From Alitta virens (Eukaryota > Annelida > Polychaeta > Phyllodocida > Nereididae), in contig OW028581.1 of NCBI GenBank assembly GCA_932294295.1, positions 8,912,526 to 8,976,525 on the forward strand: a stretch of 64,000 nt of DNA, written 5' to 3'. A program made the position numbers and the translations under genes. Under the pieces are notes generated by a model, which was not told the origin of the DNA, searched no databases, and was given only the letters and a program-made list of their open reading frames with translations. Of the stretch, positions 1 to 64,000 are shown piece by piece. The number at the start of each line of letters is the position of its first letter. Position 1 is the first letter of the stretch.

Positions 1-80
1 AGTCTTTCTGTAATTGAACGGTTCAATTTGAACCCAGTTTTAAATTCATTCCATATTTTCTCAATTGTTGTATTATCTCA

Positions 81-155
81 ATGCTACTGGGTCTGAAGCT
101 TAGTCTGCTTATATGACCAGCTGCCAGAGGCAGACGTAATGATGAGATGATAAGT
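81..155 (-). repeat. SINE fragment (3' body only)
   Basis: This is the first part of the same interspersed repeat seen in full at 1041-1310, 2718-3003 and 6188-6455. The shared core, 'gacgtaatgatgagatgata', is present, but the tRNA-like head is missing. By comparison with the full copies it is a minus-oriented, truncated SINE. Confidence 0.65.
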
Positions 156-289
156 AGTTGTAATAGGGAGATTGCATTTGTAGTGAAATTGAATTACAAG
201 CTACATATCTACGGGGTTATTTGTAGTATGCAATAAGTAATAGTTATACCCAATCAAAATTGTTTTCCTGAGCAGATAATAATATTTAA

Positions 290-588
290 CCAACGAAAAT
301 GTTACTTATAACTCCCTCTACTGGGTCCAAATTGTACTTTAATTGCCTAATGATACTAGTTAAACAAATCAAACAATCAAACAAATTAGTAAATATGTTT
401 AGTGGAGGATAACTTAGTTACATCCACGGTAGGAGGGAGTTAACTAACATTTTCTGCGTTATATCCTGATCTGTACTATATAAGGCATATTTTACTAATT
501 TGTTTGATTGTTCATTTGTTTTACTGGTCTTATTATGCAAGAAAAGTCAGTTTGTGCTTAGGAGGGAGTTAACTAACATTTTCATTGG
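290..588. repeat. Fold-back, MITE-like element
   Basis: The two ends are long imperfect inverted repeats of roughly 100 bp. The left arm runs from 'ccaacgaaaatgtta' at 290 to 'aaacaaattagtaaatatg' near 400. The right arm reads back from 'cattttcattgg' ending at 588. A direct repeat, 'ggagggagttaactaacatt', sits near 433 and 561. There is no coding capacity. The shape suits a non-autonomous DNA transposon, but no clear target duplication was identified. Confidence 0.6.
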
Positions 589-1040
589 TTATATCCCTTT
601 AAGAACAAGAGAAAAGACATCATAGTGCAGTATAATGTAAATAAACTTAGCTGAACCATTACTAAACCAAGCCACAACATGCTCAATGCTTATAAGCTAT
701 CACTATCAACCCGCAAAGGTCCTTAGTTCCAAGGCCATAACCTGGGTCATCTCACCCCCATGTCAGGGCCCTTGGGGACTTAGGGGTCGATTGGGAAGGC
801 AGGTCAAAGGTCATGAGGGACAATCCTGGTCACATGGCAGTCAGTGGCAGCCACATGACCGATATGAGCATCATTCCATCCGGGAACTGCTGATAACATG
901 TTGATAGCTTCCCGTTGCTTTTAAGTGCATGGAGAGGAAAATATGGGATGGTTTTGATATAAGGTCGTTATATAGAGGTCACATTGTTATATAGAGGTCA
1001 CATTGTTATGATGGAATGTCTGTGTCTCACGTGAAGTCTC
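589..1040. other. No gene seen; 19-bp direct repeat at 967-1004
   Basis: The stretch holds two adjacent copies of 'gttatatagaggtcacatt' (967-985 and 986-1004). The short open frame at 686-904 has no recognisable protein features. Nothing else is supported. Confidence 0.5.
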
Positions 1041-1310
1041 AGTGCTACTGGGTCTGAAGCTTAGTCAGCTAATGTGACCAGCTGCAGGCAGACGTAATGA
1101 TGAGATGATAAGGCTGCCTGGAGTCCACATATAACTACGCATTTACCCATGGGTGGGGTCTTTTACTTGCCTCAGCATAGACACCGGGTACAAAGCACAT
1201 TTGATATAATATCTCATGCAACGAACATCCAGCTGAGATGACCAGGGATCCAACCCAAAACCTTCAGCAGGAACTGGCCAATATGGAATTGGCGGACGCC
1301 TTAACCGTTA
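1041..1310 (-). mobile_element. tRNA-derived SINE, minus orientation
   Basis: This copy matches 2718-3003 through the body, including the 'taatgatgagatgataaggc' core and the 'cttgcctcagcatagacacc' block. The end at 1230-1310 reads on the minus strand as a degraded tRNA-like head ('taacggttaaggcgtccgcc'). The B-box is damaged. A pol III-transcribed retroposon origin is inferred from the better copy at 2718-3003. Confidence 0.75.
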
Positions 1311-2717
1311 GAAGAAAGAAAGGAAACGAACACACAAACAAAACAAGAAAGAAAGAAACGAGACTATCATTCTACTTTCTACTTCTGCACAAGTCCCTTG
1401 ACAAATTTATCAGAATCCATCAAAATTCTGTCAGTTTCAATATAGATGGAAACACTCAATTGATACTAGCAGAAACAGCCTTGGAATTCACAATGTATGA
1501 CTCAGCATGGAATTTTACCCCTTTAGACCCCCCCCCCCCCCCATCCAAAACCACCTCAACCCTTTTGCTACTGGGGAACCTAGAACCCCAAAACTCTGTT
1601 TCCACCCATAACCATGACAACAGAAAACCCCAGAAAACCCCCCTACCCTCCTTGGGGTGTCATTTCCATGAATAATTTGCAGAAGATTCGTCTAATGAAT
1701 ATTTGAGAAAGTGTTGTGCAATCGTAACAAAAGACAACTTGAATGAATTCTGACTGCCATAAGAGAGTGCCACAATGAATATTTGGCGAGAATAAAATAA
1801 TACATAGAAAAAGAGGGTACTAGTGCAGTGTAGAGAGTATGTAAATATGCAATTAAGTGAATAAAAAATTATTGAAATATGTTTGCACACTGATAAATAC
1901 ACAATTATTTTGATAAAAAATTGACCAAAGGTGTATAAAAGTGAAAACAAAACGGACAATAATTCGGTAAAAACATAACAATAATAATTCAAAATATAGA
2001 TTTTTAATAATTTGCTGGCAATTCCATTGAATATCACCCAGGAAAGGTAGTGTTGAATATCAGTGACACGACCTGATTCTAGAGGTCTAGATTTAGTTGA
2101 GTAATTAGCTAACTTATTCTTTGTTTGCAATTGAGATAAAATTTTCAACTTGTTTTCCTTCAATTACACCTGCAATTAATTTTTCCATTTAATTTTACAA
2201 CCATCTAACAAAAAACTACATCTGACAGAGCAATTTAGCTTTCCATAATGTTCCATCATTCAAATGAGGCGTCATGTGACTAACGTTCCATTGATGACGT
2301 CATTAATCATTGTGCACAATATTATGGCGTCACAACATTGCAACACATAATTTATCAGCACCACACCTTTCACCCCTTGGATAATAAAGTCTTGTCAATG
2401 TGAAACAGCTAAACGAAAATGCTGCAGCGATAAATATTAACATATTCATAAATATTGCATCCGGTATGCTAAAAATTAATGCTTTATATGTTGTTTATGA
2501 TTATGAAAGTTTACATGACTATCTGCCATGTTTTTATGATCACCAAGAGACATGAAAATAACACTACGAAATATAGAACCTCGCCATTAAGACCGACCTT
2601 GTAAAATAGATTGGTTATAACAATGAGGTTGTCTCAACACTGAGGTAAAATAAGATTTCTAAGGAATTCAGATGGGCCACAAATGTAGTAGTAATTGTAT
2701 TGTATTCTCTTAATGCT
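1311..2717. other. No gene seen
   Basis: The stretch is AT-rich with a run of Cs near 1531. The minus-strand open frame at 1660-2163 (167 codons) is rich in Phe, Tyr, Ile and Ser with no domain, and it looks like chance in AT-rich DNA. Confidence 0.5.
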
Positions 2718-3003
2718 GGTCTGAAACTCTGTCAACTAATCTGACCAGCTGCAGGCAGACGTAATGATGAGATGATAAGGCTGCTTGGAGTCTAAGCTCT
2801 TATACATTTACCCCATGGGTGTAATTTCTTTTTACGTGCCCCAGCATAGGCACCGAGTGCAAGGCACCGCAAATTTAACATCTCATCCGACTGACATCCA
2901 GCAGCTAAGATGTAGCTCATGATGAGTGCCCAGGCCACAATTCGAACCCTGAACCTTCAAAGGAGCTGGCGAATGCCTTAACCACTAGGCCAAATAACGC
3001 CAC
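2718..3003 (-). mobile_element. tRNA-derived SINE, best-preserved copy
   Basis: Read on the minus strand, the element begins near 3003 with an A-box-like 'tggcctagtggttaaggc' and, after about 30 nt, a B-box-like 'ggttcgaattg'. This is the internal pol III promoter of tRNA-derived SINEs. A tRNA-unrelated body follows that is shared with the copies at 1041, 6188 and 19448. No poly(A) tail is evident at the 3' end, which is otherwise well defined by the family comparison. Confidence 0.85.
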
Positions 3004-3892
3004 TGGTCTATGTAATGAGGTAAAATTGCAATGGTAAAAGAAAGTTCAGTCCAAAATTTGTTTTTAATTGTGAGGTGGCCTTAAAGTGGGTTTCGAATAC
3101 AAATAAATTACTATTGGTGAAATTATTCTTCATAGAATTTTATATGGCTCCCTATAATGTTTATAATCATAAACAACAACGGAAAAAAACAAGGAAATTA
3201 ACATCTAATGGATTTTCTGCACATTATCATAGATCACATGAGCCCATCATTGCCTCACGTAAAATGCCAGAAATAATTGGTGAAAAAAGCTGCGGCTGCA
3301 TTTTCACAATTTATAAAAATTATGATGCATACACAAATCACGATATTTCTAAAAACAATTAATTCCCACCTTCAATCTGTACAATTAAAACAGTTGTTTT
3401 GCTGTTTGGGGATATTTAATAATAATGGTACAAGTTTTGTTTCAACTGCTACAAGCAGAAGCGATGATGAGCTGCCAAAATTGCAATATCAACAACACCA
3501 GCTACTTTAAAAATATGTTTTTATTATATTTGAGGCAAATATAATGATGAGATAGCATCCTATAAACTTCAATCAAATACACTTATACTTCAGTATAGTT
3601 CAAATAGTATTTAAAATATCTATATCTCTAACATCATTTCACTCTGTTAGTCCAAATTTTCCATTCAATGAATAATAGAAACAATTTAAAATCCCAACAG
3701 TAGAATTTCTACAAACACAACATAGATGAAAGGTTATCTAGATTTCAAAATCTCTTTGCTGGCGATATGTGCCTGAGGACTTTTTTTTCCCCCCCTTCTA
3801 TTTCTGTGGCTTGGGAAACAACAAAATACCCTGGAAACAGGAGCTACCCTGGATTGTAGGATACTCAAATCAAAGCTGCTGAGTGCATATAT

Positions 3893-3893
<1 letters not shown>
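3004..3893. other. No gene seen
   Basis: AT-rich sequence. Small open frames at 3075-3362 and 3277-3510 overlap each other and have no recognisable features. Nothing is supported. Confidence 0.5.
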
Positions 3894-3927
<34 letters not shown>

Positions 3928-3933
3928 TGTAGC

Positions 3934-3986
<53 letters not shown>

Positions 3987-4275
3987 AGTAGCAGTATAGT
4001 AGTAGTAGTAGTAGTAATAGAAGTAGCAGTAGTAATAGAAGTAGTTGTAGCAGTAGTAGTAGTAGTAATAGAAGTAGTAGTAGTAGTAGTAGTAGTAGAG
4101 TAGCAGTATAGTAGTAGTAGTAGTAGTAGTAATAGAAGTAGTAGTAGTAATAGAAGTAGTAGTAGTAATAGAAGTAGTTGTAGCAGTAGTAGTAGTAGTA
4201 GTAGTAGTAGAGTAGCAGTATAGTAGTAGTAGTAGTAGTAATAGAAGTAGTAGTAGTAATAGAAGTAGTTGTAGC

Positions 4276-4316
<41 letters not shown>

Positions 4317-4493
4317 AGTAGCAGTATAGTAGTAGTAGTAGTAGTAATAGAAGTAGTAGTAGTAATAGAAGTAGTTGTAGCAGTAGTAGTAGTAGTAATA
4401 GAAGTAGTAGTAGTAGTAGTAGTAGTAGAGTAGCAGTATAGTAGTAGTAGTAGTAGTAATAGAAGTAGTAGTAGTAATAGAAGTAGTTGTAGC

Positions 4494-4563
<70 letters not shown>

Positions 4564-4619
4564 GTAGTAGTAGTAGTAGCAGGAGTAGTAGTAGTAGTAG
4601 TATTAGTAGTAGTTGTAGC

Positions 4620-4659
<40 letters not shown>

Positions 4660-4950
4660 ATAGAAGTAGTAGTAGTAATAGAAGTAGTTGTAGCAGTAGT
4701 AGTAGTAGTAATAGAAGTAGTAGTAGTAGTAGTAGTAGTAGAGTAGCAGTATAGTAGTAGTAGTAGTAATAGAAGTAGTAGTAGTAATAGAAGTAGTTGT
4801 AGCAGTAGTAGTAGTAGTAATAGAAGTAGTAGTAGTAATAGAAGTAGTAGTAGTAGTAGAAGTAGTAATAGAAGTAGTAGAGTAGCAGTATAGTAGTAGT
4901 AGTAGTAGTAGAGTAGCAGTATAGTAGCAGTATAGTAGTAGTAGTAGTAA

Positions 4951-4984
<34 letters not shown>

Positions 4985-5002
4985 TGTTGTAGTAGTAGTA
5001 GT
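3894..5002. repeat. TAG trinucleotide microsatellite with internal higher-order pattern
   Basis: About 1.1 kb of TAG/AGT repeats carries regularly placed variants such as 'aatagaagtagtag', 'agttgtagcagtag' and 'agagtagcagtatag'. These recur as larger blocks. Long minus-strand frames of Thr, Leu or Tyr runs cross it only because the triplet repeat lacks stops in those frames, so they are not genes. Confidence 0.95.
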
Positions 5003-6187
5003 GGCAATAGCTGTCACATTTTTCATACCATCAAAAATTCTGCTAAAATATCATTTCTACAGCTTCCTTGCAATATAACAATGTCAGGTTGCTGATGTAC
5101 ATTTATACCTTGAATCAAACTATATTCAACCTTGTCAACACCATATTATATTAAGACACCATAATATATTTTCAGTAGTACATGACTTCTTTCATTAAGC
5201 TTATTATCATGATCATATAATATTGTTTACATCCACGTAAAGCATGTATACACACATGTAAGCTTTATATACAAACATTACAAATAAATGATAAACAAAA
5301 CACTGAAAACAATTAACATACCTTTTACATGTTAAATCTGTGCTATATCGTCATCTACCAGTAAAATCCAGATATGACTGTAAAAATGTAGATATTGCAA
5401 TATTAATATTGGATGCAGCAGCAGAGAAACATTGAGTTTTACAGTGATGGTGATGCGGATGCTAGCATGGTCACACTGACAGCTCTGCAGCCGGTGTGCC
5501 AATGATATTACTGCTTCTGCTGCTGCTGATGATGATGCTGCTGCTGGCTGTTACAGCACCACAGGAATCTAGCATCTATGCACCACAGAACACCCTCGAC
5601 AAAGCACAGGCATTGATTTTATGGACTACATTTCAGCCAATTTGTTACATGGTTAGCTAGCTGTTGTTGTCAGATGAAGTCAGTTGATAATAACTTCTCA
5701 TTTGTAGGATTTTATTGTTGTTATTACAAGAGATATGTATTATTGTGTAATTTGTATGTGATACGGTAGAAGGTTGTTATGATACACTGGAGAAATCATG
5801 AAAATTGAAAATGTCATATGCTACATGCTGTATTGTGTACAAGGCAATACAATCGCACTGTACAGTTAGTTTCATAAAATATGGTTGAATCTAGACAGCT
5901 GTAGTGATCTATTCCTGGCTGTAGCTATAACTGGCTAAAGCCAACCGCTTCTGTCCACTTATAGCTAACAGAGAAAACTTCAAACCTTGGTAAATGTAAG
6001 AAATGTATCTAATTTATCGAAAATATTTACTTTTAGATCTGGCTTTGAGTAGCCAGCTATAGCCAGACAGTTCCGTTTAGTGGCCGGTAGCATTGTATAG
6101 CAAAAATTGTCTAGCATTTGTCTAGGTTCCATTTGACGGCTGTTTTTAATGAAACTAACTGTAATTGGATTTCATTGGATTTTCTCA
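5003..6187. other. No gene seen; short CAG/CTG-rich patch
   Basis: A patch at about 5412-5550 is enriched in gcagcag and gctgctgctgatgatgatg triplets. The rest is AT-rich with no supported feature. Confidence 0.5.
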
Positions 6188-6455
6188 ATGGTCTGAAGCT
6201 GAGTTAGCTTATATAACAGCTGCAGATAGATGTAATGATGAGATGATAAGGCTGCTTGGAGGCCACGCAATGTTACACTTATCCCATGCATTGTGGGCTT
6301 TTACTCGTCCCAGCACAGGCGCTGAGTACAAGGCACCCCAATTTTATGTCACTTTCAAATTACGATTGAAATTTACCAAAAATTTCCTAGCTTGAATTCG
6401 AACCCAGGACCTTCAAAGATGCTGACACGTTTCTTAACCACTACACCATCAGAGT
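6188..6455 (-). mobile_element. tRNA-derived SINE, minus orientation
   Basis: This is a diverged copy of the family. The body core 'taatgatgagatgataaggc' is at 6232-6251. The minus-strand head at 6455-6400 includes 'gtggttaagaaacgtg' and the B-box-like 'gggttcgaattc'. Confidence 0.8.
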
Positions 6456-8284
6456 ACTAAATCGTTTGAAATTAAACCAATTTTCTATCAACTGAACAAT
6501 CGAAAATGGTTAATTCAAGCAAATATAGAATTTTGCAATTTTTAACCAAATATCTTGGTTGCTTTTACCAAAATTCTTGATTGGGTTTACATAACATCAT
6601 TTACTAAATAAAAATAATGTTAAAGAATTGGCAAGAACAATCTGTTTTTGCGTCCAGTTCCTTTGGTTTCTATATCAGCATTTATCAAGCACCCTAACCA
6701 TCACAGAAAATATATGCAACATACAGAAGCCCTAGTTTTCTGATAAACTCAGTTGGTATATAACTATATTAGGGGAGTCTGTGAACTGAGCGACCTTCTA
6801 ATTCCCCAATGAGGCAATATCAGGAGCCCTATCTGCCATGGCGCCAGTCTGGAGACACTGGTGTTGATTTGCACAGCATGGGGCCCACCAGATTGAAGCT
6901 AACTCCAGTCCTGTTATGATGCTATGGTGTCATTGGTGTGGTGTTTTACAAACATAAATTGGGGTCACATCACATTGACTAATGATGTTTTGGGAGCAAG
7001 GTTCAGTAATAAGAATGAAACCGTTTGCAAAGGAAAGAAGAAACCAAGCTAATATTATAAGAATGTTCTCTCGGTTTGAATTAACATTATCCTTTTGATT
7101 TAGATTAAATTCTGAATATTTTCGTTACTATTTAGATGTGACCTAGAATTAGGACATCGCCAAAGAAAGGAAGGAAGGAAGGAAGGAAAGAAGGAAAGAA
7201 GGAAGGAAGATAAAGTGAAAGCTAGAAATTCATTAATAAAGAAAACTGAAATCTATACAACAAACTTAATTTCAACAGTTTATGCCTGCTCTAGCCTTCA
7301 AATTATTCTAGCACTTTCTAAAATGACAAATGTATCATTATTTAGACAAACCACACTACAATGAATAGAATTCTGCTTGTCTTAATCAATTTGGCAATGT
7401 TTTTCACACCCTCAGTGCAAATAGAAAACACCCATCTATGGTTGTGCACAGGCGACTTTCTGGCATCATAATAAAGATCTGCTCAGTGTTAGTAAACCTC
7501 TGGATGAGCGGGTTGGCGCCAGGGCGTCCCACTAGCACCGCGTATGGCCAGCATGTCTGCAATTGTGACAACAGTGTGCCAGGGAGCTGCAGACACAACT
7601 ATTGGTATTGCCGCAACAAGAAAATTTGGAAAACTGGTTAATGTGTTTTAAGTGTTTGCACGTTAGAGTGCAGTTGGAGTGTAGAAGTTATATCTGGGTT
7701 TTGGTTTATCTCGCTCATACCTATATTGCAAAATATGTAGGTTGCTATATTTTATAGGCCTATCATTCTTAACTATCATTCTGTACTACTCAACATAATG
7801 GCAGTGGTTCCACAATATTGTTTCCTTTCAATCTTTATAGCAATTTAAGACCGGAAATATTAGTTTCAGATCATTTGCTACAGATTTTTTAATTGATAGT
7901 AGGTTGGGTTTTGACTTATTTCTATTTCTTACCATTTTATGCTAAATGTTTATGAAAAAATATGACAGAAAATAATGTGAACAATCATATCGAAACTTTC
8001 AGAAACTCATCGTAAAGTACATTTTGTACTTCCATAATATTTATCGAACCCTTTTCTACAGCCGAAAGTATCTGTCTGCAATTTCTGCCACGATGCCCAG
8101 AGCCATTCTAAAGATGACATCTGGGTTCTTTAAGGGTTTAAGGGGGTAAATGTAGGGTGGGGGTTAAAAGCCAGTTGGGGTGAAACAGTCGCCACAGTGT
8201 CTATCAGCAGATATTGAACACTGCCCCAAGGGCGCCATTTGCCCAACTCCACTCGCTTTCACCAGTCATCGGGAAGAGTCTTAG
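6456..8284. other. No gene seen
   Basis: Apart from the GGAA microsatellite at 7162-7209, I see nothing defined. A GC-richer island at about 7430-7620 has opposing 64-67-codon open frames but no recognised domain. Confidence 0.45.
7162..7209. repeat. GGAA/AAGG microsatellite
   Basis: Direct run of aaggaaggaagg units with some aaag variants. Confidence 0.9.
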
Positions 8285-8800
8285 CTACTGAAATGAGTTA
8301 CAGCCAATGAAATGAGTTACTGAAATGAGTTGCAACCAGAGAAATGGGCAATAGTCGATAAATAGAGCAGTAACCATTGAAGTCAAATCTAATGAAAAAT
8401 ACTGTCTGAAATAGGTTTTGTATGAAAGTGAGTAGCTACTGAAATAAGTCACAGCAATTGAAATGAGTGAACCACTGAAATGAGTTGTACCAGCCGATGA
8501 AATGAGGACATACAATGAAGGCAAAGCTACTGGTGACTAGAAATGGTCAATGAAAGAGTTCTATGGAATATATGAGTAGTATCGTAAATACTGAAGTGAG
8601 TTAAAACTACTGAAATGAATTAACGGCCAATGAAATCAAAACTAACCAATTAATGCAAAGATATTGAATGGGTCTGTGAAGTGAGTAATTTCATAGTGGG
8701 AGAGACCCTAGCTACTGAAATGAGTTACTGAAATGAGCTGCAACTGGGAAAAAGGACAACAGCTGATGAAATTAGTCAAAGACACTGAAATGGGTCAGTG
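8285..8800. repeat. Degenerate tandem repeat, 'ctactgaaatgagtta' type
   Basis: The words 'gctactgaaatgagttac' and 'gccaatgaaatgag' recur many times with substitutions and variable spacing. A weaker continuation is at about 9250-9345. It looks like an old minisatellite. Confidence 0.7.
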
Positions 8801-9531
8801 AAATTTGCATATAGTTTGTTTGAATGTCCCTACCTACCCAAGTTAAAAAGCCACATAAAAAAAAAGAAATGCCCTATTCTATTTAATATCAATGTATTAC
8901 TTTTACAATATACTATTAGTTTAACATAGAAAAGTTTACCTCTTTTTTACCTTTCATTAGCTTGCCTCAGCTACCTTGCCATTTATAGCTAATCAGCTGC
9001 TAATTACTACTTAAGTTGATTAATTTGTTGATATTTAGTTATTTTAATACTGCTGTTTTCTACAAATATACAAATATCAAAAATTTTGACTATGTACCAA
9101 ACTTATGTATTGATAGTACATTTCAATTTAATATTTCAAATTTCTACTAATCTTTTTTTCCTAATCTGTGGAGAACCACCTTGTAGAATTTATATCTGTG
9201 TGTCATCCACTTTAACTTAAATGAAGTTCAATTAAATTCAATTCAAATACGGAAGTGAAATGGGTAACAGTGATGGAATGAGGACTAACCAATGAAGGAA
9301 AGCTATCAGTTTAGAAATAGTCAGTGAAAGAATTCAATGGTATGATAATAATATGAGAGAAATTAACTAAATATCAATACAAAAACCTCCGGTATTAGTG
9401 TTTCCTCAATATCAAGATTGTGTCAGTGATTCCTAAGGAAAACTTAGTTGTGGGGTTCCAAATTAAACCCTACAATCCTCAAAATACAAAACCATAAACC
9501 ATGAGAAACATCATAAACTGAAATGACTGAC
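8801..9531. other. Intronic sequence of the ANKS1-like gene (inferred)
   Basis: This lies downstream of the exon 3 donor on the minus strand. No further ankyrin-coding exon was recognised here or anywhere between 1 and 9531, so the intron continues left or the next exon was missed. Confidence 0.5.
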
Positions 9532-9688
9532 CTGTTCATTAACTTTAGCAGTAGAAGGTCCATGGGTTAGTAAAATCCGACAAATTTCAGAGTTTCCATT
9601 CCAAGCGGCCAAATGAATCGGATAGCAACCTTTTGTGTCGATCACATTGGCTGAAGCTTCATAACACAGAAGCAATTGTACCACATCT
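9532..9688 (-). CDS. ANKS1: ANKS1-like ankyrin-repeat adaptor, coding exon 3
   Basis: This exon is flanked on the minus strand by an acceptor (tttttcag before 9688) and a donor (gtcagt after 9532). It is 157 nt: one base completing the Lys codon begun in exon 2, then 52 codons. The frame gives an ankyrin helix ending in DVVQLLLCYEASANV, the next repeat with 'KGCYPIHLAAWNGNSEICRI', and the end 'HGPSTAKVNEQ'. The last motif corresponds to the conserved HGPSxxRVNEQ found in the second/third ankyrin repeats of vertebrate ANKS1A/ANKS1B. The exon ends exactly on a codon boundary. The assignment is strong because motif, order and phase all agree. Confidence 0.93.
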
Positions 9689-10436
9689 CTGAAAAACAGA
9701 AAAAAAAAATATTACTTCCAAGAAAAAGTGCATTTTTCAAGCGCCTTGTTTAATATTTGTGTTCAGTGCTGTTCATTTACTCATTTTGCAGCCTGGAGAA
9801 ACAATTTCTGCATAAGATAATTTAAAAGTTATTTTGTCGATGGCCAGACATAAAGATGGGTTGATAGTAATAACTGAATTTACAGCAATCTACCACTTGA
9901 TAATGACAAAACCTTGTCCTAAAGTGGTCTCCAGTCCTTTTATGCACTACTTTTACCACTGAAAAGTCCTTGCCAAATGTCACTCATTTATCATGATATG
10001 TATGTATTTCAAACTTGTATGTGCATATCATTCCATCAATCCAAATTGCCGAAGTAATATGTCGAAATTATAAGGTGGCCCCTCAGAAGCGACATATAAT
10101 TGTCTTAGAGGGGTCTCCTTGCCTCTTTTTGTAATTGACTTTCCCCATGGGGCTATTAAATTCTTTGTCATCGTCATCTTTTTTATTTTTAAACTATATG
10201 AAGGGCAATAAGAGATATTCTGATTCTAAAGGTGGTGTCATTTAATTGCCTCACCATGGACTAATAAATCAAGGAACTGTATTCAAATTCTACGAACCTG
10301 CGATTATATTCATATAACAAAAATTTAGATATCCTTCAAATAACATTTATCTATATTGCACGATTATTTTTTATTTTCATTTTAAATCAAATTAGAAGGC
10401 ACCCATAATTTATCTTTTGTTTATGACGCTTGTACA

Positions 10437-10470
10437 CTGCTGTGCAAAAGTTTGGAAACACACATGATTT
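10437..10470 (+). repeat. Tc1/mariner-like terminal repeat
   Basis: The sequence 'gtgcaaaagtttggaaacac' closely matches the end of the element at 32948 ('ttcaaaagtttggaaacgca'). The opposite end was not located, so this may be a solo or decayed end. Confidence 0.5.
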
Positions 10471-10759
10471 TGCAATGAAAATATCAGCTAAATTTCTGCC
10501 CAGGTCATAGAAGACATGCAATCATCACAAAATTTTTCAGAGGAATAATAAAAGAAATCAATAAAAATACAGATAATCTAATTGTTATATAACATTATAC
10601 AATCATATTCATGCTAAATAACTTTAATTAGGCAATTTGATTATATGTTCATATATAATTTGTTTATAGTGTCATAGCTATTGTTGGACCCAGGGTTCTT
10701 TATATTCAGACGTACTCTTCCAGTCATAAATTGGTTATATTGTATGGCAGCGTAAATGA

Positions 10760-10822
10760 CAACCATTTAGAGTTCTCAGATCAACCATTTAGAGTTCTCA
10801 GATCAACCATTTAGAGTTCTCA
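10760..10822. repeat. 22-bp tandem triplicate
   Basis: The unit 'caaccatttagagttctcag' plus 'at' occurs at 10760-10781, 10782-10803 and, shortened, from 10804. The copies are identical, which suggests a recent expansion. Confidence 0.9.
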
Positions 10823-10919
10823 TAAATTGGACCCAAGACCCGTGAATAAGTCAGCTATAGCCATCACACTACTATTTCTTACTATTCACTGAATACAAAT
10901 AATCATAGGAAATGTATGT

Positions 10920-11090
10920 GTGTAACACGGTGGTTAAATGGTTAGGTAAGTAGTTAGCACCCCCCCCCCCTCCCCCTGAAAGGTCCCAGGTTTGATCAAT
11001 GGTTCCTTGTACTCCATGAAATATCCCAACACGGGGTAAATGAGCAATAGGATACACTAATCCCCCTTTAATCAATAAACCCCCATGTGT
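10920..11090 (+). repeat. SINE-like element, plus orientation
   Basis: A tRNA-like head is visible: 'cacggtggttaaatggttag', a C-rich interruption, then the B-box-like 'ggtcccaggtttgatcaatg'. It is less well preserved than the copy at 2718. Confidence 0.5.
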
Positions 11091-11279
11091 GCCATAAACC
11101 TGGCTAGGAGAGCTGCACTGTTCAACTGCAGGTTTTTTTGTTGGTTTACTTTTTATTTTTAAACTATTTAGCCTACAGATCAGACTAGCATCATATCACC
11201 AAGCTCAAGCTAAGCATTAACTTGATTGAGGTTAGGCCATCTTCAAGCTTGACTCAGCCATCTCAAGTTGGCTGGGAAC

Positions 11280-11800
11280 TGCCATTACTGCGTCAGCTAG
11301 TCGCAGCGGCCCAGCGAACCATCTCAAGCCGTTTTCTTCCGTAAGGTGGCGCTACGATCCGGTGCGAAGCACCGGCCTTTCTCATAACCGATTTGCCGCT
11401 CCCCCAGAATCGGGGAGGGAAATGCTTCTGCGCGTCGTCTGCATACAAAGTAGTGCGATTACTACGCCTTATTCTTTTCTTCCAAGAAGCCACTCACTGT
11501 AAAATTAATTCAGACGATTTCTTTTGACTTTAACTCTACTAACGTCGTGAAATTGAACAACTTTACCGTGGAATTCCACCTACTGCAGAAGGTACTATTT
11601 TCGTGAAAAGCACTGAACAAGCGTTCTAACGAAATAAATGGGACTGAACAAGCGTTGTAACGGCGTTGCGACGCTTATTCAACGATCAATTTTTTACGTT
11701 ATCCCTTGATGCTTCGCGTGAGTTATCAGAAAGACCGTTGCTACGCACCGGACAAGCGCCGTCTTTCGGCAGAAATTGATCTCAAGCTGCTGTAATACCT
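11280..11800. repeat. GC-rich fold-back element inside the intron
   Basis: The flanks are inverted, imperfect copies. The left arm at about 11336-11395 has 'ggtggcgctacgatccggtg' and 'cctttctcataac'; the right arm at about 11728-11785 gives the inverse with 'caccggacaagcgccgtctt'. A tight hairpin 'ccggtgcgaagcaccgg' lies at 11360-11376. It is GC-richer than its surroundings and non-coding, so a MITE or fold-back transposon is likely. Confidence 0.6.
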
Positions 11801-12199
11801 ATACATTCCACTAGGAGGCGCTGGTTCTACAGTGCTACCCTCTGGTAACAAGATGAGTCACCAAAGATATTTTCCACTTGCTTAGACAGTATTTTACTGT
11901 ACTATAAAACACTATTATTAAGAAATAACAGAGTCAGAATTGTTCATGATGTTTCCAGAATAAGTCATTTTGCTGACAAATTACGCAATATCATAAAATT
12001 ACATTACAATCTTAACTTAAATTCCAAATTTGATCAAATTGGATTAAGTCCTATTGTATACAGTAAAATACTTAATATTGAGTTTATCCAAAGTTGCTTT
12101 TTATTTAGCATCATTTTAACACATTCATCTGTATACTTCATAAATGCTTAATCAAATCGAAGTTATATCAATATTAAATTAATATAATACCTCTACCAA

Positions 12200-12200
<1 letters not shown>

Positions 12201-12235
<35 letters not shown>
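12201..12235. repeat. AT dinucleotide microsatellite
   Basis: Uninterrupted run of alternating A and T, about 30 nt. Confidence 0.95.
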
Positions 12236-12237
<2 letters not shown>

Positions 12238-12996
12238 CAAAGTTTTAGTAAAGACTGTGTGGATTTGAATAAGCAGTTTATAGAAACTAGAATAACAATT
12301 TATTTTTTCATAACTAGGCAGTAATTTATTTATAAATAGCCATTAATAAACAATGATATATCAGAACATTTACTTGAATATGTTCCCATTGCTATATCAG
12401 TGCAGCACAATTATAATGTGTAGAAAAAAATCTGTGGACTCCATAAAGAAAATTGGGGGAAAAAAAGAAAAAAGATGAACGCTATTGTCAGACATAAGAG
12501 CAAGATCTTGATTTTGAGGACTGTACCTTGCTCTTTCATATATTTTCCCAACTTTTACTCCTTATTACAATTTTCTTGCACGCAATAAACGATAAACCAT
12601 GTCCCAACAGACTTCGCATCACAAGAGAATACCATAAGAAAAGTCTGCAACCCCGCAAGGCAACAAAATCAATAGGGATATCAATTTTGGTCAGAATTGA
12701 GGTCTACCATAACATTTCTGTCAATAATAACCACCCGCATTTTCACTTTTATGAATATCAGACGCATCATCTCTTTTAACGTTTTTTTTTTTCAACCTAG
12801 CTTTCTGGTGTTAAGAATAGCATGCTTAGAACAATGCAGCTTCAAGTTTCAAAAATTCAATATTTCCTGCGACCACATGTGAGTTGTTCACAATGAGTTT
12901 CCAGGGATTATTTAGCAAGGATTATACAGTTAAATAAATGTGTCAGAAAAATTACATTGCTGATAAAATAAACTTTTCAAAGGTCGCAAGACTCAC

Positions 12997-13077
12997 TTGT
13001 GTCCATTTAAAGATGCATGATGAAGAGGGGTATATCCTGTTGCATCTCGACAGTTAGGGTTGGCACTCCTTCTTAAA
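12997..13077 (-). CDS. ANKS1: ANKS1-like ankyrin-repeat adaptor, coding exon 2
   Basis: This is an 81-nt exon on the minus strand with acceptor 'ttttttctttcag' before 13077 and donor 'gtgagt' after 12997. It takes one base to finish the Ser codon begun in exon 1, then gives 26 codons including '[20 protein letters not shown]' and ends two bases into a Lys codon that exon 3 completes. [17 protein letters not shown] is the hallmark first ankyrin repeat of ANKS1A/B, and the junction with exon 3 reproduces GHKDVVQLL. The phase agreement on both sides makes this a real exon, not a stray match. Confidence 0.93.
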
Positions 13078-13289
13078 CTGAAAGAAAAAATTTTGCAATA
13101 TATTAAGATTATGAAAGATATTAAACAAAATACTTCTTTGGGCTCAAAATTACCAAATATTCACTACAAAATAAAGCATCAAAGTCTTGGCTTGGAATTG
13201 AACTCAGGATCAAATGACACAGGAACAGACCACCACCTTGAAAAAGTAGCTGGGTAGCAGCTGGTTGGTCTAGGACAAAGCGTTTTAAT

Positions 13290-13445
13290 TTAATTTAGAC
13301 GCTTGCCTGCTCCTTTGAAGAACCCGGGTTTAATCCCAGACCCGGGCAACCTTTCACGAGCATTATCCCAGCTGGATGTCGTTCAGATGAGATGTTAAAT
13401 TAGCAGTCCCTTGTTCTCAGTGAGACAAGTAAAAGATAAATGTGT
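13290..13445 (+). repeat. Diverged tRNA-derived SINE, plus orientation
   Basis: The B-box-like 'cgggtttaatcccag' near 13326 is followed by 'cagctggatgtcgttcagat' and 'gagatgttaaattagcag', which match the body of the SINE at 2718 in the opposite orientation. It lies within intron 1 of the ANKS1-like gene. Confidence 0.6.
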
Positions 13446-14702
13446 AACATGAATGGACTACTCCTCTCTCAACTCATCAATCAACCCTTGATAGCGGCAG
13501 TAACTTGCTCTAGAGGGCTGCACTTTCCATATCCATCTATATATATATCTATGTATCTATTGAACACCTGTAGCTGGAACTCAAAGAACTCAATTGCCAT
13601 GCTAATAAAAACGATAACTGTATATACAGTCAACCCTGCCCTAAAGGCCACATGTATAGAATGGTCACCTACTGTAAGCGAACACGTCCCGACTAAATTT
13701 TCAATTTTTCATTGTATAATTTAACCCTCTCACAAAATGTCTCCAGTCTTATATGGCCAAATTGATTAATTCCCTCGGCTTACCGTTTAACACAGGTTTG
13801 GCTGTACTGCTCGATCATGCCCTCAAACAAGGAAAAAATTATGAAACTGAGGTCATGACCATTTATTACACTCCGACATCCCAGTCACTGTTGTCTAATC
13901 GACAGTTTCAGAAATATAGGGTGTCTATCTATAGATTCAAGTAGAAATGGTTTCGAGGTGTGCCTGGTATATATATATGTATGTGGTTTTGTGTAATGGT
14001 ATTTTAATTTCCTCTATCCTTCATTATTTCAGTCCCAGTAGTGCACATATAAATCAGTGCATGGAAATATTCCACACAAAAACAATTACCTAAAAATAAC
14101 TATATAAGAGTTTCACTTGTGCAATACACTGTTACTGGAGTATGTGTAACTACTAGAGTATATGTATATCTTATCTTATTTTATCTTATCTATTTGACCC
14201 CATGCTTGACCTGCCAAAATTGGCTCTCACTTATATTTCTGACAGAAGCCACCACCCCAACAGTATATTCTAGCATCACAATTACCATGGCAACTAGATC
14301 TAGGCTTTGGCATGGAAAATCACCCAACTGTGACAGCCTAAACACAGCCACAAAGAGACGTGTGTGACACTAACAAAATGCAGTCTGGGGGACACATGTG
14401 ACAGTGTAATCAATATGATGATTTAACAAATGTTGGTTTAGTCCTTTAGACCTGAAACTAGTATGCACTCTCAAAAAACATGATGTGTTTATTTATTCAA
14501 GCAAGTAAAACATGACACATTAACAGTTGTGAACAAGACACACATTTTGACATGAATACAAAATATATTCCAACTGCTGACGTTATGCTACACAGGAACA
14601 ATATTCATGGTTTACATTTGTCCTGTTTAATTTTCGGGGTGCATTAATTCATTTTTTTGCTGTAATAATCCTCACAACATACGAGCTGTCACCGTGACCC
14701 AC
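13446..14702. other. Intron 1 of the ANKS1-like gene, remainder
   Basis: A block at about 13672-13740 ('taagcgaacacgtcccgact') is shared with 15126-15240. Small open frames here lack features. No other exon was recognised. Confidence 0.6.
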
Positions 14703-14815
14703 CTTGCAAGAGGGGCTAGCGGTCCTGCTTTCTTCACCCGATTACTCAGTATTTTCTCCACAACCACGATATTGCCGGTCCTGGCAGCATCTAGCAACTC
14801 CTGCTCTTTGCCCAT
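14703..14815 (-). CDS. ANKS1: ANKS1-like ankyrin-repeat adaptor, first coding exon
   Basis: The minus-strand frame starts with ATG at 14815 and reads MGKEQELLDAARTG, matching the near-invariant N-terminus MGKEQELLEAARTG of vertebrate ANKS1A. After 37 codons plus two bases it reaches a donor (gtgggt, at 14702-14697), and the leftover AG is completed in frame by exon 2. ANKS1 proteins are cytoplasmic adaptors with N-terminal ankyrin repeats, two SAM domains and a C-terminal PTB domain. They act downstream of Eph and other receptor tyrosine kinases (family knowledge). Only the start and about the first two and a half ankyrin repeats are in this window (about 116 residues); SAM and PTB exons must lie to the left. 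Invertebrates usually have one gene in place of the vertebrate ANKS1A/ANKS1B pair, so the symbol is used for the family. Confidence 0.93.
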
Positions 14816-14919
14816 ATTTCATTTTTGGGGTAAATTCAACGTTTTTAAAGAAAAATGCACCGACATTTTGCATCATAACATTCTGGATCCTTGGCTTTCA
14901 TTTTGACAATAATGAAACC

Positions 14920-15030
14920 ACTAGCTCCGCCTCGCGGACCTTTCGTCGCGTTTTCTGCATCTAACCAGCTCTCTGATTGGCGGATTCTCGGAAAGGATAA
15001 AATTCTTGACCAATCATGGAAAGTTTCCCT
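14920..15030 (-). promoter_or_regulatory. Likely promoter of the ANKS1-like gene
   Basis: Directly upstream of exon 1 on the minus strand is a small CpG-rich island ('cgcggacctttcgtcgcg'). Two CCAAT motifs sit close together: 'ttgaccaatca' near 15007 on the plus strand and 'ctgattggcgg' near 14973, its reverse. No TATA box is evident. Spaced CCAAT boxes and a CpG patch suit a housekeeping-type promoter. The transcription start is not fixed. Confidence 0.55.
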
Positions 15031-15125
15031 AATAAGGATTATGGTGTCCCGATAAAAATGTACCCATCGTAATGTTTATTAGTCATCAAAATTGAGCATA
15101 AATATATATTAATATTATGAATTAT

Positions 15126-15240
15126 GTAAGCGAACACGTCCCGACTAAATTTTCATATTTTTCATTGTATAATTTAATTGTATAATTTAACCCTCTCACA
15201 AAATGTAATTGTATAATTTAACCCTCTCACAAAATGTAAT
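15126..15240. repeat. Dispersed repeat with 31-bp tandem duplication
   Basis: The words 'gcgaacacgtcccgactaaa' and 'tgtataatttaaccctctca' are shared with 13672-13740. Here the second word is present twice in tandem ('ttgtataatttaaccctctc' near 15176 and 15207). Confidence 0.75.
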
Positions 15241-17227
15241 CTCATTATGTCATTTCATTGCAGCAGATTGCATTTCATCTGGTTACGGTAAAATTTGGAC
15301 CAAGCGAGCTAAAACTTTAGAATGTCATTCATATTTATCAGTGTTTATTAAAGTTATATTAAATAAATAAATGAAAAAATTTGTTTGTATATAAGTTTAA
15401 TAAACTATAAACTATCCAGTGAAAATGTTTTTTTTTTTTTCTATATATATATTTGATTTGTAGTTGGTGATACTGATAGTCTAATTTAAAAATAATTTCC
15501 CAATGGCTCACTGTTGGATCCATGCCCCCCTCCCCCCCCCCCCCCCGTGTCAGTGAATTTGCTATATTAATGTCAATTACACTACTGCTACTATTGATCA
15601 ACAGGTTTTAGGAGCTACAGTACCTGTATATCTCCTCCAGAGGGCATGGCAATACAATGGCTACCAATTAAATATAGACCTGGGCTCCCCCTGTATGCAA
15701 TTATTTTTTAGTGCATGGGAATTATGATATCACCTATACAACTTTTGCTTATCATAATATAGGACACATACTTTTAGTCTCTTACACTTTAAAAAAATTA
15801 ACTTTAACTTTAACAAGAAAAGCTGTCTTTAAAAAAAGACACCTGTACCAGACTTGTTTTAAATTATTGTAGATTGTGCTAAATAAAGCGTTTTTTTTTT
15901 TGTTTGTTTTGTAAATGGAAATTACTTTAAATGACATGTAAACATATTTATTAAAAAAAAAAAAGAAAGACTTTCCCCTAGTTGGATTCGTACCCAGGTC
16001 CTTCAACCCCTACTTTTAATCATACCAGACAAAATCATTAGGCCACTGCAGCAGGCTATTTATAGTGCAACTTTCATTGGACTAAATCACAGTCAAATGT
16101 AGGCCATGGTCAGTCCCTTGCAAGACCCATGTTGTGTAGCTTGTTTTATTGCAGTAAAATACCATGTTTATCAATTCATTTATGTCTAAAATGTTAATTT
16201 ATGCATTTTGCATACATTTGGTAACCAATATTTGGCTAAAATCAGCTAAAACTGATCATAGAGCAACACAGCTACAGAACTACCTTATATGGGCATGCAC
16301 AGAAAGTGATGACAAAACTGTACCAATCATCCAATAAATTCGTAAACCTGATCACAGAAGTACCTCTTGAGCAGTAGGATATCTTAAGTTAGAGGTGTTC
16401 TATAGATTTAGATTTGGTACAAAAAGTTTAAAAGGCTGAGATTTACCATGTAGATATGAAATGTCGCATGCCGTGGTATTTCAGTGTTTCTTTTATCCAG
16501 GTCAATCCATAGGATTAGACTGCAGTATAAGATCTGTGAAGTCAGCTACCTGGCGCTGGCTACTTGAGAAAAATCGGGGTCCTTAGAATTAGTTTTGGTA
16601 GATTTAATTGGTTGCTTGGTTGTTGGCCGAAAACCAACTTTTGGTCGATTTTTCAAGTAGATAGGGTTTAATGCATAAATGAAGCAAAATGAAATTAACT
16701 GTGACTGCTTCATACTTTTTTAACATATGAAAAGTTCAAGTAAATGCCAAGTAGCCAGCGACAGGTAGCTCAATTCACATCTATAATAATTACCTCATCA
16801 AAAAGACCGAACACTACACTAAGAAAACCTCACCTGAAATCGCACCCGTGCGTCGACCATTTCCACGCTGTGTTCAAAAATTTTTCTTTTTTGTATAATA
16901 ACTTGTAAAAGTGGTCGAGGCACAAAGTGAACAACAATTACTTTTACCGTTGGCCTTAATAAATGTACGGTATTATATGTACATATAAAAACTCCACAAG
17001 ATTTCTGTAAAAGCCTGAAAGGTGTCCTTAACTGTTAAACCTATGGCTGGTTTATAATACTTAAAAATATGAATTATAAATCTCAAACCACATCAGTACA
17101 ATATTTACCTATTATACTGTGATAAACACACAAGTTATACTGGAGCAACCGATTTTTGGTGTATGATTTTATTGACTTTTATTACTTATTGACAATGTGG
17201 ATTACTGTACTGTTTTACATGTTACCA
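15241..17227. other. No gene seen; SINE head and poly(C) tract
   Basis: A C-run lies at about 15526-15546 and a degraded minus-oriented SINE head at about 15975-16045 ('gattcgtacccaggtccttc'). The rest is AT-rich with no supported feature. Confidence 0.5.
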
Positions 17228-17513
17228 GGGGCCTATTTTTTCTGTCGCACTATTGACTCGTACAATTGGCGGCTGTTATGTTGTTATTGTGTGGACACTT
17301 GTAAAGTAATGGTGGATCATTGATGCCAAACTATTTATATAGATAAACCTGTACTGATATGAAAAAGAGGTAATTTTCATTGTGAATTTCAGAGGGGGTG
17401 GGGGGGGGGGGTGAAGGTGATTTCATTGATACCCCCCCCCCTCCCATTCCCAAAAAGGGGGGGGGAGGTATATAATCCCCCCCATCTCCCCTATATCAAC
17501 GCCCCTGCATGTT
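17228..17513 (+). repeat. Interspersed repeat, copy 1
   Basis: The sequence runs from 'ggggcctattttttctgtcg' to 'cctatatcaacgcccct'. It contains 'acaattggcggctgttat', 'taatggtggatcattgatgc' and 'gtaattttcattgtgaa' in that order, followed by G and C runs. The same order is found inverted at 27634-27975. It is non-coding and probably a non-autonomous mobile element. Confidence 0.8.
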
Positions 17514-19447
17514 ACGTATGCCTAATACAGGAACATGTCAATAAATAATAATCTATCTATCTATCTATTGTTGTTGTTTATTAACCTATCGATATTTTGA
17601 TATTGTACATCCTCATGTTTGACATCACCTAACAATATGTTTACATATTATTGTGAAACTTTTGTACTAATTGCCACAAGTATGATGAGATGATAATGAT
17701 TGATGGCTGCACCATTTCGTACATTTACCAGAATGGAGGGGTCTTTATTTGACCCAGCATAGATACCTACAATTTGAGATCTGATGGCATCAACGTTTTG
17801 GCTCATAAAGACTGCCAAACCACCAAACAAGAGGTTACCTAATTGAGTTACATTAGAGCTGTCTGGTTAAATTAAAATGCATGCAGTGGCTGAGCCTGAA
17901 AAAAGGCCTTAGTTGTTTGTATCAGAATCTTAATCCTTAAGATATCCTATATGTACGGTGCTTGACCAAGTAATTAACACAATGAAACAACCCTCTCTCT
18001 TAGTGCATAATAATAATTAAATTCATTTTTTTAATATCTTGACTATTTCAACCAGTTCTGGTACAGGTCTGTTTTCTAAAAGCTCCCAAAAGTGACCGGA
18101 AGTGACATATGTCAAATTGATGCTAACATTGAGGTATCGAAAAAATTATGTCTGAATCTGGTATATAATAGTTTATCTAAAGTCTGAATATTCCGAAAAA
18201 TGGGGTCAAAGGTCATGTAATTTTTGGTCAAGAATGGGTATGGTCCATGTGGTGAAATTATTGTTACATATTCAGGTAACAAAACTAAATATATATATAG
18301 ATAATTTTCCTGAAGGCTTTGTTATGTAGATGTTATTTGGCAACATACCATTGCAAACATTCTCAAAAGAAATTGCATGTTTCCATAAGGTAATACCAAC
18401 ATTACCATGCAATATTACCATTGCTTCCCTTGTAATATTCCCATAACCTTTGCTGAGCAGGAATCAAACTCAAGAAAGAGTAAACAAATGTCTTAACCTC
18501 TGAGCCAAAATTAATATGTTGCCGATAAATTTTACATGAAAGTTGTACGTCCACAATTTTGACTGCTTTTTTTTTTTTTACATAATTGGAAGTAAGTTAT
18601 CTCTCAGTATTGTTCAGTGACATGTGATAAATATTATTATTAAAATATATTACATATTTATTAGTTAACACTGATACTTAATGGTGGAGTTGAATAAAAT
18701 AGGTTTCTCTCATTTTCATGGCATATTTTGGCAGTGTAATATGTAGGGATTACTATAAAGTACAGACAAATTTTAAAATTACCTTTTATCTAAATGCACA
18801 AGATTAATTACCATTGCAATAAGGTATAAGCGGACCTCGTCCTCAACATAGTTACTATAATATCACAGGACTGTGTGTAAAAGAAAAGAAAAATCTTGGT
18901 AATTTTTTCATGTAGGTGTTCAATTAATATCATTCCACTGTTGTGTCAGACTACTCAAAACAAAAGTCAAAATAGCACAGTTTAACAGTGAATATTTTGA
19001 GTATCCTCTTAAGCTGGTTTATATACCAAAATGAGAAAAATTAAATTCAAGCACCACAGCCTAAGTCTAATATTTTAATGATTAAGTCCTGGCTGCCCGC
19101 TTTTCAAGGACACCACATCCTGTAAATATACATTATTGAAGTGCATAATTGCAGTAATCAGATTATGAAGTTATCATATTCAATATTTGGGATCATAGTT
19201 TTAGTTTACCAATGAAAATGACCTTGATATCTCTTGATTTAGCTTAAATATTTCACGTATAAATACCTGTTATTGATGGCATCACCATTTTTCTCATATT
19301 CAGACGATAGAGAACAGGACAGACATGTTGTCAACAAGCTGCAAACTAGGATATTAGAAGAGGAAGTTGCACAGCACAATTGATAATATAATTATGACAT
19401 TCATTATGTTGTATAATTTTCATAATTGTCACTATATGTTTCTCAAT
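17514..19447. other. No gene seen; diverged SINE remnants
   Basis: A diverged minus-oriented SINE body is at about 17665-17790 ('gtatgatgagatgataatga'). A SINE head remnant is at about 18460-18515 ('aggaatcaaactcaagaaag', 'cttaacctctgagcc'). Nothing else is supported. Confidence 0.5.
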
Positions 19448-19610
19448 ATGACCGGTCTGAAGTTAAGCCAGCTCATAAGAACAGCAGCAGCCAGAGGAAG
19501 GCATAATGATGAGATGATACGGCTGCTTAATTGGAGTCCAGACCATGGTCCACATTCAACCCTATCGGTGGGGTCTTTCACTTGCCGCAGCATAGACACA
19601 GAGTACTAAA
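19448..19610 (-). repeat. SINE body, interrupted copy
   Basis: The core 'ataatgatgagatgatacgg' and the block 'cgcagcatagacacagagta' match the family. The tRNA-like head is not adjacent; a weak match to it ('ctcagaggagctgg') is at about 20180-20193, so this copy may have been split by later insertions. Confidence 0.65.
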
Positions 19611-19729
19611 TATTTTTCATATTTATTTAAAGTTGGAGCAGCACGAAAATGGACAAAAATTGCAGCAGTAAGTGCATCTCAAACTTTCTATGACACCTCT
19701 ACTATAATCAAATTTTCTTTGATGCGTTT

Positions 19730-19821
19730 CCCAGATAGCATTCCAAATCGTATCAACGTCGGCACAATGTTGGCAATGTCAAAACGATGTTGTTCCGACG
19801 GCAGCTGACATGCTATCTGGG
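19730..19821. repeat. Short palindromic MITE-like element
   Basis: Perfect 11-bp ends, 'cccagatagca' (19730-19740) and 'tgctatctggg' (19811-19821), enclose an inner inverted repeat 'aacgtcgg'/'ccgacg'. The 92-bp unit would fold as one hairpin. It is non-coding. Confidence 0.7.
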
Positions 19822-20733
19822 TTTCCATGTTGATTTGTGACCATAACCAACGGCCAAAAACTATACATGTACAATGTAAATGGAATGACAGGGAGATTTG
19901 AAGTTAATTGTCACAGAGAGGTGTTTGTTGGGAAGTGACTTTTGCTAACATAAGACTAAGAAATTCTGTCCATTTTGTGCTGCTCCGTGCTCAATTGATA
20001 TTGATAACAAATAACGTGTGGGCATTCATTTTGACAACCTACATGAACAGCTACCAGACTCCGACAATCACTCATCTCAGCAGAGACACAAACTATATAA
20101 AACAAATTCTCAATGTCTCATTGATGCACCTTACATAGTTCAAATAGAGAGTGCCAGTATTGGGAACAGAAACCGAAAACCTCAGAGGAGCTGGAAAAAG
20201 ACTAGCTCAGGCCACCTATGCAGCTCCCACTGTATGTAGTTTCTTCAAGGCCTTCAAATATTACATTAAGTAACATAACAAGCTTTACTTTGCATGTTTG
20301 GAATTTAGTGAACAACTTTATAAACACAATTTAGCAAACAATTTTAGTTTTCAAGTTATTGTCATTAAATTTAATTAACAACCTAGCATCTAAATTTAGT
20401 AACTACAAAGTTCCATATCAAGTGTAACTGTTGGAAAAAAAAATACATTATGACATAGTGCAGGTATACATCCATTAGGCCTTTTTTAGGGGCCACTCCC
20501 CCCATAATTGAGCCACTGTTAACCCTAATGCCCCCCCCCCCACAAAAGAAATGTAAAAATTCAAAAGTCTCAAACAAATCAGAAAATAAATTGCTTAATT
20601 CAAAGTCACATCTGAGAAGTCACGCCCAGCAATCTTTTGTTTCACCAGTTCTTGAAATCTTCAGGAAATCACCCTGATTAGACCCCCAAGCCACTGACAG
20701 GAGCCACCAAGCCAGCAATTTTCAATGCTAGGC
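19822..20733. other. No gene seen
   Basis: Overlapping small frames near 19908-20239 lack protein features. A C-run lies at about 20530. Nothing else is supported. Confidence 0.5.
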
Positions 20734-21372
20734 TTAAGCCCCCATCTCACATAGCCGGTTTTGCTGTAGTGAACCTGTAGTATGACGTAACGGTTATGCA
20801 ACGCGCTTCCCGGCTTCAACTCGAGGGCTTAAGCCTTGCACTGAAAATGGCTGGCTTGGTGGCTCCTGTTGGTGGCTGTTGGGTCTAATCAGGGTGGTTT
20901 CCTGAATATTTGAATGCGTACATGGCATACCCGTGGCAAACTCCCGGGTGTTCAAAATCCGTCATAAGTCGGCGGATTACCCATCGAAGTCGGCGAGTTA
21001 TCCGTCCCTAATTTTAGTCGTAGTAAACCCGACGACTTGTTGAGGGGTACTAGGGGTAAGTTGACGAGTAGTACGAGTGACTCGATGGCTTCCATCGAGT
21101 TAGTCGAGTGCCACGGTTGAGACGACGGCTTTAAAGTCGCACTCCTCGGGTTCAATACAACTGAGTCGCTTTGGTGCAATAAGCATAATGATACAATGCC
21201 ATCTGGGTTTCAGATGTTATCACAGCGGGGTACGCTATCCAGGGTGAGTCTAGGGCTTACTAGGACTCATCGGGTTACCTCGTGTTGATCCAATAAGCTT
21301 GAACTAATTGGTAGTGACGCAATGCGATCTGGGTTTATTATGTCATCACAGCGGGGTATGCTATCCAGGCAG

Positions 21373-21407
21373 TATATAAAGATTGATCAGTGGTTAAGAG
21401 ATCATTC
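21373..21407 (+). promoter_or_regulatory. Core promoter of the transposon's MADF gene
   Basis: A TATA box 'tatataaa' at 21373-21380 is followed by an initiator 'tcattc' at 21402-21407 whose A (21404) is 31 nt from the start of the TATA box. The first ATG after it, at 21462, opens the MADF-gene frame. Confidence 0.65.
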
Positions 21408-21461
21408 AGCATCTTGCTATCATACAGAGAAGACAAATACACCGCTCCAGAAATTTTTATC

Positions 21462-22648
21462 ATGCCAATGAAAAAGACGCCTTCCTCTATAGCTTCTTCC
21501 TCATATCGACCAAGCAATGAGGATGCATCTTCAGCATCAGAAAAGAAGAATAAGAAGAGTGCTCTTCCTGCGAAGGAAAAGATCAAGAAGCCTGCACCTT
21601 CAAAGTCGCCCGGAAAGAAGCATTCGAGAATTGCTACCAAGTCATCATCAGATGCTGGCAGCACTGATGAGTCACAGAAATCCACTGCTGCTAGTGCTCC
21701 TGTCGTGCTCCTGTTCGTGCTCGTGCTGCTGCTCGTTCTCGTGCTCCTGCACCTTCTCCTGTGCCTGCTCCTGCTACTTCACCGGCTCCTTCGCCTGATC
21801 GTTCGCCTGCTACTTCACCTGCTCCTTTGCCTGGTCGTTCTGCATCTCCTTTGCCTGCTCGTTCTGGAGCTTCTTTGCCTGCTCATTCTACTGCTGCATC
21901 TGCTGGGAATGTACCTTCAACTGCTGGTCGGAGAAAACAAGAAAAGCTGTCGCAAACTGGTATCACGACAATCCTATCTTTTACGACCGGACCTTGAAGG
22001 AATACAAAGATTCAGGCAGGAAGATGGCCCTCCTCAATGAAATGGCTGGCAAACTGAGTGTTCCCTGCAATGGATTCCAACTCAAGACCTGGCTGGAATC
22101 AATCAGGACAAGTGCAGGCAAACTAATGAAACAGGGGCCATCCGGTACTGCCAAGAGGAATCCCACGGAGAAAGAACAGTGGATATGTGCTAATTTTGGA
22201 TTCCTGTGGACCACATCACGAGAATTCCAAGTCGCCAGGGCAGCAACATACTTGCAAAGCGAATTGCAAAGACCAAGAAAACACTCCGGGAACTGGAAGA
22301 CAGCTCGACTGCAGCTGAAGAATCTGGGCCCCAGGTTAATTCCGATCCGAACATTTCAATGGATGCCCCTCCTGCCGAGCAATCTAAGGGCGGCCCCTAC
22401 AAAAAGCGAAGGAAGGAAGGTCCGCAAAGTGGCACTGATCAACTCGTTGATCTTGCCAAAACTTCATCCGGAGTCCCCCAGGCAAAGATGCAGCAAATGG
22501 TTGCTCCTCCTCCCAAAGACCTTACTGAGAGACGAATCCGGGTGCTGGGAGATTTCATTGATGCGGAGTGTTTGACGCTCGACCCGGAATCGTTTGATGA
22601 GCTCCACACGCAACTGCTGCCAATTTTCATCCAACTCAAAGGAAACAT

Positions 22649-22679
<31 letters not shown>

Positions 22680-23021
22680 CAGCGGCGGCAGCGGCGGCAG
22701 CGGCGGCAGCAGCGGCAGCAGCCCCAGCAACCCCAGCAACCCCAGCAACCCCAGCAATCCCAGCAATCCCTGCAGTGGCAGGAATCCCAGCAGCAGCACC
22801 AGCAGCACTAGCAGCACCACCAGCAGCACCAGCAGCAGCCCCAGTTCTTGGCTCCTCCTCCTCCTGGGCCTCATCAGCAACACCAGCTCCACTACACCCA
22901 GCCACTTCTTGGTCCGGAGAAGACTTGGCCATCTGCAGCAGTAGCTGGACCTTCATCAGTACCTCCTTCTGGACCTTCATCCATGATATCGGAAATACCA
23001 GGCAGTGCCTCAACACGATGA
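21462..23021 (+). pseudogene. MADF/Myb-like protein of the Harbinger element, frameshifted
   Basis: The ATG at 21462 starts a Ser/Lys-rich leader followed by an Ala-Pro-Arg-Ser low-complexity tract. A MADF-like DNA-binding domain at about 21940-22205 shows 'NWYHDNPIFYDRTLKEYKDS', the Trp/Tyr pattern of this Myb/SANT relative. A basic and Gln/Pro-rich tail follows. The frame changes by one base near 21702, 21938 and 22205, each looking like a one-base loss, and a TAG interrupts the Gln tract at 22809. The frame then resumes to a natural-looking stop at 23021. In PIF/Harbinger elements this second protein helps transposase enter the nucleus and bind the ends (family knowledge). The lesions make this copy non-functional unless they are assembly errors. 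Confidence 0.8.
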
Positions 23022-23261
23022 ATATGAGCCAGTATTTGAACCTGTAGACACTACAAACCATCCCCAGCCTTTTTCAAGGCCACCCAAAACAACCCCAGCT
23101 TTTTTTTCAAGGCCACCCAAATGAACCCTGGCCGTTTTCTCAAAAATTTTTTTTTTACTTCAAGTAACTGATTAGAGCACCAAAAGGTATTGGTCCATTA
23201 TTTTGTAATATTTTTTTAATTTTACACTTGGACTAGCAAAATTTCATTGAACTTAAGTGTG

Positions 23262-23440
23262 GTGTCTTTCACTTGCCTCAGCATTGACACTGAGTAAAAG
23301 GACCCATCCATGTTGCACATTGACCCCTTGGGTGGGCTCTTTTCCTTGCCTCAGGAAAGACACAGAGTACAATGGACCAGCAATTTAACGTACAATATTC
23401 CGAACGAAATGCAGCTGGGATGGTGCTTATTTTGGGTGGG
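23262..23440 (-). repeat. SINE fragment nested in the Harbinger element
   Basis: Two successive pieces resemble the SINE block 'cttgcctcagcatagacacc' (near 23274 and 23345, with changes). They lie between the 3' ends of the two convergent transposon genes. The copy is incomplete and lacks a clear tRNA head. Confidence 0.55.
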
Positions 23441-23548
23441 TCAGACAGCAACTTTTTTTTTTTTTTTTTACACAAGAAGTGTACATGGTCTGCTCTTTTG
23501 GGAGGATTTGGTGGCCTTGAAAAAGGCCGGGGTTGTTTTGTGGAATCT

Positions 23549-24430
23549 TTATACCATGTGGAGGCAGCAGCATGCAATGACTATGGATTCTACTGTTTTG
23601 GTTCTCTGTGGCATGGTAGTCAGGAGAGACCTGAACCTTGCTGCAAGGATCCCAAATGCATTTTCCACAATTCTTCTTGCCCGGGAGAGTCGGTAATTGT
23701 ATATTCTCTGCTCCTTGGTCATGTTTCTGAGGGGCAATGGCTTCATCAGCCAGGTTCTCAAAGCAAAGGCATCATCTCCGACAATGAAGTAGGGAAGAGG
23801 TCTTTCACCAGGACGAATTAGTTCAGGTGGAGGTAATCCAAGGGTCCCTTCTTCAAGTGCTTGCCTCAGAAGTGTCGTGCTAAAAACTCCTCCGTCCGAT
23901 CCAGCTCCACAATCTACATTGAGGAACTTGTAGTCAGCATCCACAAGAGCCATGAGTACAATGGAGTGGTATCCCTTGTAGTTGTAGTACATGGAACCAC
24001 CTTTGGGAGGACATTTGATGGCCACATGCTTTCCATCAATGGCTCCAACACAATGAGGAAAGTTCCATCTTGAAGAGAATAGTACAGAGACTTCTCTCCA
24101 CTCTTCTGGAGTTGTGGGGCAGGCCAGGACATCATCAGAATACTCTGCAATTACGGCTTCACAGACTTCTCAAATTATGGAGCTGATGGTGTTGGAGGCC
24201 ACTCTAAAGCCATACATGAGAGACTTGTAGCTGTCTCCAGTTGCCAAATAGCGGAGGGTGATGGCAAGTCTGAGTCCTGGCTCCAGCGCTTTCATCCAGA
24301 AGGTGTCTTATTTGGTAATCCTAGGACCAATTTTGCCAAGGACCTCTTGGAACATGACTGGTTCGATTCTCAAAAAGTTGGTATAACTTGGGGTATCCTC
24401 GTGGAGCAGTTCATTCAGTAGATGCTCATA
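23549..24430 (-). pseudogene. Harbinger DDE transposase, main part, with two stops
   Basis: The minus-strand frame carries the DDE_Tnp_4/HARBI1-type core in order: FPHCVGAIDGKHVAIKCPP (first Asp in AIDGKH), GSMYYNYKGYHSIVLMALVD, DADYKF with SDGGVF, PYFIVGDDAFAL, and NYRLSRARRIVENAFGILAA (the final Glu in VVENAFG-type motif). Upstream, 'LEPGLRLAITLRYLATGDSY' and YGFRVASNTIS are the usual helical region. In-frame stops occur at 24310-24308 and 24172-24170. The C-terminus ends abruptly after 'IACCCLHMV', where relatives continue. DDE transposases cut and paste the element by its ends. The start lies elsewhere: the expected N-terminal segment is on the opposite strand at 24700-24880. Confidence 0.88.
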
Positions 24431-24699
24431 ATATCCGCTTCTACGAGTAACTTGACGTGTACGTCGCCTGGTCTAATTTTAAAATATAACGACGGGAAAG
24501 TTGACAAGTTAAAACTACTAGCCGTCGGCTTACCCGTACAACACGTCGAGTCTCTCCTGGAATTTGACGTTTTTCCCGTACATTTACCAAAAATATATAA
24601 TAAATGGGGATGCATCTCTTGCTCTTGATCATTCTGTCTCCAGCTGCAGAAGAGCAAGGACCATGTACATGCATCAACCAGAACGAAATAGATCCTTGC

Positions 24700-24880
24700 T
24701 ACTACTAGCTGCTCAGGCCAATGATACATTTAATTTACAACTTGCTTGTGTGACCGCACTAGCTGAGGAGGAGGAGGAGAGGAAGAGAGAAGAAGAAGAA
24801 AGAAAACTGGCAGCCACGAGGAGGAGGAGGAAGAGGAGGAGGTTTTGGATGAGGCCCTGGCTGTTGAGAAGACCTCAGGT
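24700..24880 (+). pseudogene. N-terminal segment of the Harbinger transposase, inverted
   Basis: The plus-strand frame reads an acidic/basic tract (EEEEERKREEEE) followed by RRRFWMRPWLLRRPQ, the usual start of Harbinger transposases just before the segment that appears on the minus strand at 24430. Orientation is opposite to the rest of the gene. Flanking copies of 'tcgagtctctcctggaattt' at about 24548 and 24925 bracket it in direct orientation. The gene is therefore rearranged, not just mutated. Confidence 0.72.
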
Positions 24881-25070
24881 GCATCGAGTTACTCGTAGAA
24901 CCCGTCGAGTCACCCCTGGAAGCCTCGAGTCTCTCCTGGAATTTGTCCACTAATTGGCCGTAACCCATCGAGTCACCCGTAGAACCCGTTGAGTCACCCG
25001 TAGAACCCGTCGAGTCACCATAGAACCCGTCGAGTCACCCGTCAAACCCGTCGAGTCATCCGTAGAACCC
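24881..25070. repeat. Subterminal 21-22-bp tandem repeat of the Harbinger element
   Basis: Successive units of 'cccgtcgagtcacccgtaga' type with small changes. Subterminal repeats like these are often transposase- or MADF-protein-binding sites in this superfamily; that role is inferred here. Confidence 0.75.
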
Positions 25071-25182
25071 TTTTTGCCGCCAGAATCTGTCGCCAAACCC
25101 GGCAAAAAAAGCTGTTGCATAACCGCTACGTCATACTACGGCTTCACTACGGCAAAACAGGCTATGTGAGTCCTAGGCTTTA

Positions 25183-27633
25183 GCTAGCCACTAGATTTGG
25201 CTAGTTTTGATTTTCCTTATAAGTTTAATATTTCTTCATACCTCCTCTGAATGATTTTGAGTCTTTGACCCATGCCAATTAATATACCCCGTGATACGAG
25301 TTCAGTTTGGAGTTTTCAGATATTGTATACAATTATTTCATTCAAGTCATGTTGTATCATTATAGGACTCAAAATAAATATGATCCACTGTTCTATGGTC
25401 ATATTTTCCGTAAATGACATGGAGCAACTATACATTGTTCAAGTGACAACAATTTTTCGTCTGCCAAGGGCGTTGTAAGCGATTTGTCTGCAGATGAATT
25501 GTAAATCGGTGAAAGGTAATTCTTTGACATAAAGTACTACATCTTGTTGTGCCAAATTCTTCTACAAACTTGTCTTTCTTTTACATGTATTTCTATTTTC
25601 ATATATCTTACCTCTGTCAATTAACTATTTCTTATTCCGCCATACCACCACGGCCTCGGCCATTATGAGGGATGGCTCAGCCAGTTTAGCCAGCCATCTT
25701 CATGTTAAGTCAGCCATTAGGGTAAAAATAAATGGCTTCGGGGTCTAACCCTGATATAGTGGAAGTCCATTATTAAGACTACCTTTATGGATAACATGAT
25801 CAACGCATCAACCGAAGACATCCAAAATTAGTCCGATGTTGACATGTCATAATCTGGCATACATTCATTATTAAAGTGTATAATTGCAGTAATCTTATTA
25901 TGAAGTAACATTCAATATTTGGGTAAAAAATATCATCCAAAAACTAAAGCAAAACTTCTTTAATTTCCAGGAAATTTTTCATGAATTTTTGCAAATTAAA
26001 AAAAAAACTTTCTGTGCCACCAGCAAAATTCCAAGACCTTTTTTTTTCATTATTTTAAAGGAAATTTCACTTTTTACTGAAAGACCACATTATTACATCT
26101 TCAGTCCAGTGGTAGTATTAATTTTGGGTGTCCTTTTCCATGTACAACATAATCCATCTTTTTTTAGGTACGTGGTCTACCTCTGTGAAAATTGGGTTTG
26201 TCTATCAGAAAAACTCATTCAGAAAACCTTGCAGAACTCTGAAGTGAATTCAAATGAACCTGATTTCATTCACATTCAAGTTAGGCAATGTGGCGACTTA
26301 TGCAAAGATTTATAAATGGAATAAAAAGCCAATGGTCCTTCAATTTTCGTTCGAGTTGTGCAAAAGATTCAACTGAGGCAAATTCAATTTATGCTAGGTT
26401 TGCGGTTTACTTGAAAATCAAGCCATAATCTGCCGACATTTGTTTATATTTAATGCAGTGTTAATGTATTAATCAGTATATAATAACATTTTATTAGTAC
26501 AATTCATTACTCATATTCCATGTTGTTATTTAATTCTATCTCTTGCACGCTCTTTTATGCCTTCCAACTAATAAAAAAGAATTTACTTTTCTTTTGCAGG
26601 ATATAATTTCATACTTGAATAAAAACTTCCAACAAGTTTCAATGAGTTTACTGTTTTAATGTGAAAAGGTTTTTACAGTATAGGTGTTGTTACACACCTG
26701 TAAATAAATCAAACCAGCTTAAATGAAGATTATGTTATGATAGTACTTGTCAAAATGTGTGATAAGGTATTAAGGTGATATTAAGATAAATCAAGAAAAT
26801 GTCCCGACTCAAATTTTCATATCAGACCCAAAACTAGGATGGTATTTTTCAAGTAAGCAGTATAATTCTGGTTTTTGGCATAGCCAGCTCAACGACTATA
26901 ACAGACAGCTCAAAAACTATAACTGACGTTACCATAGAGAGTTTAACGCTGGATTGTCACTCAATATAACAACTGGTGGTCAAAATCTATTGCATTAATT
27001 TCATTGTCTTACCTACCATCAAGAGCCTTGCTGGGTTCACTTTCTCTGTAAAATAAATGAACTTCACCTAGCCTTTAATTTTTCATGCATCAAAATCCGA
27101 TATGTAAACAAACCAAGTGATGATCTTGATTTCTTTCAATGTATCATTTAGTTTTTGTAATTAATGCCTGACCGACTCATTAGCTTACACATATTTAGTG
27201 TGCCTTGATCAAACAAGGTGATTTTCAATCATTTGATGAAGTTTTACAAAATAGTAATTTTAACAGACAGTAACAAATTGTTGCCTATAGGGTCACTGCC
27301 ACAGCCTCATTGACCCTTAGACAAACATAATGATGAAATAGCAAGGTTTGAGGTCCATACATATACATATGTATATTGACCCAAAACATGGATGGTTCTC
27401 AGCAATGGAAATCAGGAAAAAAGCAGCAAACCATTTCAGCCAATCATAGAAAAACTCTAGACCGCAAAAATCAAGAAAATCTCAGAGAATGTAAATGTAT
27501 TGTAATCCTCTAAATAAATGTTCAGTCTTGACTAGCTTTTCTTGAGCTGGAATACTATTTGATTGTAAAGTACTCTATTATTATTAATATATTAAAATTT
27601 TGCTAATGAGGGACATTAGGACTAGTATTCATT
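25183..27633. other. No gene seen
   Basis: AT-rich sequence. The frames at 25272-25478 and 25989-26315 have no recognisable features. A diverged SINE-like patch is near 27290-27370 ('acataatgatgaaatagcaa'). Confidence 0.5.
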
Positions 27634-27975
27634 TCAGGGGCGTTGATATAGGGGGGATGGGGGGATTATATACCCCACACTTTTTGGGAAGGGGGGGGGG
27701 GATGATCAATGCAATCACCCTCCTCCCCCCTGAAGTTCACAATGAAAATTACCTTTTTTCTACACACGCTTCTGTTGTTTGTACATATGTGTTTTGTTAA
27801 ACAGTTTTACACTTAAAATTCATATCCCCTCTCCATACAGGTTTATCTATATAAATAGATTGGCATCAATGATCCACCATTACTTTACCTTTTGACAATT
27901 GTCCACGCAATAACAGCCGCCAATTGTACGAGCAACCGAAAGTTATGGTGTGACAGAAAAATTAGGCCCGCATCT
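27634..27975 (-). repeat. Interspersed repeat, copy 2 (inverted relative to 17228)
   Basis: It begins 'aggggcgttgatatagg' and carries 'ttcacaatgaaaattacc', 'gcatcaatgatccaccatta' and 'taacagccgccaattgtacg', the reverse of copy 1, ending near 'ttaggccc'. It is longer than copy 1 because of an extra central segment at about 27765-27830. Confidence 0.8.
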
Positions 27976-28818
27976 CCCCCACCCGAGAAATCGCCGTCCC
28001 TGATTCAGTTAGTAATATATATTACATTTGAATAAGTTATATCACAAGCCACATCTATTAAGTTAATAAGTGTTTTATTTATGCTATTATGGACCGCAGT
28101 TGACCCAACTATGAGGCCACACTTAGTTGGTCGGTCAACAATAAAATTATAAAATAAAATTTCAAAACAGATGCTGGTATTCAGTGGGCCAATTATGCTT
28201 CCCTGAATTAGCATATCTGTGGATAGTGCTTGGAAAGAAAAAATAAATTATTAAATAAATAAGTGGCATGATCTGCCAATCATTCCTTTGACAGGCATAC
28301 TTTTAGCATAATCCACATCTGCTGATATTCGGTGGCCGCTAATGCTTCCCTGAATTAGCATTTCCGTGAGTGAGGTGTTTGGTGGGAAGTTGTCACACTT
28401 GAAGTGAAGAGATCATAGCATGGGCTTCAAAGAATGAGAATTAGATTAGTATATTACCATTTATCATTGCCACTGCAGTTTGGTTCTTGCAAAAAAGAGT
28501 GCTTAATACAGAAGCATATTGGTACACCGGTTCTCAATATACCGTTTATACCGGTACAAAGATAACGATATGGGTAATGATAATCGTTATGTAATAATAA
28601 TGATACACTGAAACGACTACAGATCGGCGATTTTGACAAAAAACACATGGACTGGCCAGATGTTTTGAGTGTTTTCAAAGGATACAGTGCTCCGACTATA
28701 ATAACATGAGGACTAACCACGAGGGTCTAAAGTTATAATAAAGATTTGTTCATTAAATTTATTAGTCTCTTTCCATTTGATTAGGTTTCCCAAATGTTTA
28801 TTTGTTCTGTCATAGTTT
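27976..28818. other. No gene seen; short dispersed duplicates
   Basis: Two related segments at about 28170-28240 and 28319-28386 share 'gcttccctgaattagcat'. Small hairpins of cgata type are at 28560-28592 ('ataacgat'...'atcgttat'). No coding features. Confidence 0.5.
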
Positions 28819-28876
28819 AACGATACGTATCACGATACTATCGTATCGGTTTTACTGTATCGTGATACGTATCGTA
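28819..28876. repeat. Strong hairpin, 19-bp arms
   Basis: The arm 'acgatacgtatcacgatac' (28820-28838) is the exact complement of 'gtatcgtgatacgtatcgt' (28857-28875), with an 18-nt loop. It is probably the end or core of a MITE-like element that starts near 28510. Confidence 0.7.
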
Positions 28877-29582
28877 TTGTTTTGAAGATAAAGGTGTACT
28901 ATGGTGCCACCTAAAAAAAAGTTTCGAGAAGACTTTTATTTTAATAAAAACAGTTCTCTTTTGTAATTGTCTAAAAACTTCTCATAATAACAAGAAACTC
29001 TTTTCGTCAATCATTACAAAAATTTATTACAAATGCATTTATTACGAAAACAAGTTCATGATCTTACCTACGTCATCGTAGGAAAATGTTATCTAAGGTT
29101 GAAGAACCTTCATGAAGCTGCCACTAACTTCATCCAATACAGGGAGAATGTTAAAAAAATAACCCATATATTGTAGGATTAGCAAACACCTATATTAGCA
29201 TTTTTATGCGGCCGGTGAATAAAATTGTGCAATATAAATATCATTGTTACGAAAAGTCTAACTAAGCCTATTACAATGAGCAGTATTGTTAAATATCCAC
29301 AGATGATATCGAATTTGGTTGGTTTACCAAACCAATAAAGCCAAATGATGCTTCATACTGACCGGGCTTAAATTGATCCTCGAACAACCATATACCTGAA
29401 CTATTAATCTTTGGGTAAGATCAATGATTTGGATAATTTGTTTTAATCCCTCAATGCACGTCCACAGTGAATCAGCTTTTTCGTAAGCCTATGTATTGTC
29501 CGTACATATGATTTAGAATTTTTTTAAGCTTTAATAATGCCAATCAATGCAAAGCATATGTCAAGAGAAGATACATTTTCTG
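28877..29582. other. Upstream region of the giant gene, nothing specific seen
   Basis: AT-rich sequence with no open frame of interest and no recognised repeat. It would contain the distal promoter if the start at about 29615 is correct. Confidence 0.45.
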
Positions 29583-29620
29583 TATAAAAAGGAAACACGG
29601 CATCGGATCGTTGCAGTCTC
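29583..29620 (+). promoter_or_regulatory. TATA promoter of the giant arginine-rich protein gene (inferred)
   Basis: TATAAAAA at 29583-29590 lies 32 nt before an initiator-like 'gcagtct' whose A is at 29615. A short exon and a perfect GTAAGT donor at 29643 follow. The spacing is that of a strong TATA-type promoter, as used by abundant tissue-specific products. The link to the coding exon at 33823 is inferred from the splice signals only. Confidence 0.6.
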
Positions 29621-29642
29621 ATCAGAAAGATGGAGGAGTAAG
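29615..29642 (+). other. Candidate non-coding leader exon with a 3-codon upstream ORF
   Basis: The exon would be about 28 nt, ending in AG before GTAAGT. Inside it is ATG GAG GAG TAA (29630-29641), a complete Met-Glu-Glu-stop frame in strong context (A at -3, G at +4). After splicing to 33823 its stop would lie only 7 nt before the main ATG. Confidence 0.5.
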
Positions 29643-30612
29643 GTAAGTCACTTAAAAATTGTTAATTGATATCTAAGTCGAAATTTTCCAATGAATGCTT
29701 TTTTGATATGTACCAAAAACAAAACAAAAAGATAAAATTAGAGTGAATATGCTTTTAAAGATAAAGAATTGCTACCAGATTTGTAACCATTGCCCCAGAT
29801 GGTATTCCTGGTTGGCAAACGTTTGCCTGACAATTTAATGAGGGCAAAGCTGGGTAAACATTGATTGGATATGATATGCTGCTATATGGGGCATTTCATG
29901 ACACAAATTAGTAGCATCAATTATAGAGGACATAGCTAAATCACAGTGAATTATAGAAATGGAAAACTTTGTAGATGTTTCATACAACTGCCAATGTAGG
30001 ACTGCACAGATGTCTTGTTGAGATTTTAGATGTAGGTATGTGTGGTAGTTCTAATAAGTCGAATGTGCCAAAGCCATAGTTTTGCACATCACGAAAGTTA
30101 AAAAGAACATTTAAAGAAAACCTTTTTTATTCTTTATAAATCTTTGCATGAGTCAAAACTCATAAACCTCACTCAAATCAAATCAGATAATCCATTTAAA
30201 TTTATGTTTGACTAAGCTAATTCTCTATGTAGATACGAAATAGACCTGTCTATGCTAAGTCAGAAAGCATAGCAATCTCACACACTCAAAAAAATTACAA
30301 TCTTCAATTAGAAAATCTGTTCTTCCCATGCAGTCTCATCATTTAAATATAAATGAACTAAGAACTTCCAAAAATGCATATGGTAATTAATCAATCAGCT
30401 ATTTCAGCCAATTTCACAGACTTGGATACTTAACACCAAGGGAATTTATGTGGATCTGGTATTCACACTGGTTAAGGCAGTACTCCTCAGCCAATGGGAA
30501 TTTCTGATTTGAAATTTGCTGTAGGTGACACTTATCATTAGTATGTTTATCCAATTGGTTAACAATTCACTGCAAGCTGACTTTGATTCATACGTTGATG
30601 CGAGTTTGCAGC

Positions 30613-30769
30613 GGGTGGGGGCCTAGCTCAGTGGGAGCGCTCTGGGCTTCCAACCACTTGGTCGAGCTAAAGTTGGATTGCTGTTTCATCCTTCATCTCT
30701 CTCATTGCCAGGGTCTTTACCTGTCCTAATTAGACCATCAGGTGCAGAAATACAGGACTAAAGCCCTCA
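30613..30769 (+). mobile_element. tRNA-derived SINE with target-site duplication
   Basis: The 157-bp body starts with a tRNA-like head, 'gcctagctcagtgggagcgc' (A-box type), and lies between 13-bp direct repeats: 'gcgagtttgcagc' (30600-30612) and 'gcaagtttgcagc' (30770-30782), one mismatch. It is a different family from the SINE at 2718. The flanking duplication supports retroposition. Confidence 0.75.
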
Positions 30770-32947
30770 GCAAGTTTGCAGCAAATATTCAACCATTACC
30801 AAGATTCTCCACCATCTATAGAGTGCAATTTTCCTCTAACAGTTCAGTTAAAGAGCAGCTGCCCACTAGCCAACTGCGAGTAGCGAGGTAGTTGTGTACC
30901 AGGATCGTAATACTATAGTAAGCTTACCATTAAACAGGTATACAGTATACACAACAATTTAATTTCATAGCTAAGCAATCATGCATACATGCATACATTG
31001 CACATAATTTTAAACTAGGTTTATTTTCCCAACTTAATTCTAACTATCAATATCTAACAAAACCAATGGAGAGTCCAAGATTCATATGACGTCCTCTGTA
31101 AATCAGTTTTAAAGTCAATGAAATCTGCTGTAACAGTATGTGAACTTCTACCTATAGTTCAGCTCAGCAACACACAATGAAAAATTTACCAAATATTTGC
31201 CGATAACAAACGTGTGTTTACACTATTTCCAAAAAAATTTCTTTTCACAGCATCTCAGTTTACACTTTTAAGAATAGGTATGATGATCAGGCCTTTAAAA
31301 GCTGAGAAATAATTATTGAAATATCTGGTAACTTGGAACCATCTAGGATCTAGGAACTAGGAACTATTATAATCTAGGTACTGCCTATTCATTATCATCT
31401 AGTCATTATCATCCACAGTATCTAGCAGATGTGAGTACACCCTTTGGGAAGCCTGCATATAACATAACATTTAAATCATCAATATCTCAGGACATGTCCA
31501 TCTGACTATAGTCAAATTTTCAGAGGTTGCTGTTGATGTATATCACTTCCATTTGAATGGTACAAATCATTGATAGCCACATTCCAGTTAGGCACAGGAA
31601 GCTTGATAATAAAAATGGCCAAGATATGGTAGTCTTTACTCACAAAAGCATTTAATCATTTTGAATTGGAATTCATATTCCAGGCATTCAGATTGCATGC
31701 ATCAAGTGTAATGAATATGGTGAACCTGACAGCTGTATTACCCATTTGGCTTTTGGCTCCTATTTTTTTTTTTTCAGGGAATATGAGCATGATAATGGCA
31801 AAATAATGACAGTTCTCTAAAATGAGCTACGTTTGTTCTATCTTTTTGTGCATCAAATGTTTATGAAAGGCTGCAATGACTTCTGTAGTGACAATTTTCT
31901 AGCTGCAAAACTGAATTTTAAACATGTATGAAATTTTGCCCAATGGGTTAACTTTTTTTTTTAAATGGACCCGTCTGTGAAAAACTTAATACAGCTAGTA
32001 AGTTCACCATATTTACATTTAGTTGGTTTATACTTGCTAAGTGCTAGGATGATAATTTTTTGAGTAATTAATTATCAATTTTTCATCACTACCATGTTTT
32101 GAATATTTTTCTCATCAAGCTCCATGTGTCAAACTGATGTTGACAACCAATACCCGTCAATGGAAGCTGAAGACATGACCATCAATCTCTGAACATTTAT
32201 ATGATAATTGCCTATGTATTGGCAGGTTTGTACAGGGGTGACATTGATGACCTTTCAGGTTAAAACGTTTACTCCACCAAAGTGTACTCACTTCTGTTAG
32301 ATACTGCAGGAATAAATAAGAACTGTCTATTAATCAACAACTACGGCTATAAAATATATTTTAATTAAATATCTGGGAATTGCATATGAATTAACTAGGA
32401 ACTACATGAGCTATCTAGGAAATTTCCAAAAACCATCAATATCTATTCACTGGGTTAAAAAATTAACTACTGATCTGAAAATTGTATGGGGAGTCAGGTA
32501 CTAACTAAAACTAAGTAGGAATTATGTTGGATCTTAAAAAACACCTAGGGAATTAAATAGGAACTGGAAGTTGGTTGAGGAAGTCTCAATTTCTTGTTCA
32601 GACATCTCTCAGAATCTGTGCTTCCAGCCAGGTATAAAAACTATAGAATTTAAGGGAAATGTAGAAAACAATGTACTGAATCATTAAAAATACGGAGATT
32701 ACAGTTTTCCACATCATCATAATCATAAAGCAAAATCATTTGAGATAGTAACTCTGTGGAGTCACATTTTTTAGTTACTTACTAGCGTATAATTGTCTAA
32801 AATTAGGACAATGCATTTTTAAGACAACTGACTTCTATATATTCATCTTGCACTGAGTCAGACTTATGACTTATCACACTAATGCAGAGTTGAAGGAGAA
32901 AAATCAAAGATTGCACTAACTAGGCTAAAAGCAAGCACAAAAAGGAA

Positions 32948-33727
32948 CACTGCCCTTCAAAAGTTTGGAAACGCACTGGACAACACAGCGTTTTGGTTGA
33001 TTCTATTTAAATATCTGGATATGTGATTGCCCAATTAAAACAGGTTATGCAGCCCAAGTCACTGATGAAATATTCGAAATACATATTACATATATTATGT
33101 AATTATCATTTTAATATGCATTTTCACTTGTCTCAGGTGCAAACTATTTTTGAGTAATTGACAAATATTCCATTGCAGTGCCTACTGCAAATAATTAAAG
33201 GTGGTAATCATCTTCATGAGTGTCTTGTTGAGTCATGGAAGAGTTTGTGAACTGTATTTTTAGATATGTCAACAATAAAATGCCCTGTAGAAGTAGAAAA
33301 ACGGCCTTTTCTTCTCTTTTTTAAAACTTGATTAGGGGTTACTATTTTCATCTGTACCTTAGTCAAAGTGAGTGAACCCTAATTGTACATCTCGTGCAAA
33401 TCAAAGTTTCGGTTATCCGTAAAATTTAATATCGCACTTTGGAAGAGTAATAATAGTTGTTAAAACTCTTGCATATAAACAGTTTACTCACAAATACAAT
33501 GATATACCTTTCTACACATTAAAAACATCCTACATTGTTGCATATTTGACAATGTGACACAACACTGTTAGATAAATACCAAGAACACAATTCTGATGTC
33601 TTTTATCTGTGGAATGGACAAACATGATTATTTAACTCTTTGGTCAATTACATGATGAAAGATGAAAAGAACAATATCATCAAAAATGTTGCTACTCTGG
33701 ATATTTCCAAACTGTTGGAGGGCACTG
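32948..33727. mobile_element. Non-autonomous Tc1/mariner-like element
   Basis: The ends are imperfect inverted repeats. The left end starts 'cactgcccttcaaaagtttg'; the right end, read inward, is 'cagtgccctccaacagtttg'. TA follows the right end, as expected for this superfamily. No transposase frame was seen in the roughly 780 bp. Confidence 0.65.
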
Positions 33728-33828
33728 TAATGTCATATAATAGTTAGACTAAATAATCTACACCAGAAGAGGTCACGAGTACTAAAGAGATTTGCCACGC
33801 TATTCTTCTTTTTAAATTTCAGGCCACG

Positions 33829-36800
33829 ATGAGGACTGCATTAATAAATCTTGGTGTCATTTTGGCACTTTGTGCCATAACGGCACAAGGTTCTAAGAGT
33901 AAACAGACATTAAAGGATGGAACTGTAGAGGAAACATCAACAATTGTAGTTCAGGGGGCAACGGAGGAGATCATAGAAGGAAACATTGTTGTCAAAGATG
34001 CCGTCGGATGGAAAGAATGTAACAAGAAATTCAAAGGAGCAAAAGCAAAACTTTGTGTCAAGCACTACAAGGAGCGATACGCCGTCAAGCTAAAGGGTGG
34101 ATCCAGCACAGGAGGAACCACCAGTAGCAGCACTGTCACCACATCAGTGGTCCAGGGTGCTGTTGAAGAAATCATTGAAGGTGATATTGTAGTCAAAGAT
34201 GCAAATGGCTGGAAAGCTTGCAACAAGAAATTCAATGGTGCAAAAGCCACACTTTGCATAAAACACTACAAAGAAAGATACACCGCGAAGGGGAAAGGTG
34301 GTTCCAAAGGCGGAAGCACCACCAGCAGCAGCACTGTCACTACCACTGCAGTTCAAGGCAGTGTTGAGGAAATCATAGAAGGTGATATTGTAGTCAAAGA
34401 TGCAAATGGCTGGAAAGCTTGCAACAAGAAATTCAATGGTGCAAAAGCCACACTTTGCATTAAACACTACAAAGAAAGATACGCCGCGAAGGGGAAAGGT
34501 GGTTCCAAAGGCGGAAGCAGCACTGTCACTTCCACTGTAGTTCAAGGCGGTGTTGAGGAATTCATAGAAGGTGGCATTGTAGTGAAGGATGCAAATGGCT
34601 GGAAGGCTTGCAACAAGAAATTCAAAGTCGCAAAAGCCAAGCTTTGCATCGAGCACTACAAGAAAAGGTATGCTATCTTGCAGAAGGGAGGTTCCACAGG
34701 AGGATCCACCACTACTAGCACCACCACCAGCACTGTCACAACCACAATTGTGCAAGGATCTGTAGAAGAAGTTATAGAGGGCGAAATTGTGATCCGAGAT
34801 GCAAATGGATGGAAACAATGCAACAAAAAATTCCAAGGGTTGAAGGCCCAACTTTGCATCAAGCATTACAAGGCACGTTATGCAGTGAAACTCTCTGGCA
34901 AAGGCTACGGAACAGCTGGTTCAACTACAGATGTGATTGAGACAACAATAATCACTTCTGAGTATCAAGACATCATTGAAGGAGGAATTGTTGTCAAAAC
35001 TCCTTATGGTTGGAAACAATGTCTCAAGAAGTTCAAAGGTGGCAGAAGGCAACGTTGCATCCAGCATTACAAAAGACGCTACACAATCAGGATACGTCAA
35101 CAGAACAGAGCAATTAGACGTAAACTGATATCACGAAAATACAACAGATACGATTACATACTGTGGATAAGCCGAAGGAAACAGTACAGGCGCAGGTGCA
35201 GTAGATTGAGAGGTGGTTTCAGAAGAGCTTGTTTCAGGAGATTCAGGAGGCGATTCGGAGGCCGATGGACCTATAGGAGATGGAAATTAGTGCGTGCACG
35301 CTATTGGGTGGGGTGCCTGAAACTTAAAGGTAGTTCCAGAAGAGCATGCTTAAGGAGATACAGCAGACGGTTTGGAGGACCTAAGGGCTTTGGGGGGTGG
35401 TACAAAAGGACACTCACCTATAGGAAATACTGCCTGAAGCTCAAAGGTAAAACCAGACAAAGCTGTTTGACAAGACTTCGTTTGCGCCTTGGGAAGCGTA
35501 GGGGCTATTGGCGATGGCTGACCAGAAGACGTAAATATCAAAGAACATGCCTCAAAAAGAAAGGAAAGGCAAGAAAAGCCTGCTTGGCAAAATGGCGTAG
35601 AATCTATGGAAGACGAGTAACTTACACTGTATGGCTCCAGCGAATAAAGGGAATAAGGAAGCGGTGCTTACGATTCAGAGGTTTGAGGAGAAGACTGTGT
35701 CTGAGACGTTACAGAATCCGTTTTGGCAAACGCCGTTTCTACCGCCTTTGGCTGAGACGGAGGATAAATTACCAAAGGCGTTGTCTGCATCTGAAGGGTA
35801 AAAGAAGAAGCGCTTGCCTTAAAAGATGGAAAATAACATTTGGAACAAATATTTCATATGGACGCTGGCGAAAGATGAGACTAACTTTCTGGAGAACATG
35901 CATCAGAATGGTTAGGAGGAAGAGAAAGCGATGTCTTGTTATTTATCGACGACGTTTTGGCAGGCGCCAAGGATATGCAAGATTGATTAGAGTTCGAAAC
36001 AGATACAGGAAGAGCTGCTTGAGATTACGTGGCTATAGGAGAAGACAATGTCTTACTAGATGGCGACGGAAATATGGAAGAAGACTTCGCTACAAGTTGT
36101 GGGTACGACGCATTCGTAGATACAGACAGCGTTGCCTCAGAATTAGGAGGAACAGAAGGAGAGCAATGTGCTTAGTCAGATGGAAAGTGCGATACTCTAG
36201 ACGCACTGCTTACATGAATTGGCTAAGATACCGGCGAAGATATTTTCGGTTCTGTCGCAGACTCAAAGGAAAGAAAAGGAAGATCTGTTTGAGGAAGTAT
36301 ACGAGGCGTTATGGAAGACGTGTTATCAGCTATTATTACTGGTTATGGCGTAGATACCGCTACAGCAAACGCTGCAATGGATTGCGTGGCACTGCACAAA
36401 GACTTTGCTTCCGTCGTTATAAAATACGATTTAGTGGGCGCAAATACTATAGGCGTTGGCTTTTGTTCAGACTGCGGTACAGGAGGCGCTGCTTGAGACT
36501 TAAGGGACCTAGGAAATCAAAATGTATTGCACGTTGGGTGAAGCGCTTTGGTAAAAAAAGGGTGCCCTATGGACAATGGCTTATTGCTAGACGTAGACGA
36601 AGAATTTCCTGCATGAGGCTCAAACGCAGGAAAAAGAAAAGGTGCCTGCAACAATATTTTAGTTATTATGGATGGCGTTGGGGATATGGTTATTGGTTGA
36701 TAAGGAGAAGGATATACTACAAGAAATGCAAGAGATTCAGTGGAGTCAGGAGGAGAGCTTGCATAAGACGTCTAAGGAAAATCTATGGAAGACGAGTTCG

Positions 36801-39800
36801 TTACAGACTTTGGTTAAGACGAGTAAGATTATACAGAAGACGTTGTCAACGAAGTACTGGTATTAGAAGGAAAACTTGCTTGAAAAAATGGAGAAGGTTA
36901 TTTGGAAGACGAAGAGTTTATTGGCAATGGCTTATCATAAGAAGGAGGTACAAAAGACGTTGCATGAGACTGAAAGGCAAAAAAAGAGCTGGATGTTTGA
37001 AAATATGGCGGAGGAACTACTACAAGCGACTTTCTTATGTAAGATACACTGGGCGTCGAAGGAGGTTCTGGAAAAGATGTCTGAGGCTCAGAGGTGTCAG
37101 AAGAACTCGCTGCATCTGGAGATGGAGAGTTAGATTCGGAAGCAGAAAGTCATACTTGCGGTGGATAAAGCAAAGAGTGCTCTATAAAAAGAGATGTTTA
37201 AAGTTGAAGGGATCCAACAGAGCAAAGTGTATAAAACGTTACAAGAAACGTTTTGGAAGAAGTGTTAGATATTACATTTGGATGAAAGCAAGAAGCAAAT
37301 ACAGAAGACGCTGCTTGAGGTTAAAAGGACGAAGACAAAGGAGATGTCTCTATTTATGGCGAAGACGTTACTTAGTTCACAGAAGCTATTTAATATGGTT
37401 GAGAAGGAGCCGTTCATATCAAAGAAGATGTTTGAGATATCCAAGGTTAGGCCGACGGCCTTGTCTGAGACGATGGAAGAGAAGATTTGGAAGAAGAAGA
37501 AGCTACATAGTATGGCTCATTCGTGTACGTAATTCCCGGAAACGTTGTTACAGACGGCGTGGATGGCGAAGAAGGCGCTGCCTGCGACGTGTGCAACGAC
37601 AATATCTTAGGCCATTTGGATACAGGCGATGGCAAACCTTAAGAATTCGAGCAAGAAGACGCTGTTTGAGATTTCCAGCACGAAGTTTGAGACGAAACAG
37701 ATGTCTATTCAGATGGCGTCAATACTTCTACAAACTCAAAGGCTACAAATATTATCTATTTGTGCGTCGAAATTACAGAAAGCGATGTCTGAGACTACAA
37801 GGTGCTAGTAGAAAGCGTTGTTTGAGAGTATGGAAGAGAAAATATTCAAAGGCTTACAGATCATATGTACGTTATATGCGACAACGAAAATTAAGGAGAC
37901 GAAGATGCTTCATGTTCCAAGGACTATATCGAAGAAGATGTCTCCGAAACTGGAGAAGACAGTATCTGGTACGAAGAAGTTATGTATGGAATCTATGGCT
38001 CAGGCGTAAATACAGGAAACGGTGTCTTAGATTTAGGGGACGGCGAAGAACTCGATGCCTCAGAAGATTCAGGCGGCGCTTCAGTAGACGTATACCTTTA
38101 GCCCGATGGATGCGACTCAGACAACAATATAGAAAACGTTGTCTAAAGATGAGAGGGGTGAGGCGGAGACGCTGCTTGCAGAGATACAGAAGGCGCTATG
38201 GGCGTCGCAGACCTTACATTACCTGGCTGACTTTGAGAAAAAGATACCGAAAACGGTGCTTGAGACTTTTTGGGCCAGCTAAGCAAAGATGTCTACAGCG
38301 ATGGAGGAGGCGTTTCTTTAGACGAGGCACCTACAGGATATGGTGGTCTAGAAGACGAGTCGTGAGAAGGCGCTGTATGAGACTGAAAGGCTTAGCTCGC
38401 ATACGCTGTTTGAAAAGATGGCGAATTCGATATACAATAAAAAAGATTGTCTACTGGAGGCGCAATCCACGTAAAAGATATGGCTGGCATATCATTCTAA
38501 GACAAAGAAGAAGGCGATGCTTGCGTCTGCGGGGAGAAAGAAGGAGAAAATGCTTACGACAATATCAGCTATATTATAGAAGATATCTTGTGCGACAAAT
38601 GCTGGTTACACTACGCCAAAGGAGACGACTTTGTTCTCAACTTAGAGGACGTAGAAGCCAAAAAAGATGTTTCAGAAGATACAAGGTATACTATAGGAGG
38701 TATCTCAAAAGACTTAGACAATATAAAAGGTACTACACGCAGTATATTCTCAGAACCAAACGAAGACAGACATTACCAAGAGGCTGGGTGATAATAAGGC
38801 GACAGTTAGTCGTACTGAGAAGAATGAGATCACTCATGAGGAGATTACAGTACAAACTCAGAGGTGGAAGAAAAGCACTGGCAGCCAGACAACGACGATG
38901 CATGCGGCTGAGAAGTGTCCAATCTAGGAGACAATGTCTAAATAGATATGCAGTTTACTATCGGAGATACATTACCATTGAAAGGCAGTACAGACGATAC
39001 CGTCAAAGATACAGCCTGATATACAGAAGAATCAGTATTCTGAAGAGAACATATCGACAAAGACGACAAAGGATGCTAGTTCAACTACGAAGAAGAAGGA
39101 GAGCTATTCGCAAGGTTAAAAGAGTACTTAGACAAAGACGAATGGTTGTGCAACGTAGGTTGATACGTTTACGATTGGTCAGGAGGAGATGCAGCCAACT
39201 CAGAGGCATCAGGAGAAGGCGCTGTCTACGACAATATGCTATTCGTTTAAGACGATTCAGAGTGTATTATCGAAGGTACCGTGTGTATTATCGAACATAC
39301 AGAGTCCTGTACAGAAGGTATATAGTGTACTACAGACGATACAGAAGAACTTACAGTAGATATATTGTTACCAGACGAGGCTATAGAATAAGCAATCCTA
39401 TCTTGCAACGCTACATCTATGTTAGAAAGCAGCTAATTGTCAGACGACGCAGATATCGCTATGGAAAGAGAAAGGTCGTACGCCGAAGAATCTTACGTAT
39501 GAAACGAAGCAGGCTCAGAAGGAGAGTGACCAAAGTTCTTCGCAGACAGATTGTTAGACAGCGAAGACAAGTAAAGAGGCTCAAGATAAGATTAATTCGT
39601 TTTACAAAGAGAAAAGCTAACAGGAGAGTTGTAAAGAATGTCAGAAGAAAGTTAATTAGAAGAAAAAGACAAATCAGGCGATTACAAAAACAGATTATAA
39701 GAACCCGACGATATGGGAGAAGGCGGCTTGTCAGAGTTTATCGCAGAGTTGTCAGACGAAGAGTATCACCCCGTAGAATTCTCCGGGTAAGACGAAGAAG

Positions 39801-42800
39801 GGGTCGACGAGGACTACGACGTAGGAGACGCAGAATCTTACGGATAAGCAAGCGTAGAATCAGAAGGAGAGTGATCAGAGTACTGCAGAGGAGAATTGTC
39901 AGGCGTCAAAGACAAGTCAGACGATTGGGGGTCAGGATTACTCGTCTCAGAAAGAGAAAAGCTAACAAGAGAGTACTGAGAGTTTCTCTTCGCAAAGTAG
40001 TGACAAGACGAAGGCAAATCAGAAGATTAAGAACACAGATTCTGCAAACCCGTCGATATGGAAGGAAACGCCTAATCAGAGTTTATCGCAGAGTGGTCAG
40101 ACGAAGAGTATCACCCTGTAGAATTCTCCGGGTAAGAAGAAGAAGGGGTCGACGAGGACTACGACGTAGGAGACGCAGAATCTTACGGATAAGCAAGCGT
40201 AGAATCATAAGGAGAGTGATCAGAGTACTGCAAAGGAGAATTTTCAGGCGTCAAAGACAAGTCAGACGATTGAGGGTGAGGATTATTCGTCTCAGAAAGA
40301 GAAAAGCTAACAAGAGAGTACTGAGAGTTTCTCTTCGCAAAGTAGTGACAAGACGAAGGCAAATCAGAAGATTAAGAACACAGATTCTGCAAACTCGTCG
40401 ATATGGAAGGAAACGCCTCATCAGAGTTTATCGCAGAGTGGTCAGACGAAGAGTATCACCCCGTAGAATTCTCCGGGTAAGAAGAAGAAGGGGTCGACGA
40501 GGACTACGACGTAGGAGACGCAGAATCTTACGGATAAGCAAGCGAAGAATCAGAAGGAGAGTGATCAGAGTACTGCAAAGGAGAATTGTCAGGCGTCAAA
40601 AACAAGTCAGACGATTGAGGGTCAGGATTATTCGTCTCAGAAAGAGAAAAGCTAACAAGAGAGTACTGAGAGTTTCGCTTCGCAAAGTAGTGACAAGACG
40701 AAGGCAAATCAGAAGATTAAGAACACAGATTCTGCAAACTCGTCGATATGGAAGGAAACGCCTCATCAGAGTTTATCGCAGAGTGGTCAGACGAAGAGTA
40801 TCACCCCGTAGAATTCTCCGGGTAAGAAGAAGAAGGGGTCGACGAGGACTACGACGTAGGAGACGCAGAATCTTACAGATAAGCAAGCGAAGAATCAGAA
40901 GGAGAGTGATCAGACTACTGCAAAGGAGAATTGTCAGGCGTCAAAAACAAGTCAGACAATTGAGGGTGAGGATTATTCGTCTCAGAAAGAGAAAAGCCAA
41001 CAAGAGAAGAGTTAGAGTTTTGCTTCGCAAAGTGGTAAGAAGACGAAGGCAAATCAGAAGACTGAGACTACAGACTGTGAGAACTCGACGATATAGAAAG
41101 AGACAACTCATCAGAGTATACAGAAGGGCATTGCGCCGTAGAATAGCCTTGCGCAGATATAGACAGAACAGAAAACTGAGATTACAAAGAGTACTTCGCA
41201 GAAGATTAATTCAAAGAAGATGGCAAACAAGACGCTTAAGGACACAGATAATAAGTCTAAGAAGACAAAGACGTCTAAATGGGGTTCTGCGAAGACAGCT
41301 AGTATATAAACGTCGTCAAATAAGTAAACTTCGCTTCAGAATAAATACATTAATACGCAGACGAGTCAGCAGAAGAGTTGTTCAAAGATATCAAAGGAGA
41401 GTGTTAAGTCAACGACGAATAATAAGGCAACTAAGAACCAGAATAGTTCGTCTTCAGCAGACAAGAATTCGAGGAACTGGAAGAAACAAGCGTATCCTTA
41501 GAGTGCTTCAAAGGAGACTTGCATCACAAAGGATACTAATTAGAAGGCTGGCAAAAAGAATAAGATCAGTAAGGAGGGCTTGCAGGAAAAGACCAAACAG
41601 AAGGGTCATTCAACGACGAATTGTCATCCGCAGACGACCAAGACGAAGAAGACCACGCAGAGTGATCAGGCGTGTTGTGAGACGAATTGTCAGAAGGCGA
41701 AGACCAAGAGGAAGAAGACCAAGACGTCGTGTCATTGTCAGAAGAAGAATTGTCATCCGCAGACGACCAAGACGAAGAAGACCACGCAGAGTGATCAGGC
41801 GCATTGTAAGACGAATTGTCAGAAGGCGAAGACCAAGAGGAAGAAGACCAAGGCGTCGAGTCATCGTCAGAAGAAGAATTGTCATCCGCAGACGACCAAG
41901 ACGAAGAAGACCACGCAGAGTGATCAGGCGCGTTGTAAAACGAATTGTCAGAAGGCGAAGACCAAGAGGAAGAAGACCAAGGCGTCGTGTCATTGTCAGA
42001 AGACGAATTGTCATCCGCAGACGACCAAGACGAAGAAGACCACGCAGAGTGATCAGCCGTGTTGTAAGACGAACTGTCAGAAGGCGAAGACCAAGAGGAA
42101 GAAGACCAAGGCGTCGAGTCATCGTCAGAAGAAGAATTGTCATCCGCAGACGACCAAGACGAAGAAGAACACGCAGAGTGATCAGGCGCGTTGTAAGACG
42201 AATTGTCAGAAGGCGAAGACCAAGGGGAAGAAGACCAAGGCGTCGTGTCATAGTCAGACGAAGAGTCATTGTCATCCGCAGACGCCCAAGACGAAGAAGA
42301 CCACGCAGAGTAATCAGGCGCGTTGTAAGACGAATTTTCAGAAGGCGAAGACCAAGAGGAAGAAGACCAAGGCGTCGTGTCATAGTCAGACGAAGAGTCA
42401 TTGTAATCCGCAGACGCCCAAGACGAAGAAGACCACGCAGAGTGATCAGGCACGTTGTAAGACGAATTGTCAGAAGGCGAAGACCAAGAGGAAGAAGACC
42501 AAGGCGTCGTGTCATTGTCAGAAGACGAATTGTCATCCGCAGACGACCAAGACGAAGAAGACCACGCAGAGTGATCAGGCGCATTGTAAGACGAATTGTC
42601 AGAAGGCGAAGACCAAGAGGAAGAAGACCAAGGCGTCGTGTCATCGTCAGAAGAAGAATTGTCATCCGCAGACGACCAAAACGAAGAAGAACACGCAGAG
42701 TGATCAGGCGCGTTGTAAGACGAATTGTCAGAAGGCGAAGACCAAGAGGAAGAAGACCAAGGCGTCGTGTCATAGTCAGACGAAGAGTCATTGTCATCCG

Positions 42801-45800
42801 CAGACGCCCAAGACGAAGAAGACCACGCAGAGTGATCAGGCACGTTGTAAGACGAATTGTCAGAAGGCGAAGACCAAGAGGAAGAAGACCAAGGCGTCGT
42901 GTCATCGTCAGAAGACGAATTGTCATTCGCAGACGAACAAGAGGAAGAAGACCAAGGCGTCGTGTCATTGTCAGAAGACGAATTGTCATCCGCAGACGAC
43001 CAAGACGAAGAAGACCACGCAGAGTGATCAGGCGCATTGTAAGACGAATTGTCAGAAGGCGAAGACCAAGAGGAAGAAGACAAAGGCGTCGTGTCATCGT
43101 CAGAAGAAGAATTGTCATCCGCAGACGACCAAAACGAAGAAGAACACGCAGAGTGATCAGGCGCATTGTAAGACGAATTGTCAGAAGGCGAAGACCAAGA
43201 GGAAGAAGACCAAGGCGTCGTGTCATTGTCAGACGAAGAGTCATTGTCATCCACAGACGACTAAGACGAAGAAGACCACGCAGGGTGATCAGGCGCGTTG
43301 TAAGACGAATTGTCAGAAGGCGAAGACCAAGAAGAAGAAGACCAAGGCGTCGTGTCATTGTCAGAAGAAGAGTCATTGTAGTAGTACGTCGAAAAGGAAG
43401 GCGTGGAATCAGGAGAAGGCCTCGAAGAAGGTTTATCCGCAGGCGACCAAGACGAAGAAGAACACGCCGAGTGATCAGGCGCGTTGTAAGACGAATTGTC
43501 AGAAGGCGAAGACCAAGAGGAAGAAGAACACGCAGAGTGATCAGGCGCGTTGTAAGACGAATTGTTAGAAGGCGAAGACCAAGAGGAAGAAGACCAAGGC
43601 GTCGTGTCATCGTCAGAAGACGAATTGTCATTCGCAGACGACCAAGACGAAGAAGACCACGCAGAGTGATCAGGCGCGTTGTAAGACGAATTGTCAGAAG
43701 GCGAAGACCAAGAGGAAGAAGACCAAGGCGTCGAGTCATCGTCAGAAGAAGAATTGTCATCCGCAGACGACCAAGACGAAGAAGAACACGCAGAGTGATC
43801 AGGCGCGTTGTAAGACGAATTGTCAGAAGGCGAAGACCAAGAGGAAGAAGACCAAGGCGTCGTGTCATCGTCAGAAGACGAATTGTCATTCGCAGACAAC
43901 CAAGACGAAGAAGACCACGCAGAGTGATCAGGCGCGTTGTAAGACGAATTGTCAGAAGGCGAAGACCAAGAGGAAGAAGACCAAGGCGTCGAGTCATCGT
44001 CAGAAGAAGAATTGTCATCCGCAGACGACCAAGAGGAAGACGAACACGCAGAGTGATCAGGCGCGTTGTAAGACGAATTGTTAGAAGGCGAAGACCAAGA
44101 GGAAGAAGACCAAGGCGTCGTGTCATTGTCAGAAGAAGAATTGTCATCCGCAGACGACCAAGACGAAGAAGAACACGCAGAGTGATCAGGCGCGTTGTAA
44201 GACGAATTGTCAGAAGGCGAAGACCAAGAGGAAGAAGACCAAGGCGTCGTGTCATCGTCAGAAGACGAATTGTCATTCGCAGACAACCAAGACGAAGAAG
44301 ACCACGCAGAGTGATCAGGCGCATTGTCAGACGAATTGTCAGAAGGCGAAGACCAAGAGGAAGAAGACCAAGGCGTCGAGTCATAGTCAGACGAAGAAGA
44401 ATTGTCATCCGCAGACGCCCAAGACGAAGAAGAACACGCAGAGTGATCAGGCGCGTTGTAAGACGAATTGTCAGAAGGCGAAGACCAAGAGGAAGAAGAC
44501 CAAGGCGTCGAGTCATCGTCAGAAGAAGAATTGTCATCCGCAGACGACCAAGACGAAGAAGAACACGCAGAGTGATCAGGCGCGTTGTAAGACGAATTGT
44601 CAGAAGGCGAAGACCAAGAGGAAGAAGACCAAGGCGTCGAGTCATAGTCAGACGAAGAGTCATTGTCATCCGCAGACGTCCAAGACGAAGAAGACCACGC
44701 AGAGTGATCAGGCGCGTTGTAAGACGAATTGTCAGAAGGCGAAGACCAAGAGGAAGAAGACCAAGGCGTCGTGTCATTGTCAGAAGACGAATTGTCATTC
44801 GCAGACGACCAAGACGAAGAAGACCACGCAGAGTGATCAGGCGCATTGTAAGACGAATTGTCAGAAGGCGAAGACCAAGAGGAAGAAGACCAAGGCGTCG
44901 TGTCATCGTCAGAAGAAGAATTGTCATCCGCAGACGACCAAGACGAAGAAGAACACGCAGAGTGATCAGGCGCGTTGTAAGACGAATTGTCGGAAGGCGA
45001 AGACCAAGAGGAAGAAGACCAAGGCGTCGTGTCATAGTCAGACGAAGAGTCATTGTCATCCGCAGACGCCCAAGACGAAGAAGACCACGCAGAGTGATCA
45101 GGCGCGTTGTAAGACGAATTGTCAGAAGGCGAAGACCAAGAGGAAGAAGACCAAGGCGTCGTGTCATCGTCAGAAGACGAATTGTCATTCGCAGACGACC
45201 AAGAGGAAGAAGAACACGCAGAGTGATCAGGCGCGTTGTAAGACGAATTGTGAGAAGGCGAAGACCAAGAGGAAGAAGACCAAGGCGTCGTGTCATTGTC
45301 AGAAGAAGAATTGTCATCCGCAGACGACCAAGACGAAGAAGAACACGCAGAGTGATCAGGCGCGTTGTAAGACGAATTGTCAGAAGGCGAAGACCAAGAG
45401 GAAGAAGACCAAGGCGTCGTGTCATCGTCAGAAGACGAATTGTCATTCGCAGACAACCAAGACGAAGAAGACCACGCAGAGTGATCAGGCGCATTGTAAG
45501 ACGAATTGTCAGAAGGCGAAGACCAAGAGGAAGAAGACCAAGGCGTCGAGTCATCGTCAGAAGAAGAATTGTCATCCGCAGACGACCAAGACGAAGAAGA
45601 ACACGCAGAGTGATCAGGCGCGTTGTAAGACGAATTGTCAGAAGGCGAAGACCAAGAGGAAGAAGACCAAGGCGTCGTGTCATCGTCAGAAGAAGAGTCA
45701 TTGTCATCCGCAGACAACCAAGACGAAGAAGACCACGCAGAGTGATCAGGCGCGTTGTAAGACGAATTGTCAGAAGGCGAAGACCAAGAGGAAGAAGACC

Positions 45801-48800
45801 AAGGCGTCGAGTCATCGTCAGAAGAAGAATTGTCATCCGCAGACGACCAAGACGAAGAAGAACACGCAGAGTGATCAGGCGCGTTGTAAGACGAATTGTC
45901 AGAAGGCGAAGACCAAGAGGAAGAAGACCAAGGCGTCGTGTCATAGTCAGACGAAGAGTCATTGTCATCCGCAGACGCCCAAGACGAAGAAGACCACGCA
46001 GAGTGATCAGGCGCGTTGTAAGACGAATTGTTAGAAGGCGAAGACCAAGAGGAAGAAGACCAAGGCGTCGTGTCATTGTCAGAAGAAGAATTGTCATCCG
46101 CAGACGCCCAAGACGAAGAAGACCACGCAGAGTGATCAGGCGCGTTGTAAGACGAATTGTCAGAAGGCGAAGACCAAGAGGAAGAAGACCAAGGCGTCGA
46201 GTCATCGTCAGAAGAAGAATTGTCATCCGCAGACGACCAAGACGAAGAAGAACACGCAGAGTGATCAGGCGCGTTGTAAGACGAATTGTCAGAAGGCGAA
46301 GACCAAGAGGAAAAAGACCAAGGCGTCGTGTCATAGTCAGACGAAGAGTCATTGTCATCCGCAGACGCCCAAGACGAAGAAGACCACGCAGAGTGATCAG
46401 GCGCGTTGTAAGACGAATTGTCAGAAGGCGAAGACCAAGAGGAAGAAGACCAAGGCGTCGTGTCATAGTCAGACGAAGAGTCATTGTAATTCGCAGACGC
46501 CCAAGACGAAGAAGACCACGCAGAGTGATCAGGCGCGTTGTAAGACAAATTGTCAGAAGGCGAAGACCAAGAGGAAGAAGACCAAGGCGTCGTGTCATCG
46601 TCAGAAGAAGAATTGTCATCCGCAGACGACCAAGACGAAGAAGAACACGCAGAGTGATCAGGCGCATTGTAAGACGAATTGTCAGAAGGCGAAGACCAAG
46701 AGGAAGAAGACCAAGGCGTCGTGTCATCATCAGAAGAAGAATTGTCATCCGCAGACGACCAAGACGAAGAAGAACACGCAGAGTGATCAGGCGCGTTGTA
46801 AGACGAATTGTCGGAAGGCCAAGACCAAGAGGAAGAAGACCAAGGCGTCGTGTCATAGTCAGACGAAGAGTCATTGTCATCCGCAGACGCCCAAGACGAA
46901 GAAGACCACGCAGAGTGATCAGGCGCGTTGTAAGACGAATTGTCAGAAGGCGAAGACCAAGAGGAAGAAGACCAAGGCGTCGTGTCATCGTCAGAAGACG
47001 AATTGTCATTCGCAGACGACCAAGACGAAGAAGACCACGCAGAGTGATCAGGCGCGTTGTAAGACGAATTGTCAGAAGGCGAAGACCAAGAGGAAGAAGA
47101 CCAAGGCGTCGAGTCATCGTCAGAAGAAGAATTGTCATCCGCAGACGACCAAGAGGAAGAAGAACACGCAGAGTGATCAGGCGCGTTGTAAGACGAATTG
47201 TTAGAAGGCGAAGACCAAGAGGAAGAAGACCAAGGCGTCGTGTCATTGTCAGAAGAAGAATTGTCATCCGCAGACGACCAAGACGAAGAAGAACACGCAG
47301 AGTGATCAGGCGCGTTGTAAGACGAATTGTCAGAAGGCGAAGACCAAGAGGAAGAAGACCAAGGCGTCGTGTCATCGTCAGAAGACGAATTGTCATTCGC
47401 AGACAACCAAGACGAAGAAGACCACGCAGAGTGATCAGGCGCATTGTAAGACGAATTGTCAGAAGGCGAAGACCAAGAGGAAGAAGACCAAGGCGTCGAG
47501 TCATCGTCAGAAGAAGAATTGTCATCCGCAGACGACCAAGACGAAGAAGAACACGCAGAGTGATCAGGCGCGTTGTAAGACGAATTGTCAGAAGGCGAAG
47601 ACCAAGAGGAAGAAGACCAAGGCGTCGTGTCATCGTCAGAAGAAGAGTCATTGTCATCCGCAGACAACCAAGACGAAGAAGACCACGCAGAGTGATCAGG
47701 CGCGTTGTAAGACGAATTGTCAGAAGGCGAAGACCAAGAGGAAGAAGACCAAGGCGTCGAGTCATCGTCAGAAGAAGAATTGTCATCCGCAGACGACCAA
47801 GACGAAGAAGAACACGCAGAGTGATCAGGCGCGTTGTAAGACGAATTGTCAGAAGGCGAAGACCAAGAGGAAGAAGACCAAGGCGTCGTGTCATAGTCAG
47901 ACGAAGAGTCATTGTCATCCGCAGACGCCCAAGACGAAGAAGACCACGCAGAGTGATCAGGCGCGTTGTAAGACGAATTGTTAGAAGGCGAAGACCAAGA
48001 GGAAGAAGACCAAGGCGTCGTGTCATTGTCAGAAGAAGAATTGTCATCCGCAGACGCCCAAGACGAAGAAGACCACGCAGAGTGATCAGGCGCGTTGTAA
48101 GACGAATTGTCAGAAGGCGAAGACCAAGAGGAAGAAGACCAAGGCGTCGAGTCATCGTCAGAAGAAGAATTGTCATCCGCAGACGACCAAGACGAAGAAG
48201 AACACGCAGAGTGATCAGGCGCGTTGTAAGACGAATTGTCAGAAGGCGAAGACCAAGAGGAAAAAGACCAAGGCGTCGTGTCATAGTCAGACGAAGAGTC
48301 ATTGTCATCCGCAGACGCCCAAGACGAAGAAGACCACGCAGAGTGATCAGGCGCGTTGTAAGACGAATTGTCAGAAGGCGAAGACCAAGAGGAAGAAGAC
48401 CAAGGCGTCGTGTCATAGTCAGACGAAGAGTCATTGTAATTCGCAGACGCCCAAGACGAAGAAGACCACGCAGAGTGATCAGGCGCGTTGTAAGACAAAT
48501 TGTCAGAAGGCGAAGACCAAGAGGAAGAAGACCAAGGCGTCGTGTCATCGTCAGAAGAAGAATTGTCATCCGCAGACGACCAAGACGAAGAAGAACACGC
48601 AGAGTGATCAGGCGCATTGTAAGACGAATTGTCAGAAGGCGAAGACCAAGAGGAAGAAGACCAAGGCGTCGTGTCATCATCAGAAGAAGAATTGTCATCC
48701 GCAGACGACCAAGACGAAGAAGAACACGCAGAGTGATCAGGCGCGTTGTAAGACGAATTGTCGGAAGGCCAAGACCAAGAGGAAGAAGACCAAGGCGTCG

Positions 48801-51800
48801 TGTCATAGTCAGACGAAGAGTCATTGTCATCCGCAGACGCCCAAGACGAAGAAGACCACGCAGAGTGATCAGGCGCGTTGTAAGACGAATTGTCAGAAGG
48901 CGAAGACCAAGAGGAAGAAGACCAAGGCGTCGTGTCATCGTCAGAAGACGAATTGTCATTCGCAGACGACCAAGACGAAGAAGACCACGCAGAGTGATCA
49001 GGCGCGTTGTAAGACGAATTGTCAGAAGGCGAAGACCAAGAGGAAGAAGACCAAGGCGTCGAGTCATCGTCAGAAGAAGAATTGTCATCCGCAGACGACC
49101 AAGAGGAAGAAGAACACGCAGAGTGATCAGGCGCGTTGTAAGACGAATTGTTAGAAGGCGAAGACCAAGAGGAAGAAGACCAAGGCGTCGTGTCATTGTC
49201 AGAAGAAGAATTGTCATCCGCAGACGACCAAGACGAAGAAGAACACGCAGAGTGATCAGGCGCGTTGTAAGACGAATTGTCAGAAGGCGAAGACCAAGAG
49301 GAAGAAGACCAAGGCGTCGTGTCATCGTCAGAAGACGAATTGTCATTCGCAGACAACCAAGACGAAGAAGACCACGCAGAGTGATCAGGCGCATTGTAAG
49401 ACGAATTGTCAGAAGGCGAAGACCAAGAGGAAGAAGACCAAGGCGTCGAGTCATCGTCAGAAGAAGAGTCATTGTCATCCGCAGACGACCAAGACGAAGA
49501 AGAACACGCAGAGTGATCAGGCGCGTTGTAAGACGAATTGTCAGACGGCGAAGACCAAGAGGAAGAAGACCAAGGCGTCGTGTCATCGTCAGAAGAAGAG
49601 TCATTGTCATCCGCAGACGACCAAGACGAAGAAGAACACGCAGAGTGATCAGGCGCGTTGTAAGACGAATTGTCAGAAGGCGAAGACCAAGAGGAAGAAG
49701 ACCAAGGCGTCGTGTCATAGTCAGACGAAGAGTCATTGTCATCCGCAGACGCCCAAGACAAAGAAGACCACGCAGAGTGATCAGGCGCGTTGTAAGACGA
49801 ATTGTTAGAAGGCGAAGACCAAGAGGAAGAAGACCAAGGCGTCGTGTCATTGTCAGAAGAAGAATTGTCATCCGCAGACGCCCAAGACCACGCAGAGTGA
49901 TCAGGCGCGTTGTAAGACGAATTGTCAGAAGGCGAAGACCAAGAGGAAGAAGACCAAGGCGTCGAGTCATCGTCAGAAGAAGAATTGTCATCCGCAGACG
50001 ACCAAGACGAAGAAGAACACGCAGAGTGATCAGGCGCGTTGTAAGACGAATTGTCAGAAGGCGAAGACCAAGAGGAAAAAGACCAAGGCGTCGTGTCATA
50101 GTCAGACGAAGAGTCATTGTCATCCGCAGACGCCCAAGACGAAGAAGACCACGCAGAGTGATCAGGCGCGTTGTAAGACGAATTGTCAGAAGGCGAAGAC
50201 CAAGAGGAAGAAGACCAAGGCGTCGTGTCATAGTCAGACGAAGAGTCATTGTAATTCGCAGACGCCCAAGACGAAGAAGACCACGCAGAGTGATCAGGCG
50301 CGTTGTAAGACGAATTGTTAGAAGGCGAAGACCAAGAGGAAGAAGACCAAGGCGTCGTGTCATTGTCAGAAGAAGAATTGTCATCCGCAGACGCCCAAGA
50401 CGAAGAAGACCACGCAGAGTGATCAGGCGCGTTGTAAGACAAATTGTCAGAAGGCGAAGACCAAGAGGAAGAAGACCAAGGCGTCGAGTCATAGTCAGAC
50501 GAAGAAGAATTGTCATCCGCAGACGCCCAAGACGAAGAAGAACACGCAGAGTGATCAGGCGCGTTGTAAGACGAATTGTCAGAAGGCGAAGACCAAGAGG
50601 AAGAAGACCAAGGCGTCGAGTCATCGTCAGAAGAAGAATTGTCATCCGCAGACGACCAAGACGAAGAAGAACACGCAGAGTGATCAGGCGCGTTGTAAGA
50701 CAAATTGTCAGAAGGCGAAGACCAAGAGGAAGAAGACCAAGGCGTCGAGTCATAGTCAGACGAAGAGTCATTGTCATCCGCAGACGTCCAAGACGAAGAA
50801 GACCACGCAGAGTGATCAGGCGCGTTGTAAGACGAATTGTCAGAAGGCGAAGACCAAGAGGAAGAAGACCAAGGCGTCGTGTCATTGTCAGAAGACGAAT
50901 TGTCATTCGCAGACGACCAAGACGAAGAAGACCACGCAGAGTGATCAGGCGCATTGTAAGACGAATTGTCAGAAGGCGAAGACCAAGAGGAAGAAGACCA
51001 AGGCGTCGTGTCATCGTCAGAAGAAGAATTGTCATCCGCAGACGACCAAGACGAAGAAGAACACGCAGAGTGATCAGGCGCGTTGTAAGACGAATTGTCG
51101 GAAGGCGAAGACCAAGAGGAAGAAGACCAAGGCGTCGTGTCATAGTCAGACGAAGAGTCATTGTCATCCGCAGACGCCCAAGACGAAGAAGACCACGCAG
51201 AGTGATCAGGCGCGTTGTAAGACGAATTGTCAGAAGGCGAAGACCAAGAGGAAGAAGACCAAGGCGTCGTGTCATTGTCAGAAGACGAATTGTCATTCGC
51301 AGACGACCAAGAGGAAGAAGAACACGCAGAGTGATCAGGCGCGTTGTAAGACGAATTGTCAGAAGGCGAAGACCAAGAGGAAGAAGACCAAGGCGTCGTG
51401 TCATTGTCAGAAGAAGAATTGTCATCCGCAGACGACCAAGACGAAGAAGAACACGCAGAGTGATCAGGCGCGTTGTAAGACGAATTGTCAGAAGGCGAAG
51501 ACCAAGAGGAAGAAGACCAAGGCGTCGTGTCATCGTCAGAAGACGAATTGTCATTCGCAGACAACCAAGACGAAGAAGACCACGCAGAGTGATCAGGCGC
51601 ATTGTAAGACGAATTGTCAGAAGGCGAAGACCAAGAGGAAGAAGACCAAGGCGTCGAGTCATCGTCAGAAGAAGAATTGTCATCCGCAGACGACCAAGAC
51701 GAAGAAGAACACGCAGAGTGATCAGGCGCGTTGTAAGACGAATTGTCAGAAGGCGAAGACCAAGAGGAAGAAGACCAAGGCGTCGTGTCATCGTCAGAAG

Positions 51801-54800
51801 AAGAGTCATTGTCATCCGCAGACGACCAAGACGAAGAAGACCACGCAGAGTGATCAGGCGCGTTGTAAGACGAATTGTCAGAAGGCGAAGACCAAGAGGA
51901 AGAAGACCAAGGCGTCGAGTCATCGTCAGAAGAAGAATTGTCATCCGCAGACGACCAAGACGAAGAAGAACACGCAGAGTGATCAGGCGCGTTGTAAGAC
52001 GAATTGTCAGAAGGCGAAGACCAAGAGGAAGAAGACCAAGGCGTCGTGTCATAGTCAGACGAAGAGTCATTGTCATCCGCAGACGCCCAAGACGAAGAAG
52101 ACCACGCAGAGTGATCAGGCGCGTTGTAAGACGAATTGTTAGAAGGCGAAGACCAAGAGGAAGAAGACCAAGGCGTCGTGTCATTGTCAGAAGAAGAATT
52201 GTCATCCGCAGACGCCCAAGACGAAGAAGACCACGCAGAGTGATCAGGCGCGTTGTAAGACGAATTGTCAGAAGGCAAAGACCAAGAGGAAGAAGACCAA
52301 GGCGTCGAGTCATCGTCAGAAGAAGAATTGTCATCCGCAGACGACCAAGACGAAGAAGAACACGCAGAGTGATCAGGCGCGTTGTAAGACGAATTGTCGG
52401 AAGGCGAAGACCAAGAGGAAAAAGACCAAGGCGTCGTGTCATAGTCAGACGAAGAGTCATTGTCATCCGCAGACGCCCAAGACGAAGAAGACCACGCAGA
52501 GTGATCAGGCGCGTTGTAAGACGAATTGTCAGAAGGCGAAGACCAAGAGGAAGAAGACCAAGGCGTCGTGTCATAGTCAGACGAAGAGTCATTGTAATTC
52601 GCAGACGCCCAAGACGAAGAAGACCACGCAGAGTGATCAGGCGCGTTGTAAGACAAATTGTCAGAAGGCGAAGACCAAGAGGAAGAAGACCAAGGCGTCG
52701 TGTCATTGTCAGAAGAAGAATTGTCATCCGCAGACGACCAAGACGAAGAAGAACACGCAGAGTGATCAGGCGCATTGTAAGACGAATTGTCAGAAGGCGA
52801 AGACCAAGAGGAAGAAGACCAAGGCGTCGTGTCATCATCAGAAGAAGAATCGTCATCCGCAGACGACCAAGACGAAGAAGAACACGCAGAGTGATCAGGC
52901 GCGTTGTAAGACGAATTGTCGGAAGGCCAAGACCAAGAGGAAGAAGACCAAGGCGTCGTGTCATAGTCAGACGAAGAGTCATTGTCATCCGCAGACGCCC
53001 AAGACGAAGAAGACCACGCAGAGTGATCAGGCGCGTTGTAAGACGAATTGTCAGAAGGCGAAGACCAAGAGGAAGAAGACCAAGGCGTCGTGTCATTGTC
53101 AGAAGAAGAATTGTCATCCGCAGACGCCCAAGACCACGCAGAGTGATCAGGCGCGTTGTAAGACGAATTGTCAGAAGGCGAAGACCAAGAGGAAGAAGAC
53201 CAAGTCGTCGAGTCATCGTCAGAAGAAGAATTGTCATCCGCAGACGACCAAGACGAAGAAGAACACGCAGAGTGATCAGGCGCGTTGTAAGACGAATTGT
53301 CAGAAGGCGAAGACCAAGAGGAAAAAGACCAAGGCGTCGTGTCATAGTCAGAAGAAGAATTGTCATCCGCAGACGCCCAAGACGAAGAAGACCACGCAGA
53401 GTGATCAGGCGCGTTGTAAGACGAATTGTCAGAAGGCGAAGACCAAGAGGAAGAAGACCAAGGCGTCGTGTCATAGTCAGACGAAGAGTCATTGTAATTC
53501 GCAGACGCCCAAGACGAAGAAGACCACGCAGAGTGATCAGGCGCGTTGTAAGACGAATTGTCAGAAGGCGAAGACCAAGAGGAAGAAGACCAAGGCGTCG
53601 TGTCATCGTCAGAAGAAGAATTGTCATTCGCAGACGACCAAGACGAAGAAGAACACGCAGAGTGATCAGGCGCGTTGTAAGACGAATTGTCAGAAGGCGA
53701 AGACCAAGAGGAAGAAGACCAAGGCGTCGAGTCATCGTCAGAAGAAGAATTGTCATCCGCAGACGACCAAGACGAAGAAGAACACGCAGAGTGATCAGGC
53801 GCGTTGTAAGACGAATTGTTAGAAGGCGAAGACCAAGAGGAAGAAGACCAAGGCGTCGTGTCATAGTCAGAAGAAGAATTGTCATCCGCAGACGACCAAG
53901 ACGAAGAAGACCACGCAGAGTGATCAGGCGCGTTGTAAGACGAATTGTCAGAAGGCGAAGACCAAGAGGAAGAAGACCAAGGCGTCGTGTCATCGTCAGA
54001 AGAAGAATTGTCATCCGCAGACGACCAAGACGAAGAAGAACACGCAGAGTGATCAGGCGCGTTGTAAGACGAATTGTCAGAAGGCGAAGACCAAGAGGAA
54101 GAAGACCAAGGCGTCGTGTCATCGTCAGAAGAAGAGTCATTGTCATCCGCAGACGACCAAGACGAAGAAGACCACGCAGAGTGATCAGGCGCGTTGTAAG
54201 ACGAATTGTCAGAAGGCGAAGACCAAGAGGAAGAAGACCAAGGCGTCGTGTCATCGTCAGAAGACGAATTGTCATTCGCAGACAACCAAGACGAAGAAGA
54301 CCACGCAGAGTGATCAGGCGCATTGTAAGACGAATTGTCAGAAGGCGAAGACCAAGAGGAAGAAGACCAAGGCGTCGAGTCATCGTCAGAAGAAGAATTG
54401 TCATCCGCAGACGACCAAGACGAAGAAGAACACGCAGAGTGATCAGGCGCGTTGTAAGACGAATTGTCAGAAGGCGAAGACCAAGAGGAAGAAGACCAAG
54501 GCGTCGTGTCATAGTCAGACGAAGAGTCATTGTCATCCGCAGACGCCCAACACGAAGAAGACCACGCAGAGTGATCAGGCGCGTTGTAAGACGAATTGTT
54601 AGAAGGCGAAGACCAAGAGGAAGAAGACCAAGGCGTCGTGTCATTGTCAGAAGAAGAATTGTCATCCGCAGACGCCCAAGACGAAGAAGACCACGCAGAG
54701 TGATCAGGCGCGTTGTAAGACGAATTGTCAGAAGGCGAAGACCAAGAGGAAGAAGACCAAGGCGTCGAGTCATCGTCAGAGGAAGAATTGTCATCCGCAG

Positions 54801-57800
54801 ACGACCAAGACGAAGAAGAACACGCAGAGTGATCAGGCGCGTTGTAAGACGAATTGTCAGAAGGCGAAGACCAAGAGGAAGAAGACCAAGGCGTCGTGTC
54901 ATAGTCAGACGAAGAGTCATTGTCATCCGCAGACGCCCAAGACGAAGAAGACCACGCAGAGTGATCAGGCGCGTTGTAAGACAAATTGTCAGAAGGCGAA
55001 GACCAAGAGGAAGAAGACCAAGGCGTCGTGTCATAGTCAGACGAAGAGTCATTGTAATCCGCAGACGCCCAAGCCGAAGAAGACCACGCAGAGTGATCAG
55101 GCGCGTTGTAAGACGAATTGTCAGAAGGCGAAGACCAAGAGGAAGAAGACCAAGGCGTCGAGTCATCGTCAGAAGAAGAATTGTCATCCGCAGACGACCA
55201 AGACGAAGAAGAACACGCAGAGTGATCAGGCGCGTTGTAAGACGAATTGTCAGAAGGCGAAGACCAAGAGGAAGAAGACCAAGGCGTCGAGTCATAGTCA
55301 GACGAAGAGTCATTGTCATCCGCAGACGTCCAAGACGAAGAAGACCACGCAGAGTGATCAGGCGCGTTGTAAGACGAATTGTCAGAAGGCGAAGACCAAG
55401 AGGAAGAAGACCAAGGCGTCGAGTCATCGTCAGAAGAAGAATTGTCATCCGCAGACGACCAAGACGAAGAAGAACACGCAGAGTGATCAGGCGCGTTGTA
55501 AGACGAATTGTTAGAAGGCGAAGACCAAGAGGAAGAAGACCAAGGCGTCGTGTCATCGTCAGAAGACGAATTGTCATCCGCAGACGACCAAGACGAAGAA
55601 GACCACGCAGAGTGATCAGGCGCGTTGTAAGACGAATTGTCAGAAGGCGAAGACCAAGAGGAAGAAGACCAAGGCGTCGAGTCATCGTCAGAAGAAGAAT
55701 TGTCATCCGCAGACGACCAAGAGGAAGAAGAACACGCAGAGTGATCAGGCGCGTTGTAAGACGAATTGTTAGAAGGCGAAGACCAAAAGGAAGAAGACCA
55801 AGGCGTCGTGTCATTGTCAGAAGAAGAATTGTCATCCGCAGACGACCAAGACGAAGAAGAACACGCAGAGTGATCAGGCGCGTTGTAAGACGAATTGTCA
55901 GAAGGCGAAGACCAAGAGGAAGAAGACCAAGGCGTCGAGTCATAGTCAGACGAAGAGTCATTGTAATCCGCAGACGCCCAAGACGAAGAAGACCACGCAG
56001 AGTGATCAGGCGCGTTGTAAGACGAATTGTCAGAAGGCGAAGACCAAGAGGAAGAAGACCAAGGCATCGAGTCGTCAGAAGAAGAATTGTCATCCGCAGA
56101 CGACCAAGACGAAGAAGAACACGCAGAGTGATCAGGCGCGTTGTAAGACGAATTGTCAGAAGGCGAAGACCAAGAGGAAGAAGACCAAGGCGTCGTGTCA
56201 TTGTCAAAAGACGAATTGTCATTCGCAGACGACCAAGACGAAGAAGACCACGCAGAGTGATCAGGCGCATTGTAAGACGAATTGTCAGAAGGCGAAGACC
56301 AAGAGGAAGAAGACCAAGGCGTCGTGTCATCGTCAGAAGAAGAATTGTCATCCGCAGACGACCAAGACGAAGAAGAACACGCAGAGTGATCAGGCGCGTT
56401 GTGAGACGAATTGTCGGAAGGCGAAGACCAAGAGGAAGAAGACCAAGGCGTCGTGTCATAGTCAGACGAAGAGTCATTGTCATCCGCAGACGCCCAAGAC
56501 GAAGAAGACCACGCAGAGTGATCAGGCGCGTTGTAAGACGAATTGTCAGAAGGCAAAGACCAAGAGGAAGAAGACCAAGGCGTCGTGTCATCGTCAGAAG
56601 ACGAATTGTCATTCGCAGACGACCAAGACGAAGAAGACCACCCAGAGTGATCAGGCGCGTTGTAAGACGAATTGTCAGAAGGCGAAGACCAAGAGGAAGA
56701 CGACCAAGGCGTCGTGTCATCGTCAGAAGAAGAGTCATTGTCATCCGCAGACGACCAAGACGAAGAAGACCACGCAGAGTGATCAGGCGCGTTGTAAGAC
56801 GAATTGTCAGAAGGCGAAGACCAAGAGGAAGAAGACCAAGGCGTCGAGTCATCGTCAGAAGAAGAATTGTCATTCGCAGACGACCAAGACGAAGAAGACC
56901 ACGCAGAGTGATCAGGCGCGTTGTAAGACGAATTGTCAGAAGGCGAAGACCAAGAGGAAGAAGACCAAGGCGTCGAGTCATCGTCAGAAGAAGAATTGTC
57001 ATCCGCAGACGACCAAGAGGAAGAAGAACACGCAGAGTGATCAGGCGCGTTGTAAGACGAATTGTGAGAAGGCGAAGACCAAGAGGAAGAAGACCAAGGC
57101 GTCGTGTCATTGTCAGAAGAATTGTCATCCGCAGACGACCAAGACGAAGAAGAACACGCAGAGTGATCAGGCGCGTTGTAAGACGAATTGTCAGAAGGCG
57201 AAGACCAAGAGGAAGAAGACCAAGGCGTCGTGTCATCGTCAGAAGACGAATTGTCATTCGCAGACAACCAAGACGAAGAAGACCACGCAGAGTGATCAGG
57301 CGCATTGTAAGACGAATTGTCAGAAGGCGAAGAACAAGAGGAAGAAGACCAAGGCGTCGAGTCATCGTCAGAAGAAGAATTGTCATCCGCAGACGACCAA
57401 GACGAAGAAGAACACGCAGAGTGATCAGGCGCGTTGTAAGACGAATTGTCAGAAGGCGAAGACCAAGAGGAAGACGACCAAGGCGTCGTGTCATCGTCAG
57501 AAGAAGAGTCATTGTCATCCGCAGACGACCAAGACGAAGAAGACCACGCAGAGTGATCAGGCGCGTTGTAAGACGAATTGTCAGAAGGCGAAGACCAAGA
57601 GGAAGAAGACCAAGGCGTCGAGTCATCGTCAGAAGAAGAATTGTCATTCGCAGACGACCAAGACGAAGAAGACCACGCAGAGTGATCAGGCGCGTTGTAA
57701 GACGAATTGTCAGAAGGCGAAGACCAAGAGGAAGAAGACCAAGGCGTCGAGTCATCGTCAGAAGAAGAATTGTCATCCGCAGACGACCAAGAGGAAGAAG

Positions 57801-60800
57801 AACACGCAGAGTGATCAGGCGCGTTGTAAGACGAATTGTGAGAAGGCGAAGACCAAGAGGAAGAAGACCAAGGCGTCGTGTCATTGTCAGAAGAATTGTC
57901 ATCCGCAGACGACCAAGACGAAGAAGAACACGCAGAGTGATCAGGCGCGTTGTAAGACGAATTGTCAGAAGGCGAAGACCAAGAGGAAGAAGACCAAGGC
58001 GTCGTGTCATAGTCAGACGAAGAGTCATTGTCATCCGCAGACGCCCAAGACGAAGAAGACCACGCAGAGTGATCAGGCGCGTTGTAAGACGAATTGTCAG
58101 AAGGCGAAGACCAAGAGGAAGAAGACCAAGGCGTCGAGTCATCGTCAGAAGAAGAATTGTCATCCGCAGACGACCAAGACGAAGAAGAACACGCAGAGTG
58201 ATCAGGCGCATTGTAAGACGAATTGTCAGAAGGCGAAGACCAAGAGGAAGAAGACCAAGGCGTCGTGTCATCGTCAGAAGAAGAATTGTCATCCGCAGAC
58301 GACCAAGACGAAGAAGAACACGCAGAGTGATCAGGCGCGTTGTAAGACGAATTGTCGGAAGGCCAAGACCAAGAGGAAGAAGACCAAGGCGTCGTGTCAT
58401 AGTCAGACGAAGAGTCATTGTCATTCGCAGACGACCAAGACGAAGAAGACCACGCAGAGTGATCAGGCGCGTTGTAAGACGAATTGTCAGAAGGCGAAGA
58501 CCAAGAGGAAGAAGACCAAGGCGTCGAGTCATCGTCAGAAGAAGAATTGTCATCCGCAGACGACCAAGAGGAAGAAGAACACGCAGAGTGATCAGGCGCG
58601 TTGTAAGACGAATTGCTAGAAGGCGAAGACCAAGAGGAAGAAGACCAAGGCGTCGTGTCATTATCAGAAGAAGAATTGTCATCCGCAGACGACCAAGACG
58701 AAGAAGAACACGCAGAGTGATCAGGCGCGTTGTAAGACGAATTGTCAGAAGGCGAAGACCAAGAGGAAGAAGACCAAGGCGTCGTGTCATCGTCAGAAGA
58801 CGAATTGTCATTCGCAGACAACCAAGACGAAGAAGACCACGCAGAGTGATCAGGCCCATTGTAAGACGAATTGTCAGAAGGCGAAGACCAAGAGGAAGAA
58901 GACCAAGGCGTCGAGTCATCGTCAGAAGAATTGTCATCCGCAGACGACCAAGACGAAGAAGAACACGCAGAGTGATCAGGCGCGTTGTAAGACGAATTGT
59001 CAGAAGGCGAAGACCAAGAGGAAGAAGACCAAGGCGTCGTGTCATCGTCAGAAGAAGAGTCATTGTCATCCGCAGACGACCAAGACGAAGAAGACCACGC
59101 AGAGTGATCAGGCGCGTTGTAAGACGAATTGTCAGAAGGCGAAGACCAAGAGGAAGAAGACCAAGGCGTCGAGTCATCGTCAGAAGAAGAATTGTCATCC
59201 GCAGACGACCAAGACGAAGAAGAACACGCAGAGTGATCAGGCGCGTTGTAAGACGAATTGTCAGAAGGCGAAGACCAAGAGGAAGAAGACCAAGGCGTCG
59301 TGTCATAGTCAGACGAAGAGTCATTGTCATCCGCAGACGCCCAAGACGAAGAAGACCACGCAGAGTGATCAGGCGCGTTGTAAGACGAATTGTTAGAAGG
59401 CGAAGACCAAGAGGAAGAAGACCAAGGCGTCGTGTCATTGTCAGAAGAAGAATTGTCATCCGCAGACGACCAAGACGAAGAAGACCACGCAGAGTGATCA
59501 GGCGCGTTGTAAGACGAATTGTCAGAAGGCGAAGACCAAGAGGAAGAAGACCAAGGCGTCGAGTCATCGTCAGAAGAAGAATTGTCATCCGCAGACGACC
59601 AAGACGAAGAAGAACACGCAGAGTGATCAGGCGCGTTGTAAGACGAATTGTCAGAAGGCGAAGACCAAGAGGAAGAAGACCAAGGCGTCGAGTCATAGTC
59701 AGACGAAGAGTCATTGTCATCCGCAGACGTCCAAGACGAAGAAGACCACGCAGAGTGATCAGGCGCGTTGTAAGACGAATTGTCAGAAGGCGAAGACCAA
59801 GAGGAAGAAGACCAAGGCGTCGTGTCATCGTCAGAAGAAGAATTGTCATCCGCAGACGACCAAGACGAAGAAGAACACGCAGAGTGATCAGGCGCGTTGT
59901 AAGACGAATTATCGGAAGGCGAAGACCAAGAGGAAGAAGACCAAGGCGTCGTGTCATAGTCAGACGAAGAGTCATTGTCATCCGCAGACGCCCAAGACGA
60001 AGAAGACCACGCAGAGTGATCAGGCGCGTTGTAAGACGAATTGTCAGAAGGCGAAGACCAAGAGGAAGAAGACCAAGGCGTCGAGTCATCGTCAGAAGAA
60101 GAGTCATTGTCATCCGCAGACGACCAAGACGAAGAAGACCACGCAGAGTGATCAGGCGCGTTGTAAGACGAATTGTCAGAAGGCGAAGACCAAGAGGAAG
60201 AAGACCAAGGCGTCGAGTCATCGTCAGAAGAAGAATTGTCATCCGCAGACGACCAAGACGAAGAAGAACACGCAGAGTGATCAGGCGCGTTGTAAGACGA
60301 ATTGTCAGAAGGCGAAGACCAAGAGGAAGAAGACCAAGGCGTCGTGTCATAGTCAGACGAAGAGTCATTGTCATCCGCAGACGCCCAAGACGAAGAAGAC
60401 CACGCAGAGTGATCAGGCGCGTTGTAAGACGAATTGTTAGAAGGCGAAGACCAAGAGGAAGAAGACCAAGGCGTCGTGTCATTGTCAGAAGAAGAATTGT
60501 CATCCGCAGACGACCAAGACGAAGAAGACCACGCAGAGTGATCAGGCGCGTTGTAAGACGAATTGTCAGAAGGCGAAGACCAAGAGGAAGAAGACCAAGG
60601 CGTCGAGTCATCGTCAGAAGAAGAATTGTCATCCGCAGACGACCAAGACGAAGAAGAACACGCAGAGTGATCAGGCGCGTTGTAAGACGAATTGTCAGAA
60701 GGCGAAGACCAAGAGGAAGAAGACCAAGGCGTCGAGTCATAGTCAGACGAAGAGTCATTGTCATCCGCAGACGTCCAAGACGAAGAAGACCACGCAGAGT

Positions 60801-63800
60801 GATCAGGCGCGTTGTAAGACGAATTGTCAGAAGGCGAAGACCAAGAGGAAGAAGACCAAGGCGTCGTGTCATCGTCAGAAGAAGAATTGTCATCCGCAGA
60901 CGACCAAGACGAAGAAGAACACGCAGAGTGATCAGGCGCGTTGTAAGACGAATTATCGGAAGGCGAAGACCAAGAGGAAGAAGACCAAGGCGTCGTGTCA
61001 TAGTCAGACGAAGAGTCATTGTCATCCGCAGACGCCCAAGACGAAGAAGACCACGCAGAGTGATCAGGCGCGTTGTAAGACGAATTGTCAGAAGGCGAAG
61101 ACCAAGAGGAAGAAGACCAAGGCGTCGAGTCATCGTCAGAAGAAGAATTGTCATCCGCAGACGACCAAGACGAAGAAGAACACGCAGAGTGATCAGGCGC
61201 GTTGTAAGACGAATTGTCAGAAGGCGAAGACCAAGAGGAAGAAGACCAAGGCGTCGTGTCATCGTCAGAAGACGAATTGTCATTCGCAGACGACCAAGAC
61301 GAAGAAGACCACGCAGAGTGATCAGGCGCGTTGTAAGACGAATTGTCAGAAGGCGAAGACCAAGAGGAAGAAGACCAAGGCGTCGAGTCATCGTCAGAAG
61401 AAGAATTGTCATCCGCAGACGACCAAGACGAAGAAGAACACGCAGAGTGATCAGGCGCGTTGTAAGACGAATTGTCAGAAGGGGAAGACCAAGAGGAAGA
61501 AGACCAAGGCGTCGTGTCATAGTCAGACGAAGAGTCATTGTCATCCGCAGACGCCCAAGAGGAAGAAGACCACGCAGAGTGATCAGGCGCGTTGTAAGAC
61601 GAATTGTCAGAAGGCGAAGACCAAGAGGAAGAAGACCAAGGCGTCGAGTCATCGTCAGAAGAAGAATTGTCATCCGCAGACGACCAAGACGAAGAAGAAC
61701 ACGCAGAGTGATCAGGCGCATTGTAAGACGAATTGTCAGAAGGCGAAGACCAAGAGGAAGAAGACCAAGGCGTCGTGTCATCGTCAGAAGAAGAATTGTC
61801 ATCCGCAGACGACCAAGACGAAGAAGAACACGCAGAGTGATCAGGCGCGTTGTAAGACGAATTGTCGGAAGGCCAAGACCAAGAGGAAGAAGACCAAGGC
61901 GTCGTGTCATAGTCAGACGAAGAGTCATTGTCATCCGCAGACGACCAAGACGAAGAAGAACACGCAGAGTGATCAGGCGCGTTGTAAGACGAATTGTCAG
62001 AAGGCGAAGACCAAGAGGAAGAAGACCAAGGCGTCGTGTCATCGTCAGAAGACGAATTGTCATTCGCAGACAACCAAGACGAAGAAGACCACGCAGAGTG
62101 ATCAGGCGCATTGTAAGACGAATTGTCAGAAGGCGAAGACCAAGAGGAAGAAGACCAAGGCGTCGAGTCATCGTCAGAAGAAGAATTGTCATCCGCAGAC
62201 GACCAAGACGAAGAAGAACACGCAGAGTGATCAGGCGCGTTGTAAGACGAATTGTCAGAAGGCGAAGACCAAGAGGAAGAAGACCAAGGCGTCGAGTCAT
62301 AGTCAGACGAAGAGTCATTGTCATCCGCAGACGTCCAAGACGAAGAAGACCACGCAGAGTGATCAGGCGCGTTGTAAGACGAATTGTCAGAAGGCGAAGA
62401 CCAAGAGGAAGAAGACCAAGGCGTCGTGTCATCGTCAGAAGAAGAATTGTCATCCGCAGACGACCAAGACGAAGAAGAACACGCAGAGTGATCAGGCGCG
62501 TTGTAAGACGAATTATCGGAAGGCGAAGACCAAGAGGAAGAAGACCAAGGCGTCGTGTCATAGTCAGACGAAGAGTCATTGTCATCCGCAGACGCCCAAG
62601 ACGAAGAAGACCACGCAGAGTGATCAGGCGCGTTGTAAGACGAATTGTCAGAAGGCGAAGACCAAGAGGAAGAAGACCAAGGCGTCGAGTCATCGTCAGA
62701 AGAAGAATTGTCATCCGCAGACGACCAAGACGAAGAAGAACACGCAGAGTGATCAGGCGCGTTGTAAGAAGAATTGTCAGAAGGCGAAGACCAAGAGGAA
62801 GAAGACCAAGGCGTCGTGTCATCGTCAGAAGACGAATTGTCATTCGCAGACGACCAAGACGAAGAAGACCACGCAGAGTGATCAGGCGCGTTGTAAGACG
62901 AATTGTCAGAAGGCGAAGACCAAGAGGAAGAAGACCAAGGCGTCGAGTCATCGTCAGAAGAAGAATTGTCATCCGCAGACGACCAAGACGAAGAAGAACA
63001 CGCAGAGTGATCAGGCGCGTTGTAAGACGAATTGTCAGAAGGGGAAGACCAAGAGGAAGAAGACCAAGGCGTCGTGTCATAGTCAGACGAAGAGTCATTG
63101 TCATCCGCAGACGCCCAAGACGAAGAAGACCACGCAGAGTGATCAGGCGCGTTGTAAGACGAATTGTCAGAAGGCGAAGACCAAGAGGAAGAAGACCAAG
63201 GCGTCGAGTCATCGTCAGAAGAAGAATTGTCATCCGCAGACGACCAAGACGAAGAAGAACACGCAGAGTGATCAGGCGCATTGTAAGACGAATTGTCAGA
63301 AGGCGAAGACCAAGAGGAAGAAGACCAAGGCGTCGTGTCATCGTCAGAAGAAGAATTGTCATCCGCAGACGACCAAGACGAAGAAGAACACGCAGAGTGA
63401 TCAGGCGCGTTGTAAGACGAATTGTCGGAAGGCCAAGACCAAGAGGAAGAAGACCAAGGCGTCGTGTCATAGTCAGACGAAGAGTCATTGTCATCCGCAG
63501 ACGACCAAGACGAAGAAGAACACGCAGAGTGATCAGGCGCGTTGTAAGACGAATTGTCAGAAGGCGAAGACCAAGAGGAAGAAGACCAAGGCGTCGTGTC
63601 ATCGTCAGAAGACGAATTGTCATTCGCAGACAACCAAGACGAAGAAGACCACGCAGAGTGATCAGGCGCATTGTAAGACGAATTGTCAGAAGGCGAAGAC
63701 CAAGAGGAAGAAGACCAAGGCGTCGAGTCATCGTCAGAAGAAGAATTGTCATCCGCAGACGACCAAGACGAAGAAGAACACGCAGAGTGATCAGGCGCGT

Positions 63801-64000
63801 TGTAAGACGAATTGTCAGAAGGCGAAGACCAAGAGGAAGAAGACCAAGGCGTCGTGTCATCGTCAGAAGAAGAGTCATTGTCATCCGCAGACGACCAAGA
63901 CGAAGAAGACCACGCAGAGTGATCAGGCGCGTTGTAAGACGAATTGTCAGAAGGCGAAGACCAAGAGGAAGAAGACCAAGGCGTCGAGTCATCGTCAGAA
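33829..64000 (+). CDS. Giant secreted arginine-rich repeat protein, 3' end beyond window
   Basis: One frame runs from ATG 33829 to the window edge: 10,057 complete codons, no stop, no intron needed. The ATG is the first after an in-frame TAG at 33745, has A at -3, and lies six bases after a splice acceptor. Residues 1-21 are a signal peptide (MRTALINLGVILALCAITAQG, cut before SKSK). Next come six two-Cys repeats (about 40-424), about 32 Arg-rich two-Cys repeats (445-1804), 115-residue repeats (1890-2425) and, from residue 2593 on, about 170 units of 43/44 residues: 26 Arg, 12 Val/Ile, 4 Pro and 1 Gly per 43. AGA supplies 14 of those 26 Arg codons. Differences between units are mostly silent in this frame. 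The visible part would exceed a megadalton with an extreme positive charge. I recognise no family. An extracellular polycation that binds acidic glycans, a structural fibre, or a precursor cut at polybasic sites are inferences. Confidence 0.92.
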   Translation, partial: MRTALINLGVILALCAITAQGSKSKQTLKDGTVEETSTIVVQGATEEIIEGNIVVKDAVGWKECNKKFKGAKAKLCVKHYKERYAVKLKGGSSTGGTTSSSTVTTSVVQGAVEEIIEGDIVVKDANGWKACNKKFNGAKATLCIKHYKERYTAKGKGGSKGGSTTSSSTVTTTAVQGSVEEIIEGDIVVKDANGWKACNKKFNGAKATLCIKHYKERYAAKGKGGSKGGSSTVTSTVVQGGVEEFIEGGIVVKDANGWKACNKKFKVAKAKLCIEHYKKRYAILQKGGSTGGSTTTSTTTSTVTTTIVQGSVEEVIEGEIVIRDANGWKQCNKKFQGLKAQLCIKHYKARYAVKLSGKGYGTAGSTTDVIETTIITSEYQDIIEGGIVVKTPYGWKQCLKKFKGGRRQRCIQHYKRRYTIRIRQQNRAIRRKLISRKYNRYDYILWISRRKQYRRRCSRLRGGFRRACFRRFRRRFGGRWTYRRWKLVRARYWVGCLKLKGSSRRACLRRYSRRFGGPKGFGGWYKRTLTYRKYCLKLKGKTRQSCLTRLRLRLGKRRGYWRWLTRRRKYQRTCLKKKGKARKACLAKWRRIYGRRVTYTVWLQRIKGIRKRCLRFRGLRRRLCLRRYRIRFGKRRFYRLWLRRRINYQRRCLHLKGKRRSACLKRWKITFGTNISYGRWRKMRLTFWRTCIRMVRRKRKRCLVIYRRRFGRRQGYARLIRVRNRYRKSCLRLRGYRRRQCLTRWRRKYGRRLRYKLWVRRIRRYRQRCLRIRRNRRRAMCLVRWKVRYSRRTAYMNWLRYRRRYFRFCRRLKGKKRKICLRKYTRRYGRRVISYYYWLWRRYRYSKRCNGLRGTAQRLCFRRYKIRFSGRKYYRRWLLFRLRYRRRCLRLKGPRKSKCIARWVKRFGKKRVPYGQWLIARRRRRISCMRLKRRKKKRCLQQYFSYYGWRWGYGYWLIRRRIYYKKCKRFSGVRRRACIRRLRKIYGRRVRYRLWLRRVRLYRRRCQRSTGIRRKTCLKKWRRLFGRRRVYWQWLIIRRRYKRRCMRLKGKKRAGCLKIWRRNYYKRLSYVRYTGRRRRFWKRCLRLRGVRRTRCIWRWRVRFGSRKSYLRWIKQRVLYKKRCLKLKGSNRAKCIKRYKKRFGRSVRYYIWMKARSKYRRRCLRLKGRRQRRCLYLWRRRYLVHRSYLIWLRRSRSYQRRCLRYPRLGRRPCLRRWKRRFGRRRSYIVWLIRVRNSRKRCYRRRGWRRRRCLRRVQRQYLRPFGYRRWQTLRIRARRRCLRFPARSLRRNRCLFRWRQYFYKLKGYKYYLFVRRNYRKRCLRLQGASRKRCLRVWKRKYSKAYRSYVRYMRQRKLRRRRCFMFQGLYRRRCLRNWRRQYLVRRSYVWNLWLRRKYRKRCLRFRGRRRTRCLRRFRRRFSRRIPLARWMRLRQQYRKRCLKMRGVRRRRCLQRYRRRYGRRRPYITWLTLRKRYRKRCLRLFGPAKQRCLQRWRRRFFRRGTYRIWWSRRRVVRRRCMRLKGLARIRCLKRWRIRYTIKKIVYWRRNPRKRYGWHIILRQRRRRCLRLRGERRRKCLRQYQLYYRRYLVRQMLVTLRQRRRLCSQLRGRRSQKRCFRRYKVYYRRYLKRLRQYKRYYTQYILRTKRRQTLPRGWVIIRRQLVVLRRMRSLMRRLQYKLRGGRKALAARQRRCMRLRSVQSRRQCLNRYAVYYRRYITIERQYRRYRQRYSLIYRRISILKRTYRQRRQRMLVQLRRRRRAIRKVKRVLRQRRMVVQRRLIRLRLVRRRCSQLRGIRRRRCLRQYAIRLRRFRVYYRRYRVYYRTYRVLYRRYIVYYRRYRRTYSRYIVTRRGYRISNPILQRYIYVRKQLIVRRRRYRYGKRKVVRRRILRMKRSRLRRRVTKVLRRQIVRQRRQVKRLKIRLIRFTKRKANRRVVKNVRRKLIRRKRQIRRLQKQIIRTRRYGRRRLVRVYRRVVRRRVSPRRILRVRRRRGRRGLRRRRRRILRISKRRIRRRVIRVLQRRIVRRQRQVRRLGVRITRLRKRKANKRVLRVSLRKVVTRRRQIRRLRTQILQTRRYGRKRLIRVYRRVVRRRVSPCRILRVRRRRGRRGLRRRRRRILRISKRRIIRRVIRVLQRRIFRRQRQVRRLRVRIIRLRKRKANKRVLRVSLRKVVTRRRQIRRLRTQILQTRRYGRKRLIRVYRRVVRRRVSPRRILRVRRRRGRRGLRRRRRRILRISKRRIRRRVIRVLQRRIVRRQKQVRRLRVRIIRLRKRKANKRVLRVSLRKVVTRRRQIRRLRTQILQTRRYGRKRLIRVYRRVVRRRVSPRRILRVRRRRGRRGLRRRRRRILQISKRRIRRRVIRLLQRRIVRRQKQVRQLRVRIIRLRKRKANKRRVRVLLRKVVRRRRQIRRLRLQTVRTRRYRKRQLIRVYRRALRRRIALRRYRQNRKLRLQRVLRRRLIQRRWQTRRLRTQIISLRRQRRLNGVLRRQLVYKRRQISKLRFRINTLIRRRVSRRVVQRYQRRVLSQRRIIRQLRTRIVRLQQTRIRGTGRNKRILRVLQRRLASQRILIRRLAKRIRSVRRACRKRPNRRVIQRRIVIRRRPRRRRPRRVIRRVVRRIVRRRRPRGRRPRRRVIVRRRIVIRRRPRRRRPRRVIRRIVRRIVRRRRPRGRRPRRRVIVRRRIVIRRRPRRRRPRRVIRRVVKRIVRRRRPRGRRPRRRVIVRRRIVIRRRPRRRRPRRVISRVVRRTVRRRRPRGRRPRRRVIVRRRIVIRRRPRRRRTRRVIRRVVRRIVRRRRPRGRRPRRRVIVRRRVIVIRRRPRRRRPRRVIRRVVRRIFRRRRPRGRRPRRRVIVRRRVIVIRRRPRRRRPRRVIRHVVRRIVRRRRPRGRRPRRRVIVRRRIVIRRRPRRRRPRRVIRRIVRRIVRRRRPRGRRPRRRVIVRRRIVIRRRPKRRRTRRVIRRVVRRIVRRRRPRGRRPRRRVIVRRRVIVIRRRPRRRRPRRVIRHVVRRIVRRRRPRGRRPRRRVIVRRRIVIRRRTRGRRPRRRVIVRRRIVIRRRPRRRRPRRVIRRIVRRIVRRRRPRGRRQRRRVIVRRRIVIRRRPKRRRTRRVIRRIVRRIVRRRRPRGRRPRRRVIVRRRVIVIHRRLRRRRPRRVIRRVVRRIVRRRRPRRRRPRRRVIVRRRVIVVVRRKGRRGIRRRPRRRFIRRRPRRRRTRRVIRRVVRRIVRRRRPRGRRTRRVIRRVVRRIVRRRRPRGRRPRRRVIVRRRIVIRRRPRRRRPRRVIRRVVRRIVRRRRPRGRRPRRRVIVRRRIVIRRRPRRRRTRRVIRRVVRRIVRRRRPRGRRPRRRVIVRRRIVIRRQPRRRRPRRVIRRVVRRIVRRRRPRGRRPRRRVIVRRRIVIRRRPRGRRTRRVIRRVVRRIVRRRRPRGRRPRRRVIVRRRIVIRRRPRRRRTRRVIRRVVRRIVRRRRPRGRRPRRRVIVRRRIVIRRQPRRRRPRRVIRRIVRRIVRRRRPRGRRPRRRVIVRRRRIVIRRRPRRRRTRRVIRRVVRRIVRRRRPRGRRPRRRVIVRRRIVIRRRPRRRRTRRVIRRVVRRIVRRRRPRGRRPRRRVIVRRRVIVIRRRPRRRRPRRVIRRVVRRIVRRRRPRGRRPRRRVIVRRRIVIRRRPRRRRPRRVIRRIVRRIVRRRRPRGRRPRRRVIVRRRIVIRRRPRRRRTRRVIRRVVRRIVGRRRPRGRRPRRRVIVRRRVIVIRRRPRRRRPRRVIRRVVRRIVRRRRPRGRRPRRRVIVRRRIVIRRRPRGRRTRRVIRRVVRRIVRRRRPRGRRPRRRVIVRRRIVIRRRPRRRRTRRVIRRVVRRIVRRRRPRGRRPRRRVIVRRRIVIRRQPRRRRPRRVIRRIVRRIVRRRRPRGRRPRRRVIVRRRIVIRRRPRRRRTRRVIRRVVRRIVRRRRPRGRRPRRRVIVRRRVIVIRRQPRRRRPRRVIRRVVRRIVRRRRPRGRRPRRRVIVRRRIVIRRRPRRRRTRRVIRRVVRRIVRRRRPRGRRPRRRVIVRRRVIVIRRRPRRRRPRRVIRRVVRRIVRRRRPRGRRPRRRVIVRRRIVIRRRPRRRRPRRVIRRVVRRIVRRRRPRGRRPRRRVIVRRRIVIRRRPRRRRTRRVIRRVVRRIVRRRRPRGKRPRRRVIVRRRVIVIRRRPRRRRPRRVIRRVVRRIVRRRRPRGRRPRRRVIVRRRVIVIRRRPRRRRPRRVIRRVVRQIVRRRRPRGRRPRRRVIVRRRIVIRRRPRRRRTRRVIRRIVRRIVRRRRPRGRRPRRRVIIRRRIVIRRRPRRRRTRRVIRRVVRRIVGRPRPRGRRPRRRVIVRRRVIVIRRRPRRRRPRRVIRRVVRRIVRRRRPRGRRPRRRVIVRRRIVIRRRPRRRRPRRVIRRVVRRIVRRRRPRGRRPRRRVIVRRRIVIRRRPRGRRTRRVIRRVVRRIVRRRRPRGRRPRRRVIVRRRIVIRRRPRRRRTRRVIRRVVRRIVRRRRPRGRRPRRRVIVRRRIVIRRQPRRRRPRRVIRRIVRRIVRRRRPRGRRPRRRVIVRRRIVIRRRPRRRRTRRVIRRVVRRIVRRRRPRGRRPRRRVIVRRRVIVIRRQPRRRRPRRVIRRVVRRIVRRRRPRGRRPRRRVIVRRRIVIRRRPRRRRTRRVIRRVVRRIVRRRRPRGRRPRRRVIVRRRVIVIRRRPRRRRPRRVIRRVVRRIVRRRRPRGRRPRRRVIVRRRIVIRRRPRRRRPRRVIRRVVRRIVRRRRPRGRRPRRRVIVRRRIVIRRRPRRRRTRRVIRRVVRRIVRRRRPRGKRPRRRVIVRRRVIVIRRRPRRRRPRRVIRRVVRRIVRRRRPRGRRPRRRVIVRRRVIVIRRRPRRRRPRRVIRRVVRQIVRRRRPRGRRPRRRVIVRRRIVIRRRPRRRRTRRVIRRIVRRIVRRRRPRGRRPRRRVIIRRRIVIRRRPRRRRTRRVIRRVVRRIVGRPRPRGRRPRRRVIVRRRVIVIRRRPRRRRPRRVIRRVVRRIVRRRRPRGRRPRRRVIVRRRIVIRRRPRRRRPRRVIRRVVRRIVRRRRPRGRRPRRRVIVRRRIVIRRRPRGRRTRRVIRRVVRRIVRRRRPRGRRPRRRVIVRRRIVIRRRPRRRRTRRVIRRVVRRIVRRRRPRGRRPRRRVIVRRRIVIRRQPRRRRPRRVIRRIVRRIVRRRRPRGRRPRRRVIVRRRVIVIRRRPRRRRTRRVIRRVVRRIVRRRRPRGRRPRRRVIVRRRVIVIRRRPRRRRTRRVIRRVVRRIVRRRRPRGRRPRRRVIVRRRVIVIRRRPRQRRPRRVIRRVVRRIVRRRRPRGRRPRRRVIVRRRIVIRRRPRPRRVIRRVVRRIVRRRRPRGRRPRRRVIVRRRIVIRRRPRRRRTRRVIRRVVRRIVRRRRPRGKRPRRRVIVRRRVIVIRRRPRRRRPRRVIRRVVRRIVRRRRPRGRRPRRRVIVRRRVIVIRRRPRRRRPRRVIRRVVRRIVRRRRPRGRRPRRRVIVRRRIVIRRRPRRRRPRRVIRRVVRQIVRRRRPRGRRPRRRVIVRRRRIVIRRRPRRRRTRRVIRRVVRRIVRRRRPRGRRPRRRVIVRRRIVIRRRPRRRRTRRVIRRVVRQIVRRRRPRGRRPRRRVIVRRRVIVIRRRPRRRRPRRVIRRVVRRIVRRRRPRGRRPRRRVIVRRRIVIRRRPRRRRPRRVIRRIVRRIVRRRRPRGRRPRRRVIVRRRIVIRRRPRRRRTRRVIRRVVRRIVGRRRPRGRRPRRRVIVRRRVIVIRRRPRRRRPRRVIRRVVRRIVRRRRPRGRRPRRRVIVRRRIVIRRRPRGRRTRRVIRRVVRRIVRRRRPRGRRPRRRVIVRRRIVIRRRPRRRRTRRVIRRVVRRIVRRRRPRGRRPRRRVIVRRRIVIRRQPRRRRPRRVIRRIVRRIVRRRRPRGRRPRRRVIVRRRIVIRRRPRRRRTRRVIRRVVRRIVRRRRPRGRRPRRRVIVRRRVIVIRRRPRRRRPRRVIRRVVRRIVRRRRPRGRRPRRRVIVRRRIVIRRRPRRRRTRRVIRRVVRRIVRRRRPRGRRPRRRVIVRRRVIVIRRRPRRRRPRRVIRRVVRRIVRRRRPRGRRPRRRVIVRRRIVIRRRPRRRRPRRVIRRVVRRIVRRQRPRGRRPRRRVIVRRRIVIRRRPRRRRTRRVIRRVVRRIVGRRRPRGKRPRRRVIVRRRVIVIRRRPRRRRPRRVIRRVVRRIVRRRRPRGRRPRRRVIVRRRVIVIRRRPRRRRPRRVIRRVVRQIVRRRRPRGRRPRRRVIVRRRIVIRRRPRRRRTRRVIRRIVRRIVRRRRPRGRRPRRRVIIRRRIVIRRRPRRRRTRRVIRRVVRRIVGRPRPRGRRPRRRVIVRRRVIVIRRRPRRRRPRRVIRRVVRRIVRRRRPRGRRPRRRVIVRRRIVIRRRPRPRRVIRRVVRRIVRRRRPRGRRPSRRVIVRRRIVIRRRPRRRRTRRVIRRVVRRIVRRRRPRGKRPRRRVIVRRRIVIRRRPRRRRPRRVIRRVVRRIVRRRRPRGRRPRRRVIVRRRVIVIRRRPRRRRPRRVIRRVVRRIVRRRRPRGRRPRRRVIVRRRIVIRRRPRRRRTRRVIRRVVRRIVRRRRPRGRRPRRRVIVRRRIVIRRRPRRRRTRRVIRRVVRRIVRRRRPRGRRPRRRVIVRRRIVIRRRPRRRRPRRVIRRVVRRIVRRRRPRGRRPRRRVIVRRRIVIRRRPRRRRTRRVIRRVVRRIVRRRRPRGRRPRRRVIVRRRVIVIRRRPRRRRPRRVIRRVVRRIVRRRRPRGRRPRRRVIVRRRIVIRRQPRRRRPRRVIRRIVRRIVRRRRPRGRRPRRRVIVRRRIVIRRRPRRRRTRRVIRRVVRRIVRRRRPRGRRPRRRVIVRRRVIVIRRRPTRRRPRRVIRRVVRRIVRRRRPRGRRPRRRVIVRRRIVIRRRPRRRRPRRVIRRVVRRIVRRRRPRGRRPRRRVIVRGRIVIRRRPRRRRTRRVIRRVVRRIVRRRRPRGRRPRRRVIVRRRVIVIRRRPRRRRPRRVIRRVVRQIVRRRRPRGRRPRRRVIVRRRVIVIRRRPSRRRPRRVIRRVVRRIVRRRRPRGRRPRRRVIVRRRIVIRRRPRRRRTRRVIRRVVRRIVRRRRPRGRRPRRRVIVRRRVIVIRRRPRRRRPRRVIRRVVRRIVRRRRPRGRRPRRRVIVRRRIVIRRRPRRRRTRRVIRRVVRRIVRRRRPRGRRPRRRVIVRRRIVIRRRPRRRRPRRVIRRVVRRIVRRRRPRGRRPRRRVIVRRRIVIRRRPRGRRTRRVIRRVVRRIVRRRRPKGRRPRRRVIVRRRIVIRRRPRRRRTRRVIRRVVRRIVRRRRPRGRRPRRRVIVRRRVIVIRRRPRRRRPRRVIRRVVRRIVRRRRPRGRRPRHRVVRRRIVIRRRPRRRRTRRVIRRVVRRIVRRRRPRGRRPRRRVIVKRRIVIRRRPRRRRPRRVIRRIVRRIVRRRRPRGRRPRRRVIVRRRIVIRRRPRRRRTRRVIRRVVRRIVGRRRPRGRRPRRRVIVRRRVIVIRRRPRRRRPRRVIRRVVRRIVRRQRPRGRRPRRRVIVRRRIVIRRRPRRRRPPRVIRRVVRRIVRRRRPRGRRPRRRVIVRRRVIVIRRRPRRRRPRRVIRRVVRRIVRRRRPRGRRPRRRVIVRRRIVIRRRPRRRRPRRVIRRVVRRIVRRRRPRGRRPRRRVIVRRRIVIRRRPRGRRTRRVIRRVVRRIVRRRRPRGRRPRRRVIVRRIVIRRRPRRRRTRRVIRRVVRRIVRRRRPRGRRPRRRVIVRRRIVIRRQPRRRRPRRVIRRIVRRIVRRRRTRGRRPRRRVIVRRRIVIRRRPRRRRTRRVIRRVVRRIVRRRRPRGRRPRRRVIVRRRVIVIRRRPRRRRPRRVIRRVVRRIVRRRRPRGRRPRRRVIVRRRIVIRRRPRRRRPRRVIRRVVRRIVRRRRPRGRRPRRRVIVRRRIVIRRRPRGRRTRRVIRRVVRRIVRRRRPRGRRPRRRVIVRRIVIRRRPRRRRTRRVIRRVVRRIVRRRRPRGRRPRRRVIVRRRVIVIRRRPRRRRPRRVIRRVVRRIVRRRRPRGRRPRRRVIVRRRIVIRRRPRRRRTRRVIRRIVRRIVRRRRPRGRRPRRRVIVRRRIVIRRRPRRRRTRRVIRRVVRRIVGRPRPRGRRPRRRVIVRRRVIVIRRRPRRRRPRRVIRRVVRRIVRRRRPRGRRPRRRVIVRRRIVIRRRPRGRRTRRVIRRVVRRIARRRRPRGRRPRRRVIIRRRIVIRRRPRRRRTRRVIRRVVRRIVRRRRPRGRRPRRRVIVRRRIVIRRQPRRRRPRRVIRPIVRRIVRRRRPRGRRPRRRVIVRRIVIRRRPRRRRTRRVIRRVVRRIVRRRRPRGRRPRRRVIVRRRVIVIRRRPRRRRPRRVIRRVVRRIVRRRRPRGRRPRRRVIVRRRIVIRRRPRRRRTRRVIRRVVRRIVRRRRPRGRRPRRRVIVRRRVIVIRRRPRRRRPRRVIRRVVRRIVRRRRPRGRRPRRRVIVRRRIVIRRRPRRRRPRRVIRRVVRRIVRRRRPRGRRPRRRVIVRRRIVIRRRPRRRRTRRVIRRVVRRIVRRRRPRGRRPRRRVIVRRRVIVIRRRPRRRRPRRVIRRVVRRIVRRRRPRGRRPRRRVIVRRRIVIRRRPRRRRTRRVIRRVVRRIIGRRRPRGRRPRRRVIVRRRVIVIRRRPRRRRPRRVIRRVVRRIVRRRRPRGRRPRRRVIVRRRVIVIRRRPRRRRPRRVIRRVVRRIVRRRRPRGRRPRRRVIVRRRIVIRRRPRRRRTRRVIRRVVRRIVRRRRPRGRRPRRRVIVRRRVIVIRRRPRRRRPRRVIRRVVRRIVRRRRPRGRRPRRRVIVRRRIVIRRRPRRRRPRRVIRRVVRRIVRRRRPRGRRPRRRVIVRRRIVIRRRPRRRRTRRVIRRVVRRIVRRRRPRGRRPRRRVIVRRRVIVIRRRPRRRRPRRVIRRVVRRIVRRRRPRGRRPRRRVIVRRRIVIRRRPRRRRTRRVIRRVVRRIIGRRRPRGRRPRRRVIVRRRVIVIRRRPRRRRPRRVIRRVVRRIVRRRRPRGRRPRRRVIVRRRIVIRRRPRRRRTRRVIRRVVRRIVRRRRPRGRRPRRRVIVRRRIVIRRRPRRRRPRRVIRRVVRRIVRRRRPRGRRPRRRVIVRRRIVIRRRPRRRRTRRVIRRVVRRIVRRGRPRGRRPRRRVIVRRRVIVIRRRPRGRRPRRVIRRVVRRIVRRRRPRGRRPRRRVIVRRRIVIRRRPRRRRTRRVIRRIVRRIVRRRRPRGRRPRRRVIVRRRIVIRRRPRRRRTRRVIRRVVRRIVGRPRPRGRRPRRRVIVRRRVIVIRRRPRRRRTRRVIRRVVRRIVRRRRPRGRRPRRRVIVRRRIVIRRQPRRRRPRRVIRRIVRRIVRRRRPRGRRPRRRVIVRRRIVIRRRPRRRRTRRVIRRVVRRIVRRRRPRGRRPRRRVIVRRRVIVIRRRPRRRRPRRVIRRVVRRIVRRRRPRGRRPRRRVIVRRRIVIRRRPRRRRTRRVIRRVVRRIIGRRRPRGRRPRRRVIVRRRVIVIRRRPRRRRPRRVIRRVVRRIVRRRRPRGRRPRRRVIVRRRIVIRRRPRRRRTRRVIRRVVRRIVRRRRPRGRRPRRRVIVRRRIVIRRRPRRRRPRRVIRRVVRRIVRRRRPRGRRPRRRVIVRRRIVIRRRPRRRRTRRVIRRVVRRIVRRGRPRGRRPRRRVIVRRRVIVIRRRPRRRRPRRVIRRVVRRIVRRRRPRGRRPRRRVIVRRRIVIRRRPRRRRTRRVIRRIVRRIVRRRRPRGRRPRRRVIVRRRIVIRRRPRRRRTRRVIRRVVRRIVGRPRPRGRRPRRRVIVRRRVIVIRRRPRRRRTRRVIRRVVRRIVRRRRPRGRRPRRRVIVRRRIVIRRQPRRRRPRRVIRRIVRRIVRRRRPRGRRPRRRVIVRRRIVIRRRPRRRRTRRVIRRVVRRIVRRRRPRGRRPRRRVIVRRRVIVIRRRPRRRRPRRVIRRVVRRIVRRRRPRGRRPRRRVIVR
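33946..35100 (+). repeat. Six N-terminal two-cysteine repeats
   Basis: Repeats start at 33946, 34147, 34348, 34537, 34747 and 34948 (63-70 residues each). The core is VQGxVEEIIEGxIVVKDA, then GWKxCNKKFxGAKAxLCIKH (C-x11-C), then YKxRYA and a Gly/Ser/Thr linker. Repeats 2 and 3 are almost identical in DNA, so they are a recent duplication. The sixth lacks the linker, changes to CLKKFKGGRRQRC and leads into the Arg-rich section, linking the two repeat types. Confidence 0.93.
35161..39240 (+). repeat. About 32 Arg-rich two-cysteine repeats
   Basis: Each unit of roughly 36-45 residues has a C-x10-C core such as CLRLKGKRRSAC or CLRLRGVRRTRC, then a basic stretch with Trp/Tyr and Phe-Gly (RRWRRRFGRR) and Y-x-x-W-L before the next unit. 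The cores align with CNKKFKGAKAKLC of the N-terminal repeats, with Lys replaced by Arg. Later units (after about 38500) become longer and richer in Tyr. Units differ strongly, so this part is old. The paired cysteines could form one disulphide per unit, which suits a secreted protein. Confidence 0.92.
39496..41103 (+). repeat. 345-bp (115-residue) coding tandem repeat
   Basis: The word 'cggataagcaagcg' or a variant recurs at 39496 (diverged), 39841, 40186, 40531 and 40876, exactly 345 bp apart. Units read RRYGRKRLIRVYRRVVRRRV, SPRRILRVRRRRGRRG, and RVIRVLQRRIVRRQRQVRRL. They are almost free of Cys and Trp. Regularly spaced Val/Ile/Leu could allow helices. The middle copies are nearly identical, the outer ones diverged. 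Confidence 0.92.
45210..49470 (+). repeat. 1,950-bp higher-order repeat, two near-identical copies
   Basis: Rare variants recur 1,950 bp apart: 'gaattgtcattcgcagacaa' at about 45437, 47387 and 49337; 'gtcatcatcagaagaag' at 46723 and 48673; 'gaggaaaaagacc' near 46307 and 48257. 1,950 bp equals ten 129-bp plus five 132-bp units (650 residues). The third copy departs after about 150 bp. Confidence 0.85.
60660..63855 (+). repeat. 1,560-bp higher-order repeat, two near-identical copies
   Basis: The variant 'ccgcagacgtccaagacg' is at 60765 and 62325, 1,560 bp apart (12 units, eight of 129 and four of 132). The intervening sequence repeats with only a few single-base differences that I noticed (for example near 61209/62769 and 61561/63121). 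An older related spacing of 1,044 bp (8 units) separates 59721 from 60765. Confidence 0.85.

Follow-up and report, generated by a model that had tools for sequence, protein, structure and literature searches.

In the window, the 64,000-nucleotide stretch of Alitta virens DNA analysed here, a plus-strand frame that opens at position 33829 continues to 63999 as 10,057 codons. The six-frame ORF listing shows it without a stop and still open at the window edge. A preliminary description had claimed more than 10,000 uninterrupted codons and had proposed a longer contig as the way to find the stop codon. When the following 60 kb of the same chromosome are added, the first in-frame stop, a TAG, follows codon 12,846, so that the earlier claim understated the length. 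The last codon ends at C9:8984891, 8,366 nt past the window. The 38.5-kb frame is free of N along its whole length, and an independent six-frame search recovers it as 12,870 codons from stop to stop. The predicted protein contains 6,780 arginines among its 12,846 residues (Arg 53%, Val 14%, Ile 11%, Pro 7%), with a mass of ~1,696 kDa (about 1.7 MDa) and a net charge (K + R − D − E) of approximately +6,970.

Table 1. Features of the window (plus-strand numbering; boundaries of exon, intron and signal peptide are predicted).
Feature	Position	Strand	Remarks
MADF domain	21799-22572	+	Pfam
DDE_Tnp_4	23552-24169	-	Pfam
TATA box TATAAAAA	29583..29590	+	29 nt upstream of the conserved exon-1 motif
Non-coding 5′ exon	29612..29642	+	predicted start; donor GTAAGT at 29643
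Three-codon upstream ORF ATGGAGGAGTAA	29630-29641	+	ATG GAG GAG TAA; occupies the last part of exon 1
5′ UTR intron	29643..33822	+	boundaries predicted from sequence
Polypyrimidine tract and splice acceptor TTCTTCTTTTTAAATTTCAG	33803..33822	+	common to all 11 copies
Signal peptide MRTALINLGVILALCAITAQG	33829..33891	+	similar sequence starts all 11 copies and P0001; predicted cleavage point
Six N-terminal modules, Lys-rich	33961..35088	+	present again in ten paralogous loci
39-aa two-Cys modules	35161..39273	+	regular up to about 38640, sparser beyond
Arg-rich transition region	39274..41598	+	repeat analysis and translation
43/44-aa (129/132-bp) tandem array VIVRRRIVIRRRPRRRRPRRVIRRVVRRIVRRRRPRGRRPRRR	41599..64000	+	59% Arg; ~7.9 kb more beyond the window

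The putative promoter and 5′ exon are shared with the paralogous copies described below. TATAAA lies 29–30 nt upstream of the exon-1 motif in 10 of 11 copies (eight copies were aligned). The motif itself, TGCAG[TA]CTCATC...GAG[GA]A[AG]TAAG/GT[AG]A, extends through the donor (slash) and is likewise present in 10 of the 11. Upstream of the C10 copy it was not found within 3,000 nt, and 6.7 kb contained at best a weak, chance-like match. A pyrimidine-rich tract ending in CAG directly precedes the start codon in every copy. The upstream ORF, which possibly serves translational control, is kept as ATGGAG[GAG/AAA]TAA in nine of the 10 motif-bearing copies and reads ATC in C7b, an interrupted copy. 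From donor to ATG the distance is 4,186 nt in the window copy versus 240–321 nt in the nine other motif-bearing copies, making the 5′ intron 13–17 times longer here. On the 3′ side of the stop, from about 8370 nt past the window, AAAG/GTAAGC is followed by TTTTTTGCAG and then by ATTAAA, and the C10 copy has a similar layout; this arrangement suggests a small 3′ UTR intron after the stop codon.

The predicted chain changes character along its length. A hydrophobic leader, called as a signal peptide by inspection, precedes six modules of roughly 63–70 aa each that have the core [IV]EG.I.[VI]...GWK.C..KFKG.....C..HYK.RY, cysteines 12 apart (C-x11-C) and Gly/Ser/Thr spacers between them. At about codon 445 the two-Cys modules switch to a 39-aa type, mostly C-x10-C, with the consensus rrWLrrRrrYRrRCLRLkGkrRrrCLrRWRRRFGrRrsY (26 modules), and the whole frame holds 28 exact C-x10-C pairs. 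The C-x10-C repeat of the preliminary description therefore fits most of the 39-aa modules and does not fit the first six repeats. The two-Cys modules look like putative disulphide-closed helical hairpins. Within the transition region, a 345-bp (115-aa) repeat is present in four copies (39731-41117).

The array itself starts at codon 2591 and is ~94% homogeneous. Its units, of which 166 align within the window and 216 when the downstream part is included, are 40, 42, 43 or 44 aa long, plus fused units. The array lacks Cys and almost lacks Lys; the last 7,357 residues in the window (2,701–10,057) contain 11 Lys versus 4,337 Arg. Along the chain, Arg climbs from 3% (residues 1–420) through 33% (421–1600) and 40% (1601–2590) to 59% (2591–12690), and over the same four stretches Lys declines from 14% through 9% and 6% to 0%. 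The earlier characterization of the protein as Arg-rich does not apply to its start. The C-terminal domain (residues 12691–12846) is unlike the array, with 13% Arg, 21% Pro and 18% Trp+Tyr+Phe. It is rich in Tyr, Pro, Phe and Gly, and contains WFRKQC...C, a final two-Cys module, as well as the tail CTCKCRPAQ. The whole chain has 1,406 furin-type R-X-[KR]-R sites, none of them in residues 1–420.

The non-array part of the frame (codons 1–2590) contains no stops, versus a mean of 159 and a minimum of 126 in 300 first-order Markov sequences, and the other five frames of this region contain 91–179. As the preliminary description had expected, shadow frames are reported opposite the giant frame: the window ORF listing includes a minus-strand ORF of 7,460 aa. 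Such frames are open because the repeat unit is a multiple of three. An antisense gene was considered and rejected, no signal peptide or conserved ends being seen in the antisense frames.

Searching the worm's own genome (671 Mb, 23 contigs) at the DNA level and with the N-terminal protein sequence, where locus counts are lower bounds, gives one and the same set of at least 11 loci: C2, C6 (three), C7 (two), C8, C9, C10 and C12 (two). The C9 copy is the window copy, and there are ten paralogous loci besides. C-terminal domain matches fall at the same 11 loci and at a lone 197-codon frame on C11 (C11:29104456-29104827), for which the own-genome N-terminal search detected no partner. The N- and C-terminal ends share one open frame at five of the 11 loci, four of them above 10,000 codons (C9, 12,870; C6 at 37.53 Mb, 12,203; C2, 11,213; C7 at 20.35 Mb, 10,295) and the fifth, C10, with 4,981. 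The genome thereby holds three further exons longer than 30 kb in addition to the 38.5-kb window copy. The remaining six loci are interrupted, because their N- and C-terminal matches fall in different frames (N/C frame codons: C8, 10,000/3,220; C7 at 11.1 Mb, 5,119/5,233; C6 at 37.36 Mb, 2,611/8,073; C6 at 37.44 Mb, 1,254/3,181; C12 at 19.8 Mb, 3,583/1,122; C12 at 20.8 Mb, 207/1,302). In the parts of interrupted copies that were read in phase, four stops occur in C6b and a single one in C7b ahead of its frame change; all five are TGA. We read the coexistence of intact and interrupted loci as birth and death within one family. Three tandem copies, two interrupted and one (12,203 codons) intact, lie within ~210 kb at C6:37357311-37566923. 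The array of C9 has a period of 43 residues and that of C10 a period of 30; in C7a, C7b, C8 and C2 the period is 51 or a multiple of 51. Arrays of all periods contain 48–59% Arg with Val/Ile pairs and Pro, so that composition has been kept across differing units.

To compare the copies, dN/dS was calculated (NG86) over the first 1,800 residues of eight of the 11 copies (C6b, C6c and C12b left out), with 10 of the 28 pairs giving no dS. The ratio is 0.19–0.21 in eight pairs with dS of about 1.1–1.3 and 0.34–0.57 in seven close pairs. The values of 0.073–0.090 obtained for C9 versus three copies are only rough because their dS of 2.9–4.1 is saturated.

Selection within the arrays was assessed from variant types among units (216, 44, 101, 55 and 58 in five arrays) that were chosen via in-frame protein anchors. 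This choice favors units in frame, and related arrays do not supply independent variant types. The window array has 55 variant types, including no nonsense types versus 3.2 expected (P 0.016) and 22 synonymous types versus 14.7 expected (P 0.011). Nonsense types are absent from all five arrays, where 3.7, 0.9, 2.3, 2.6 and 1.1 were expected (sum about 10.6). Taken array by array, C9 (P 0.009) and C7a (P 0.001) have a clear synonymous excess, and C2 (P 0.10) and C8 (P 0.14) a weak one. The C10 array has no excess (4 versus 4.6 expected), which, with the weak values of C8 and C2, weighs against the polycation reading set out below. So does a synonymous excess in antisense frame −2 of C7a and C2 (P 0.02 for each). 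The variant test alone thus leaves this frame standing, and we assign the strand from both ends of the protein together with the splice and promoter signals. The window-copy gene contains 1,117 CGA codons, each one transition away from TGA. Across the five arrays there are no CGA to TGA types versus 11 types of the mirror CpG change, CGA to CAA, an outcome with a chance of about 0.0005 if the two were equal and independent, which in related arrays they are not; the corresponding counts in the interrupted C6b copy are 1 and 3. All 145 gap runs among C9 array units are multiples of three (3, 6 or 9 nt), the units having been picked by in-frame anchors.

These data bear on whether the frame might be fortuitous, i.e. 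satellite DNA or a pseudogene that stays open because its repeat unit is a multiple of three. Such an origin would fit the ~94% homogeneity of the array, the open antisense frames and the interruption of six of the 11 loci. We nevertheless find it very improbable: 2,590 non-array codons are stop-free where about 159 stops are expected, dN/dS is well below 1, the promoter, exon 1 and acceptor are common to the copies, and a unique C-terminal domain is met in frame past more than 10,000 array codons. Furthermore, the five arrays lack nonsense variants, whereas the part of the interrupted C6b copy that was read has four in-phase TGA codons. We conclude from the sequence that the window-copy frame is a gene, one member of a multi-copy family, rather than the shadow of a satellite. 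The earlier proposal of one Arg-rich coding exon exceeding 10,000 codons, with a predicted secreted product, is supported, as far as sequence can tell, by the acceptor before the ATG, by the TATA box, 5′ exon and signal peptide common to the copies, by paralogues with both ends in one frame, and by an array that stays open into the conserved C-terminal domain.

A related possibility is that the coding exon is real and the mRNA shorter, with parts of the array spliced out in frame or array lengths differing widely between haplotypes, such that a 12,846-residue product would be rare or absent. The array does appear to change length readily, given its units of 40, 42, 43 and 44 aa and its fused units. 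We see only a slim chance of this, since at four loci one frame exceeding 10,000 codons still contains both ends, a state that selection would not maintain were the array spliced out.

A search of 5.8 billion proteins, in which the best 8,000 word-sharing candidates were scored, gave one relative at E ≤ 0.001. This protein, P0001, is 248 aa long, comes from a 1,327-bp ENA contig and is 44% identical over 107 aligned columns. It resembles the window copy in having a signal peptide, a TLKDGTV motif and a GWK-C-KKFKGAK-C-HYK-Y module followed by Arg-rich C-x10-C modules, and differs in being a fragment with one N-terminal module rather than six. As a query, residues 1–112 of P0001 matched only P0001 itself (51 candidates scored), and a longer query gave no protein match at E ≤ 10 among the best 7,999 candidates scored. 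No relative was found in viral contigs (84 pattern stretches) or prokaryote genome contigs (98), and scanning the window for Rfam families and tRNAs gave no hits. Summed over the whole protein, the scores for PF18091 (RBR E3 ligase C-terminal domain; 56.9 bits versus a cut-off of 23, and 30.1 for the C10 copy) and PF19977 (xRRM; 30.2 versus 23.7 bits) exceed their thresholds. No stretch passes alone in either case, and both memberships were rejected as repeat-sum artefacts. TIGR01120 and the other Pfam and NCBIfam matches in the repeats were judged to be artefacts of repeats or composition. In residues 1–2657, a portion of the array and the final 158 residues, Pfam detected no C-type lectin, VWD, EGF, TIL or C8 domain. 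Among solved structures, residues 1–424 had no match at E ≤ 1, and the 39-aa modules had one weak match, 1bte_A (E 0.7). The titles and abstracts listed from the open-licence literature yielded no description of such a protein family. The statement that no described family has this layout therefore stands for the sets searched, in which the Pfam matches are sums of weak repeats and no solved structure matches convincingly.

The largest coding exons of titin and MUC16 are larger than SACS exon 10 and still shorter than the 38.5-kb exon described here. Exon 10 of SACS, at 11,487 bp, is termed the longest among vertebrates in the accessible text of one report (PMC8745260). All of these are likewise single giant coding exons. 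In this non-exhaustive comparison, with the SACS value as the sole printed figure, the window-copy exon is longer than the largest usually cited, as had been supposed. If the predictions are correct, the exons described here would rank with the longest animal coding exons on record.

What would such a protein do? Once secreted, so highly charged a chain is bound to encounter polyanions, and the near absence of Lys from the Arg-rich array favors pairing of guanidinium groups with sulphate or phosphate over lysine chemistry. We therefore propose, as the leading reading and one that we hold to be evenly poised between right and wrong, that the product is a giant secreted guanidinium polycation that condenses and cross-links polyanions in a glue, mucus or tube matrix. 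The protein would be packed in the secretory granules of gland cells with polyanions (sulphated glycans, phosphoproteins or nucleic acid), its Arg guanidinium groups pairing with their sulphate or phosphate. Runs of Val/Ile and Pro would keep the strands of the chain extended, cross-links between chains would form through the terminal Cys modules, and the released product would be a cohesive, water-insoluble glue, mucus or tube matrix. Unequal crossover would lengthen, shorten and homogenize the arrays, and length and charge would stay high because each added unit means more binding sites. Several observations argue against the polycation reading. With 1,406 furin-type sites the chain might not survive the secretory route intact, the interruption of six of the 11 copies implies that not every copy has to yield an intact giant protein, and the domains usual in animal adhesive proteins are absent from the scanned parts.

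The furin-type sites would also suit a different use of the chain, as a polyprotein precursor that proprotein convertases cut into many short, membrane-active Arg/Val/Ile/Pro peptides with antimicrobial or deterrent activity in mucus. Identical tandem units are typical of peptide precursors, the cleavage sites spare residues 1–420, and units such as RRVIRRVVRRIVRRRRP resemble the engineered Arg/Val/Trp antimicrobial peptides WLBU2/PLG0206. The units, however, have no regular spacer or single clean cleavage site, and cutting at the existing sites would shred the chain. High Arg is kept across units of 43, 30 and 51 aa where an exact peptide sequence is not, and the presence of Cys modules and of a conserved C-terminal domain speaks for a molecule that stays whole. 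We regard a precursor as unlikely. The extreme positive charge and the preference for Arg over Lys (11 Lys versus 4,337 Arg, as noted above) could belong to a counter-ion or condensing scaffold that packs a stored polyanion in granules or templates mineral or silica, rather than forming glue or mucus. No mineral-binding motif or partner was identified, and we consider this role distinctly unlikely. Finally, an Arg content comparable to that of protamines raises the idea of a sperm nuclear basic protein that condenses DNA. To this we give almost no credence, given the hydrophobic signal peptide in all 11 copies, where a nuclear protein would have none, together with the conserved disulphide modules, the Tyr/Pro C-terminal domain and the megadalton size.

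The polycation reading has parallels in known secretions. Mlig-ap1 (Macrostomum lignano adhesion protein 1) is described, in the accessible text of two reports, as 5,407 aa long with more than 3,600 aa of Lys/Arg-rich sequence; these regions have a very high calculated isoelectric point and are poorly reached by trypsin-based proteomics and short reads (PMC6410801, PMC8621496). It is a cohesion protein, RNAi shows that it is needed in adhesion, and attachment is blocked by heparin, according to the same portion of the first (PMC6410801). By analogy, Mlig-ap1 is the closest working precedent for the proposed function: both are giant, repetitive, secreted proteins, in our case by prediction, with long, strongly basic regions (53% Arg and approximately +6,970 in the window copy), a likeness drawn from description rather than from residue-by-residue alignment. 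The Mlig-ap1 core, in contrast, has C-type lectin, VWD and EGF domains, none of which is present in the scanned parts here. It also mixes Lys and Arg, whereas the window copy has an array nearly without Lys, two-Cys modules and more than twice the length.

Sabellariid cement proteins are small proteins. Pc-1 to Pc-5 resemble the predicted product as secreted annelid polycations thought to coacervate with polyanions. The available part of one account describes the sandcastle-worm cement as packed by complex coacervation of oppositely charged proteins and sulphated polysaccharide, with Gly-rich, DOPA-containing Pc-1 and Pc-2 and His-rich Pc-4 and Pc-5 (PMC12621633). This composition (Gly-rich DOPA, poly-Ser, His-rich) is not found in the window copy, in which Arg, Val, Ile and Pro dominate. 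A snail mucus gel is likewise depicted as a network of positive protein and sulphated glycosaminoglycan, although the available portion of that source names no giant Arg-repeat protein and the word 'arginine' is absent from its main text (PMC9873654). Conversely, the accessible text on the cement glands of Sabellaria alveolata states that no sulphated biopolymers were detected (PMC6262867), and the polyanion therefore cannot be assumed.

At the level of the family, we suggest, with a confidence just short of even, that these loci represent an undescribed animal family with repeated evolution of one-exon genes exceeding 10,000 codons. Their products would be secreted polyelectrolytes, roughly half arginine, that form a guanidinium–polyanion material, perhaps widespread and overlooked. 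Such ‘poly-arginine’ secretions may have escaped notice because short-read assembly, gene prediction and tryptic mass spectrometry tend to miss them. If made as predicted, the products would be among the most highly charged large proteins known, encoded by coding exons of 30–38 kb. Exons of this size would show how far transcription, export and translation can be stretched for one exon, and the chains would test intact secretion in the presence of many furin sites as well as the stop-free upkeep of a repeat array. The intact and decayed copies, with their independently amplified arrays, would form a natural control set for selection on low-complexity protein, and the family may represent a new class of polycation material for use under water.

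Elsewhere in the window, remnants of a PIF/Harbinger-like transposon occupy 21387-24169 (Pfam), and a 1.1-kb GTA triplet repeat at 3893-5002 is the source of a spurious 430-aa minus-strand ORF. On the mitochondrial contig C23, COX1 is open only with TGA read as Trp, and the conserved protein agrees with Lys for AAA and Ser for AGA; these readings exclude the echinoderm and flatworm mitochondrial codes. The gene order there is nad3-S-nad2-C-cox1-N-cox2-G, in which tRNAs Ser-tct, Cys, Asn and Gly were found and the protein genes were placed by eye. The order cox1-trnN-cox2 is usual in annelids and suggests an annelid here. The order nad2-C-cox1-N-cox2-G is unusual, and a large A+T-rich non-coding stretch follows cox2 and trnG.
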